Made by a program: the position numbers and the translations under genes. The notes beneath the pieces were generated by a model, which was not told the DNA's origin, searched no databases, and saw nothing but the letters and a program-made list of their open reading frames with translations. 42,799 bases of DNA from a virus, in IMG/VR virus record IMGVR_UViG_3300032246_000480, positions 1 to 42,799 of that record; one strand, 5' to 3'. Below, one piece after another: positions 1-42,799 of this stretch (the first letter of the stretch is position 1; each line of letters opens with the position of its first letter).

Positions 1-57
1 ATTTAAATATTTTGATTCGAAGCGGCCGTTTACACTAGTTACTTCATCGCCCTTCAT
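1..57 (-). CDS. Partial unknown protein (3' end outside window)
   Basis: An ATG at 57-55 opens a frame that stays open for 19 codons to the window edge (begins MKGDEVTSVNGRF). The ATG overlaps the stop of the next upstream gene as TAATG, the junction style used throughout this block, which is why I accept it as a gene start. Too little is visible to suggest a function. Confidence 0.5.
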   Translation of the reverse strand, partial: MKGDEVTSVNGRFESKYLN

Positions 58-893
58 TAGGTCCAAAGACTTTGTCTAATTTTGATAAGACGAATCATCA
101 TGGCCTCATCTTCTGCTTCATAGCTCGCTTCGATCTTTTGAAGTAGCTTGTGAGCTTTATCGCTTTGCTTTTTAAGTACAGGATCTTTCTCGGCACTGAA
201 ACTTAGTTTGCCACCATTCGCCGCCCGTTGTGCTTCACAGGCCGCAGTCCAGCCACTTGCTTCATATGGGTCTGGACGGTTGCGATAGGTCACAGTCCAC
301 CAAGTGTATAGCTCGATAATTTCCTTAGCGGCGTTGGCTTGGTAAGTCGGCTCACCAAATCCTTTCTCCCCAGGAGTAGCACCCATGTCTTCTCCAACAG
401 TGAGTTCGCTTGCCCAACGGAGATATTCCATCCCAGCTTCTGCATTGCGCCAAGTTCTCCAACGCAACCAACCACTGCGCCACCAAGGCACATCAAATTT
501 AGTCTTAGCATCATCGCTCCACATGCAGTGATGCCATGCTTGTTCTATTTCAACAAAGTCCACAAGCTCATTGAAAAGACAAGGAAGAAAACGACTGCCA
601 ACATCACTCCAACTACCTGGTTGTATGTCGCGAGGATGGGCTGTAAGAGCATGGCTGTGGCTAACCCAGCGATTATTAATATAATAGCGTACATCATTTA
701 ATTTATCCGGTATGTAGTATACAAATTTTTGAAGGTGATCTAGGCCTTCTTCAGCGATCCACCAACGAATGGGATGAGCGGCCTTAGCCTTATCAGTCCA
801 GGCATCCCACTCCTCACTAGTGCCGCACTTGAGCTTGGGCGTACCACGCAACCAGTCTGCGAATTTTCCAATCGTCCAATAATGACTTCTCAT
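57..893 (-). CDS. Tryptophan-rich phage protein of unknown function
   Basis: A 278-residue protein very rich in Trp, His and Tyr, starting MRSHYWTIGKFADWL. An AAGGA ribosome site lies 6-7 bases before the ATG. I see no signal peptide, membrane segment or catalytic motif. The pattern of many surface-type aromatic and charged residues is typical of conserved soluble proteins in large myoviruses, but I do not recognise a characterised family. It is the last complete gene of a minus-strand run that begins with the ligase promoter near 2889. Confidence 0.8.
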   Translation of the reverse strand: MRSHYWTIGKFADWLRGTPKLKCGTSEEWDAWTDKAKAAHPIRWWIAEEGLDHLQKFVYYIPDKLNDVRYYINNRWVSHSHALTAHPRDIQPGSWSDVGSRFLPCLFNELVDFVEIEQAWHHCMWSDDAKTKFDVPWWRSGWLRWRTWRNAEAGMEYLRWASELTVGEDMGATPGEKGFGEPTYQANAAKEIIELYTWWTVTYRNRPDPYEASGWTAACEAQRAANGGKLSFSAEKDPVLKKQSDKAHKLLQKIEASYEAEDEAMMIRLIKIRQSLWT

Positions 894-902
894 TTTTATT
901 CC

Positions 903-1136
903 TTAAATTGTACTATTAATAGTGGCTTTTGTCTTAGTCTTGCTATTACAACTAACAGGTGCTCCACTATCATCTAACCACATAGATCCCCACACTTTAC
1001 CAAACTCTTCAAATTCAATAAAGACTCTGTCATTCGAACAAAAAAATCTAACAGAAGATGAAGGAGTGTAATATACAATGCCTATTATAGCAGTAGTTAT
1101 CATTACAGCAATGGCTAGCTTAGGATTTTTCTTCAT
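903..1136 (-). CDS. Small single-pass membrane protein
   Basis: 77 residues when started at the ATG at 1136, which sits one base after the upstream gene's stop; a TTG nine bases further upstream is less likely. Residues about 6-24 (LAIAVMITTAIIGIVYY) form one hydrophobic segment after a Lys-rich N-terminus, so it is either a signal anchor or an uncleaved membrane helix. The rest contains two Cys and would face the periplasm if the positive-inside rule holds. Function unknown. Confidence 0.65.
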   Translation of the reverse strand: MKKNPKLAIAVMITTAIIGIVYYTPSSSVRFFCSNDRVFIEFEEFGKVWGSMWLDDSGAPVSCNSKTKTKATINSTI

Positions 1137-1137
1137 C

Positions 1138-1503
1138 TTACACAAATGGTTTAAGATTGGGCGGTTCCCATCCTAAAGGTTTTAGTACTTTGCCATCTTC
1201 ACGCTTACGTACAAGACCTGTTTCTTTATCAATCTTGGCAAAGTTTGTACTCATAACTTCTTTCCATGCACCCTCGGCATCACTGCCCATGCTATGAATA
1301 GCACCAATAGTAACAACTAAAATGTCAATAAGTGCATCGAGTGTTTCTATTTGATCATGAGCTTCGATAGCATCGGCTAGTTCTCTTGCTTCTTCTTCGA
1401 TCAACCCAATGTACATATTAAATTGAGCTTCGTCAAACTCTCCGCCAACTGTTTGGCCGCAAGCCTTCATAAACTTTTCTTGATCTCTAAATGCATTAGT
1501 CAT
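1138..1503 (-). CDS. MazG-like nucleotide pyrophosphohydrolase
   Basis: A 121-residue all-helical protein with the metal-binding signature of the MazG/dUTPase-2 superfamily: an EEEARELADAI helix near residues 36-46 followed by an ETLDALIDILVV helix about ten residues later. Known members hydrolyse (d)NTPs to monophosphates plus pyrophosphate with Mg, and phages use them to shape nucleotide or alarmone pools. Its ATG overlaps the ligase stop (TAATG), so it is translated with the ligase. Which nucleotide it uses cannot be told from the sequence. Confidence 0.8.
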   Translation of the reverse strand: MTNAFRDQEKFMKACGQTVGGEFDEAQFNMYIGLIEEEARELADAIEAHDQIETLDALIDILVVTIGAIHSMGSDAEGAWKEVMSTNFAKIDKETGLVRKREDGKVLKPLGWEPPNLKPFV

Positions 1504-2828
1504 TATATTTTTTCTCCTGGAACAAACCCTCTAAAACCTTTGAAACGTGGAAACCTTAAACTGTACGATCCGTCTTGATTTTGTGTAATAGCATCTGCTC
1601 TTACTTCGACGATGTTCCCAACAATGCGTCTACGGTCACTCCAATAGTCATCACGATTAACATCACTAAAACCGGATCCCACATTAACACGTATTGCTTT
1701 ATCGTCATCAACACCTTCGCACACAAATGCACCAAGTTTACCAATATTTTTTCCTGTACCTTCTTCGACATCAACCACCTCCAATGATACTTCAATAAAA
1801 GGCTTTAACTTCAGCCATGCAACACTACGCTTACATTCATAAGGAGCCTCTGGATCTTTAAGCATAATGCCTTCGTAGCCGCCGGCAATTGCCTTGGCAT
1901 TGATTTCTTTGTAACGCTTTTGACCCGCCTCTGTATCCAAATCAACTAGTTCGTTAGCTACATAAGTCACATTGGGTAACAATGCTTGATTTTGTTCCAC
2001 CCAGAATTTGACCATGCTACTGCGAGTAGTTTGATCTTTATCGTAAAAGCCATTCTCAAAATCTTCTAAAGGCAACACATCAAACAAGTTAAGTACGGCA
2101 TCACCTGCTTCTACATTGTCCTTGCGGTGTACTTGCTTCATCAAGTCTTGGAAACTGGACGACATGATCTCGCCGTCTAGTACCAAGTCCATATCTTTAC
2201 TTGTACTCTTTGCTTTGACCACTGCACTGATCTGTTCTACAATGTGCGGAAAATTAGCAAGTTCTTTACCATTTCGACTGAACATATCCACACGACCATC
2301 ACTACGTACAATAGTAATGACTCTAACTCCATCGAGTTTAACTTCGATAAGTTTTTTGCCCGATACCTTTGACTCATGATTAGCACTATCATGAGCAAGC
2401 TGACAACCAAATACAGGAATAGCATAGTCAGCATATTTCTTCTCCACTACTTTGTTGATTGTTTTTTCACTTGTACCGCAACGCAAGTCTTTGATCAGTA
2501 TGCGACGATACCAACCATTCCATTCTTTCTTAGTGGCTGACTTCATCATAGCGGCAATCACATCACGTGCTGTATTACCGGTAACTTGACGTGTAACGAA
2601 GCCAGTAAGAGCGAGAGTAAAACTATCCCAAGGTAAGCCAGCACCATCTTCATCTGTTTTCTCCGGAACTTGTTTAATGCCAAAAGTAATCATTGGGTCA
2701 AGAGCTAAACGACAACCTTCAAAAAATTCCTTATTTCCGGATTGGGCAATAGCTAAGATAATTGCTTCTTTGTTGAGACGACTCGGATGACTTTCCAAAT
2801 CCCAAATATGGCTTGCGCAAACGCTCAT
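1503..2828 (-). CDS. ATP-dependent DNA ligase
   Basis: 441 residues, the size of phage ATP-dependent ligases. Motif I is EVKLDGVR with the AMP-accepting lysine at 164. The later nucleotidyltransferase motifs are also visible: VLDGEIM (motif III), YEGIMLKDP (motif IV) and WLKLKPF (motif V), followed by an OB-fold-like C-terminus (residues about 340-441). The N-terminal 150 residues form the helical DNA-binding part. It seals nicks during phage replication and repair. It is first in its operon, 33 bases downstream of a near-consensus sigma-70 promoter. Confidence 0.93.
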   Translation of the reverse strand: MSVCASHIWDLESHPSRLNKEAIILAIAQSGNKEFFEGCRLALDPMITFGIKQVPEKTDEDGAGLPWDSFTLALTGFVTRQVTGNTARDVIAAMMKSATKKEWNGWYRRILIKDLRCGTSEKTINKVVEKKYADYAIPVFGCQLAHDSANHESKVSGKKLIEVKLDGVRVITIVRSDGRVDMFSRNGKELANFPHIVEQISAVVKAKSTSKDMDLVLDGEIMSSSFQDLMKQVHRKDNVEAGDAVLNLFDVLPLEDFENGFYDKDQTTRSSMVKFWVEQNQALLPNVTYVANELVDLDTEAGQKRYKEINAKAIAGGYEGIMLKDPEAPYECKRSVAWLKLKPFIEVSLEVVDVEEGTGKNIGKLGAFVCEGVDDDKAIRVNVGSGFSDVNRDDYWSDRRRIVGNIVEVRADAITQNQDGSYSLRFPRFKGFRGFVPGEKI

Positions 2829-2860
2829 AATTACTCCGATAGTTAACTGTATAAGTTTAT

Positions 2861-2889
2861 ATTATACAGTCTAATTATCAGTACGTCAA
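2861..2889 (-). promoter_or_regulatory. Sigma-70-type promoter for the ligase operon
   Basis: Read on the minus strand: -35 TTGACG (2889-2884), a 17-bp spacer, and -10 TATAAT (2866-2861). The predicted start is near 2854, giving a leader of about 26 bases to the ligase ATG at 2828. The -35 box overlaps the 3' end of the upstream metalloprotease gene, so the ligase operon is probably expressed independently of it. Confidence 0.8.
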
Positions 2890-3603
2890 GTGATTTGTTG
2901 TCTTAAATGGTTTACCGTGGTAGGCATTTTCCAAATTACGAAGAATTAAGTTTCTCATTCTACGTATAATCGGATGATTGTGATTCCAATCAAATGCTTT
3001 CAAATAATCTTCCCAAGTGGAATTTTTATGTCTACGGCATTGATTTGAATCTAAGTATCGGGCAATAGCTGTAGGATCGTAGCCAAAACGATCAATCAAT
3101 TCACAAGCACAATTAAATGCGTGTGCGCCCATTTCATCCCTATCTCCATAGTACTCTTGTTTTTTACGCTCTTTGGCGTATTCAGCTGTACTTTGATATC
3201 CGGGTATATTTTTAAAATTGCGACTACGGAATTGGCGCATGTGTACAACTTCGTGTAGCACCACATCGGCAAAACGAATGGCCATACGTTTGAAACGATG
3301 CTGGGTCAATCGTAACTTTTTATCCTCGGGATTGTAGTTGAAATTAACTTCGATTGCAGGTTTATGTTTTCGATCCAAATCACTGTAGTACACACCACCC
3401 ATAAAAACAAAACCTTTTGTAGTAGGTGCATATACGCATTTTTTGAGCTTAATGGGTATGTGAGCTTTTATGTGACGAATAATGCGCTTTTGGATCTGGC
3501 TAGGAGATAGCTCTTTGCCCACTATTTCACCGTTAAGTGAATAGAACATAGAGTACAAGTTACTGCGGGTTAATTCCGACCAATCAAATGGTAACTGGGC
3601 CAT
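2878..3603 (-). CDS. HExxH zinc metalloprotease-like protein (SprT-like)
   Basis: 241 residues with HEVVH at 117-121, the zinc-binding and catalytic helix of zincin proteases, followed by an acidic region with GDRDEMGAHAF that could give the third ligand. The size and HExxH placement resemble SprT-like domains, but no zinc-ribbon tail is seen. It shares the order HE..H.RQ, a later Y-rich segment, E..A.A...EL and RY with the protein at 12834-13502, so the two are probably paralogues. The substrate is unknown. The gene has a good AGGAG ribosome site and a late-promoter octamer upstream. Confidence 0.7.
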   Translation of the reverse strand: MAQLPFDWSELTRSNLYSMFYSLNGEIVGKELSPSQIQKRIIRHIKAHIPIKLKKCVYAPTTKGFVFMGGVYYSDLDRKHKPAIEVNFNYNPEDKKLRLTQHRFKRMAIRFADVVLHEVVHMRQFRSRNFKNIPGYQSTAEYAKERKKQEYYGDRDEMGAHAFNCACELIDRFGYDPTAIARYLDSNQCRRHKNSTWEDYLKAFDWNHNHPIIRRMRNLILRNLENAYHGKPFKTTNHLTY

Positions 3604-3623
3604 AGTACACTCCTAGACATAGC

Positions 3624-3631
3624 TATTTATA
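3624..3631 (-). promoter_or_regulatory. Late-promoter-like octamer TATAAATA
   Basis: A perfect TATAAATA on the minus strand, the -10 element used by the gp55 late sigma factor in T4 and, as NATAAATA, in T4-like cyanophages. Transcription would start near 3618, leaving a 15-base leader that contains the AGGAG ribosome site of the metalloprotease gene. The overlapping TATACT could instead serve as a sigma-70 -10 box, but no good -35 is present. Confidence 0.5.
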
Positions 3632-3662
3632 GTATACTACGGATTTCAGTTATGTGCGTACT

Positions 3663-4253
3663 TTACGGACGTTTTGTTATGATTTCGTCAACCAATCCGT
3701 AGTCAACAGCTTCCTGCGCACCCATGAATTTGTCACGCTCCATGTCGTTTTTGAACTGATCAAATGTCTTGCCTTTGCTGTTATGAGTAACATAAATCTG
3801 GGTAAGATTTTGTTTCATTTTGATAATCTCTTCAACTTGGATCTGCATGTCTGTAGCCTGCCCACCAGCACCACCCGAGGGTTGATGAATCATGTGACGA
3901 GCGTTTGGTAGAATCTTACGTTTGCCAGGAGCGCCAGCAGTGGCGAGTAAACTACCCATACTGCAAGCCTGTCCCATAACGATGGTGCTGACATCTGGCT
4001 TGATGAACTGCATAGTGTCGTAAATTGCCATACCAGCGGTAACGCCACCGCCAGGGCTATTAATGAAAAAGTGAATGTCTTCATTGCCTTGACTTTCTAA
4101 AAATAACAGTTGGGCCACCAACAAACTTGCTGTGTGTTCATTCACATCTGTATCTAACATTATGATACGATCTTTCAGCAGTCGACTGTAGATGTCGTAA
4201 CTGCGTTCTCCACGAGCTTCTTGCTCGATCACCATTGGTACTAAATTAGGCAT
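3663..4253 (-). CDS. clpP: ClpP-family ATP-dependent serine protease subunit
   Basis: 196 residues, the normal length of a mature ClpP. The catalytic triad is visible: Ser98 in GQACSMGS, His123 in [10 protein letters not shown] and Asp170 in KNDMERDKF. The [18 protein letters not shown] handle segment and the C-terminal [10 protein letters not shown] are also present. ClpP forms a 14-subunit chamber that degrades proteins fed by ClpX or ClpA; a phage copy might form a mixed host-phage chamber or process virion proteins. No ClpX or ClpA is encoded here. Its ATG overlaps the upstream glycosylase stop (TAATG). Confidence 0.95.
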
Positions 4254-4657
4254 TAAATTTCCTCTTGTAAATATCGTTTTAATTCTTTGTCTGTGGGTTC
4301 TACAGAATAGTTCTGTTTGAAAAATATTTCGTAGCTGTCGCTACCATACTTTCCAATACCATATAACATTGTAGCATCATCTCCGTCCCAGGTCAAGTAA
4401 TCTCGGCTCATTTGTACAAGACGTTTATAGCGTACATTTGCCATACCCAGTGGCTCTAAGATGCTTTTAACAAAATCTTCATCAGCGGCTATCAATGCTT
4501 GTGGTGTCGGAAACCAGTAGAGGAATTCTGGTAATGTGTTTTTAACTGGCTTGCGCCCTGTTTGGTTAAGCATGATGACACCAACCATATGTTCCCAACT
4601 ATTGGTGATCTGCTGTTGCACCATTAGGTCATCACGCAAAGGTTCAAAAAATTTCAT
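4253..4657 (-). CDS. MBD4-like mismatch DNA glycosylase (HhH-GPD)
   Basis: 134 residues that match the glycosylase domain of vertebrate MBD4 along most of their length: VGVIMLNQT..., [13 protein letters not shown], then the helix-hairpin-helix [15 protein letters not shown] and the catalytic Asp123 in [14 protein letters not shown]4 removes T or U opposite G, often at deaminated 5-methylcytosine. No iron-sulphur cysteines are present, which separates it from MutY and Nth. It probably repairs deaminated bases in phage DNA. Translation is coupled on both sides (ATGA from the upstream gene, TAATG into clpP). Confidence 0.85.
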
Positions 4658-4899
4658 TCTTGTTCCTCGTGCATTTGATTTTTGAATACTGTGAGTTGTT
4701 CGATCAAATCCTCACATCCTTTTCGAGTCATAGTAAGTGTAGTAATACCTGTTTTAAAAGTCATCTTACCTTCACTAGTTACTCCGATACTGTAGTATTC
4801 TTGTTCCGCTTTCTTAGGAGGTTCAATATACGGAACTGCTTCGTGTTTTGGAAACGGTACTACATTTTTATATTCAGGTTTCTTAAACCAATTAAACAT
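4654..4899 (-). CDS. Small unknown protein, paralogue of the 5357-5617 product
   Basis: 81 residues starting MFNWFKKPE. The C-terminal half (SIGVTSEGKMTFKTG, then TTLTMT and LIEQL) aligns without gaps with the 86-residue protein at 5357-5617, which also begins MF-hydrophobic-FK. The shared core is GVT..G...K.G..T.TM......LI.QL. The ends differ, so this is an old duplication. It looks like a small beta-hairpin plus helix; no function is known to me. The stop overlaps the glycosylase ATG. Confidence 0.7.
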   Translation of the reverse strand: MFNWFKKPEYKNVVPFPKHEAVPYIEPPKKAEQEYYSIGVTSEGKMTFKTGITTLTMTRKGCEDLIEQLTVFKNQMHEEQE

Positions 4900-4908
4900 C
4901 TTATACCT

Positions 4909-5355
4909 TTAGTTAATTTTTGATGTGTCGTAAGTTTTGAAAAAGATATCTTTCTTGACTACACCATAATCGCCCGGACCATGTTTTACAATGTAGTCTT
5001 CACCTGCCTTATAATTCAAATCACCCCAGCTGGCATGCACCACTCCATCGTGGTCTGCTAGTTTGGCATGTTTATGAATCTTCTTAGGAGTAGCAGTACC
5101 ATCCTTATTGTCATCATAGTACTCAGCAAATTTTTGAGGATTTACTGGGTACTGTTCGCCTTTTGGCCCTGTGATGATTTTGTGACCTGCTTGATAGTCA
5201 ACCGGACCTTCCAGGGTTTCAATCGTACCAGGTGCAATGGCAGTTTTATAATGAATTGGTGTAGGATGCTTATAGGTTTCGAAACTACCGTGAGCAAACC
5301 ATTTGTCGGTGATGCCTTCTGCGGCCTCTACTATATTCATAAATTCTTTAATCAT
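4909..5355 (-). CDS. Phage protein of unknown function with repeated PGDY-like segments
   Basis: 148 residues. Two similar blocks can be seen: one with VDYQAGHKIITGPKGEQYPV ending in FAEYYDD, the other with LNYKAGEDYIVKHGPGDYGV ending in FFKTYD. Each reads Y.AG..yIv..gpg.Y.V....F...Y, which suggests tandem small beta domains; this motif recurs in uncharacterised phage proteins. The ATG at 5355 is preferred over the in-frame ATG at 5340 because it lies directly after the upstream gene. No signal peptide or catalytic residues are evident. Confidence 0.7.
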   Translation of the reverse strand: MIKEFMNIVEAAEGITDKWFAHGSFETYKHPTPIHYKTAIAPGTIETLEGPVDYQAGHKIITGPKGEQYPVNPQKFAEYYDDNKDGTATPKKIHKHAKLADHDGVVHASWGDLNYKAGEDYIVKHGPGDYGVVKKDIFFKTYDTSKIN

Positions 5356-5356
5356 T

Positions 5357-5617
5357 TTATTTTTCTTGTATAATTTCTTTAACTTCTACTTGAAACTTGC
5401 CTTGTATGCAAGCGGCTAATTGTGTAATTAGAAATGCTACAGTCTGGGCATCCATAGTAATAGTAGAATTACCAACTTTAAGTTGTATACTACCTGTAGG
5501 AGTAACACCTGTCATGAAAGCTGGTGAATCGGGATTAGGATTGCTATGGTTAGCTTGCGCTAGATTAGCAAGGAGCTCTAGTCCTTTTTGCTCCTTGCTT
5601 TTAAATAATCCAAACAT
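5357..5617 (-). CDS. Small unknown protein, paralogue of the 4654-4899 product
   Basis: 86 residues starting MFGLFKSKEQK. Residues about 36-70 (GVTPTGSIQLKVG, STITM, LITQLA) align with the 81-residue protein two genes downstream. The N-terminus is a helix with AN/SNPN-rich linker sequence. Its ATG overlaps the stop of the lipoprotein gene upstream as TAATG, placing it in the operon driven by the promoter at 6448-6476. Function unknown. Confidence 0.65.
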   Translation of the reverse strand: MFGLFKSKEQKGLELLANLAQANHSNPNPDSPAFMTGVTPTGSIQLKVGNSTITMDAQTVAFLITQLAACIQGKFQVEVKEIIQEK

Positions 5618-6174
5618 TACTGTTGATCCAATTCTTTAAATGCTTCAGGAGCACGTTTTGCGGCCATATCACGTTGTTTCTGCGCATCTTTGTACTTGCG
5701 TAGAATATTTGCATCACCTGTCGGCAATACTACTAGTACGTATGTACGATAACGATTGCCTTCTTGAACTACTTTGTGTTCTTTAACTTCAACACCAGTT
5801 AGATCGACTTCTTTACAACCAGTACGAATTGCCTGTTCACTCAGTTCTGTCGATGTAGCTTCGCTGTCTGTACGATAGATTTTTGTACGCTGACTTGCTG
5901 TACCGCCGGCCATCATACAAATCTTGCCATAAGCAGTAGCCTTAGCCTTAGCATCGGCCATCATCCAATCGCCACTAATAGCAGTACCGTTTTCATAAAC
6001 AGCACTATTGCTAATTGGAAGTTCAAACATCCATTTAGGTGCTTTATCGATACTACGTTCAATTTGACGCTCTTGACGTTCACGTTCGTTGTCAGCACGT
6101 TTGGAATACGGGTCAGTTGTACCACATGCGGCTAGCATAGCCACGATAGGGATTAACAATAGAGTCTTTTTCAT
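5617..6174 (-). CDS. LPP20-like lipoprotein
   Basis: 185 residues from the ATG at 6174, chosen because it gives a complete lipoprotein signal: MKKTLLLIPIVAMLAACG, with lipobox LAAC. The frame extends seven codons further upstream, but that would spoil the signal peptide. The body (ISGDWMMADAKAKATAYGK, then a VEVKEHKVVQEGNRYRTYVL strand) resembles the LPP20 lipoprotein fold, which sits on the outer membrane. The C-terminal 30 residues are helical and basic. Phage lipoproteins often block superinfection or assist lysis; neither is shown here. Its start overlaps the entericidin-like gene's stop (ATGA). Confidence 0.8.
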   Translation of the reverse strand: MKKTLLLIPIVAMLAACGTTDPYSKRADNERERQERQIERSIDKAPKWMFELPISNSAVYENGTAISGDWMMADAKAKATAYGKICMMAGGTASQRTKIYRTDSEATSTELSEQAIRTGCKEVDLTGVEVKEHKVVQEGNRYRTYVLVVLPTGDANILRKYKDAQKQRDMAAKRAPEAFKELDQQ

Positions 6175-6287
6175 TTCATTTTTTCCTTGGTCCATTCAGC
6201 AGTTGATGTAAGATCCTTGCCCATACCTGCAACAGTCGAGCAAGCGGCCATGTTAGCGGCCAAAACTAGTGCTACAAAAATTTTCAT
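6171..6287 (-). CDS. Entericidin-like small lipoprotein
   Basis: A 38-residue frame with a compact lipoprotein signal: MKIFVALVLAANMAACSTVA, lipobox AAC with Cys16 as the lipidated residue. The mature part (CSTVAGMGKDLTSTAEWTKE) has the C-x-T-x-x-G-x-G-x-D order of EcnA/EcnB entericidins, small bacteriolytic or envelope-stress lipoproteins of proteobacteria. It is joined by ATGA overlaps to the genes on both sides, which supports translation despite its small size. A role in lysis or in envelope alteration during infection is inference. Confidence 0.7.
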   Translation of the reverse strand: MKIFVALVLAANMAACSTVAGMGKDLTSTAEWTKEKMK

Positions 6288-6412
6288 TTTGCCAACTCCG
6301 TACTTTGTGTTTTAACTGTGTCTACACCTTTGTCCAACATACGAGCAATGCCGGAAAAACCAACTGTTGCTAGAACTAGTCCAAAGATCGTACCTGCTAT
6401 GAATGCCTTCAT
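6284..6412 (-). CDS. Small exported or membrane protein, 42 residues
   Basis: Begins MKAFIAGTIFGLVLATVGFS, one hydrophobic segment, followed by an amphipathic tail with VDTVKTQSTELAK. No lipobox Cys is present, so it is a membrane-anchored peptide rather than a lipoprotein. It is first in a tight operon with the entericidin-like and LPP20-like genes (ATGA overlap at its stop) and lies about 30 bases downstream of a perfect sigma-70 promoter. All three products go to the envelope, which suggests a shared task. Confidence 0.65.
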   Translation of the reverse strand: MKAFIAGTIFGLVLATVGFSGIARMLDKGVDTVKTQSTELAK

Positions 6413-6447
6413 AAAAATGCCTTTCTGTGTGTGTTGTGCATGTGTAT

Positions 6448-6476
6448 ATTATATGCGATATTACAGTTGTTGTCAA
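6448..6476 (-). promoter_or_regulatory. Perfect-consensus sigma-70 promoter for the envelope-protein operon
   Basis: On the minus strand, TTGACA (6476-6471), 17-bp spacer, TATAAT (6453-6448). Both hexamers match the consensus exactly. Transcription should start near 6441, with a leader of about 29 bases to the ATG at 6412; the leader contains AGAAAGG as ribosome site. This predicts strong expression by unmodified host RNA polymerase, typical of early phage genes. Confidence 0.85.
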
Positions 6477-6485
6477 TAACTTTGA

Positions 6486-7157
6486 TTACCATTTATCAAT
6501 AACTTGCCAGGTATCCATATCTGGATCAATTTGGCAAACAACGCCATGGTTCACCTGTAATACATTTTGGAACATGTATCGTTCTCGAAATAATCGGCAT
6601 TTGGAATGCCTATGTTTAAAATACATAGGTTTAATTTCGGGAACTGTTTGCAGATCGTCTTCAAAAACAGTTTCACCAATTTTAACTTTTGGTTCCAATT
6701 CCATATCAGCTTTACGTCCGCAGACAGTTAGTGTATTTGAACTTATCACTTCGTCTTTGGCTAAGGCTATGCTTTGTCGACTTTGACAATCACCTTGCTT
6801 TGTAATCTCAGATTTGACTTGACTTGGTTTAATTTTCGATTTAAAAAATTCCAAATCGCTGTCTGAAACCGTAGGATTTGTTTGTTGCTTTTTTTCACAA
6901 CGATACTCATACCACCAAATGGTTGATTTCAAACGACTGTTATATGCACGGTCGTTGTCATTTAACTTGTCTGGATCTGTATCAAAGTGTTTTCTTTCTA
7001 AAATACTTTTTAACATCGATTGTTGTTTATCAACCAATTCGCATTTGGTATCGAAGTTGACCAACTCGTCATAGGTTAACATTTTGGAGGATTGAACACT
7101 GCCAGCATTATTACAGCCAGCAACTAACAACGCAGATAGAATTATGGAATATTTCAT
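6486..7157 (-). CDS. Putative lipoprotein of unknown function
   Basis: 223 residues starting MKYSIILSALLVAGCNNAGS: a short signal peptide with lipobox VAGC and Cys15. The mature protein is Lys- and Asp-rich with seven or more further Cys spread along it (for example KCELVD, YRCEKK, GDCQSR, VCGRK, SKCRLF, VVCQID), so disulphides in the periplasm are likely. No catalytic motif is recognised. It has its own promoter whose -10 box lies only six bases before the ATG, so its mRNA may lack a leader. Confidence 0.75.
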   Translation of the reverse strand: MKYSIILSALLVAGCNNAGSVQSSKMLTYDELVNFDTKCELVDKQQSMLKSILERKHFDTDPDKLNDNDRAYNSRLKSTIWWYEYRCEKKQQTNPTVSDSDLEFFKSKIKPSQVKSEITKQGDCQSRQSIALAKDEVISSNTLTVCGRKADMELEPKVKIGETVFEDDLQTVPEIKPMYFKHRHSKCRLFRERYMFQNVLQVNHGVVCQIDPDMDTWQVIDKW

Positions 7158-7163
7158 GTTGTT

Positions 7164-7192
7164 AGTATAGCACCAACAATGTAAAATGTCAA
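7164..7192 (-). promoter_or_regulatory. Sigma-70 promoter abutting the lipoprotein gene
   Basis: On the minus strand, TTGACA (7192-7187), 17-bp spacer, TATACT (7169-7164). Six bases separate the -10 box from the ATG at 7157, so the predicted start site is the A of the ATG itself. The -35 overlaps the last codons of the upstream gene. Confidence 0.75.
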
Positions 7193-7629
7193 CGATACTG
7201 GTCGTCTAGTTCCACGTTGGTTAAACCAGCAATAGTTTGAAACTTATCCCATGCGGCTTTTGCGGCTGGATTGGCCAATAGTTCCGAATTTGGCAAAACT
7301 GCTTCTAGCCAAATTTCTGGACGGCGTCTTGGGTGTGCTCCAAATTTACGGGGCTGGTGCAACTTGCCAGTTTCCCAAAGTTCAATGCTGATACTACGGA
7401 ATTGATCCTCGTCGTGATAACCTGCCCACTCGGGATTACTTTGGCTAAAGAATCCACTGCTGTAAGCATTGTCTGTACCCCCACCATAACCGATCCAAAT
7501 ACCCGACCACTGTTCGTCATCATGTGGATCAAAATCTGTACGAGCAATGAGAACAAGTACATCGTCGATACTTACTTTACCGTCAACAATGTCTCGTATG
7601 CAACGGCTATAACTCAATCCAATTTTCAT
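7189..7629 (-). CDS. Phage protein of unknown function
   Basis: 146 residues, starting MKIGLSYSRCIRDIVDG. It holds an acidic and aromatic middle section (DEQWSGIWIGYGGG, then FRSISIELWETGKL) and a C-terminal part rich in Pro and Arg (HPRRRPEIW). It looks like a compact soluble protein; I know of similar uncharacterised products in large myoviruses but no function. The ATG overlaps the stop of the gene upstream (ATGA at 7626-7629). Confidence 0.7.
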   Translation of the reverse strand: MKIGLSYSRCIRDIVDGKVSIDDVLVLIARTDFDPHDDEQWSGIWIGYGGGTDNAYSSGFFSQSNPEWAGYHDEDQFRSISIELWETGKLHQPRKFGAHPRRRPEIWLEAVLPNSELLANPAAKAAWDKFQTIAGLTNVELDDQYR

Positions 7630-7958
7630 ACAATCACACTTTCATTTTTTGGTGTTTTAAATACATTCTGTCCACAGCGTCGAATAGCATCTGCTAATTC
7701 CTGCGGAGTATCCCTAGCATATTCCTCAAGCTCATCTAGGTTGATCTCACTTTCAAACGCCCAGATTTCTGGAAAACGTTGCGGATTAGCCTGTGCCCTT
7801 AGTATAGCATGTCTGGGTATGGGGAAGTCAACTTTCTCATCACCTTTTAATACTGCCCAGAATTTTTTCTTTTCGTAGTCAGTTACGTTGAAGATCCACT
7901 CAAATCCTAATGTATCAAAATATGCCATGTAAGCATTAGTAACTTTTTTCTTTGCCAT
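7626..7958 (-). CDS. Phage protein of unknown function
   Basis: 110 residues from the ATG at 7958 (MAKKKVTNAYMAYFDTLGFE), chosen because a strong GAGGG ribosome site lies a few bases before it; the frame continues 16 codons upstream without a usable site. A basic N-terminus is followed by a mixed strand and helix body with EIWAFESEINLDELEEYA. No motif is recognised. The start of this gene abuts the stop of 7960-8199. Confidence 0.65.
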   Translation of the reverse strand: MAKKKVTNAYMAYFDTLGFEWIFNVTDYEKKKFWAVLKGDEKVDFPIPRHAILRAQANPQRFPEIWAFESEINLDELEEYARDTPQELADAIRRCGQNVFKTPKNESVIV

Positions 7959-7959
7959 A

Positions 7960-8199
7960 CTACCCTCTTGCTGTAGTTGAGGTCCTTGATATGCTCGGCC
8001 CAGCACTAGTAAAGTTCATGCCAGCCGCATGACCTTCATAAAGTTTGCCATTCCATTTCATTCCTAATTTAACACTTTTATTCAGTACAACATTAAGAGT
8101 TTCATGCTCGATAAAGTTTTGAATTACTGCTTCCACTACTTTGGTGTTAGACACATTAACTACATCACAGGTATCGCTATGTCTTACTAATATGGGCAT
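7960..8199 (-). CDS. Small unknown protein
   Basis: 79 residues, MPILVRHSDTCDVVNVSN at the N-terminus. It overlaps the upstream gene by 23 bases and ends one base before the next start, fitting the operon's spacing. The C-terminal region is Ser/Thr/Gly-rich and probably disordered. No function is suggested by the sequence. Position and coupling are the main reasons to accept it. Confidence 0.55.
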   Translation of the reverse strand: MPILVRHSDTCDVVNVSNTKVVEAVIQNFIEHETLNVVLNKSVKLGMKWNGKLYEGHAAGMNFTSAGPSISRTSTTARG

Positions 8200-8497
8200 T
8201 TGCTTCTCCGATTGTTATTTGTACACGTTTAACACTATCCCATCGAAAACTCTTCCAGGAGTTATTTTCTAAATCATACACTGGCATTACATCTTCGTTT
8301 GATTTCTTTTCTCTTTTAGATTCAAGGATAGAAGGATCTTTGAATAGTACAACGGTTGGATTAGTTGTACATCTCATAATGCGTTCGGTGCCGTCTTTTT
8401 TGATAAATGTTAGATCAACAGGCCCAAATTTTAAACAACCACGAAGCCACTTTTTAAAAAGTGACAAGTCTCTTTCAGACAAATTACTCATCGCCAT
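8177..8497 (-). CDS. WYL_2-like small SH3-fold protein
   Basis: 106 residues from the ATG at 8497 (MAMSNLSERDLSLF); upstream codons overlap the coiled-coil gene and are less likely used. The core reads VDLTFIKKDGTERIMRCTTN, then a low-complexity Lys/Glu loop, then MPVYDLENNSWKSFRWDSV. The KKDGTER.M..T.N and the later V.D......R.. block are the marks of the WYL_2 (formerly DUF2693) Sm-like beta barrel found in many phages. These are presumed nucleic-acid or protein binders with no fixed role. Confidence 0.65.
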   Translation of the reverse strand: MAMSNLSERDLSLFKKWLRGCLKFGPVDLTFIKKDGTERIMRCTTNPTVVLFKDPSILESKREKKSNEDVMPVYDLENNSWKSFRWDSVKRVQITIGEANAHISKT

Positions 8498-8663
8498 TTT
8501 TATGTTCCGATTCCAATTCTGTAATACGTGCCTTAAGCTCATCAACTCGACGTTCTAGCGTATCGATGTGATCAGCGACCTGCAACATAAATTGTGTAGT
8601 ATTTTCTCCAGTAGTTCTGACCATTTCAGATACTGTCATTGTAGGTACATTTCCTTCACTCAT
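8484..8663 (-). CDS. Small coiled-coil protein
   Basis: 59 residues beginning MSEGNVPTMTVSEMV. The second half (DHIDTLERRVDELKARITEL) has hydrophobic residues every third and fourth position, a clear parallel coiled coil or leucine-zipper-like helix. The stop overlaps the start of the WYL_2-like gene and the ATG directly follows the phosphoesterase stop, so it sits in a fully coupled operon. It may act as an oligomerisation partner of a neighbour; that is inference. Confidence 0.65.
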   Translation of the reverse strand: MSEGNVPTMTVSEMVRTTGENTTQFMLQVADHIDTLERRVDELKARITELESEHKNGDE

Positions 8664-9524
8664 TTAAATCTCCAATAAAATATTTGGGTTCCAGCCAGTG
8701 TCCTCGCTGTAACCATCGTTTTCGTAACCACGTGGGTTACATACAACTCTTGTGCTACCGATCATGTAATCAAACGGATGATGTGTATGTCCGTGCGTCC
8801 ATAACCGAATCTGCGGATGATCTAAAATGAACTCACTCAAATCACTGTGGTATCCACCATTCATTAATGTATCACTAGCATACATTGGATGCATACTGTG
8901 GAAACTTGGTGTATGGTGTCCAACTACAACGCAACGCTTATCTTTATTTTGTTCAAGAACAATCTTAATATAAGCAAGAGTTTTGTCGTGACGTACAGCA
9001 ACATCCAACGCACTCATAGGAGCATAGTTTCTAAAGTCGTTGCGGATGATACGAAAGTCGTTCATCATACCTTCGATGGCATGCATGGTCAAAGGATCAC
9101 GCCGGTTCATGTTGGTCCAAAGTGTTCCACCAACAAACACAACATCATCGATAATCTTTGTATCTTGCTCAAGCATGTATACATTGGGATACTTAGCGCA
9201 CTCGTCACGCATATAATCGATACCAGCATAAAACTTGCCATTGTAGAATTCGTGATTACCCATGATGTAGATCACATGGGGAAACTGAAAACTGCAACGC
9301 TTGAAGAAATCACGGAAACGCTGTGCTGTCATTTGTCTACGACCCAAGCCAGTGCCTGCCGCAATAGCGGCTTGATCCGCGGTATTAGCGGGTTCAGGAT
9401 GGTCATGGAGGTCCTGGGCGATGCAAATATCACCACCCAGGATCAAGACATCATAGTCCTGATCATTAACAATATTGATATCACTGAACTCTAAGTGGAG
9501 GTCAGATACCAGTTTGATCTTCAT
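8664..9524 (-). CDS. Calcineurin-like metallophosphoesterase
   Basis: 286 residues from the ATG at 9524 (MKIKLVSDLHLEF), preferred because the next upstream ATG adds only a basic hexapeptide. The five metal-site motifs are in order: SDLHLEF, LGGDICIA, GNHEFYNG, VVGHHTPS and HGHTHHPF. The fold binds two metals and hydrolyses phosphoesters; family members act on proteins, nucleotides or 2'-phosphates, and the substrate here is not predictable. A second, shorter member is encoded at 40813-41418. Confidence 0.9.
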   Translation of the reverse strand: MKIKLVSDLHLEFSDINIVNDQDYDVLILGGDICIAQDLHDHPEPANTADQAAIAAGTGLGRRQMTAQRFRDFFKRCSFQFPHVIYIMGNHEFYNGKFYAGIDYMRDECAKYPNVYMLEQDTKIIDDVVFVGGTLWTNMNRRDPLTMHAIEGMMNDFRIIRNDFRNYAPMSALDVAVRHDKTLAYIKIVLEQNKDKRCVVVGHHTPSFHSMHPMYASDTLMNGGYHSDLSEFILDHPQIRLWTHGHTHHPFDYMIGSTRVVCNPRGYENDGYSEDTGWNPNILLEI

Positions 9525-10119
9525 AGTTCGTTTCTTTCGCAAATGGCCAAGATTTATCCTGGCTCTCTAATATAAAACGCTTGGCATCTTCTTTAGTAAG
9601 ATTGCCAGCTTCTACTTCTTCAATAGCATGACGTAGCGCATCTTCAATCAATTGGTTGAAAGTAATGTCACGTTCATGTGCTATTTTCATATATTGTAAC
9701 AGATCTTCATCCGAAAAGTCAACCTGAACTTGCACTCGTGTGTCATAGTCCTCGCCTGCCCGAATAGCCAGTGCTTTCTGTATAAAGTCGTCTACCACAT
9801 CCAAATCAACATAGTCAACGCAATCCCATGCTTCGTTCAAATTGACATTACGAGCTAGGGCTTCTTTACGGTGCTTTTCCTGATTCTTTGGATTAATCAT
9901 TCGGTAAGCACGGTCATTGGTGTAATCACACATGCTGACTTCGTAGACCTTTTGTGTCTTTGTACTAAAGGTAATACTAAAACTGTAGCCACCAGTGCCG
10001 TGAACGCCGTTCCATGAATCTAGGCAGTAGGCATTTGGACCGTAACAACTCCAACCATAATCACTACCTTCAGTAATTTTATAGTCAACCAATTCCATCC
10101 ATTCTTTCATTGAGATCAT
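9502..10119 (-). CDS. Unknown protein with C-terminal ribbon-helix-helix-like segment
   Basis: 205 residues. The N-terminal 125 residues are Trp/Tyr/Asp-rich and unrecognised. Residues about 133-170 (VQVQVDFSDEDLLQYM, then ITFNQLIEDALRHAI) have the strand-helix-helix order of ribbon-helix-helix DNA-binding proteins, so it may bind DNA or carry a dimerisation tail. It overlaps the phosphoesterase start by 23 bases and is started by an ATGA junction from the small membrane protein upstream. Confidence 0.7.
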   Translation of the reverse strand: MISMKEWMELVDYKITEGSDYGWSCYGPNAYCLDSWNGVHGTGGYSFSITFSTKTQKVYEVSMCDYTNDRAYRMINPKNQEKHRKEALARNVNLNEAWDCVDYVDLDVVDDFIQKALAIRAGEDYDTRVQVQVDFSDEDLLQYMKIAHERDITFNQLIEDALRHAIEEVEAGNLTKEDAKRFILESQDKSWPFAKETNYEDQTGI

Positions 10120-10289
10120 TTGAAAACCTTTGCATCAAGAATAATTGCTGAACCTATCACAACAAAAAATACACCACTCCAGGTATCTCCGAGAGCGATA
10201 CTGGCCGCACCATTTAACACATTTATACCGCCTACGGTATATCCAATTGTCGTACGATGACGACCGAACCATTCTAAAAATGTACTCAT
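10116..10289 (-). CDS. Small two-segment membrane protein
   Basis: 57 residues, MSTFLEWFGRHRTTIGYTVG at the start. Two hydrophobic stretches (GYTVGGINVLNGAASIAL and WSGVFFVVIGSAIIL) are separated by a short GD turn, which predicts a helical hairpin in the inner membrane. Both ends are locked by overlaps: its stop forms ATGA with the next gene and its start overlaps the stop of the gene at 10286-10900. Function unknown. Confidence 0.65.
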   Translation of the reverse strand: MSTFLEWFGRHRTTIGYTVGGINVLNGAASIALGDTWSGVFFVVIGSAIILDAKVFK

Positions 10290-10900
10290 TCTTCAAATCC
10301 TTCTTTAAGTAATTTACGCTGTTCCCATTCTTCATCTGCCTTCGCACGAGCAACTTCACGGGCCTCTTCACATGGTGTGCAATATGTATGCACCCATCCG
10401 CCGCCACGGCGTTCGCCTACATTACCACATTCTTCGCAGATAACACCTGACATTGATTCTGCCAAGGTTACCATACCGCTGATATAGTCATCTCCGCCCG
10501 AGTAATAAAAACGTAGTGTACCAAACTTTTCCTTAACTTGGTCTAATGTTACTTGCGGAATGGAGTCAGGTACTTGTCTAAAGTCCCCGGCAACGATTTC
10601 TGCCAGTTTTTCATTTTTATATTCTTCGTCAGTAAGGCTTTTATTTGCTTCTTCAAACAGTTCAAAGTTACCTGCTTTTGCTTGTGCGGCCATTTCATTA
10701 TAGTCCATAGCCCACTTGCGCTGTTTCTCTTTCCAGTCAATGTGATGTTGAATATCACCCATAAGCTGATCCAAAATATTGAACCAACCATCTCCACATT
10801 CAAAGCCCCAACACATACAAGTTTCTTTCATGTCCTTGTTACGGTTGACCATCATCTTTGGATACCGCTCGCATAATAGTTTGTCTAGTTCTTGTTTCAT
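10286..10900 (-). CDS. Phage protein with a Cys-rich zinc-finger-like C-terminus
   Basis: 204 residues. The N-terminal half contains CMCWGFECGDGWFNILDQL; the C-terminal part has FGTLRFYY followed by CEECG...YCTPC, two CxxC knuckles about 17 residues apart that can bind one zinc ion, and ends in a charged helix. This layout recurs in uncharacterised phage proteins and suggests a small nucleic-acid or protein interaction module. It begins with an ATGA overlap from the gene upstream. Confidence 0.75.
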   Translation of the reverse strand: MKQELDKLLCERYPKMMVNRNKDMKETCMCWGFECGDGWFNILDQLMGDIQHHIDWKEKQRKWAMDYNEMAAQAKAGNFELFEEANKSLTDEEYKNEKLAEIVAGDFRQVPDSIPQVTLDQVKEKFGTLRFYYSGGDDYISGMVTLAESMSGVICEECGNVGERRGGGWVHTYCTPCEEAREVARAKADEEWEQRKLLKEGFEE

Positions 10901-11151
10901 TTTATCTCGTCCGATGTTTCTGGAAAATGACTGATAATCAAATCCAGTGCCGCAATAGTTTGCATGTTAAGTCCTACGTCTTCTGGATGTAGCCAGTATC
11001 CGTTAGGGTTAGCATCGCTTTTAGGATTCTTCTTCCACTGCTTTAATTCTTTTTTAAGATACGCACGATAGTCTTTTAAGTTCATACTAGTAATACGATC
11101 CGCAGTTTCCCCGTCAATCCATTGGTAGGGTTTGTGTTTTGATTTAGTCAT
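10897..11151 (-). CDS. Small unknown phage protein
   Basis: 84 residues, Lys-rich at the N-terminus (MTKSKHKPYQWIDGETADRI), with YRAYLKKELKQWKKNP and YWLHPEDVGLNMQTI. Probably helical and soluble. No family is recognised. It is joined to both neighbours by overlaps (8 bases upstream, ATGA downstream), which supports translation. Confidence 0.65.
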   Translation of the reverse strand: MTKSKHKPYQWIDGETADRITSMNLKDYRAYLKKELKQWKKNPKSDANPNGYWLHPEDVGLNMQTIAALDLIISHFPETSDEIK

Positions 11152-11362
11152 ATGCTACTCCTGGCATTTGTTTCTTACCTTCCCAATGATCTCGGGTTAC
11201 ACATAATCCCTTATGCTTAACACGCATCGGGTTATCTAAATTAGGCAGTTGTACTTTTACTGCTTCACACGCCTTCTTGGATTCGAACTCCACAGTATCC
11301 TTCCCTAGAAAATCTCCGGCAGGGCTGTACATAGCAATAATTAAAATCCAAGAGTATGTCAT
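11144..11362 (-). CDS. Small unknown protein with hydrophobic N-terminus
   Basis: 72 residues beginning MTYSWILIIAMYSPAGDF. The first 13 residues are hydrophobic and could act as a short signal or be the first strand of a small domain. Two Cys (KKACEAV, KGLCVT) could pair if it is exported. It is started by ATGA overlap. Function unknown. Confidence 0.6.
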   Translation of the reverse strand: MTYSWILIIAMYSPAGDFLGKDTVEFESKKACEAVKVQLPNLDNPMRVKHKGLCVTRDHWEGKKQMPGVAYD

Positions 11363-11715
11363 TCTACAGTTCCTTCCACACGTCGGCCTTCTTTGAGTGT
11401 GCGCATCAATTGTCGGTTGCGTTCCTTTTGTTCTGCGGCTTCACGTTTCTTTTCATCGCTTAACCTCAGCATCATATCATATTCACGTGCCCAACGCACA
11501 CCAGACATCCAATCTTCCAATCGTTCCAAACTGCCTACAAACAGTTCAGCATCACGTGTGTAAATTGGTAATGCTTCGTGATCTTTTGGCACAAGACTCA
11601 GAGCGCCATGATCTTCAGTCCAATCGCTGTGTTTGCTCTTGCTGAATTTGAAGCCCAGTTTGTCAACTTGTTCTTCGATATTTCGAATTCTTTGAATTGT
11701 ATTCCAACCGCTCAT
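11359..11715 (-). CDS. Unknown phage protein with charged C-terminal helix
   Basis: 118 residues. An N-terminal helix (RIRNIEEQVDKLGFKF) precedes a loop with SDWTEDHGALSLVPKDHEAL; the last 40 residues (LRLSDEKKREAAEQKERNRQ) form a strongly charged helix that may be coiled coil. No enzymatic motif. Linked by ATGA overlaps to both neighbours. Confidence 0.65.
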   Translation of the reverse strand: MSGWNTIQRIRNIEEQVDKLGFKFSKSKHSDWTEDHGALSLVPKDHEALPIYTRDAELFVGSLERLEDWMSGVRWAREYDMMLRLSDEKKREAAEQKERNRQLMRTLKEGRRVEGTVE

Positions 11716-11933
11716 ATAATCCTTCCTAATCCCAAGTAGATTAATGTTTCTAATTCTAGTTGATAGTCTTGGCCCAGCCTACGTTTTTCAAAAATTGACT
11801 GTAGTACTTCCTTACCATCGCCATAGTCCAATGCTCCTGACCCTCGAGACTCCAATTCTTCAATCAGGTCGTCTGTTTCAAAGTCGCTGAGATTAACGTC
11901 TACTTCGACTTCTGTGTAGATAGTTTTATACAT
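11712..11933 (-). CDS. Small acidic unknown protein
   Basis: 73 residues from the ATG at 11933 (MYKTIYTEVEVDVNLSDFET), chosen because the ATG follows the upstream stop by one base; the longer frame would overlap that gene entirely. The N-terminal half is acidic with DDLIEELESRG, the rest helical. Proteins with this TEVEVDV...F.TDDLIEELE pattern recur in phages and some bacteria without an assigned role. Confidence 0.65.
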   Translation of the reverse strand: MYKTIYTEVEVDVNLSDFETDDLIEELESRGSGALDYGDGKEVLQSIFEKRRLGQDYQLELETLIYLGLGRII

Positions 11934-11934
11934 T

Positions 11935-12105
11935 TTAATAAACTTCTTTAATAATTTTAAATTCAGTAGTCGGATACTTTGCCTTAAACTCATCAGTTTT
12001 AACAAAATCGTTAAATTGTTGTGCGTTAAAAAACATTCTGTGAAACACTGATTTGTGATCTAATGTAGTTACTGTTAAGTAAACTGATTTCGCTTTGCCT
12101 GCCAT
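11935..12105 (-). CDS. Small unknown protein
   Basis: 56 residues, MAGKAKSVYLTVTTLDHKSV at the start, then FNAQQFNDFVKTDEFKAKYP. It looks like one beta strand followed by a helix. The ATG lies directly next to the stop of the larger gene upstream and the stop is one base from the next ATG, so it fills the space precisely. No known function. Confidence 0.65.
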   Translation of the reverse strand: MAGKAKSVYLTVTTLDHKSVFHRMFFNAQQFNDFVKTDEFKAKYPTTEFKIIKEVY

Positions 12106-12798
12106 TTATTGTACCGCCTTTACGTAGTGTAGTCTGGTGACATCGTTTTGATGTTTCCAGTGTTTGTTACAATCTTTAACTTTGGCTTTGACTACTACAG
12201 CAGGCCCTAAGTTAAGGTCCGTTTTGTTCATCCAAGATACCATCTTATTGCATATTATAGCATCTATATTGTAACCTTCAAAGTTTTTTGACTTAACTGA
12301 TGAAATTATTTCTGCATCCAAATCTTTAACTGTGCTACCAATTTCTGCTAACGCACCTTCCTCGACCTGTTGTGCGGCTCGTTTAACTTTGGTTTGTGCA
12401 ATATCTCTTACATGAACGCTGGGCAAACAGGCCACATAGCCAAATTGGTTTTGTTTTACTGTGTCGCTAGATAGGATGGTGTTGATATTAGTTTGAAAAT
12501 CGTTTTCACCTTCTATGGCGCTGAACATAAATTTTCGAAAATGTTTTTTAATGTCTTCTGCTTGTGCGGTATCTTCAGGCAGAACTTTAAGTGGCATTGG
12601 AGCATCTTTTGGATCAGCTGTCCAAATAGTATGATCCAGTGTACAAAGCATAAGCATCTTATTGGTCTTTTTAGAATACATAAAGACGCCGTCTTCGGCC
12701 CAGACGTTTTCTGCTTCTTTAATGTAAGAACCGTTGATGCGCTGTGCCGCACAGGCTAGCTCTAGAACCTGTTGCGTAGGAAATTCTTTGTTAGCCAT
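12106..12798 (-). CDS. Conserved-type phage protein of unknown function
   Basis: 230 residues, MANKEFPTQQVLELACAAQR at the start. It has a mixed alpha/beta N-terminal half (DGVFMYSKKTNKMLMLCTLD) and a central region with FGYVACLPSVHVRDIAQTKV. No catalytic motif stands out. It is the first gene after a sigma-70 promoter and therefore leads the long operon running down towards 7189. Confidence 0.75.
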   Translation of the reverse strand: MANKEFPTQQVLELACAAQRINGSYIKEAENVWAEDGVFMYSKKTNKMLMLCTLDHTIWTADPKDAPMPLKVLPEDTAQAEDIKKHFRKFMFSAIEGENDFQTNINTILSSDTVKQNQFGYVACLPSVHVRDIAQTKVKRAAQQVEEGALAEIGSTVKDLDAEIISSVKSKNFEGYNIDAIICNKMVSWMNKTDLNLGPAVVVKAKVKDCNKHWKHQNDVTRLHYVKAVQ

Positions 12799-12830
12799 TC
12801 TGCTCTCTGTGTGTAGTTGCTATACTTTGT

Positions 12831-12859
12831 ATTTTACAGGAAAACAGCATCCGTGTCAA
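12831..12859 (-). promoter_or_regulatory. Sigma-70 promoter for the 12798-7189 gene run
   Basis: On the minus strand, TTGACA (12859-12854), 17-bp spacer, TAAAAT (12836-12831). A second -10-like TATAGC lies slightly downstream but has worse spacing. The predicted leader is about 25 bases to the ATG at 12798 and carries AGAGAG as a ribosome site. The -35 lies inside the end of the metalloprotease-like gene. Confidence 0.75.
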
Positions 12860-13502
12860 TCTTTTGCAGACGTACATATATCTTTTTGGTAAGACGTTTG
12901 AGTAAAGGATTATCAATTGATTCAAACTGTCCAAAATAAGCCGCTAAGTTTGGACTAACGTATCTGCCATTAAATTTTAATTTGGCAAGTGCAGACACCC
13001 TGTTCATGTATCGTAATGCCCTAAATTTCCCCAAAGTACGACAAAGCTCAATAGCAATACTAAGTGCATACGCATCTAGCTCATCATCTTCGGCAAGATA
13101 ATCTTTATAAGGGGATTTGACATTTTCGGCATATACGTGATACTTACGTTTTATGCTTTGGCGTTGATGCTTGTATTCATGTACAGTGGCATCAAAGATT
13201 TGTATTAGAAATTCTGTAGTATGCTTTCGATCCCAAACAGCAGATTTTTCAAAGTTGTGATGCACAACTACTTCGATAGGAGTTTCATTGTTCTGATCGT
13301 CTTCGGCGTCGTAATATGCGTTAACGTAAAACTCTTCTATGCCAAGACCTTTGTCTCTATTAGATTTTATTTTAAGATTGAATCCACGCTCTCTAAATTC
13401 TCTGCGTAGCATGGTTAACAAGTTTTGGAAACTTACACCGTGTTTGCTGTTATGCCTAACATGATTGCAAACAGAGGATACCGTTTCCATTACTGTGTTC
13501 AT
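12834..13502 (-). CDS. HExxH metalloprotease-like protein, paralogue of 2878-3603
   Basis: 222 residues with HEYKH at 108-112, followed by RQSIKRKYHVYAENV and an acidic EDDELDAYALSIAIELC segment that may supply the third zinc ligand. The order of these elements and the later RALRYMNRV match the protein at 2878-3603, so both probably descend from one zincin gene. The substrate is unknown. It ends 30 bases upstream of the next gene, whose promoter overlaps its 3' end. Confidence 0.65.
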   Translation of the reverse strand: MNTVMETVSSVCNHVRHNSKHGVSFQNLLTMLRREFRERGFNLKIKSNRDKGLGIEEFYVNAYYDAEDDQNNETPIEVVVHHNFEKSAVWDRKHTTEFLIQIFDATVHEYKHQRQSIKRKYHVYAENVKSPYKDYLAEDDELDAYALSIAIELCRTLGKFRALRYMNRVSALAKLKFNGRYVSPNLAAYFGQFESIDNPLLKRLTKKIYVRLQKIDTDAVFL

Positions 13503-13503
13503 T

Positions 13504-13722
13504 TTATAACCTATATGTTACACGACCTTTTGATAAGTCATAAGTGCTCATTTCCACTCGGACCTTATCGCCCAAAATAATTTTAATTTTATGTTGTTTT
13601 AGCCTACCACCTAAGTAGGCCAGGATAATGTGTTGGTTATCGTCCAGCTGTACCCTGTACATATTGCCAGGTAACACTTCAGTGACTTGCCCGGTCAGTT
13701 CCAGTAAATCGTCCTTACTCAT
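13504..13722 (-). CDS. infA: Translation initiation factor IF-1
   Basis: 72 residues, exactly the bacterial IF-1 length, and colinear with it: VTEVLPGNMYRVQLDDN, then YLGGRLKQHKIKIILGDKV and the near-invariant YDLSKGRVTYRL ending. IF-1 is an OB-fold protein that occupies the ribosomal A site during initiation. The S/L..R and K residues that contact 16S RNA appear kept. A phage copy may tune initiation toward phage messages. It starts in an ATGA overlap with the AbrB-like gene. Confidence 0.93.
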   Translation of the reverse strand: MSKDDLLELTGQVTEVLPGNMYRVQLDDNQHIILAYLGGRLKQHKIKIILGDKVRVEMSTYDLSKGRVTYRL

Positions 13723-13889
13723 GCTTTACTGATGATCATTTTTCCATCTTCCACTTGAATATTAAGTGTAGTACCTTCGCTCCATCCCTGTGCTTCGCAA
13801 ATTTCTGGAGGAAGTTTCAAAAGTACATTATCCGGATCTCCAGGAATGTCTTCGAAAATTTCTTCAGCTGTAAATGTTAATGTTGTCAT
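13719..13889 (-). CDS. AbrB/SpoVT-like small protein
   Basis: 56 residues. The C-terminal two-thirds (LLKLPPEICEAQGWSEGTTL, then VEDGKMIISK) has the swapped-hairpin pattern of AbrB/MazE-type DNA-binding domains: LPPEI...GW..G..L.I...DG...I. The first 20 residues (FTAEEIFEDIPGDPDN) are an acidic lead. Family members are antitoxins or transition-state regulators; no toxin gene adjoins, so it is more likely a free regulator. Both ends are ATGA-coupled, to IF-1 and to the methyltransferase. Confidence 0.7.
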   Translation of the reverse strand: MTTLTFTAEEIFEDIPGDPDNVLLKLPPEICEAQGWSEGTTLNIQVEDGKMIISKA

Positions 13890-14476
13890 TTGGTTCCAAT
13901 TATCATAAATCGTTTGTATAACTGTAGTTGTAATTCACCTTGCCACAGAACTTGTATTTTACATTGTTTTGCAAAATCGTCAACCGACTCGGCAAGCCTG
14001 ATGTGTTCTGCTATCTTGTAATTATTACTTTGAAGGACTAGCAAACTATTTATTGGCATGCGTTCTAACCAAGTATCATATTGCTCCTGCGTAATATGTT
14101 CGCAACTTGTATTAATGATAACGTCACTGTTAACTGGAACAGTACACATGTCTCCTGTTATTGCTTTGAAGCGTCCGTCCTGTTCTTCTATCTTATTCAT
14201 CATAGTAGCAACGTGTTCGCATAGTGGATCTATGTCTACACTGGCAATATAACGAACAGGTATTTTACTTTGAAATATCATACTAGCAAGTACACCAACC
14301 CATCCACCGTGTATTTCAATTCGACTAGGTTTAGTTATAAATGGTTCTAAATTATCGATTAGCCATTCTTTACTTTTCATCTGCCCGCCCCAAAACGCAT
14401 CGAGTGTACGCATAGGGTTGTTGCTTTGCCGTATGGCATTCATCCAAAAATGTAAATGTTCTGTATCAATCTTCAT
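13886..14476 (-). CDS. Class I SAM-dependent methyltransferase-like protein
   Basis: 196 residues with a Rossmann core: RIEIHGGWVGVLASMI (motif I with a GxxG turn), YIASVDIDPLCEHVAT (the acidic residue that holds the ribose), then DVIINTSCEHI as motif IV. The first glycine-rich motif is degenerate (HGGWVG) but the fold order fits. Its target is unknown; similar proteins are common in T4-like phages. It is coupled by overlaps to the genes on both sides. Confidence 0.75.
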   Translation of the reverse strand: MKIDTEHLHFWMNAIRQSNNPMRTLDAFWGGQMKSKEWLIDNLEPFITKPSRIEIHGGWVGVLASMIFQSKIPVRYIASVDIDPLCEHVATMMNKIEEQDGRFKAITGDMCTVPVNSDVIINTSCEHITQEQYDTWLERMPINSLLVLQSNNYKIAEHIRLAESVDDFAKQCKIQVLWQGELQLQLYKRFMIIGTK

Positions 14477-15017
14477 CGGTGTATGGCACTGGACGCCACC
14501 CTAATCTATTTAAATCCAACTCAATTTCTTCAGTTACATGACCTTCTGGTACATAGTTACGTCCGTCGGTGACGTCCGGTATAGTGCCGTCTAAACCGTT
14601 GCCCAGTTCTTCATTACCAATACCGCTACAGTACCAATCAATATAGTCACCTTGTTCTCGCATATCAGCAATTATACCGCCAGCATGGCGCCAACTGCAA
14701 CCCCAATTTTCTTCTTTCATCTCAGGCCACAGCTCTCGTTTACGCCATTCCTGATTACACATGGCCGCATACAAATTTTGAGCATAGTTGTCACTAGCCT
14801 TGACTTTATCACACATTTCTTTAGAACTACGGAGTTCATACTCCATGTTGTTCTTTTGCCACTCTGGATCGTGTATCTTGTTGGCATCGTCGATTTTAAT
14901 CTGTTCCCACATGTCAATGTAGGCTTGGTTAAGCTCTTCGCCTTCTTCTTCCGCCCGGCGAATCGCACCTTCTTTTTGAAAGGTATGTCGTTCAGGGCTA
15001 CTTGCTACTTTTTTCAT
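14466..15017 (-). CDS. Charged unknown phage protein
   Basis: 183 residues from the ATG at 15017 (MKKVASSPERHTF), chosen because it forms an ATGA overlap with the upstream stop and has AGGA at a proper distance; the ATG at 15026 would be too close to that site. The body is helical and Glu/Lys/Trp-rich (EEEGEELNQAYIDMWEQIKI), followed by SWRHAGGIIADMREQGDYID and GIGNEELGNG. I recognise the type from phage genomes but not a function. Confidence 0.7.
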   Translation of the reverse strand: MKKVASSPERHTFQKEGAIRRAEEEGEELNQAYIDMWEQIKIDDANKIHDPEWQKNNMEYELRSSKEMCDKVKASDNYAQNLYAAMCNQEWRKRELWPEMKEENWGCSWRHAGGIIADMREQGDYIDWYCSGIGNEELGNGLDGTIPDVTDGRNYVPEGHVTEEIELDLNRLGWRPVPYTDED

Positions 15018-15313
15018 TGGTGCCATTTTCCTGCAAAGCAATGGAGTGTCTCGTGACCAAGGTCATCTATAGTAAATCGTTTCTTGGTAATTATATAACA
15101 AGTGTTTTGTGTCCAAAAACTACAAGCCGCACTGGGTTGTTTAAAAGTAGGTTGGCCGCGTTTGACACGCTCTGCATTGCAAGCCTCGCTGACATTATCA
15201 ACTGTTACGTGAGTAATAGTAGTAGTCTGGGTAAAATGTTTTGAAGCATCAAATGTTTCCTCAGCAGATACAGTAGTGGAAATAAACATAAGTGCCAATA
15301 TAATCTTTTTCAT
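15014..15313 (-). CDS. Small exported protein with conserved HExxHC
   Basis: 99 residues starting MKKIILALMFISTTVSAEET, a clear Sec signal peptide with an SxA-like cleavage site near residue 17. The mature protein has four Cys (SEACNAE, AACSFW, NTCYII, LHCFAG) and HETLHC near the C-terminus, which is an HExxH motif and could bind zinc. It may be a small periplasmic zincin-like protein. It lies about 29 bases downstream of the tRNA-like RNA and is likely on the same transcript, with AAAGG as ribosome site. Confidence 0.7.
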   Translation of the reverse strand: MKKIILALMFISTTVSAEETFDASKHFTQTTTITHVTVDNVSEACNAERVKRGQPTFKQPSAACSFWTQNTCYIITKKRFTIDDLGHETLHCFAGKWHQ

Positions 15314-15341
15314 ACAATGCCTTTCAGTGCCTAAGTTAAAA

Positions 15342-15459
15342 TGGTGTAGACGGCAGGATTCGAACCTGCAAAGCATGACTAAGTCACAAGCCTTGTCCCT
15401 CCGTTCAGCTGGGGGTCAGCTTACTAGGAGGAGGTATACCATGTTCCACTCACGTCTAC
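15342..15459 (-). tRNA. tRNA-like RNA with acceptor and T arms, CCA end, anticodon unresolved
   Basis: The ends pair perfectly over 7 bp (GTAGACG with CGTCTAC), followed by discriminator A and an encoded CCA. The T arm is canonical: GCAGG, TTCGAAT, CCTGC. A Leu-like D arm (GTG, loop with GG, TAC) can be drawn. The body is 118 nt, far longer than a normal 75-95 nt tRNA. The middle can fold as CCTCC/GGAGG around an AGCTG/CAGCT hairpin, plus TGAC/GTCA, and I cannot place a normal seven-base anticodon loop. It may be an aberrant class II tRNA, a tRNA with an insertion, or a tRNA-mimic regulatory RNA. Confidence 0.6.
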
Positions 15460-15465
15460 CATGTA

Positions 15466-15494
15466 ATTATACTGCCTTTTGAGTTCCGTGTCAA
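15466..15494 (-). promoter_or_regulatory. Perfect-consensus sigma-70 promoter for the tRNA-like RNA
   Basis: On the minus strand, TTGACA (15494-15489), 17-bp spacer, TATAAT (15471-15466). Six bases later is G15459, the first base of the acceptor stem and a natural start nucleotide, so the transcript may begin at the mature 5' end. Read-through would also serve the minus-strand genes from 15313 down. Confidence 0.85.
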
Positions 15495-15500
15495 TTATTT

Positions 15501-15528
15501 TTGAGCAGTGCCTGCTTCACATTAAATA
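15501..15528 (+). promoter_or_regulatory. Tentative promoter for the first island operon
   Basis: TTGAGC (15501-15506), 16-bp spacer, TAAATA (15523-15528), six bases before the ATG at 15535. The TTAAATA core also resembles a late octamer with one mismatch. No Shine-Dalgarno sequence lies before that ATG, which fits an mRNA with almost no leader. It diverges from the tRNA-like RNA promoter. Confidence 0.4.
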
Positions 15529-15534
15529 CACTTA

Positions 15535-16506
15535 ATGAATTTTAACCAAATACCTTTCCAAAATATTGTCCAATTCGGACAGCAAACTATGTTGGATCGT
15601 CCATTATTTAACATTAGTTGGATACTTGGGAGATTTTGTAATTATAATTGTAGCTATTGTTGGCCCTACGCTCGAAGCGACAAGTTAGACTATCAAAGTT
15701 TAGAAGTGTATAAGTCTACAGTCGATGAGATAAAGCGTCAAGCCAGATTAAACGGCTTTACCGAATTCCACTGGAGCTTTAGTGGCGGCGAGCCAACTGC
15801 TTACAAACAGTTACCAGAATTGGTAAAACACTTAGACGAACTTGAAAGCTCTTACCAAAGTATACACATGACAACCAACTTGAGTCCTGGATCAAAATGG
15901 TGGAACAATTGGTGTCGCAGTACAGAGCTATTACAACGCAGAAGCATTACTGCCAGCTTTCACGCAGAATTTGCTAAGGAACAAGAGTTTGGGGATAAAT
16001 GCTTACAGCTGATGTATGAGCGTGTTCATGTAACAGTTAATCAAGTAATGGTTCCAGAAAAGTTTTTTGAAACACTAGAACGCTGTGAACGTTTACGTGC
16101 TCGCGGTATTAATGTAACACTTAAACCACAAAGCAATGATACAGCTACAGCCGTGGTAGATGGGTACACTCCTGACATGATTACTATAATGCAAAATGAT
16201 TTTGAACAACAAGAAGGTTTTCAAATACGTTTGACAGATGGCGACCAGAATTACTTTATAGATCAAGCTGAGCGTTTCAATGCTTTAGGTTTTAATAAAT
16301 TTGAAGGTTGGGGTTGCAATGCAGGATATCAAAGTGTTATAATAAGAGGTACTGAAGTCAAACGTGCTTATAGTTGTAAGGAAAATAATATAGGAAATAT
16401 ACTCACTGGATTTGATTTGTTTAAAGAGCCTAAACCGTGCATTACTCCTACTTGTGTAAGTAGTGCAGACAGTAAGATTCCTAAAAGAAAAATAATTAAT
16501 GTTTAA
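15535..16506 (+). CDS. Radical SAM enzyme with C-terminal auxiliary-cluster cysteines
   Basis: 323 residues. The [4Fe-4S]-binding CNYNCSYC is at 35-42 and the SAM-binding GGEP at 84-87, both canonical. Toward the C-terminus Cys261 (WGCNAG), Cys281 (YSC), Cys302 and Cys307 (CITPTC) form a twitch or half-SPASM pattern for one auxiliary cluster. Enzymes of this build usually modify peptides or proteins, though not only those. It is related to 20872-21768. It is first in an operon of four radical SAM genes with overlapping ends. The substrate is unknown. Confidence 0.9.
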   Translation: MNFNQIPFQNIVQFGQQTMLDRPLFNISWILGRFCNYNCSYCWPYARSDKLDYQSLEVYKSTVDEIKRQARLNGFTEFHWSFSGGEPTAYKQLPELVKHLDELESSYQSIHMTTNLSPGSKWWNNWCRSTELLQRRSITASFHAEFAKEQEFGDKCLQLMYERVHVTVNQVMVPEKFFETLERCERLRARGINVTLKPQSNDTATAVVDGYTPDMITIMQNDFEQQEGFQIRLTDGDQNYFIDQAERFNALGFNKFEGWGCNAGYQSVIIRGTEVKRAYSCKENNIGNILTGFDLFKEPKPCITPTCVSSADSKIPKRKIINV

Positions 16507-17575
16507 ATTTTCCGAGTTACATCAAATACATTTAGAAATAACAAATAACTGCCAGGCTAGTTGCCCTATGTGTAGTCGCAATCACCACGGCGGTATCGAT
16601 AATCCCTTGATCAAAATTAATAGTTGGACTCTTGAACATTTTAGACACACAATAAATCAAGAAGTATTAGATCAAATTAATGCATTATACTTCTGCGGAA
16701 ACTTTGGAGATCCTTTATTGAATAATGATTTAATAGAGATGATTGAGTATGCTGTCGGTTATGCTCCTAGCATTGAAATCCGTGTGCATACCAATGGCAG
16801 TCTTCGTAATACCCAATGGTGGGAACGTCTTGCTCGTGCGATGCCAACAAATCATGTTGTGGTTTTTGCTATAGACGGTCTTGAAGATACACATGATTTA
16901 TATCGAATAGGCACCGACTACAATCAGATATTACGTAATGCCAGTGCATTTATCAAAGCAGGTGGAATAGCTGAATGGGCATTTATTAGATTCAAGCACA
17001 ATGCACATCAAGTAGATACTGCCAAAGCTATTGCAAGTGATTTGGGATTTCAACGTTTTGTTATGAAAGACAGCAGTAGGTTTGTACTAGACAGTAAATT
17101 TCCTGTGCTTGATAAAACAAGTAAAGTAACACACTATCTTGAACCAGCTAATGAAAGCAAAATTGTTTTCATTGATCGAAAGGTCCTTGACAACTATAAA
17201 CAAATAGTTGCGGCCAGCACTATCGATTGTTACGCACAGAAAAATAGAGAGATCTATATAGATGCATTTGGCAGAGTATTTCCCTGTTGCTGGCTAGCAA
17301 GTACTCCGTATAACTATACCGAAGACGAATCATCTATATTGGAAGTTCGCCAAGTGATGGTTGATCAATATAATAGTATGATAGCAGACTTTGGTGGAAT
17401 AGATAACATTGATACGCAATACTACAGCGTAAAATCTATTATAGATTCAGATGTTTATCAATCAGTTTGGGGCACTTACTGGTCAGATCCTAAAATGGTA
17501 ACCTGTGCCAGAGCTTGTGGAACCAACACACTAAGCAAACCAATTGATCAATTTACTGAAAGAGCAGAGCTATGA
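16499..17575 (+). CDS. Radical SAM/SPASM-like enzyme
   Basis: 358 residues with CQASCPMC at 18-25. The usual GGEP is replaced by GNFGDP at about 67-72, a variant seen in one branch of SPASM-type enzymes. C-terminal cysteines (IDCYAQ, FPCCWLAS, CARAC at 336-340) can hold auxiliary iron-sulphur clusters. The central TIM-barrel strands (VHTNGSL, VVFAIDGLEDTH) are typical. Its start overlaps the preceding stop by 8 bases and its stop overlaps the next ATG, so the products are made together. No target is evident. Confidence 0.9.
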   Translation: MFKFSELHQIHLEITNNCQASCPMCSRNHHGGIDNPLIKINSWTLEHFRHTINQEVLDQINALYFCGNFGDPLLNNDLIEMIEYAVGYAPSIEIRVHTNGSLRNTQWWERLARAMPTNHVVVFAIDGLEDTHDLYRIGTDYNQILRNASAFIKAGGIAEWAFIRFKHNAHQVDTAKAIASDLGFQRFVMKDSSRFVLDSKFPVLDKTSKVTHYLEPANESKIVFIDRKVLDNYKQIVAASTIDCYAQKNREIYIDAFGRVFPCCWLASTPYNYTEDESSILEVRQVMVDQYNSMIADFGGIDNIDTQYYSVKSIIDSDVYQSVWGTYWSDPKMVTCARACGTNTLSKPIDQFTERAEL

Positions 17576-18666
17576 TTGAAACAACAGCGATCCGTAACGC
17601 TTCTAATCAATCTTTTTCGGTAGTATGGGACACTGGCAGAAGATGTAACTACGATTGTTCGTACTGCGAATCTTCCAGACATAATAACACTAGCAACTTT
17701 AAAAGTCTAGACGAGTTTAAAAAAACTTTTGATTTTATACAATCGTGGGCTAACTTGTACAATTCTAATAGAAAAGAAGATACCCACACCAACATTAACT
17801 TTACAGGCGGTGAACCTACTGCCAATCCTAACTTTTGGGACTTGTTAGATTATATTAAATCACAACCGGAGTTTTATTATTTAGGATTGACTACTAATGG
17901 TGCATGGGGTGAAAACTATTCTAAAAAGATAGTCGAGTCAATTAACCATGTAACAATAAGTTACCATGCAGAAGCAGATCCTAAATTGAAAGAACGTGCT
18001 GTAAAAAATATTCTATTGTTGTCCGAAACAACTGTCCATTTGCAAGTTAATATAATGCTACATGCTGACCACTGGGAAGAAACAGTAGGTGTATATAACC
18101 AACTAAAAGCCAAAGGCATTGATGTCAAACCTCGTCCAATCGGAGACGGTGCAATTACACGTAAAGGTTGGTTTATTGATGCAGATGGAACTAATCGTAG
18201 AACTAGTCATGAATATACAGAAGAACAACAGGCCTGGTTCTGGAATGAAATGGGACTGCAAGGCAAACCTAAGGCAGTAGCTGATGGTAATCAAATAGGT
18301 CGTGCCTGCTGTGGTGGGCGTTGCTTAGAAGGTAAAGTCGACGGTGAGTGGCAACCTATTAAGTTAATTAATACTAATTTTGAAAAATGGAATTGCTTAG
18401 TTGATTGGTATTTCCTGTATGTTGATCAGGAAACAAATTTAGTATATCATCACCAAACATGCCAAGCATTGTATGGCGGTAAAAAAGGTCCTATTGGCAA
18501 TTTAGATGATAGCGAGCAGTTGCTTGAGGATTTAAAAATACGACTTGCTGATAAAGATAAATTTATAGTATGCCCTAACAAACGTTGTGGGTGCGGTATG
18601 TGTATACCAAAGGCACGTGATACTGAAGATTTTATTAAAATAAAAGAATCCATAATAGCACTATAA
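17572..18666 (+). CDS. Radical SAM enzyme with Cys-rich C-terminus
   Basis: 364 residues; CNYDCSYC at 25-32 and GGEP at 79-82. After the barrel come GRACCGGRCLEG, NCLVDW, HHQTCQ, then VCPNKRCGCGMCIPKA, about ten Cys in all, enough for one or two auxiliary clusters. The N-terminal part (VVWDTGRRCNYDCSYC) is close in style to the enzymes at 15535 and 20872, so these are paralogues with different tails. It is followed with a one-base overlap by an N-twitch enzyme; the same pairing occurs on the other strand at 20872-23023. Confidence 0.9.
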   Translation: MIETTAIRNASNQSFSVVWDTGRRCNYDCSYCESSRHNNTSNFKSLDEFKKTFDFIQSWANLYNSNRKEDTHTNINFTGGEPTANPNFWDLLDYIKSQPEFYYLGLTTNGAWGENYSKKIVESINHVTISYHAEADPKLKERAVKNILLLSETTVHLQVNIMLHADHWEETVGVYNQLKAKGIDVKPRPIGDGAITRKGWFIDADGTNRRTSHEYTEEQQAWFWNEMGLQGKPKAVADGNQIGRACCGGRCLEGKVDGEWQPIKLINTNFEKWNCLVDWYFLYVDQETNLVYHHQTCQALYGGKKGPIGNLDDSEQLLEDLKIRLADKDKFIVCPNKRCGCGMCIPKARDTEDFIKIKESIIAL

Positions 18667-20051
18667 TGTCAGATAAAATAAAAACCTACGTTAAGTTAAT
18701 CGAAGAGAAAACAGGAAGTCCGACCTTCTGTGCCTTGCCATGGATACATTTGGCTACCCGGCCAAACGGAGATGCTAGATTGTGCTGTGTTACTAATGCT
18801 AGCGGAGCGCATACAGGAGATCATACTGTAGGATTGGTTAAGAAAGAGGATGGCGAGCCTGCTAATTTTGGCCGCGAAACACCATTAGAAGCATTTAACA
18901 ACCAATATATGCGTAGTGTGAGATTAACCATGCTAGAAGGAAATGTTCCTGCTAGTTGTACAAAATGTTTCGAAGAAGAATCAAACGGAGTTGTAAGTAA
19001 ACGTTTGTGGGAAATGTATGAGTGGAATCGTGATGGCCTCGATTTCAATAAACTTATCAGTGACACTGATAGTACTGGTGCTGTTCCTCCTGTTATACGA
19101 TACTTGGATTTAAGACTCGGCCACACTTGCAATTTAAAATGCGTTATGTGTAGTCCGCATGATAGTAGTCGTTGGTTACAAGATTACGATAAGCTAGTAG
19201 AAAAAACTAAAAGCTCTATTGTTATAAAACAAATAAGTTTTGATAAACCATCATTTAATAACACATGGTACGAAAAGCCTGAATTTTGGGACGATGTATT
19301 TGAACAAATTCCTAACATCACGCAATTATACTTTGCTGGTGGCGAACCTTTGATGATTAAGGAACACAGGCGGTTCTTAGATGAAATCATTCGACGCGGA
19401 TACGCTAAAAATATTAGCCTGCGATATAATAGTAATGGTATATTTGTTAATGAAGATATCATTAATGTCTGGAGTCAATTTAAACAGGTACGTTATGCCT
19501 TTAGCATAGATGCAGTTATGGAACGCAATAATTATATTCGTTATCCTACAGAGTGGGCCGAGATAGAACGTAGCCTGTGGTTAATGGACAATGCTCCGGA
19601 CAACATTCATTGTGCAATAGCCTGTGCTGTCCAAGTATTCAATGTTAAACACATTATTGATTTCGCCAAATGGAAACTAACACAGGGCTTTAAGAAGATT
19701 AATAAATTTGCACTTGACGAATATGAAACAGGTGGCGGAATTATTAACTTACATTTATTGTATATTCCTACGTTCCTCAGTGCTAGAATACTACCCCAGA
19801 AAGATAAAGAAGAAATTGTACAACAGTTTGCCAATTTTAAACAATGGCTATGGGACAACTATAGACAAGACGATAATTTTTGGAAAGATAATCCCTACGG
19901 TTGGAAACGTTGGGAAGGCATTTTAAAATTTATACAAGCAGAGGATCATACACACCTATTGCCTGATTTTAAAGAATACGTTGTTAACTTAGATGCTATT
20001 CGTAATTTAAATGCTAAGGAAGTATTTCCTGAATTAGCAAATTTGTTATAG
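18666..20051 (+). CDS. Radical SAM enzyme with N-terminal twitch domain
   Basis: 461 residues. Unusually the auxiliary-cluster domain comes first: Cys22 (FCALPWIHLAT), Cys40-Cys41 (RLCCVTN), Cys98 and Cys101 (CTKC). The radical SAM core follows with CNLKCVMC at 155-162 and AGGEP further on. This N-terminal twitch layout is a recognised subfamily whose substrates are mostly unknown. It is paralogous to 21761-23023. The gene ends the first plus-strand operon; its stop overlaps the stop of the opposing SGNH-like gene by 6 bases. Confidence 0.9.
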   Translation: MSDKIKTYVKLIEEKTGSPTFCALPWIHLATRPNGDARLCCVTNASGAHTGDHTVGLVKKEDGEPANFGRETPLEAFNNQYMRSVRLTMLEGNVPASCTKCFEEESNGVVSKRLWEMYEWNRDGLDFNKLISDTDSTGAVPPVIRYLDLRLGHTCNLKCVMCSPHDSSRWLQDYDKLVEKTKSSIVIKQISFDKPSFNNTWYEKPEFWDDVFEQIPNITQLYFAGGEPLMIKEHRRFLDEIIRRGYAKNISLRYNSNGIFVNEDIINVWSQFKQVRYAFSIDAVMERNNYIRYPTEWAEIERSLWLMDNAPDNIHCAIACAVQVFNVKHIIDFAKWKLTQGFKKINKFALDEYETGGGIINLHLLYIPTFLSARILPQKDKEEIVQQFANFKQWLWDNYRQDDNFWKDNPYGWKRWEGILKFIQAEDHTHLLPDFKEYVVNLDAIRNLNAKEVFPELANLL

Positions 20052-20891
20052 TCTAACAATTTTTGCAGATTTAGATTCAAAAATATCTTTGTCTATTTTG
20101 CTTTCCCACAGTGGTCGCTCATGCGTTAATGCATACAGTCTTGCATTATTGCTTATGTTATTTCCGGGAAAAATTAAATCTAAATATTTTAAAATCTCAA
20201 AAGGTGTAGGATGCCCGTCTCCGTCATTGGGTCTTGGGTGAGCTTTATACTCTTTAGTGTCTTGCAGTACATTGAATACTGAAGGTTGTAATTTTAAAAA
20301 CACATTTTTGTAACAATTAATAACATCTCGATTTATGAATAAATCCGAAATAGCTCCTTGATGCAATGGTAATATTACTTCTTGATTCCAATCTGCCTCA
20401 CCGGATATGTACTGAGGTGCGGTAGCTTTAATTTTATCTAGATTGCCGTTAGCAAATGTGTTAATAGACATGTTAATCCAATCGCTGTCTAGTGTATCTA
20501 AAAATATTTGTGTTGCTTGTATTATTGCCAAATCGCGAATCATACAACCACGTTCGTCATAAAACTTCTTGACCCATTCTGTACCATATGTTTTTTCTAA
20601 ATTCGATCCGGGTGTTACAAGCCATTGATTATTGACATATCGGTCTTCTCGGTTCTTATTGCTCCACATTACTACAATTAAATCATCTTTAGTAAATGTA
20701 TGTTTATTATGCGCCTCCATAATAGCATTAAAAATATAAAGATTGCCAGCGCCGCCCCATCCCCAGTTTTCATAGTAAGGAATATCTACAGCAAGTATGT
20801 CGGCCCATGTTGGCCAGTAGTATCTTGTGAAACTACAACCAAAAGCAAATAGCCTTTTATAATTGGACGGATTAAGTGTTTTCTGGTGCAT
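20046..20891 (-). CDS. SGNH/GDSL-hydrolase-like protein
   Basis: 281 residues. Block I is FGCSFTRYYWP with Ser20 in place of the GDS serine; GGAGN at about 46-50 fits the block with the oxyanion Gly and Asn; near the end DGDGHPTPFEILKYL fits the catalytic Asp-x-x-His block. SGNH enzymes add or remove acyl groups on sugars and lipids. Together with its radical SAM neighbours it hints at a glycan or acyl substrate, but that is inference. It is last in its operon and overlaps the upstream stop by 20 bases. Confidence 0.7.
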   Translation of the reverse strand: MHQKTLNPSNYKRLFAFGCSFTRYYWPTWADILAVDIPYYENWGWGGAGNLYIFNAIMEAHNKHTFTKDDLIVVMWSNKNREDRYVNNQWLVTPGSNLEKTYGTEWVKKFYDERGCMIRDLAIIQATQIFLDTLDSDWINMSINTFANGNLDKIKATAPQYISGEADWNQEVILPLHQGAISDLFINRDVINCYKNVFLKLQPSVFNVLQDTKEYKAHPRPNDGDGHPTPFEILKYLDLIFPGNNISNNARLYALTHERPLWESKIDKDIFESKSAKIVRL

Positions 20892-21768
20892 ATTTACTTA
20901 ATGGAATGTCTGCCGCGCAGGTACAGAAATTACGGTCACAAGTTACGGGTTCGCTAGGTGCAACGAAGCTAGCTTCATATATGTTGCCTAGGCTACCACC
21001 GACTCTACAAGTCGCTCTGTGTACATCTCCGTCCCAATTTATCATTAGGCTTTCTATACCTGCGTTGCAAGTCCAACCTTTGTATTTGTTAAGATGCAGT
21101 TTTATTACATCGTTAGAGTGAATAACTTTTATGTCGTCGATTACACAATTACCTTCTACTGTGGCTTCTTGTTCCTTAAGCCAATTTAAATCATTTGCAT
21201 TATAACGCATATCATCAAACAAATCATGATCGCCTTCAGTCCATCGTATACGACGTATTGTGTTAGGAATTTGTGCTAACAGGCATCTAGCACGTAATTG
21301 TAATACAGCATCCATGTGATCGTGATGTGCCATAATCTGTGCTATAACTTTTTTGTTTGTTAAATCTACAACACTTTCTATAGTATTGAAAACACGCTTC
21401 CAATCAAACTCTAAATGTATGCTGAATACAATTTGATCTACCTCTATAACAGAATAGAATTCATAAGGAAGTGTGCCGTTCGTTGTTACACTAATCCAGC
21501 TAACACCTTTATGCTTGCAGTATTTTACTAGTTCTTGAAATTTAGGATGTACACACGGCTCGCCTCCAGTAAAGCTAAGACGTATAGGCTTACCTAGTGT
21601 TACAAGTTTGTCTACAGCACGTTTAAGTATTTCTATATCAGTATGCGGACTTGAATTGTCGTGTATACTTGCAGGGCAATAGCTACAATCGTAGTTACAA
21701 CGTTTCCCTAAGTTCCATTCAATTTTAATACTGCCTTGATGCGGCCATCTACTAGTAACTTTAAGCAT
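20872..21768 (-). CDS. Radical SAM enzyme, short, with C-terminal Cys motif
   Basis: 298 residues; CNYDCSYC at 24-31 and a TGGEP core. C-terminal WTCNAG, ATCRVG, VTCDRNFCTCAAD give a complete four- or five-Cys set for one auxiliary cluster; the ending CxCAADIPLSK is the usual close of this subfamily. It resembles the protein at 15535 along its length. Its ATG overlaps the end of the N-twitch enzyme upstream by 8 bases, so the two are probably made together. Confidence 0.9.
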   Translation of the reverse strand: MLKVTSRWPHQGSIKIEWNLGKRCNYDCSYCPASIHDNSSPHTDIEILKRAVDKLVTLGKPIRLSFTGGEPCVHPKFQELVKYCKHKGVSWISVTTNGTLPYEFYSVIEVDQIVFSIHLEFDWKRVFNTIESVVDLTNKKVIAQIMAHHDHMDAVLQLRARCLLAQIPNTIRRIRWTEGDHDLFDDMRYNANDLNWLKEQEATVEGNCVIDDIKVIHSNDVIKLHLNKYKGWTCNAGIESLMINWDGDVHRATCRVGGSLGNIYEASFVAPSEPVTCDRNFCTCAADIPLSKYAPENT

Positions 21769-23023
21769 AGGGTTTAAACTCCGGAGTTACATCAAAGAAA
21801 CTTTGATTACGTGTAACATCTAACCGGCGATTATATTCTATACAATCCTGCCATAAGTGTGTGTTGTCTTTTGCTAAGATAAAATTAATTATACCATCAA
21901 TCTGTTTATAAGTTAACGCTTCTAACATAGGATGTTCTTTTACTAATTTAAAAGTCGGAACTAATTCTCTAACAGCTTTTAATTTAATTACAGCAAGTGA
22001 TTTCAACTCATTAGGAATAACTTGTGCAGATAATACATTAGGATACTGTACCATGTTAGTATAAAATACAATGCCTAATTCATTAAGGAATAATTCAATC
22101 ATCTTATCTAGTATAAGCACATTGCTAACTTGCACAGCTACCGCACCTACTATACGACTTACATTAGGAATAGTTTGTACTTGTTTAATGTTATGCACTA
22201 GCTCTGCCCAACTAGCGTTACCGCGTACATATTCGTAACTATCACCAATGCCATCAATACTTACATTAACTGCAACACTTTTAAACTTAGGCCAGTATTG
22301 CCATACTGTACGATTACTTTTACCTAGCATAGTCAGGTTAGTAGCGTATTTAATTTCTATGTTATCGCCATATGGAGCAAGCATATCTAAGATACGATAA
22401 TGCTGTGGATCCATCAACGGCTCGCCGCCTGCAAATTCTACACGTCTAAAATACGGCAATAATTTTTCAAAACTTTTCCACCAGTTAGGATTATCGTCAA
22501 ATTTATCTAAGTAAGGTTTGTTCATTAGATTAAGATCTTCAATAGCCTTAACCATAAAGTTGTTTTCTTTAATATAAAATTCTTCTACTTCTTTCCAGTC
22601 ATTCCAGCTTGTACTATCCATTGGATGGCACATACGACATTTAAGATTGCATAAGTTATTAAGTTTAATTTCCATAGTGGGAAACTTAAACGGCATAGTC
22701 ATTTCAGGATGCAAATGCTCTAAAGTATCAGGATATAACGTAATACGAGATTCTGGAATGTTGTTTTTAATATGTCGTTGGCGTAAACTTTCAACGCCCT
22801 GATCTTCTAAATTGAAACATGGTGCGCACTCTGGCGGCCTTTCACCTGATAACACTTGCCCGCGAATCCTACGCATAGTGTCATTATTCCAAATATCTTC
22901 TAGTGTGTGGTCTTTTATATTACCAATAGGGTGGCTACGACAGCATACTTGGATAGCGCCATCTTCTCTAGTAGCAAGCCCGGTGAATGGGTGCATACAA
23001 AATGTTTTACTGTTCTGCAACAT
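21761..23023 (-). CDS. Radical SAM enzyme with N-terminal twitch domain
   Basis: 420 residues. Cys9 (FCMHPFTGLAT), Cys27-28 (QVCCRS), Cys66 and Cys69 (CAPC) form the leading twitch domain; the core motif CNLKCRMC is at 125-132 and FAGGEPL follows. The order and the FC..P......DG...CC pattern match 18666-20051, so the two are paralogues on opposite strands. The C-terminal 90 residues are helical without Cys. It overlaps the PLP-enzyme gene by 17 bases. Confidence 0.9.
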   Translation of the reverse strand: MLQNSKTFCMHPFTGLATREDGAIQVCCRSHPIGNIKDHTLEDIWNNDTMRRIRGQVLSGERPPECAPCFNLEDQGVESLRQRHIKNNIPESRITLYPDTLEHLHPEMTMPFKFPTMEIKLNNLCNLKCRMCHPMDSTSWNDWKEVEEFYIKENNFMVKAIEDLNLMNKPYLDKFDDNPNWWKSFEKLLPYFRRVEFAGGEPLMDPQHYRILDMLAPYGDNIEIKYATNLTMLGKSNRTVWQYWPKFKSVAVNVSIDGIGDSYEYVRGNASWAELVHNIKQVQTIPNVSRIVGAVAVQVSNVLILDKMIELFLNELGIVFYTNMVQYPNVLSAQVIPNELKSLAVIKLKAVRELVPTFKLVKEHPMLEALTYKQIDGIINFILAKDNTHLWQDCIEYNRRLDVTRNQSFFDVTPEFKPYA

Positions 23024-23855
23024 ATCTTATAAGTGGGCTTAATCCAACCGGCTGGTCATTGCGTAGTGCAAGGTAAATGCTTTGAGTAGGAGTTAATCCA
23101 AAATCTTTGCATACTTGGTTGTAGATATCGCCGTACTTGCTCCATAAATAATCAGGTTGTAATCGTCGAATAAAATGCAAACCAATCATAGCCGGAGCTC
23201 TAAGGTTCATATTGAAGTCGTTCATTATTGTAACACTATCCGGAGCAGTTTGTCTAGTCCATCGTAAACCAATTCTATTCCATCCTAAGCCTAGTCCTTT
23301 ACTCAAACTGATAGCGACCGACTTAATAGATGGATGTGATAAATCAAAATTGATTCCGCGACAGCAAGTAAGCCAAGCGCCATCCACATGTACACTAATT
23401 CCTTTGTCTTGCGCTTCATCTAATACTTCCTCCATTTGAGTATATACTGCTCCTGTGCTAGGAAATGGCATGGCAATTACTAATGGTATATTTTCTTTAA
23501 GTAAGCCCGGCCTAGTGCCCCAGTTGCCTAGTCTATCGTGATATCTATAATCGCCGACTAGTATCTGCGGTTGGCATTGCATATAAATGCTGTCAATAAA
23601 CTGAGTACATCCGTTTATAATATCAACTCTGTCAAAATTATCAAGCCCAGTTACAGTATTCAACTTACTACTAAGAATCCACCCGGTCATTTCTTTTTTA
23701 AAATTAGTGTAGACTTGATTCGTAATGTCCTTGTCTATTTTGCCATTTAGCACATCTTGTTGTAATTGTTCGATAGCCAAATCGGATAAGGGTTGAGGTC
23801 TTTCCGTTTCTAACCAGTCTATAGTATATGATGTTGCCCGGCGTATTCTGTCCAT
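23007..23855 (-). CDS. PLP-dependent fold-type I enzyme (aminotransferase-like)
   Basis: 282 residues. VHVDGAW places Asp158 to bind the pyridoxal nitrogen, and SLSKGLGLGWNRIG gives Lys186 as the Schiff-base lysine with the following R.G typical of aminotransferases. At 282 residues it is shorter than most class I/II or V members (350-400), so part of the small domain is missing or rebuilt. It may transaminate an amino acid or sugar intermediate for the island's product. It is first in its operon, four bases from a late-type octamer. Confidence 0.8.
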   Translation of the reverse strand: MDRIRRATSYTIDWLETERPQPLSDLAIEQLQQDVLNGKIDKDITNQVYTNFKKEMTGWILSSKLNTVTGLDNFDRVDIINGCTQFIDSIYMQCQPQILVGDYRYHDRLGNWGTRPGLLKENIPLVIAMPFPSTGAVYTQMEEVLDEAQDKGISVHVDGAWLTCCRGINFDLSHPSIKSVAISLSKGLGLGWNRIGLRWTRQTAPDSVTIMNDFNMNLRAPAMIGLHFIRRLQPDYLWSKYGDIYNQVCKDFGLTPTQSIYLALRNDQPVGLSPLIRYVAEQ

Positions 23856-23859
23856 CTTT

Positions 23860-23867
23860 TATTTACA
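23860..23867 (-). promoter_or_regulatory. Late-promoter-like octamer TGTAAATA
   Basis: One mismatch to NATAAATA, on the minus strand, ending four bases before the ATG of the PLP-enzyme gene at 23855. With T4-like geometry the start site would fall at or inside the ATG. It is back to back with the plus-strand octamer at 23882. Confidence 0.35.
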
Positions 23868-23881
23868 TGATAATATTAGCA

Positions 23882-23889
23882 CATAAATA
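23882..23889 (+). promoter_or_regulatory. Late-promoter-like octamer CATAAATA
   Basis: A full match to NATAAATA, the T4-like late -10 element, ending four bases before the ATG at 23894. No Shine-Dalgarno site fits before that ATG. It would drive the plus-strand operon from 23894 to 27277. Confidence 0.5.
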
Positions 23890-23893
23890 TTTC

Positions 23894-24559
23894 ATGCTAA
23901 CACCTACCAAACACACAGTTGATATTGCCCTATTCGAAAAGGCATGCCAAGAATTACCCAAACAGGGTATGAAAACGACCATCAATCAGCCTACGGGAGA
24001 TTTCTTTTATGATCCGTGGGTATTAAAGGACGAGTACAAAGGTACAGTTTGGGAAACACTTTATAATTCATTACCTGCAAGCAAGGGCGAGGCAAGGATA
24101 ATAATTTTAGATCCAAATCAATGCTATCAAATTCACGCTGACATAGATGATCGTTATCATTTGAATATACTAGGAGACAATAGTTACTTGATTAACCTAG
24201 TACAGGAAATAATGTATCCGTTATCACAAGATGGTATTTGGTATGATATGGACGCTAGTTTTTTACATACTGCTACTAATTTTGGACGTAAAGCAAGAGT
24301 ACAATTAGTTGTACGTAAATTATTAAAAAAGAATAAACTAAACGATCCGATCGAAGTGGCACTAGTTACTAGTATGGATAATCCTAACTATGCTAGATTT
24401 TTGTTTGATAATACAATGAGCCCGTGGTTCAATGAAGCAAACAAAGCTGGATTTATAAACAACTTTGCACAAGGTGCTGTATCGATAAAATTTAACATAG
24501 AGCAAGATAAACTAGAATCGTTTAAACGTATGCTACCAGAAGAGTTTAAAATAGTATGA
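23894..24559 (+). CDS. AspH-like 2OG/Fe(II) oxygenase-type protein
   Basis: 221 residues from the ATG at 23894, chosen because upstream codons run through the promoter region. The metal triad reads His81-x-Asp83 (IHADIDDRY) and His125 (FLHTATNFGRKAR), with Arg132 or Arg135 placed to bind 2-oxoglutarate. The H.A.N.G...R form is typical of aspartyl/asparaginyl beta-hydroxylase-like enzymes, which hydroxylate side chains. It is first in its operon and coupled by ATGA to the radical SAM gene. Confidence 0.75.
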   Translation: MLTPTKHTVDIALFEKACQELPKQGMKTTINQPTGDFFYDPWVLKDEYKGTVWETLYNSLPASKGEARIIILDPNQCYQIHADIDDRYHLNILGDNSYLINLVQEIMYPLSQDGIWYDMDASFLHTATNFGRKARVQLVVRKLLKKNKLNDPIEVALVTSMDNPNYARFLFDNTMSPWFNEANKAGFINNFAQGAVSIKFNIEQDKLESFKRMLPEEFKIV

Positions 24560-26097
24560 ATCATGTATTAATATTTTCATTAACAGGCAAGCGATGGGAA
24601 CGTGCATTATGGCCGCATCGCGTGGCTACTTTCTTACGTATGAATGAGTGGGACGCAGAAGTTGTCGACTTTACAGCATTTTGGCAGTTAAGGGAATTAC
24701 AAGAGCTGGTACGTTCTCGAACATCAACAAACACAGTGATGTTTTGTTTTGGTACTGCATTTTTAAATCCATGGAGTCCCTACTTAAACGAATTCATTGG
24801 ATGGCTTAAACAATCGTATCCTACTATACCAGTTGTAGTCGGTGGTAATAATGCACTAGTAACACCGGCAGAAAATGTAGACTACTGGGTAGACAGTTAC
24901 GGCGAAAATGCCATATTAGCATTGTGCAAACATCTTATAGGAACCCTAGGAGCACCCTTAATGACAGACTCTGCTTTGTTTGGAAGTAAGAAAGTCATAA
25001 GAGGATTACATCATTATCCAAGTGCTCCGTTAGACAGCTATTTGATAGACTACGAAACTCGTGACTTTATGATGTCTTATGAATGTCCGCAAATTGAAAC
25101 AGCACGTGGTTGTATGTTTAGTTGCTCTTACTGTAACTTTCCTATCATTGGTCAAGCTAAGGATGTTAGTGTTAGCAAAGAACAATTTAAACTACAAATG
25201 CAAACAGGCTATGAAAAGTGGGGTCTTGTCAATTGGCGTGTGATGGACGAAACATTTAATGATCGTCCTGAAAAATTGCAGAAGTATGCAGACGCTGTTG
25301 ATGAGTTAGGGTACAATCCATGGATATGCGGTTTCGCCCGCGGCGACTTAGTTGTCAAACATCGCGAACATTGGGACACATATATAAGATTAGGTTTCCT
25401 AGGACACAGTATGGGCATTGAAACATTTAATCATGCCGCTGGTAAACTTGTACGCAAAGGCATGGATCCCGACAAGCTACAAGCAGGTTTGTTAGAATTT
25501 CAAGAATATACTGATATACATGCTCCTAAATTATTCAGAGCAAACATACAGATGATATGTGGTATACCTGGAGAAACTCCTGAGTCTTGGCACAAGTCAT
25601 TGGATTGGTTGAATACTGCATGGGCTCGCCAAAGTGCATCTGCACATATACTAGAAGTTCCTGACTACGACGAGACACTTACTAATCAGAGTAAGTTTAC
25701 TAAAGAACTGGTAGACAACGGATTAGTTAAATTGGACGCAAGACAAAATCCAGGATATACAGTTACTAGAGATTCGTCAGGTAGCGTGGTATTCCAATCT
25801 ACAACTCCGCAAGGCGGAGGAGTGGGCAGTACTAGAAACGATGTTGTCATATGGAGTCACAACACTATGGATTGGTATCAAGCCGAAGCACTTGTAAAAG
25901 AGTTTTATTCCGATAACGGATTTAAAGGGCTACGTGGATGCAATCCATTTTTATCCGATAGACTCTTTACCTACTACGAAACAACAGATTATAAAGACAT
26001 ATACGATAAAAAAGTTACTAGTGTGAAAACTGATGATTTAAAATTTAAACAATTCGTGCAAAATTACATTGATAAAAAATTAAGTTGGACAAAATAA
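24556..26097 (+). CDS. Radical SAM enzyme of the B12-binding-domain type
   Basis: 513 residues. An N-terminal Rossmann-like region (about 1-130, VLIFSLTGKRWERAL ... PVVVGGNNA) sits where class B enzymes carry the cobalamin-binding domain; the DxHxxG cobalamin motif is not seen, so cofactor binding is doubtful. The core CMFSCSYC is at 186-193, followed by WRVMDETFN, GIETFN and ICGIPGETPESW, which are typical of this class. Relatives methylate or rearrange unactivated carbons. It starts with an ATGA overlap. Confidence 0.88.
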   Translation: MNHVLIFSLTGKRWERALWPHRVATFLRMNEWDAEVVDFTAFWQLRELQELVRSRTSTNTVMFCFGTAFLNPWSPYLNEFIGWLKQSYPTIPVVVGGNNALVTPAENVDYWVDSYGENAILALCKHLIGTLGAPLMTDSALFGSKKVIRGLHHYPSAPLDSYLIDYETRDFMMSYECPQIETARGCMFSCSYCNFPIIGQAKDVSVSKEQFKLQMQTGYEKWGLVNWRVMDETFNDRPEKLQKYADAVDELGYNPWICGFARGDLVVKHREHWDTYIRLGFLGHSMGIETFNHAAGKLVRKGMDPDKLQAGLLEFQEYTDIHAPKLFRANIQMICGIPGETPESWHKSLDWLNTAWARQSASAHILEVPDYDETLTNQSKFTKELVDNGLVKLDARQNPGYTVTRDSSGSVVFQSTTPQGGGVGSTRNDVVIWSHNTMDWYQAEALVKEFYSDNGFKGLRGCNPFLSDRLFTYYETTDYKDIYDKKVTSVKTDDLKFKQFVQNYIDKKLSWTK

Positions 26098-26100
26098 ACT

Positions 26101-26793
26101 ATGGCATTTGATACTACAAATTGGACTTACTATCACAAATTAAAACCTAACGGAGCGCCGTCGGATTCTAACCTTCTGTACACACCTACAATCAATCCCG
26201 AAGGAACGGTTATGTGTATGCATTACTGTAGTGACCTTAACTATAGAAAATATGCAACTCCGATATCTGAAGATGTAATTAACTGGTTCTTTGAACGAGA
26301 AGTCAAATTTCTAAAGAGCCTCGCTCATCTAGATTCGACTCCGGAAATTTATGAAGTGGATCTAGCGACTCGAAAAATTTTTATTGAATGGAATAAAGAG
26401 ACATTATCACAAATAGTGTTTAATCCTGAAAGGAATTTAGACGAAGAACTACCCGACTGGCAAGAACAAATTGCCAAGATTGTAAAAAATATTAAAAACG
26501 AAAACTGCTGGAAAATGTCGCTTTATCCACATTGTTTTTATATTTCTAAAACAGGCAAACTAAAAACTATCGATTACTATTCTGTTATACCGTACAGCGA
26601 ACGATTTGTTGAACGCAGAATAATTGAAGAAATAATTGGACGAGAAGGTGCCTATAGATTCGACGATTCTACAGAAAACGGATTAATCGATTTTAAACAG
26701 TTTTTTAAAATCACACTAACAAAACACCTAAATGCATTTTGGCCAGTGTCACCGTTTCCTGAATTGTTTAAAGAGATCGCTCCTAATGATTGA
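26101..26793 (+). CDS. Kinase-like-fold protein, paralogue of 30562-31251
   Basis: 230 residues. FEREVKFLKSL, then IYEVDLATRKIFIEW and DWQEQIAKIVKNI lead to MSLYPHCFYISKTGKLKTID, which lines up with the kinase catalytic loop and D-F-G region (H.D.HP.N...dgklk.iD) but with the catalytic Asp replaced. The same order is in 30562-31251. I read it as a degenerate member of the kinase or aminoglycoside-phosphotransferase fold, possibly inactive or with another activity. The next gene overlaps its end by 8 bases. Confidence 0.6.
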   Translation: MAFDTTNWTYYHKLKPNGAPSDSNLLYTPTINPEGTVMCMHYCSDLNYRKYATPISEDVINWFFEREVKFLKSLAHLDSTPEIYEVDLATRKIFIEWNKETLSQIVFNPERNLDEELPDWQEQIAKIVKNIKNENCWKMSLYPHCFYISKTGKLKTIDYYSVIPYSERFVERRIIEEIIGREGAYRFDDSTENGLIDFKQFFKITLTKHLNAFWPVSPFPELFKEIAPND

Positions 26794-27277
26794 TTGGAAC
26801 TCAGTGATCGGTAATCTCAAAGACGGTCAAGTAGTTACTGTTGATCCTGCACGGTGGAATATGAACAATCCGGAATATTCAGAAATATTAAAGTTATGGA
26901 AGGATAATAACTTTAATACTGATAGCGTTAAATGGACAAACTACTATGACACTAAAGAACTTGAACAAGAGATTGCCAAGCAAGTAAGTGTTACTCCGTT
27001 ACGTAGCTGGATTAGCTGTGTAGAGCCTGGGTATATGACAGGATATCACTATGATGTCGACGACAACGAACAAGAATATTTAACGCACGGCAAAATAAAA
27101 CGTTACTCTGTGTTTATAAGTAAGCCTAGTACAGGACAGCTATTCATACTAGGTAATGATTATCACTATGACAAACCTCAAGGAACTATCCTACTATGGA
27201 ATAGTCACAGAGATTGGCATAATGGTATTAACGGCAGTCTTTCAAACAAGTTTATGTTTCACTTGCTAGGTTATTGA
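26786..27277 (+). CDS. 2OG/Fe(II)-oxygenase-like protein
   Basis: 163 residues from the ATG at 26786; codons before it belong to the preceding gene's overlap. The metal motif reads His88-x-Asp90 (GYHYDVDD) and His145 (DWHNGINGS), 55 residues later, with a K/R-F-x-F-H strand after it. Strands such as RYSVFISKPSTGQLFIL fit a double-stranded beta helix. The substrate is unknown. The stop overlaps by 7 bases the stop of the opposing oxygenase-like gene. Confidence 0.65.
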   Translation: MIDWNSVIGNLKDGQVVTVDPARWNMNNPEYSEILKLWKDNNFNTDSVKWTNYYDTKELEQEIAKQVSVTPLRSWISCVEPGYMTGYHYDVDDNEQEYLTHGKIKRYSVFISKPSTGQLFILGNDYHYDKPQGTILLWNSHRDWHNGINGSLSNKFMFHLLGY

Positions 27278-27798
27278 TCGTACATAGTTATTTGTAAAGT
27301 ATAACGTGTGTTGTATCCTATGTTAGCAGGACCGTGTACTGTCATAGGGTCGTTCCATTCGTACATATCTCCGGCTTTATAATTCGATATGTATTTGTCG
27401 TCCCATACAAATATATGCCCAGGCTCCCAATCTTGTAAAAACATTGTATAACGTACAAAATTTCTAACCTCTGTCAATTGCGGATCTACGTGCATGGCTT
27501 GGAACTCGCCGGGATATAACATAACAAACCACCAGTTTACTTTACTGCGTGTCTCCGGTAACTCTGGCAATGTAAATTTAAAATCTTGCATTTCTTTAGA
27601 ACCTGGATTCATCTGATGAAAGAAAAAGGCATTGCTTGAATAACCTGGACGAGCCATTTCTTTAAATTTTTCTAATGTTGGATTGCCACTCCATCTGTCG
27701 GGTTGCCATACAGGAGTACGATCGCCCTGACAGGATCTTATGTGTTCCATAATACCTTGCTGTACTATCCAAGGAGAATAATTTCCTATGTAGTTCAT
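27271..27798 (-). CDS. 2OG/Fe(II)-oxygenase-like protein
   Basis: 175 residues. His103-x-Asp105 (AMHVDPQLTEVRNFV) and His155 (TVHGPANIGYNTRYTLQI), with Arg165 ten residues beyond for 2-oxoglutarate, form the full facial-triad pattern. The fold order (WWFVMLYPGEFQ, HIFVWDDKYI, GDMYEWND) is that of small prolyl- or asparaginyl-hydroxylase-like enzymes. It is last in a minus-strand operon with the next two genes and begins exactly where the upstream gene stops. Confidence 0.75.
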   Translation of the reverse strand: MNYIGNYSPWIVQQGIMEHIRSCQGDRTPVWQPDRWSGNPTLEKFKEMARPGYSSNAFFFHQMNPGSKEMQDFKFTLPELPETRSKVNWWFVMLYPGEFQAMHVDPQLTEVRNFVRYTMFLQDWEPGHIFVWDDKYISNYKAGDMYEWNDPMTVHGPANIGYNTRYTLQITMYDQ

Positions 27799-28604
27799 TA
27801 GTATGTCTCTAAATGATCAATTCCTAATGTCTTGCGGAATTCTTCTGTAAACTTGCCGTCTATGCGTAGTCCGTAGCTTTGTTCCATTATCTGCTCACCA
27901 CCATGCCAGTCCTGATCGTTCCACCATGCCGCACGAGTATTAAGATACGTTTTGTTCTTTGATTCCGGATCCCAGAGATAAAACGCTTTTTTAGTATTAG
28001 GACGTATGTGAATAAATTCATTGCGATGCGGAAATGTTTGATTCATTCCGTTCTTTGCATCTAAGTCGCGATGTTCAAATGGTATACCATCTGCTTCACA
28101 GTGAAAGAATATAACACGGCCAATTTCTTTGAATACTGTGCCCACTAGATTTTCAACCCATTTGACTGTACCAGGAAAATATTGTGCTTCAGGAGTAAGT
28201 TTGCGAGGTGCAGTTCTGTCGTCCCAAGATCCTTCTTCCCACAAGTAATAGTAAATGTAGGGATCATACGCACCCATGGCCATTTTTAAGAAACGGGTGA
28301 AGACATTGCGTTGTTGAAAGTTTTTGAAATTCGTAGGCATTAGTTTTATGCCAGCCTGATATATAGGATCATCTTTAGGCAACGCCATAAATTCATCCAT
28401 GGACTGATAGATAGGCTTCCAGTGAGGTTTATAGCTCATGTCGTCAAATGTAAAACCTGGTTTCATCCAGGTACCTTCCTTAGCGTAGTGTCTTGCTTCT
28501 GCAAATCCCTTAATTATTTCCGGTTGTAACTGATCAAATGTTGTCATATCTAAATACGACTCCATATTGTAGTACGCCTGTTTATTGATCCCTAATATTG
28601 CCAT
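27798..28604 (-). CDS. Putative non-haem iron oxygenase, four-member island family (member A)
   Basis: 268 residues; largest of four paralogues in this window. Conserved blocks: a YFPG..KWV..L segment, then GIPFEHRDLD with His178-x-Asp180, FIHIRPNTKKAFYLWD, and NTRAAWWNDQDWHGG with His234, ending GLRIDGKFT with Arg247. The His-x-Asp...His...Arg spacing is what a 2OG/Fe(II) oxygenase needs, and the D..HGG motif is specific to this family. I know no named family for it. It overlaps the radical SAM gene upstream by 23 bases. Confidence 0.65.
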   Translation of the reverse strand: MAILGINKQAYYNMESYLDMTTFDQLQPEIIKGFAEARHYAKEGTWMKPGFTFDDMSYKPHWKPIYQSMDEFMALPKDDPIYQAGIKLMPTNFKNFQQRNVFTRFLKMAMGAYDPYIYYYLWEEGSWDDRTAPRKLTPEAQYFPGTVKWVENLVGTVFKEIGRVIFFHCEADGIPFEHRDLDAKNGMNQTFPHRNEFIHIRPNTKKAFYLWDPESKNKTYLNTRAAWWNDQDWHGGEQIMEQSYGLRIDGKFTEEFRKTLGIDHLETY

Positions 28605-29646
28605 AATTGTCTATGTATTCTTGTGGTATCGTGTCGTATAGCGGTAAACCTTTGTTAACTGCTTGATCTCTTAGTATGACTTGATGCACTAACGGGCTTG
28701 GAGGCTTGCCAGGCAATATGTCTGCCAAGGCTTCGGTTTGTACTTCTTTTAAATCTAAAGTTTTAACATCGGGCCACTGTATAACCTTAATCATAATATC
28801 ATTAATAAACACAGTATAATGTGCTCTATTTCCATGCATTGGATCAGTTCTATAACTCCATCCTTTTTGATCGCATATCGCCTTAACTGCTTTTATTAGA
28901 TCAGATAAAAATATCTGTGGGCCGCCTGGAAATCGGCCAATGTCAGCGCCACAACGTATGCGATACTGCTGGCAAATACCATTTCCAAATTCTTGTATTT
29001 CTTCCATACAATATTCTAATTGTGTAAGATCTAACAATGTATAGCTAATATTTTTAATAACTAATTTAGACTCTACACAATTTTTAATCCCAGCCATTTG
29101 TTTACGTCGAACAGTATGTCCTTGATAGTCCGGATGATTCAATCCTATGGTCCACATAACATTTGTGAATTCTTTGAATTGCGAAGTGTATTCACCGTCT
29201 GCTAAGTTGACACCGTTAGTTAGAACCATTATGCCACGAGACTTCCCAGGCAATGCATTTATAGCTCTTATCAATTCGGGTAAATCTTTTCTGGTAGTAG
29301 GCTCTGCACCTACTAAAGATATTGGATATCCGTCGTCTGGGTAAGACTTAATTAAACTGATAATGTAGTCAATGCTAGGATCTTTACTTTTGTTATCCGG
29401 TTGTTGGTAACAATGAGGGCAGTTTAAATTACAATGATTAGTTATATCTAAAAAATAACTAGTCAATGCCTTTCTTGCATAATTGTAATTTAAATAAAAC
29501 TCACCGTCTGGCTCAACCAAGTGTTCTTTGTAACCGTGCCATTTGCAACTCTTACCTAGCCATATTTGCCCATTTCTTTCAAATCTTATAGCAGGAATGT
29601 GTCTATAGCAATCTTCGCACAACGATAATGTTTCAACTTTATACAC
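28582..29646 (-). CDS. Radical SAM enzyme with Cys-containing N-terminal module
   Basis: 354 residues from the GTG at 29646, chosen for its AGGA site and because it overlaps the upstream stop by only 8 bases. An N-terminal module has Cys10, Cys13 and Cys34 (CEDC, SCKWHG), like the lead region of tetraether-lipid-synthase-type enzymes. The radical SAM motif CNLNCPHC is at 72-79; GGEP is GAEP. Relatives with this lead act on lipids or carbon-carbon bonds, but the substrate here is unknown. Confidence 0.85.
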   Translation of the reverse strand: MYKVETLSLCEDCYRHIPAIRFERNGQIWLGKSCKWHGYKEHLVEPDGEFYLNYNYARKALTSYFLDITNHCNLNCPHCYQQPDNKSKDPSIDYIISLIKSYPDDGYPISLVGAEPTTRKDLPELIRAINALPGKSRGIMVLTNGVNLADGEYTSQFKEFTNVMWTIGLNHPDYQGHTVRRKQMAGIKNCVESKLVIKNISYTLLDLTQLEYCMEEIQEFGNGICQQYRIRCGADIGRFPGGPQIFLSDLIKAVKAICDQKGWSYRTDPMHGNRAHYTVFINDIMIKVIQWPDVKTLDLKEVQTEALADILPGKPPSPLVHQVILRDQAVNKGLPLYDTIPQEYIDNYGNIRDQ

Positions 29647-30493
29647 TGTAATCCTGTTCCGGATAATAGAGAGCCGCACGATGCAGAACTCTAGTTTCTA
29701 AGTCAACAAACTTCCAACGCTTGTGTATGCCGTGCCACTGATCACCCAACACGATATCGCCATCCTGCCAGTGGTGATGGTAAACATATTTTTCTTGAGT
29801 AGTATATGCACCAAGCCAGTTAATCAGTTCAGTTGCTTCGTCTTGGGGCACATCTACGAATCCTCTAACTTGTAAGTACGGAAAATACAAACCTTCCTGA
29901 CCAGTTAACGGACTTGTATACACTAACGGATGATTAAATTTCTCATTTCGATTTTCGTCATCTCTTGCAAAGATAGGAGTACCGTCATGACGCACACCAC
30001 CGGTAATAATTAGCTGATAATCTCTAATTTTATCTTTAAATATCTTAGGTAACTCTTTCCAAGTCAATACGTTGTTATTATAACTTGTTGTAGAACCTTC
30101 TGTTCCTTTAATTCCGTGCAACCAGATAATTGGCTCGCGTATTTTACGCCAAGTAACATTAGCATGCCAATCAAAATCTTCAGGATTTGCACCAATACCT
30201 GTTTTACCATTTTCATTTTTTTCTGCTGTTACTCTACAGATCAATCCATCCGGATCAACTGCGGTGTCTATAAAATTTTGATCCACTGGATTAAACAGCG
30301 GAGATGGATCTTTAAACATGTGTATGATTTCTAATTGTTTTTCAACGCTTAACTTTTTTTGATTTTTGAGAACAACTAGTGTATGGCGACTGATTAATTT
30401 GCAAATAAAGTTTATATCTGCCTGTGTAGCGTGTTCCATATCGAACTCATCGATTATAACAGTCCATCCATTTTCGGCTAATTTGTAGTCCAT
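29639..30493 (-). CDS. TauD/TfdA-like dioxygenase homologue with Asn in place of the metal Asp
   Basis: 284 residues with TauD-type layout. At the metal site the usual W-H-x-D reads DWHANVTW, so His110 is followed by Asn112 instead of Asp. The distal His257 (GIHKRW) and the 2OG arginine Arg272 (RVLHRAAL) are kept. The paralogue at 36083 has the same change, so it is not a sequencing slip. Such a change may alter the chemistry, as in Fe/2OG halogenases where Asp is lost, or abolish it. It is first in its operon, after a TATAAATA octamer. Confidence 0.8.
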   Translation of the reverse strand: MDYKLAENGWTVIIDEFDMEHATQADINFICKLISRHTLVVLKNQKKLSVEKQLEIIHMFKDPSPLFNPVDQNFIDTAVDPDGLICRVTAEKNENGKTGIGANPEDFDWHANVTWRKIREPIIWLHGIKGTEGSTTSYNNNVLTWKELPKIFKDKIRDYQLIITGGVRHDGTPIFARDDENRNEKFNHPLVYTSPLTGQEGLYFPYLQVRGFVDVPQDEATELINWLGAYTTQEKYVYHHHWQDGDIVLGDQWHGIHKRWKFVDLETRVLHRAALYYPEQDYSV

Positions 30494-30523
30494 TCCGTTA
30501 CTCCATATTCGTTAATATGCATC

Positions 30524-30531
30524 TATTTATA
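30524..30531 (-). promoter_or_regulatory. Late-promoter octamer TATAAATA
   Basis: A perfect octamer on the minus strand, giving a predicted leader of about 25 bases to the ATG at 30493 with GGAG as ribosome site. On the other strand an imperfect CATAAATT (30533-30540) could serve the plus-strand gene at 30562, making this a divergent control region. Confidence 0.55.
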
Positions 30532-30561
30532 GCATAAATTAGTGTGTAGAGGGGAATTAGA

Positions 30562-31251
30562 GTGCTAGATTTTGACTATTACTATAACAACGTTCCGGGC
30601 GAAGAACCCAGCAGAAACAATTTAATTTATACAAGCCTAATACGTAAAGATAAAAAAGTGTTCTGCCAATGGTATTATAACGACAGTGAATATCATCAAG
30701 GAAAAAATCAAGTAGTTGATCCAAAGTTGATGGAGGAAAAATGGTTACGCGAAGTTAACTATCTAACTCAAATGCGTAATGCATATCCTGAACTAGTTCC
30801 TAAAATTATCAACATTGAATTAGACAAACAGCGTTTATTTTTAGAAATAGATGGCCCAGACTTTTGGGAACAAGCAGGATGTAACAGTGCAAATTTCGAT
30901 AGCGTACTCTCCGATTGGCAAGAACAAATGTTAGACATAATTCAAGCTCATAAGAGTTTAGGACTACACAAATATAGTATGCACCCTAGTAGTTATTTTG
31001 TTGTGGATGGCAAACTTAAAAGTATTAATTATTTTTTTACATACCATGAAACAGAACCCTTTGTAAGCATCAAAGATGTAGAAAGTCATATACATGGCAA
31101 TCGTCAAAAAGAGATGAATAAATATCTTCTCAGTTTAGGAATAGAGTGGGACAAACCGCAGTCGTGGCAAACTATGGATCGACTATGTTGGGAAAGTTTT
31201 AAAACTAACTATCCTGTAGATTTTATTGAAAAAGTAAAAAAGATTATCTAA
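30562..31251 (+). CDS. Kinase-like-fold protein, paralogue of 26101-26793
   Basis: 229 residues from a GTG with GAGGGG upstream. It follows the same plan as 26101-26793: REVNYLTQM, PKIINIELDKQRLFLEIDG, SDWQEQMLDII, then HKYSMHPSSYFVVDGKLKSI, which takes the position of a kinase catalytic loop (LH.D.HPgN...DGK.k.iD) with the Asp residues changed. The duplication of one gene in two operons of the island suggests a role tied to the shared product. Activity is uncertain; it could be a pseudokinase-like scaffold. Confidence 0.6.
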   Translation: MLDFDYYYNNVPGEEPSRNNLIYTSLIRKDKKVFCQWYYNDSEYHQGKNQVVDPKLMEEKWLREVNYLTQMRNAYPELVPKIINIELDKQRLFLEIDGPDFWEQAGCNSANFDSVLSDWQEQMLDIIQAHKSLGLHKYSMHPSSYFVVDGKLKSINYFFTYHETEPFVSIKDVESHIHGNRQKEMNKYLLSLGIEWDKPQSWQTMDRLCWESFKTNYPVDFIEKVKKII

Positions 31252-31254
31252 TAT

Positions 31255-32100
31255 ATGACAAATGTGTTTAACCTATATCCTGAATTTGCTCCTAGTGAAA
31301 AATTAGACGGTGATACAGCATATACGGCTGAAGGTCTACATCATAGATTTTCTGCATATATAGATCCGAATGATATACAAGGTAAAACATTTTTAGACGT
31401 AGGATCTCAATTTGGCCAGGCAGGTGCTTACGTATTGTATAATGGTGCTAAGGAGTACGTAGGTTTAGAAATACAAGATTATTTTGTAGAAGAATCGCGC
31501 CTACTATTAACAAAATTCTTTGCCGATAAGTCCTGGAATATTGTCCATAGTTCCATAGAAAAATTTATTGAAACAAATGTAAAACATTTTGATGTAGTAT
31601 TTTTGGGTCGTGTATTAAATGGCATCACCGAGAACGGTTTAGAAATATTAGCCAAATTATCCAAGATAGCAGATGTTGTTATAATTGAATCAGGAGTGCC
31701 AGCAAATTTATCTTATTATAAGTTGAAGGAACTTCTTGCCGATGCAGGAGTCCTAACTCAAATAGATGCAGACAAGTTAAAAGAGTTAGATAATTTTGCA
31801 GAGTATGAACACTACTTTGTTGAATATGTTCCCGGTGACTATGTCAATGCACTGTACAGTTTAGGATTTTTAAAAATGTTTTTTAAACATTTAGGGTTTA
31901 CAGAAGACTTTACTGGTTATGAATTATTAAAAAAAGAATTTCCTGCCGAATACGGTTTTAGTTATCTAGCAGAGCCAGATACAATAACCCACAGTGTTCA
32001 TAAAAGATTTATTGTAAGATTCAACAAGTCGAGTGAACAGCTACCTTTATCAAGAGTTGAGTTTGAAGCTATTAAAGGTATATCAAATGTGGAAATTTGA
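31255..32100 (+). CDS. Class I SAM-dependent methyltransferase-like protein
   Basis: 281 residues. Motif I is KTFLDVGSQFGQAGAYV (about 44-60), followed by YVGLEIQDYFVEES (motif II acidic residue) and FDVVFLGRVLNGI (motif IV). A helical insertion and a C-terminal extension follow, which usually bind substrate. The next methyltransferase-like gene overlaps its end by 14 bases, so the two may act in turn. The target is unknown. Confidence 0.8.
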   Translation: MTNVFNLYPEFAPSEKLDGDTAYTAEGLHHRFSAYIDPNDIQGKTFLDVGSQFGQAGAYVLYNGAKEYVGLEIQDYFVEESRLLLTKFFADKSWNIVHSSIEKFIETNVKHFDVVFLGRVLNGITENGLEILAKLSKIADVVIIESGVPANLSYYKLKELLADAGVLTQIDADKLKELDNFAEYEHYFVEYVPGDYVNALYSLGFLKMFFKHLGFTEDFTGYELLKKEFPAEYGFSYLAEPDTITHSVHKRFIVRFNKSSEQLPLSRVEFEAIKGISNVEI

Positions 32101-32701
32101 TGAACATATTGCAGAGATATATTCGTCTCACGTATTAAGCCATATACCCAATTACTCAGCAGTATTAGATTTATCATGCGACATAGCTAGCGATCTATTA
32201 GACTCTGATGCTGTTATATGCGATTTTGGCAGTGCAAACGGAAATACTTTAAAAAAGTTATCCAGCAGAAATTTTAAAAATTTATACGGTGTTGAAATTA
32301 ATCAAGCAATGATAGATAAGTCTACTACAGATAAGTTTAAAATTTCTAGTACACTACCAGATATTAAATTTGATTATATTATTGCCAATTGGTCTTTACA
32401 CTTTAATCAGAACAAAGAAGAAATTCTAAAAAATATATTTGATAGATTACAAGATAATGGGATATTTTTACTATCGGAGAAAGTTTCTTTGGATAGCTAC
32501 GCTATAAAAAAATATCACGATTGGAAAAGAAACCAGGGCGTGTCTAGCATAGAAATAAAACAAAAAGAAGAAGCATTGATTGGTGCTATGTTTATCGACA
32601 ATGCACAATGGTACCTGGATACTCTTAAAAAAGTAGGTTTTAAAAATATCGAAATAGTTAATTCGTACTGGTGTTTCTGTACATTCTTTTGTAGGAAATA
32701 A
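32087..32701 (+). CDS. Class I SAM-dependent methyltransferase-like protein
   Basis: 204 residues from the ATG at 32087, chosen over an upstream start that would lie deep within the preceding gene. The core is CDFGSANGNTLKKL (45-58), LYGVEINQAMIDKS, DYIIANWSLHF and NGIFLLSEKV, in the order of small-molecule or tRNA-modifying methyltransferases such as the CmoA/TehB type. The Phe-Gly-Ser-Ala-Asn glycine loop is slightly atypical. Confidence 0.8.
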   Translation: MWKFDEHIAEIYSSHVLSHIPNYSAVLDLSCDIASDLLDSDAVICDFGSANGNTLKKLSSRNFKNLYGVEINQAMIDKSTTDKFKISSTLPDIKFDYIIANWSLHFNQNKEEILKNIFDRLQDNGIFLLSEKVSLDSYAIKKYHDWKRNQGVSSIEIKQKEEALIGAMFIDNAQWYLDTLKKVGFKNIEIVNSYWCFCTFFCRK

Positions 32702-32706
32702 CTGCT

Positions 32707-33261
32707 ATGTACAAAATGATCATTTGGGATCCTGACTTAGACCTGGCGGACTTTTATTCTACGGCTAGTACTAAAGGTTTTGTAAATAATGCTAGTCAGA
32801 AAATGCTAGTAGATAGCCTAGCCAAAGAGAAAGAATGGTGCGTGTGGATTCTTTACTATAACAATCGAGCCGTAGGTAGTGTGGCCGCACACAGTTTTCC
32901 AGAAATGGGCGATAACTGTTATCGTATAGCCGCACGTACTTGTGTTTTCAGCGATATGTTACCAATGGATACACTACGCACGAAAAATCAGATTGTAACA
33001 CATCAGCACATTACAAGTCAGTTTTTAATACCAGCTTGTATTGAATGGGCACCAAAAGGCAGTAAGTTGTTTATCACTAGTAATGAAAGTAGTACAGGAA
33101 CGCAACGGCTTGTTCATAGAATATTTGGGCCCGCAATGGAAGCTAGTGGCCAAATGCAACGTGTTAAAAAAATGCTATACAGAGGAACAGAACAAACTGT
33201 GTGGCAGTTATATCCTGAAAAGTTTTACGAAGAGCTAGCAAAACATAAAAGGTGGGGATAG
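32707..33261 (+). CDS. GNAT-acetyltransferase-like protein
   Basis: 184 residues. The central strand pair CVWILYYNNRAVGSVAAHSF followed by YRIAARTCVF resembles the beta2-beta3-beta4 meander of GNAT enzymes, and a helix after TSNESSTGTQ could be the acyl-CoA pyrophosphate loop, though the Q/RxxGxG/A motif is not clear. If real, it would acylate an amine or hydroxyl of the island's product. An AGGAA ribosome site precedes it. Confidence 0.5.
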   Translation: MYKMIIWDPDLDLADFYSTASTKGFVNNASQKMLVDSLAKEKEWCVWILYYNNRAVGSVAAHSFPEMGDNCYRIAARTCVFSDMLPMDTLRTKNQIVTHQHITSQFLIPACIEWAPKGSKLFITSNESSTGTQRLVHRIFGPAMEASGQMQRVKKMLYRGTEQTVWQLYPEKFYEELAKHKRWG

Positions 33262-34007
33262 TGGATTTAGATTATATTAGTATAGACGGAATTAGCATCG
33301 GCTTGTATAAAAACGGGCCTGTTGGTGTTGGCGTTAGTGGTGGTGCCGATAGTGCTGTCCTGTTATATATTTTAATGTCAAATATTAAAAATCATATACA
33401 CATTTATAATATGATGGCCGAATGGCGTCGACCTACTTTAGAAAAACACTTTGATGCTGTAGTCGCTATGTGTTCAAAACTTAGCGGAAATACCAATTAC
33501 ACTATACATAAGACTTATGTAGAACCGGACGAATCAGCAGAATTTTATATCAATATGTTAACAGTAGCACTAGACAGCAAAGAAGTAGATATCGTGTATC
33601 TAGGACTAACTAAGTTTCCTCCAGAAACAGAATGGTCTACATGGCCAGGACAACAGCCCGAGTGGCATAATAAGTTTAGGTCAGATGAAACAGAGCATCC
33701 ATTGTTTGGGTTTAGTATTCCTGTAGAAGTTGCTACAGATTTTTCACAAGTTCCCCTTACAACTGACGGAAGGATAGTTGATAAATTAACACTAGATAGT
33801 CGTGCTTATATTCCATTGTTTAATCATAACAAACAACATATAGCAAAGCTATATAGAGCATTGGGCGTTGAAAATACCTTACTACCGGTAACCCGAAGTT
33901 GTGAAAACGATAAACATCCAGGGTCTCATTGTAAAACGTGTTGGTGGTGCTATGAGAGACGTTGGGGTTTTGGCTATGTTGAAAGCAAGGATGAAAATGG
34001 ATTATAA
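33261..34007 (+). CDS. QueC-like PP-loop ATP pyrophosphatase
   Basis: 248 residues from the GTG at 33261, which overlaps the previous stop (TAGTG) and has AAGGTGG upstream; a GTG three codons earlier is possible. The PP-loop GVSGGADS is at 24-31. The C-terminus carries Cys214, Cys224, Cys227 and Cys230 (SCEN...HCKTCWWCYERR), the zinc site of QueC, which converts carboxy-deazaguanine to the nitrile preQ0 using ATP and ammonia. No other deazapurine gene (QueD, QueE, FolE) is here, so it may adenylate a different carboxylate. Confidence 0.8.
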   Translation: MDLDYISIDGISIGLYKNGPVGVGVSGGADSAVLLYILMSNIKNHIHIYNMMAEWRRPTLEKHFDAVVAMCSKLSGNTNYTIHKTYVEPDESAEFYINMLTVALDSKEVDIVYLGLTKFPPETEWSTWPGQQPEWHNKFRSDETEHPLFGFSIPVEVATDFSQVPLTTDGRIVDKLTLDSRAYIPLFNHNKQHIAKLYRALGVENTLLPVTRSCENDKHPGSHCKTCWWCYERRWGFGYVESKDENGL

Positions 34008-35442
34008 TATTAAAAAAGAGAAAAAGTTAGTTTATTGTGTTTTAGATAATATTGATAACCAGTCTGGAACATATTCTAAAGAAATAGCAAGGAACATTAG
34101 CGACTTCTTTCTTTCAATGCTACTGAATAAAAATTACGATATAATAATTAACAGTGATTCGGACAGTCTATTAAGACGTGCATCTCGGGATGAGTTTTAT
34201 TCCCATGCAGTTGTTGTAATAACAGGCACACATCCTGGACTAACTGAAAATATCATCAAGTCTGTTGAAACCAAATGTAAAGAACATTTTACAGTAGCAG
34301 GGCATATACTTGAACGCGGTGATGCATATTACGAAATACATGATCAATTCTTTATTGTAAATTTACAAGAGTATAGAAGACTAGGATGCCCGGATATGGG
34401 GCAAGTATCGTGGAATGAAAATCATACTAAAATAGAACCTGTGCGTAGCGAAGAATGTGTCCAGGGCGATAGCGAAATTCCAGTATGGATTAAACAAGGT
34501 ACAACAGAACGGGTGTATAAACATAAACGTCATGGTTGGAATTTTATCGAACACGGTTTAAAAAATAATGCAATATTCTGTGATGTAGGAGATGATATTC
34601 GTAATAATAAAAAATATTTTTATTATGAATATGATCATGTATTTTTTAGAAGCTCTCCTGAACTGTTTAACTATGCATTGATATGTAACACTATGGTTAC
34701 TCCGTGGAACAGTGATAACTTACCTAAACATATATCTATTACCGAAGGTAAGCTAGATCATTTCGTTACAACAGGAACAGGATTAAATTGGGTACATAGT
34801 ATAACTAGATTAGGATACCACGAAGCTACAAAAATAACATTTATAGATATTAGTTATACTGTATTGAGTTTCATGAAAGCATTAGTAGAAGATTGGGACG
34901 GTACCGACTATGCAACTTTTTACATGAAACAATTAAAATTTGTACCTAACAAATATCATTTAGATTTAATTAATCACGAGCGTAGGATAAGAGACTGGTT
35001 TGCAACCTTTGAAACAGAATTTGATACCTTTCAGGAAACTTGGAACAAAGTTAAACAATTAAAATTTGATTTTGTTTTAACAGATCTGTTTGCTAATAAC
35101 GATTTTTCTTTTATACAGCCTAATGAATCTACACTAGTAAATGTTAGTGATGCTTTTAATCATGTACCATATGCACATTTTTCTCCTGTAAATTTTAGAG
35201 TGGCTAGAGAAAACGCTTTTATAAATCAATTAAAAAAGATAAATCCAGATATCTGGTTATATACCCCTTCAAGACTAGGTCACATATATCAACCAATTTT
35301 ATCAGAACACGAAAAAATTAAATTTGGCAGAGTTGGTGATTTTAATCTTTGGGATATAAATGAATTTAATGCGCCGCCTTGGCAAACATCAAATTGGCGT
35401 AGCTATTGTCCTATAACTGGTGCAGTAAGGATATTACAATGA
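33997..35442 (+). CDS. Large unknown protein with a methyltransferase-like Rossmann region
   Basis: 481 residues from the ATG at 33997, which has AAGGA five bases before it. The first 90 residues (LVYCVLDNIDNQSGTYSKEI ... VVVITGTHPGL) look like one alpha/beta domain. Near residue 250-300, TTGTGLNWVHSITRLG then KITFIDISYTVLSFM resembles SAM-binding motifs I and II, and FDFVLTDLFANND fits motif IV. The whole architecture is unknown to me. It overlaps the QueC-like gene by 11 bases and feeds the AspH-like gene by ATGA. Confidence 0.7.
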   Translation: MDYNIKKEKKLVYCVLDNIDNQSGTYSKEIARNISDFFLSMLLNKNYDIIINSDSDSLLRRASRDEFYSHAVVVITGTHPGLTENIIKSVETKCKEHFTVAGHILERGDAYYEIHDQFFIVNLQEYRRLGCPDMGQVSWNENHTKIEPVRSEECVQGDSEIPVWIKQGTTERVYKHKRHGWNFIEHGLKNNAIFCDVGDDIRNNKKYFYYEYDHVFFRSSPELFNYALICNTMVTPWNSDNLPKHISITEGKLDHFVTTGTGLNWVHSITRLGYHEATKITFIDISYTVLSFMKALVEDWDGTDYATFYMKQLKFVPNKYHLDLINHERRIRDWFATFETEFDTFQETWNKVKQLKFDFVLTDLFANNDFSFIQPNESTLVNVSDAFNHVPYAHFSPVNFRVARENAFINQLKKINPDIWLYTPSRLGHIYQPILSEHEKIKFGRVGDFNLWDINEFNAPPWQTSNWRSYCPITGAVRILQ

Positions 35443-36086
35443 GAGATTATTTTCAATCCGCCGGTCGCTATTTAAAATTAGACATACCGTTACCCTATAA
35501 TGAAATGCTAGCAGAAGCATTTGCGCTTATAGATAACTTTACGCCGCATCGCGGAGGAGACTACGGGCATCAAGGATGGGAAAGTTTGACTATACATGGC
35601 CTTGGATGGGATAAGCACGAAAACTGGAGTGACTACGGATACAAGAAAGGTAAAGATGCCAGCAACGACTATGTATGGACAGAAATTGCAGATCTGTGTC
35701 CTGTCACAACCAAGTGGCTTAAAGAAGTATTTCCTTGTAAAAAATACGGACGTATCAGATTTATGTTGTTACGTGCTGGAGGTAGTATTGCTTTACACAA
35801 TGACTCTAGTATGAAGCTAATTGAAAATATTAACGTTGCACTAAACAACCCTGTAGGGTGCAAATGGATATGGGGAGACGGCGAAGAATTAATTATGGAG
35901 CAAGGAGGAGTGTATGCTATGAATTTAGGATATGATCATAGTGTTGTTAATACTAGTAATCAAGACCGTATGCACATAATCATAGCAAGGCACGACGGAC
36001 TCGATGAATGGAAAGAACTTATTAACGATGCGGCCCTAAAACAAAACATTACCGGCGAATATATTGTCATCGACGACTTGCCTTAA
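35439..36086 (+). CDS. Aspartyl/asparaginyl beta-hydroxylase-like oxygenase
   Basis: 215 residues from the ATG in the ATGA overlap at 35439. The C-terminal half is a clear AspH-type core: His120-x-Asp122 (ALHNDSSMKL), the NINVALNNPVGCKW strand, His167 (DHSVVNTSNQDR) and Arg177 for 2-oxoglutarate. Such enzymes hydroxylate Asp or Asn in proteins or free amino acids. It is last in the third plus-strand operon and its stop shares the palindrome TTAA with the stop of the opposing TauD-like gene. Confidence 0.82.
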   Translation: MRDYFQSAGRYLKLDIPLPYNEMLAEAFALIDNFTPHRGGDYGHQGWESLTIHGLGWDKHENWSDYGYKKGKDASNDYVWTEIADLCPVTTKWLKEVFPCKKYGRIRFMLLRAGGSIALHNDSSMKLIENINVALNNPVGCKWIWGDGEELIMEQGGVYAMNLGYDHSVVNTSNQDRMHIIIARHDGLDEWKELINDAALKQNITGEYIVIDDLP

Positions 36087-36940
36087 TTTTTATAATCTTG
36101 CTCAGGAAAATCCCACGCTCCTCGATGTAATAACCGTCCTTCAATTTCTTCAAATTCCCATCGCTTGTGAATTCCTAACCATTGTTCTGTTAGAATAACA
36201 TCGCCGTCTTCCCAGTCATGATGGTAACAAAATTTTTCTTGTATAGTATAGGGAGCAAGCCAGTCCATAATTTCTCTGCTTTGCTCCTCCGGTAGCCCTT
36301 CAAATCCTGATATTTGCAAGAATGGAAAATACATTCCTTTTTTGCCAGCAATATTTTCCATTACTAGACTAGGACAGTAATCGTCTATACGGGCACTGCC
36401 GTCTTCTTCATCTTCGCGTAACGATACATTTTTTAACACAGTTAATTTTAACGGATCTAGTAATCGCTTTTTATCTTCATCGAGTTCTTCGTAAGACATA
36501 ATATTATTATTCCAGGATGTTCTTGAACCTCTAGAACCTTTTACACTATATAACCATACTATGGGCCTGCGATCAGGAGTAGTTTGGTCATTTGAATGCC
36601 AATGCATCTCACTTGCATGGCCAGCGATTCCCGGTAATCCATCTTCGTTAAGCTCAGCAGTTACTCTTAGGAATAATCGATCAGCTCCTGGAATCTCGCA
36701 ACCTTTAAAATTATAGTCAGGGCTTGTTTCGTCGTCGTGATAAAATCTTTGCGGATTTTTGAACATTTCGGCAACTCGAACTTCATCTTTAATAGTTAAT
36801 TGTTGATTCCTTGCAACTACTAGCGTATTAGACGCTATCAATCTTGCTATATGATTAATGTCATCTTGTGTAGCTGTGCTAAAATCAAAATCTTCTAATA
36901 TTACGGTCCAGCCGTTTTCGTGTATATTATACTTTACCAT
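36083..36940 (-). CDS. TauD/TfdA-like dioxygenase homologue with Asn in place of the metal Asp
   Basis: 285 residues, paralogue of 29639-30493 (both start with .....ENGWTVI and share PIVWL/PIIWL and KRW). The metal site reads MHWHSNDQT: His115 then Asn117 where TauD has Asp, with Asp118 next door. Distal His (GIHKRWEF) and the 2OG-binding Arg (LLHRGAWDFPE) are kept. Whether Asp118 can take over the ligand role is not known. It overlaps the SDR-like gene by 14 bases and ends the last minus-strand operon of the island. Confidence 0.8.
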   Translation of the reverse strand: MVKYNIHENGWTVILEDFDFSTATQDDINHIARLIASNTLVVARNQQLTIKDEVRVAEMFKNPQRFYHDDETSPDYNFKGCEIPGADRLFLRVTAELNEDGLPGIAGHASEMHWHSNDQTTPDRRPIVWLYSVKGSRGSRTSWNNNIMSYEELDEDKKRLLDPLKLTVLKNVSLREDEEDGSARIDDYCPSLVMENIAGKKGMYFPFLQISGFEGLPEEQSREIMDWLAPYTIQEKFCYHHDWEDGDVILTEQWLGIHKRWEFEEIEGRLLHRGAWDFPEQDYKN

Positions 36941-37487
36941 GTTGCACCTTTAATTGTTCTTCCATCTCTTTATCATTTATCTTCTCTATACCAATGATGG
37001 GAATATTTACTTTTGACCCTAAGACATATTTTATAGCGTTGACGATTTCCTCTGGATCCATTCTATCCGGATGTAATGAAGTTGAGTCTTGAAAACCGCC
37101 TGCTACGATATGTGTAGTTTTAAAAAATTCAGAACATAAATTTAAACTAGCTTCACGTAAATTTCGTTTTTCATTAGTATAATCAACATCGTACCACTCC
37201 CAGCGTTTATGTTCTGCTATACTTCCAATATTGAATACATGCCCTTGCATACCCGCCTCATATGCTATACGTAATAGAGTTTCTTGTGAGCTGTTTGATA
37301 ACTGGGCGACATTAACAAATACGTTAAAATCTTTTATTATATTTCTAAATGCCTGTTGTCCGTTTTTATGTGTTAAATCATATCCGTTTGATAACGATAC
37401 AAATGTTGTATCAGGAAAACTTTTATAGATAGCGTTAGGAATTCCTGCCTTGCTTGGATTTCCTGTACATATGATTTTATAATCCAT
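36927..37487 (-). CDS. SDR-like NAD(P) oxidoreductase, short
   Basis: 186 residues, shorter than the usual 250. The nucleotide-binding turn is TGNPSKAGIPNAI (T8-G9 ... G15-I16), NVAQLSNSS fits the NNAG region, and Ser89 with Tyr103-x-x-x-Lys107 (DYTNEK) gives the catalytic Ser-Tyr-Lys set. The substrate-binding end is reduced. It could oxidise a hydroxyl placed by one of the neighbouring oxygenases. It overlaps the gene upstream by 11 bases. Confidence 0.7.
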   Translation of the reverse strand: MDYKIICTGNPSKAGIPNAIYKSFPDTTFVSLSNGYDLTHKNGQQAFRNIIKDFNVFVNVAQLSNSSQETLLRIAYEAGMQGHVFNIGSIAEHKRWEWYDVDYTNEKRNLREASLNLCSEFFKTTHIVAGGFQDSTSLHPDRMDPEEIVNAIKYVLGSKVNIPIIGIEKINDKEMEEQLKVQHGKV

Positions 37488-38235
37488 TTAATTTATCTTT
37501 AAATTTATCAGTAAATGTTCCATCTATTCTAAATGAATAAGAAGGCTTTAATACTGGATCGCCGCCATGATAATCCTGATCATTCCAATATGCTACTCTA
37601 GTGTTTATATAAATTTTTTCTAAAGTTTCTGAATCGCGAACATAAAATGGTCTATCTATGTTTAATCTTACATGAATAAATTCGCTAGTTACATCTGGAT
37701 TCTCAGGATCTAGAGACGGATCGTGATGTTCAAATGACACGCCACCCGCTTCTTGTACAAAAAATGTAGCTCTTCCTATATGAGAAAATACTTGTTGTTC
37801 TATAAGATCGTTGATCCAGGAAATAACTCCTGGAAAATAATCTGCTAATGGTTTTTTTGATATCATCTCTGGATTCGTTCTCCAGCCCTCTTCAAAATCA
37901 CAAATTACATAAAACGAATACAAATCATAACCGCCCAGTGCAAATTTTAGATATTTGACAAGATCGTTCTCTATTAAATCTTTGCCGTTTGCTTTGATAG
38001 CATGATCGTCTGGAAGTTTTGCAAATTCATTATATGCTTCAAATAACATTTTAAACTGATTGTTATAAACTTTTAAGTTAAGATATTCTTCCGGTGCGTA
38101 TAACATTCCACATGGTGCGATATGCTTTGCAATAGCAAATCCTCTGCATATCTCTGGATGTAATCTATCGAATCCTGCAAGATCTACTATGCTAGATAAA
38201 TCAATATATGGATGGCCTTGGATACCCTTAATCAT
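37477..38235 (-). CDS. Putative non-haem iron oxygenase, island family (member B)
   Basis: 252 residues. Family blocks in order: PYIDLSSIVDL, YLKFALGGYDLYSFY, YFPGVISWI, GGVSFEHHDP with His170-x-Asp172, FIHVRLNIDRPFYVRD, NTRVAYWNDQDYHGG with His223, and FRIDGTFT with Arg236. Members B, C and D lie in tandem and share more with each other than with member A at 27798, which indicates recent local duplication. The start overlaps the member C stop by 4 bases. Confidence 0.65.
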   Translation of the reverse strand: MIKGIQGHPYIDLSSIVDLAGFDRLHPEICRGFAIAKHIAPCGMLYAPEEYLNLKVYNNQFKMLFEAYNEFAKLPDDHAIKANGKDLIENDLVKYLKFALGGYDLYSFYVICDFEEGWRTNPEMISKKPLADYFPGVISWINDLIEQQVFSHIGRATFFVQEAGGVSFEHHDPSLDPENPDVTSEFIHVRLNIDRPFYVRDSETLEKIYINTRVAYWNDQDYHGGDPVLKPSYSFRIDGTFTDKFKDKLNGL

Positions 38236-38924
38236 TTTTTGAATATATCCTTTCTAAATGACTCAGTAAATACTCCATCTATCCGTATTGAATAAGATGG
38301 TTTGTACACCGCGTCCCCTCCGTGCCTATCTTGATCATGCCAATACGCAACTCGTGTATCGATATAATATTTTTCATTGTTTGTAGAATCTCTCACATAA
38401 AAAGGTCGATCTAAATTAGGTCTAATATGCACAAACTCACTTGGCTTTGATATGTCTTTATCGTCTACCGGTGGATGATGATGTTCGAATGCAATACCTC
38501 CCGCATCTAAAGTCATTATATATGCATCGCTTATGGATTGGAATATGTGGATCTGATTAATCCACTCTAACAATTCCGGAAAATATTGTTCAAATAAATT
38601 TTTGTGATATGTTACATATAAGTCGTATCCGCCCAGTGCATATTTTAGATAAGTAGCTAGTTGATTAGTATCAAAAGTCCTACCATTTATTTTAATATCA
38701 TGTGTGCTAGGTAATTCTTTAAACTCTCGATACGATTCTATTAAAGGTTTAAAATTGTATTCGTTTAAATCTAAATTGCTCATCGCAAGTTCTAAGTTGC
38801 CTACTTGTGCCAGGTGCTTTGCAAGAGCGATTCCTTTAAAAATGTTTGGCTGTAATTCGTCAAACAATTCTATATCTACATAATCAGATATATCTATGTA
38901 AGGTTGACCTCCGATTCCCTTCAT
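38232..38924 (-). CDS. Putative non-haem iron protein, island family (member C), triad altered to HHH
   Basis: 230 residues, closest in style to member B. The block that reads FEHHDP in B is FEHHHPP here, so the Asp of the metal triad is replaced by His150; the codon is CAT, one base change from GAT. His148, His201 (DRHGG) and Arg214 (IRIDG) are kept. A three-His site is found in cysteine-dioxygenase-type cupins, so the activity may have changed. It is contiguous with members B and D. Confidence 0.65.
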   Translation of the reverse strand: MKGIGGQPYIDISDYVDIELFDELQPNIFKGIALAKHLAQVGNLELAMSNLDLNEYNFKPLIESYREFKELPSTHDIKINGRTFDTNQLATYLKYALGGYDLYVTYHKNLFEQYFPELLEWINQIHIFQSISDAYIMTLDAGGIAFEHHHPPVDDKDISKPSEFVHIRPNLDRPFYVRDSTNNEKYYIDTRVAYWHDQDRHGGDAVYKPSYSIRIDGVFTESFRKDIFKK

Positions 38925-39652
38925 TATTTCTTTCCTAAGATTTTACTTTTAAATTCTTCAGTAAAATCTCCATCGATTCTGAATGTATAAGTTGGTTTAG
39001 AGATCGGTTCGCCGCCATGCCAATCTCGTTCGTTCCACCACGAAGCTCGAGTGTTTATATATGTTTTGTCTTTAGATATTGGATTGATAAGATAAAACGG
39101 TCTATCAAGGTCTGTTTTTATGTGTACAAATTCCGGAACTGAATTGATATTTTCTATTTTATCAACCGGGTCATAATGCTCGAAAGGAATACCACCTGCT
39201 TCTAATAGAAAGAATGTAGCGCCATGTATGTTTTTAAATATAGGGCCTTTCAGACCTGTTACCCATTTTATTATATTAGGAAAATACTCGGCAACATCAC
39301 CTAGCACGATGTCTTCCTTGCAATTTTCAAATAATACATACCGTGAATACAAGTCGTATCCACCAAATGCATATTTTAGATAGGTTGTGAGTTGATTGTA
39401 GTCGAGCCCCTGGGCCGATAGTTTAAGTGGATCAGTATCAGGTAAGGATTGTAATTCTTTATATGCTTCATACAAAGGTTTGAAATCACCTGTACTAATC
39501 GAGCCATCATTAATTATATGCGATCCATCAATGATTAGATGGTTAGCTTTGACAAACCCTGCGCATATTTCTGCGTGTAGTTCGTCATATGATTTCAAAT
39601 CTATGTGATCTTCTAAATCTATGTAAGGTGAATAATTTATGCCAGTTATCAT
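38924..39652 (-). CDS. Putative non-haem iron oxygenase, island family (member D)
   Basis: 242 residues, first gene of the last minus-strand operon. It holds the family blocks YLKYAFGGYDLYSRY, YFPNIIKWV, GGIPFEHYDP (His159, Asp161), FVHIKTDLDRPFYL, NTRASWWNERDWHGG (His212) and FRIDGDFT (Arg226), with an additional acidic stretch near 110-120. Its ATG is the predicted +1 of a late octamer five bases upstream. The conserved ..YIDLEDHIDL start and DELHAEICAGF helix recur in all members. Confidence 0.65.
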   Translation of the reverse strand: MITGINYSPYIDLEDHIDLKSYDELHAEICAGFVKANHLIIDGSHIINDGSISTGDFKPLYEAYKELQSLPDTDPLKLSAQGLDYNQLTTYLKYAFGGYDLYSRYVLFENCKEDIVLGDVAEYFPNIIKWVTGLKGPIFKNIHGATFFLLEAGGIPFEHYDPVDKIENINSVPEFVHIKTDLDRPFYLINPISKDKTYINTRASWWNERDWHGGEPISKPTYTFRIDGDFTEEFKSKILGKK

Positions 39653-39657
39653 GGCAA

Positions 39658-39665
39658 TATTTATA
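39658..39665 (-). promoter_or_regulatory. Late-promoter octamer TATAAATA at the member D start
   Basis: A perfect octamer on the minus strand. Counting from the T4 geometry (last A at -6), +1 is 39652, the A of the ATG. No Shine-Dalgarno sequence is present, so the message would be leaderless. Confidence 0.55.
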
Positions 39666-39686
39666 TTGCTACTAGATTATAATACT

Positions 39687-40691
39687 TTAACCTGGTAGCA
39701 ATGCCCACGCTGTGCCATTGTAAATAACAGCTTTGTTAGTTACTGATGGACTTGTTCCAGAAGCCATGAATACCATCATCCCTGCAACAGGTGTTGGAAT
39801 AGCCGCAGTTCTTGCGGCATCGTTTGCATACGATGTTAATTGAAATACAGGTGCTTTGAAAACTCCAGCGCCGTCTAATGTTGCCGATGGGCTTAATGAT
39901 GCACTGTTGTTACCCAATGCAAAATACATAATTGAGTGCGGGAAGTTTGTTGCTATATCAGCGTCAGCCGCTAGCACAGTGGTCAGTGACGATGATAACT
40001 TATAAGAACCGTTATAGTATCCTGAAATTCTAAACGATCCAACTTGGTCGTTAGCTAGAATGTTAGTCGGTGATATTGCAGTTCCCTTAAACGAATTGAT
40101 GTCAAGACATACTGCATTAGGATTTACTAAACCTCTAATAGATAACGGAATTTCACTAGCACCATAAACTATTAAAGAAGTAGCAGGAGTAATTGCGTCT
40201 GTAGTTACTGGGCCAACGTGAGAAGTAGCAGTAACACTACCAGAAATATTAATGTTACCAGTGCCTGTAATATTTTTAGTATTTAAACTTAAATTGCCGC
40301 CCAACGATGGATTTGTGTCGCTTGAAACTGTTGTCAATCCGCCCAACTGTGTAACTACTGCTGTAATAGTGTTTGAACCCGAATTATAACTGAATGTGAT
40401 TCCGGTATTACCACCATTGCCATTTACCAAAGCTGAACCTGCGTCTGTTTTTGCCAGAGTAGAACTGTAATATTTGTTTGTAGCACCTTGTGTGATTTGA
40501 TCTGTTGTTAGTACAACATCGCCTGTTTGGGTATTAACACTTTTTACCATGTTAATTTTAGTCATAATAGACCCGCCAGCTCCGACCCAAAGCTCTTTAT
40601 TATCAGTAGTATAGATTAATTCGCCAGCCTTAAAATTGGCAATTTGTGTTACTCTATCTGATTCGGTTCCACGTCTTATTTGTAGCGCCAT
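39687..40691 (-). CDS. Tail-fibre or virion-surface structural protein
   Basis: 334 residues. MALQIRRGTESDRVTQI, then FKAGELIYTTDNKELWVG is the N-terminal module common to phage tail-fibre and tropism proteins. LTTDQITQGATNKYYS is a second typical block, followed by long Ser/Thr/Asn/Gly-rich beta-structured sequence and a C-terminal VAGMMVFMASGT...IYNGTAWALL domain that ends many tail-spike-like proteins. It probably forms a trimeric fibre that contacts the host. CGGAGA precedes the ATG, and a late-type octamer lies about 52 bases upstream, which suits a virion gene. Confidence 0.8.
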   Translation of the reverse strand: MALQIRRGTESDRVTQIANFKAGELIYTTDNKELWVGAGGSIMTKINMVKSVNTQTGDVVLTTDQITQGATNKYYSSTLAKTDAGSALVNGNGGNTGITFSYNSGSNTITAVVTQLGGLTTVSSDTNPSLGGNLSLNTKNITGTGNINISGSVTATSHVGPVTTDAITPATSLIVYGASEIPLSIRGLVNPNAVCLDINSFKGTAISPTNILANDQVGSFRISGYYNGSYKLSSSLTTVLAADADIATNFPHSIMYFALGNNSASLSPSATLDGAGVFKAPVFQLTSYANDAARTAAIPTPVAGMMVFMASGTSPSVTNKAVIYNGTAWALLPG

Positions 40692-40742
40692 TGAAAATCT
40701 CCGCAGTATTCTTGTTGGGTAAGTGCCCAGTTTCTTATACTG

Positions 40743-40750
40743 TATTTATT
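40743..40750 (-). promoter_or_regulatory. Late-promoter octamer AATAAATA for the tail-fibre gene
   Basis: Full match to NATAAATA on the minus strand; predicted +1 near 40737, leaving about 46 bases of leader that include the CGGAGA ribosome site. It lies just downstream of the 40774 terminator. Confidence 0.5.
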
Positions 40751-40773
40751 CTATTGCGCCGATTGCTCAAGTC

Positions 40774-40800
40774 AAAAAAATAGGGCCCTAAGGCCCTATT
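40774..40800 (-). terminator. Rho-independent terminator
   Basis: Read on the minus strand: AATAGGGCC (40800-40792), four-base loop, GGCCCTATT (40787-40779), then a T run of seven (overlapping the stem end through 40774). The 9-bp stem followed by T residues is a textbook terminator closing the phosphoesterase transcript from 41418. Confidence 0.88.
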
Positions 40801-40812
40801 AAACTACTACTA

Positions 40813-41418
40813 TTACATAGTAGGTCCGTTTCCACTCTTGAATCCGATGCTTCCGCCTTCTTCTTCAATGCGCTTAATGACATCTTCGAACAAAATTGGA
40901 GCAAAGTCCGGAGTTTGTTCCACACAAACGCAATGATAGCGTGGATCAATTTCATCGCTGTATAAAACTTCGCCAGTTTTAGCATCTACGCCACGAGCCT
41001 TGCGTACACGATTTGCGTGTAAGTGACCGTGAATGTTAACACCAAAACGACCCATTGAATCTGAGTGTAACGGAATATGACTAAGGATCATACCGTTCAT
41101 AACGTGATAAGCTCTAAGTTCCCTAAAGTGAGCACGATAGTCCTCGTCCTTAAAGATATCGTGGTTACCGCGGATTAACACCTTGTCGCCGTTCAAGCGG
41201 CGCATGATGCTTAACGCTTTACGGTTGATCACAACATCGCCTAAATGGTAGACCTTGTCAGTGGGCTTTACCCGTTCGTTCCACGCCTTAACCATTGCTT
41301 CGTCCATTTCCTCAGGACTGTCCCACGGCCTTAACTTTGTAACACCATCATTACGGGTAAAACGGCAGACGCCAGTATGTCCGAAATGCGTGTCGCTTAC
41401 TAAAAATACACTAGGCAT
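40813..41418 (-). CDS. Calcineurin-like metallophosphoesterase, short
   Basis: 201 residues with all metal motifs in order: SDTHFGH, YHLGDVVI, IRGNHDIF, ILSHIPL and NIHGHLHANR. It matches the small YfcE-like or phage-type phosphoesterases, which often act on cyclic nucleotides or model phosphodiesters. A strong AAAGGAGGG ribosome site, a near-consensus promoter and a terminator bracket it as a single-gene transcript. Confidence 0.9.
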   Translation of the reverse strand: MPSVFLVSDTHFGHTGVCRFTRNDGVTKLRPWDSPEEMDEAMVKAWNERVKPTDKVYHLGDVVINRKALSIMRRLNGDKVLIRGNHDIFKDEDYRAHFRELRAYHVMNGMILSHIPLHSDSMGRFGVNIHGHLHANRVRKARGVDAKTGEVLYSDEIDPRYHCVCVEQTPDFAPILFEDVIKRIEEEGGSIGFKSGNGPTM

Positions 41419-41447
41419 CTTGCCCTCCTTTCGTTGTTTAATATAGT

Positions 41448-41476
41448 ATTATAACATAGTTTGGAGAGCTAGTCAA
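41448..41476 (-). promoter_or_regulatory. Sigma-70 promoter for the short phosphoesterase
   Basis: On the minus strand, TTGACT (41476-41471), 17-bp spacer, TATAAT (41453-41448). The predicted leader of about 24 bases contains AAAGGAGGG before the ATG at 41418. Single mismatch to consensus in the -35. Confidence 0.85.
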
Positions 41477-41482
41477 GCCAAA

Positions 41483-41707
41483 CTATTCTATTACTTTGCA
41501 AAAATTAGTCTGAAAATCCAACCAATGTTTGGTAAAATGATTTGTATCATCACCAAATACAATATCCTGTCCTTCCATAGCTTTGATTGTAAACACAATG
41601 TCAGACCCGTCTGCTTGTGCCCAACGTTGTCCGACTTTAATCTCGTCTAACGGCCAAACATATCCAACCATAATGTTACGCCCATTTACTGTTTCAATTC
41701 TAGACAT
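41483..41707 (-). CDS. Small unknown protein
   Basis: 74 residues from the ATG at 41707 (MSRIETVNGRNIMVGYV), which has AAGGAG at proper distance; the longer frame would sit inside the upstream gene. The sequence (LDEIKVGQRWAQADGSDIVF, then IVFGDD) looks like a small beta-barrel with RNA- or SH3-like strands. No function is assigned. The start overlaps the kinase-like gene's stop. Confidence 0.65.
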   Translation of the reverse strand: MSRIETVNGRNIMVGYVWPLDEIKVGQRWAQADGSDIVFTIKAMEGQDIVFGDDTNHFTKHWLDFQTNFCKVIE

Positions 41708-42161
41708 GCCAAATCTCCTTGAAGCCTTCGTCATTGGTTGGTTCTTCCCAATTATCAATCATACCTTGCACAACATCAATTGGAATAACTTTACCGGGTC
41801 GACTGGCTAGTCGTTTATTTAATACTTCCCAGCTTGGAGTACGAAATACAACAGCAATATGATAGTAGTCTGGAAGCATATTAAACTTCCTAGTACGACT
41901 TTTAACAGTAGTACTAGTTTGATCCCAAATAATATCACGTCCTGCTGTACGAGCTTCTACAACTTCTGCGGCCATTAAATCCACTGCTGTAGGCATATAG
42001 TCCTTAAACACTTCTGAATATGTTTTACCTACAGATTCAGCATACACTTCTACATGATGATCAGTGCTAACATACTCCATGCCTAGAATCCATTGCTGGC
42101 TTTTAGTCCAAGTACTTTTTCCTGCGCATGGAACTCCAATTAGTTGATAGCATTTTGGCAT
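41700..42161 (-). CDS. P-loop kinase, polynucleotide-kinase-like
   Basis: 153 residues. The Walker A loop is GVPCAGKST (9-17), STDHHVEVYA follows as the substrate-binding Asp region, IIWDQTSTT is the Walker B-like strand, and NKRLASRPGKVIP is the lid with arginines. The layout matches the kinase domain of T4 polynucleotide kinase and other zeta-toxin-type kinases. There is no phosphatase domain attached. The stop of the phosphatase gene upstream overlaps its ATG. Confidence 0.82.
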   Translation of the reverse strand: MPKCYQLIGVPCAGKSTWTKSQQWILGMEYVSTDHHVEVYAESVGKTYSEVFKDYMPTAVDLMAAEVVEARTAGRDIIWDQTSTTVKSRTRKFNMLPDYYHIAVVFRTPSWEVLNKRLASRPGKVIPIDVVQGMIDNWEEPTNDEGFKEIWHV

Positions 42162-42628
42162 TAATCGATACTCCTAAATGTACGCCAATCATCAATATTG
42201 GGCTTTTCATCTGCATCATAAGTCCAACCTAATGCCTTCATCATGCGATGTTTTACCAACAAGTTAGGACTACGAAAACGTTCTGTATCGTCAAAGCCCA
42301 TCATGACTCCGACTTCACAAACTGCACCCGAACGGCAAATGCCAGCGTAGCAATGCACAACCACATTCATACGATTGTCTAGTGCGTGTTGTAGCAGTCG
42401 TACAAGCTCTGCGGCTTGCTCATGACTACACTTCATTTCTTCCTCAAGAACTTCGTCCTTTTCTTCTACATCCAAAAACTCAAAGTCATGACGCTCTTTG
42501 AATTGATGTTTGGCTTCAGGCCGCCAACTTGCTGGATCAACTATACTGATCAGCATACTATTAGGGCCAGCATCGTGATGGAACCCAATTGGGATATCAG
42601 CGGCGGCTACATTTTCAATCCATGGCAT
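42161..42628 (-). CDS. Dual-specificity/tyrosine phosphatase-like protein
   Basis: 155 residues with the signature VVHCYAGICRSG, catalytic Cys93 and Arg99 (HCx5RS). An acidic segment (VEEKDEVLEEEMKCSHEQAA) precedes it, possibly the general-acid loop. Enzymes of this type dephosphorylate proteins or other phosphate esters. It lies one gene from the polynucleotide-kinase-like gene and the phosphoesterase, giving a small phosphate-handling cluster. Its start overlaps the gene upstream by 14 bases. Confidence 0.8.
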   Translation of the reverse strand: MPWIENVAAADIPIGFHHDAGPNSMLISIVDPASWRPEAKHQFKERHDFEFLDVEEKDEVLEEEMKCSHEQAAELVRLLQHALDNRMNVVVHCYAGICRSGAVCEVGVMMGFDDTERFRSPNLLVKHRMMKALGWTYDADEKPNIDDWRTFRSID

Positions 42629-42799
42629 TTTGTTCTTCCTTTATGGGTTGGTCAGGAATGTTTGCATCACCGTTCCCAACATTGGCAAACACAAAGCCTA
42701 ATCCTAACAATGTTTTCATTTCAAATTCTGTACAGTTGCCGCGAAAGATAAAAATTCTACGAGTTAAACCATCCTTGGCATAGTAAATTCTATAACTTA
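42615..42799 (-). CDS. Partial unknown protein (5' end outside window)
   Basis: A frame open from the window edge gives 60 residues of C-terminus, including RIFIFRGNCTEF and LLGLGFVFANVGNGDA, stopping at 42615. The overlap with the phosphatase start is of the operon style seen elsewhere. No family is recognised from the fragment. Confidence 0.5.
   Translation of the reverse strand, partial: SYRIYYAKDGLTRRIFIFRGNCTEFEMKTLLGLGFVFANVGNGDANIPDQPIKEEQNAMD

Follow-up and report, generated by a model that had tools for sequence, protein, structure and literature searches.

The stretch of viral DNA analysed here, which we call the window (positions 1 to 42,799 of IMG/VR record IMGVR_UViG_3300032246_000480, 42,799 nucleotides), contains next to a tail-fibre gene a 24 kb block with about 28 genes, and 18 of these encode radical or hydroxylating iron enzymes. 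Eleven related IMG/VR contigs carry 8–15 radical SAM genes each, and twelve gene families are present in all 12 contigs (the window and its 11 relatives; fractions of 12 below refer to this set), with flanking genes common to several. The phages that carry this island apparently operate a pathway of chemical modification not described before, and this pathway most likely decorates the virus particle. The initial annotation had thought so dense a set unlike any standard phage module; a dense phage island near tail-fibre genes is indeed present, but radical SAM-rich regions of T4-like phages have been mentioned previously (PMC5332604, PMC7029224).

Radical SAM enzymes and oxygenases

Genes were called radical SAM when their products scored above the Pfam Radical_SAM cut-off and contained a CxxxCxxC motif. 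The eight that had been named from the letters alone all pass, and a second search returned the identical eight. These are proteins of 323 amino acids (F14; 15535..16506, +; Pfam Radical_SAM 48.9 bits; 11/12 contigs), 358 amino acids with a weak SPASM match (F03; 16499..17575, +; 39.3 bits; 12/12), 364 amino acids with a Cys-rich C-terminus (F39; 17572..18666, +; 44.1 bits; 4/12) and 298 amino acids (F08; 20872..21768, -; 48.5 bits; 12/12); the N-terminal-twitch protein F07 (18666..20051, +; 386.8 bits) and the N-terminal-twitch/SPASM protein F09 (21761..23023, -; 337 bits), both members of NCBIfam NF033640 (cut-off 170) and both in 12/12 contigs; F05, which has a degenerate B12-binding-like N-terminus (24556..26097, +; Pfam 44.5 bits; 11/12); and F01, with an HMPTM/Tes-type N-terminal zinc ribbon (28582..29679, -; Pfam 48.6 and 45.6 bits). 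Within each family the motif is conserved in all members or in most of them. The closest NCBIfam model to F05 is the PhpK P-methyltransferase, at a score below its cut-off. F01 shares both its zinc ribbon and its radical SAM core with the Tes/HMPTM methyltransferases, and its best PDB match is Tes (E 5.5e-18), but it is shorter (365 versus 486 amino acids), and it was rejected as a tetraether synthase at 72.9 bits against an NCBIfam cut-off of 450; its TrsS score is also under the NCBIfam cut-off. When compared with NCBIfam peptide-maturase models, every radical SAM protein tested from the window stayed below the cut-off.

Ten oxygenase-like genes had also been proposed, and all ten are supported: two belong to the TauD family, four are aspartyl-hydroxylase-like and four form a new 2OG-oxygenase family. 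The canonical His triad is present in nine, and the tenth, 38232, has H-x-H. Both TauD genes (F02) score above cut-off (29639..30493, -, 89.3 bits; 36083..36940, -, 67 bits), as does the aspartyl/asparaginyl beta-hydroxylase gene F30 (35406..36086, +; Asp_Arg_Hydrox 43.1 bits). F10 (23828..24559, +) gives a sub-threshold Asp_Arg_Hydrox score of 18.8 bits and is linked by hhalign to F53 and F12; F12 (26732..27277, +; 12/12 contigs) is in turn linked to F00 (27271..27798, -; 12/12) at 99.6%, and the F00, F12 and F10 families all have profile-profile links to one another or to the Asp_Arg_Hydrox family. For 35406, 23828 and 26732, which are longest open reading frames, 35439, 23894 and 26786 are reasonable alternative starts. 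The hallmark gene of the island is F04 (27798..28604, -), whose paralogues lie at 37477..38235 (-; 40% identity over the full length, HxD...H kept), 38232..38924 (-; H-x-H in place of H-x-D) and 38924..39652 (-); none of the four has a Pfam match. Compared with the PDB, an AlphaFold model of the 27798 product (pLDDT 81) finds 2OG oxygenases with probability 1.00 and E 1e-4, at TM-scores of about 0.3–0.4, and it also matches viral Asp/Asn/Pro hydroxylases. The HxD and distal His are found in 69–70 of 70 members of F04, F00, F12 and F10 (70/70 in F10 and F12) and in all readable members of F30. By their DSBH fold and HxD...H motif the F04 proteins are predicted members of the 2OG-Fe(II) oxygenase superfamily, with weak TM-scores and with 38232 deviating.

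Accompanying genes

The island should be taken to include the methyltransferase-like gene F06 (13886..14476, -; Rossmann/SAM-like motif by eye, no Pfam match; 12/12 contigs), as it lies within the block in several relatives. Several other labels of the initial annotation are plausible. These are the SGNH-hydrolase-like F40 (20046..20891, -; GCSFT motif by eye; 4/12 contigs; no match in Pfam or NCBIfam), the fold-type-I PLP-enzyme-like F18 (23007..23855, -), the SDR-like F23 (36927..37487, -; YTNEK, a YxxxK motif, by eye; no family match), and two methyltransferase genes, F41 (31255..32100, +; Methyltransf_12, sub-threshold) and a class I enzyme (32033..32701, +; Methyltransf_23 55.2 bits). F18 matches no Pfam or NCBIfam family; its PLP-type motifs, the SLSKGLGLGWNRIG lysine motif and the HVDGAW aspartate, are kept in eight homologues. 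F29 (33901..35442, +) is a conserved protein with a methyltransferase-like GTGLNW motif and no family match. F15 (32707..33261, +; 11/12 contigs and 194 viral contigs) had been called GNAT-like, a label left unconfirmed by Pfam and PDB profile searches, which recognised no fold in it.

Two genes labelled kinase-like do have the kinase fold, but they lack catalytic residues and look inactive as kinases. F11 (26101..26793, +) matches PDB kinases by profile and F13 (hhalign 99.9%), and F13 (30562..31251, +) has an AlphaFold model (pLDDT 92) that Foldseek matches to kinases with probability 1.00. With sites placed by motif and secondary structure, F11 lacks the catalytic Asp and keeps only the DFG Asp, and F13 has Ser, Ser and Asn where the HRD Asp, the Asn and the DFG Asp are expected. 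Both were rejected as active protein kinases on the HRD Asp/DFG Asp criterion, and we refer to them as pseudokinase-like.

The supposed QueC-like gene F35 (33252..34007, +), which is related to F32, encodes a PP-loop ATPase with a C-terminal Cys4 and is not an authentic QueC (23.6 bits against an equivalog cut-off of 150.3). This bears on the idea that the island hypermodifies the bases of virion DNA as a protection of the genome against host nucleases. Radical SAM and PLP enzymes act in some phage thymidine hypermodification pathways, and TET/JBP-type 2OG enzymes work on DNA, so the gene content has precedents; moreover, the relatives G004 and G013 have a thymidylate-synthase-family gene. This gene is of ambiguous synthase type and lies away from the island in these two of four contigs, the family being absent from the island-bearing G012 and G005 (contigs that may be incomplete), and QueC is absent from all four. 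Genes for a nucleotide kinase, a glycosyltransferase or a DNA-binding protein are absent from the island, which lies beside tail fibres, away from replication genes. We consider DNA hypermodification very improbable.

Recurrence and inheritance of the island

Beyond the eleven relatives, 12 further large contigs have 7–17 radical SAM genes, and relatives of F04 occur in 407 viral contigs. In 59 long loci, a sample picked for close F04 relatives, the core is regularly present (F13 in 57, F15 in 56 and F11 in 55). A search of 84,980 genomes of bacteria and archaea yielded only two distant F04 matches, both part of a short cassette that also encodes an ATP-grasp/ornithine-decarboxylase fusion, and 27798 found no paralogue match among 50,697 named phages. 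The island thus recurs with its flanks and is nearly absent from cellular genomes, which speaks against a host locus; it is neither a chimera nor a scatter of homologues. Distances among island genes correlate with those of F04 or F09 (r 0.24–0.70, P about 0.003) and are uncorrelated with those of the flanking metallophosphatase (P 0.12). Values of dN are 0.07–0.45, against dS of about 0.9–2.3 or saturated; judged from motifs and dN/dS, the island enzymes are under selection.

Co-inheritance of the island as a module is the best explanation of these observations. Accessory genes do differ greatly from contig to contig, and this region of T4-like phages is described as hypervariable (PMC7029224), as might be expected if unrelated auxiliary metabolic genes had gathered separately in a permissive region and had no common product. 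That idea is disfavoured, and twelve families in 12/12 contigs, correlated core-gene distances and the core in the 59 loci chosen for close F04 relatives make it improbable.

A conserved core with variable tailoring genes is also what might make a small diffusible product (a ribosomal peptide, nucleoside or amino-acid-derived metabolite) directed against competitors or the host. PLP, PP-loop and methyltransferase genes are at hand in the island, one PDB structure akin to the oxygenases is that of a beta-hydroxylase that serves a nucleoside antibiotic pathway, and the two cellular F04 relatives sit in the short cassette noted above. In proteusin RiPP clusters (polytheonamide, for example) many radical SAM and hydroxylase genes tailor one polypeptide. 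The island differs from RiPP clusters in that no precursor, leader or transport genes were found in it and no peptide-maturase model passed its cut-off. The initial annotation saw no precursor peptide, and neither did our limited scan, which covered Cys/His-repeat cores only; no NRPS/PKS or immunity gene was seen. Such a product also fits poorly with a gene set almost confined to phages, and we think it quite unlikely.

The tail-fibre edge and the proposed role

The carriers are large T4-like phages, most of them uncultured; among named phages, the Rak2-like jumbo phages are closest to them. A phage marker in the window, a ClpP-like head maturation protease gene (3663..4253, -; PHROG 94, 177 bits), is nearest to those of the Rak2-like group, with 66–69% identity to Agrobacterium phage Atu_ph07 and Sinorhizobium phage Phosso. 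At the edge of the island lies a gene for a tail-fibre/receptor-binding protein with an Mtd_N-like N-terminus (39687..40691, -; 21.9 bits, cut-off 26.3), which is a candidate substrate; its homologues at the matching edge score above the Mtd_N cut-off. Beyond it is the metallophosphatase gene (40813..41418, -; Pfam search), a flank common to relatives. The expectation that the gene set would recur beside tail fibres was borne out by the 11 further contigs with their shared flanks: by our reading, all eight contigs that reach the edge have a tail-fibre gene there; the Mtd_N match passes the Pfam cut-off in four of them, falls short in two and is missing in 3300027892_001207. In the large relative G012 the edge has the metallophosphatase and no recognised fibre, and the G004 island has a nearby fibre-like gene that lacks Mtd_N. 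In G004, G012 and G013, twitch radical SAM and glycosyltransferase-like genes adjoin fibre-like proteins in the corresponding place beside a giant structural gene, and the fibre-side cluster of G013 also has a NodU-type carbamoyltransferase gene.

The island is thus a variable region adjoining fibre or receptor-binding genes, as is the pelagimyophage tail-fibre "host recognition cluster", in which radical SAM cassettes have been reported (PMC7029224). That cluster of pelagi- and cyanomyophages is likewise hypervariable, lies beside T4-like tail fibres and shares with the island radical SAM cassettes, aspartyl/asparaginyl hydroxylases and receptor-binding domains including Mtd; as described (PMC7029224), however, it is rich in glycosyltransferase/LPS genes, whereas the island has no glycosyltransferase and has a recurring core with 8–15 radical SAM genes and several oxygenases per contig. 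Pfam searches found no glycosyltransferase in the window island; a glycosyltransferase-like family (F55, by motif only) borders the island in three relatives and also occurs in second clusters. The T4-like marine genome TARA_ERS488813_N000010 has a similar load of 12 radical SAM genes (PMC5332604), but, compared by description, these are listed only as Fe-S proteins and no oxygenase core or island is described. KVP40-like Vibrio phages (for example, K566), the closest named-phage matches to 21761 (22.8%) and 18666, have, like the island, a run of several twitch-type radical SAM genes, but with glycosyltransferase-like genes intermixed and no 2OG core.

Cultured phages offer a further analogy. 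In the related jumbo phages Atu_ph07 and Phosso, radical SAM genes and a gene for a cupin/JmjC oxygenase-like protein lie beside virion genes and surround a protein ending in CH(S/T)SCHASCH(N/S)SRSRR. It is probably a virion protein, being encoded by the first gene of a virion-protein cluster defined by mass spectrometry (CDS 170–215; PMC6102473). These phages differ from the island in having fewer radical SAM genes (about four or five) and an evident C-terminal (CHxS)3 protein, and their cluster matches no island family at E 1e-5, so the relationship is one of analogy rather than homology. In the island contigs the limited scan for Cys/His repeats found no precursor-like tail, and no core motif is obvious in the neighbouring fibre.

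From position and these analogies, our leading though tentative reading, to which we give a little less than even weight, is that the island is a host-recognition-region module that covalently modifies a component of the virion surface. As a C-H-functionalisation module it would belong to the tail-fibre region of T4-like phages that are near the Rak2-like jumbo phages. Its conserved core of radical SAM enzymes (F08, F09, F07, F03, F01, F05) and oxygenases (F04, F00, F10, F12), with the pseudokinase-like pair F11/F13, F15 and often the PLP enzyme, would perform several successive radical and hydroxylation reactions, and variable tailoring genes would diversify the product. So many radical SAM genes and several oxygenases per contig require many modification sites, which favours a protein or polymer substrate; the product would be a covalent decoration, most likely on the adjoining tail fibre/adhesin or its glycan, that may tune or shield receptor binding.

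A position beside fibres also fits modification of the host surface (LPS/O-antigen or outer lipids) during infection, which would block superinfection or change the receptor, as has been proposed for GT8 genes of the pelagimyophage region (PMC7029224). F01 resembles the lipid enzyme Tes, the closest F05 models include lipid- and hopanoid-associated enzymes, and TauD and SGNH-like genes are present. But none of the matches to Tes, ladderane or hopanoid models reaches its curated cut-off, the window island has no glycosyltransferase, nucleotide-sugar or lipid-A genes, and it is not obvious why a brief change of the host should call for so many enzymes that oxidise C-H bonds; we judge this reading unlikely. 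Returning to virion decoration, a bolder and rather doubtful version is a virus-exclusive post-translational pathway distinct from RiPP biosynthesis and glycosylation, in which the pseudokinase pair would organise 8–15 radical SAM enzymes and several 2OG oxygenases that rewrite the chemistry of a full-length adhesin, and tailoring genes swapped between phages would alter receptor or immune recognition.

About eight families of radical SAM enzymes are represented in the island, together with several of oxygenases, of which one (that of F04) lacks a Pfam entry; they would add new enzymes for C-H functionalisation. Atu_ph07 and Phosso are in culture and encode a CHxS-tailed protein amid radical SAM genes, so the general idea can already be tested in them. 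If it is correct, a pathway of radical chemistry with no counterpart found in named phages is encoded on hundreds of phage contigs from the environment, the radical SAM genes of T4-like phages repeatedly logged as "auxiliary metabolic genes" would be explained, and phages would chemically remodel their own particles far past glycosylation.

Recurrence of the island and its carrier phages

A search with the radical SAM protein 28582 (genes are named by start position) recovered eleven viral contigs in which the gene set recurs in a different arrangement, with 8–15 radical SAM genes in every one; by gene calling, twelve protein families of the island are present in 12 of 12 contigs, and another three are found in 11 of them. 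Twelve further large contigs have 7–17 radical SAM genes each. Alignment searches found relatives of the oxygenase-like protein 27798 in 407 viral contigs and of 32707 in 194. Among 59 long loci (20-kb windows, chosen for closeness to the 27798 family), the families of 30562, 32707, 26101, 26732 and 28582 occur in 57, 56, 55, 52 and 49, respectively. The same alignment that was used for the viral search with 27798 found just two relatives, of about 30% identity, in 84,980 cellular genomes. The initial annotation had named a chimeric contig or a host locus as findings that would count against the island. It is not a chimera or misassembly, since the island and both flanks recur jointly in contigs from several metagenomes, and it is not a host locus, since phage genes surround it and only those two distant cellular relatives exist. 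The latter lie in short cassettes (L251:9623-13482 and L250:295-4012) of Pyrinomonadaceae and Sphingomonas metagenome-assembled genomes, which also hold an ATP-grasp_Ter/ornithine-decarboxylase fusion and a third protein without assigned identity; this cassette is possibly an undescribed bacterial pathway.

The sequence distances of the island's genes correlate with one another (P ~0.003, the floor of 300 permutations; n 17–23), whereas they do not correlate with those of the metallophosphatase flank (n 17–23), and pairwise dN is far below dS, a comparison in which dS is near saturation and only the direction is meaningful. That the island is a loose collection of genes appears very unlikely.

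The ClpP-like head protease of the window is 66–69% identical to its counterparts in Agrobacterium phage Atu_ph07 and Sinorhizobium phage Phosso, which are jumbo phages of 469–490 kb, and the baseplate wedge protein of a 186-kb relative best matches those of Rak2-like/CBB/PBECO4 phages (33–35%). The gene at the island's edge is tail-fibre-like; its receptor-binding N-terminal domain, Mtd_N, passes the cut-off in four contigs and falls just short in the window and in one further contig. In tblastn searches of named phages, 28582, 33901, 38924, 24556 and 30562 had no match, and 21761 and 18666 had matches in Vibrio phages and a single marine record but nowhere else. An 83-kb relative encodes a DAHP synthase (L044:4982-5857; Pfam 237 bits), unusual as a phage gene, and a 270-kb relative has, by sequence motif, QueE-like radical SAM and ThyX-like genes away from the island (G012:104643-105494 and G012:109757-110422). 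No RNA elements or tRNA genes were found within the window, an IMG/VR virus record of 42,799 bases.

Enzymes encoded by the island

All eight genes initially annotated as radical SAM enzymes (15535, 16499, 17572, 18666, 20872, 21761, 24556 and 28582) score above the Pfam Radical_SAM cut-off, and 18666 and 21761 also exceed the NCBIfam cut-off for N-terminal-twitch radical SAM proteins. The zinc ribbon of HMPTM/Tes enzymes is present in 28582, with a score far under the Tes cut-off, and 24556 resembles B12-type enzymes, PhpK being nearest, under cut-off. The assignment of ten oxygenase-like genes is supported by family matches and links; 38232 has HxH in place of the iron-binding HxD. Above cut-off there are two TauD members and one Asp_Arg_Hydrox member; one further gene is a sub-threshold Asp_Arg_Hydrox match, and two more are tied to families of these types by profile-profile comparison. 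The remaining four, 27798 and its tandem paralogues 37477, 38232 and 38924 (35–49% identical), form a family without a Pfam entry. An AlphaFold model of 27798 (pLDDT 81) matches 2-oxoglutarate (2OG) oxygenases in the PDB and Asp/Asn/Pro hydroxylases in a viral library, nearly all top matches having probability near 1, yet low TM-scores. Nearly all members of the oxygenase families retain the iron motif; the HxH paralogue (38232-38924) may have an altered iron site or be an inactive copy.

The kinase-like genes 26101 and 30562 do have the protein-kinase fold, but both have lost the catalytic Asp; 30562 lacks the Asn and DFG-Asp as well, although other residues in it are invariant. This pattern makes a scaffold or binding role more likely than phosphorylation. 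The two genes (26101-26793 and 30562-31251) are widely conserved and form a predicted phage pseudokinase pair. Judged by motif, 23007 resembles fold-type-I PLP enzymes, and the initial annotation had listed a PLP gene; the supposed QueC-like gene 33252 encodes a PP-loop protein that is not QueC, and a queuosine pathway is rejected. The GNAT-like label of 32707 is tentative, as no Pfam or PDB profile matches it, and 33901 likewise has no family match. Kept beside the island in six contigs is a small protein (15014-15376) that has a segment resembling a signal peptide and, close to its C-terminus, an HExxHC motif; it could be a tiny secreted metalloprotein.

Radical SAM loci elsewhere and the possible substrate

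In the cultured phages Atu_ph07 and Phosso, a protein of about 300 amino acids (L220:13119-14009, Atu_ph07 gp170; L221:12415-13335, Phosso) lies among radical SAM genes together with a cupin/JmjC gene and has a C-terminal (CHxS)3-RSRR tail, ending CH(S/T)SCHASCH(N/S)SRSRR. In Atu_ph07, gp170 is the first gene of a virion-protein cluster defined by mass spectrometry (CDS 170-215; PMC6102473). The tail resembles a core of the RiPP type carried by what is probably a virion protein, and one radical SAM neighbour of gp170 is nearest the DynA/PapB/DarE peptide maturases, under cut-off. Other named phages have no homologue of the CHxS protein. These radical SAM genes are an analogy to the island and not orthologues of it; by tblastn neither the CHxS protein nor the radical SAM proteins around it have homologues in the island contigs, and only the adjoining structural proteins gp176 and gp177 do. 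A precursor scan of the island contigs (CH-repeats, Cys/His-rich C-termini) returned just frame artefacts, Zn-type PP-loop protein ends and radical SAM proteins.

Three related contigs, G004, G012 and G013, have second loci (G004:37740-48924, G012:110412-118933 and G013:12102-26760), at the place that corresponds to the gp170 locus, in which twitch radical SAM and, by motif only, glycosyltransferase-like genes adjoin the gp176/gp177 homologues and a giant structural protein; G013 adds a NodU-type carbamoyltransferase. GT-A/GT8-like genes lie directly beside the fibre-like and giant structural genes, and G013 has SGNH-like genes. The likeness to the island is again an analogy, and the genes are not its orthologues. 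Vibrio phage K566 has five twitch-type radical SAM genes amid glycosyltransferase-like genes and a Tyr/Gly/Ser-rich protein (L022:19956-38604).

The position beside the tail fibres, the jumbo-phage CHxS locus and these second loci point to the particle as target, and the island's substrate may, at slightly below an even chance, be a component of it. The number of distinct C-H-oxidising enzymes would favour a polymer substrate. Modification of the host surface is unlikely, and a diffusible product seems a shade less probable again; modification of DNA is the least probable.

Earlier descriptions and meaning

Radical SAM-rich T4-like genomes are already on record (TARA_ERS488813_N000010 has 12 such genes; PMC5332604), as are radical SAM cassettes in the host recognition cluster beside the tail fibres (PMC7029224). 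The papers found, from a search outside whose scope lay preprints and many subscription papers, do not describe the island as a system; we found no description of a radical SAM/2OG module that is this dense and has a conserved core, of the new oxygenase family, of the pseudokinase pair or of their near-exclusively viral distribution. There is a modest chance, well short of even, that the island would represent a new kind of virion-modification pathway.
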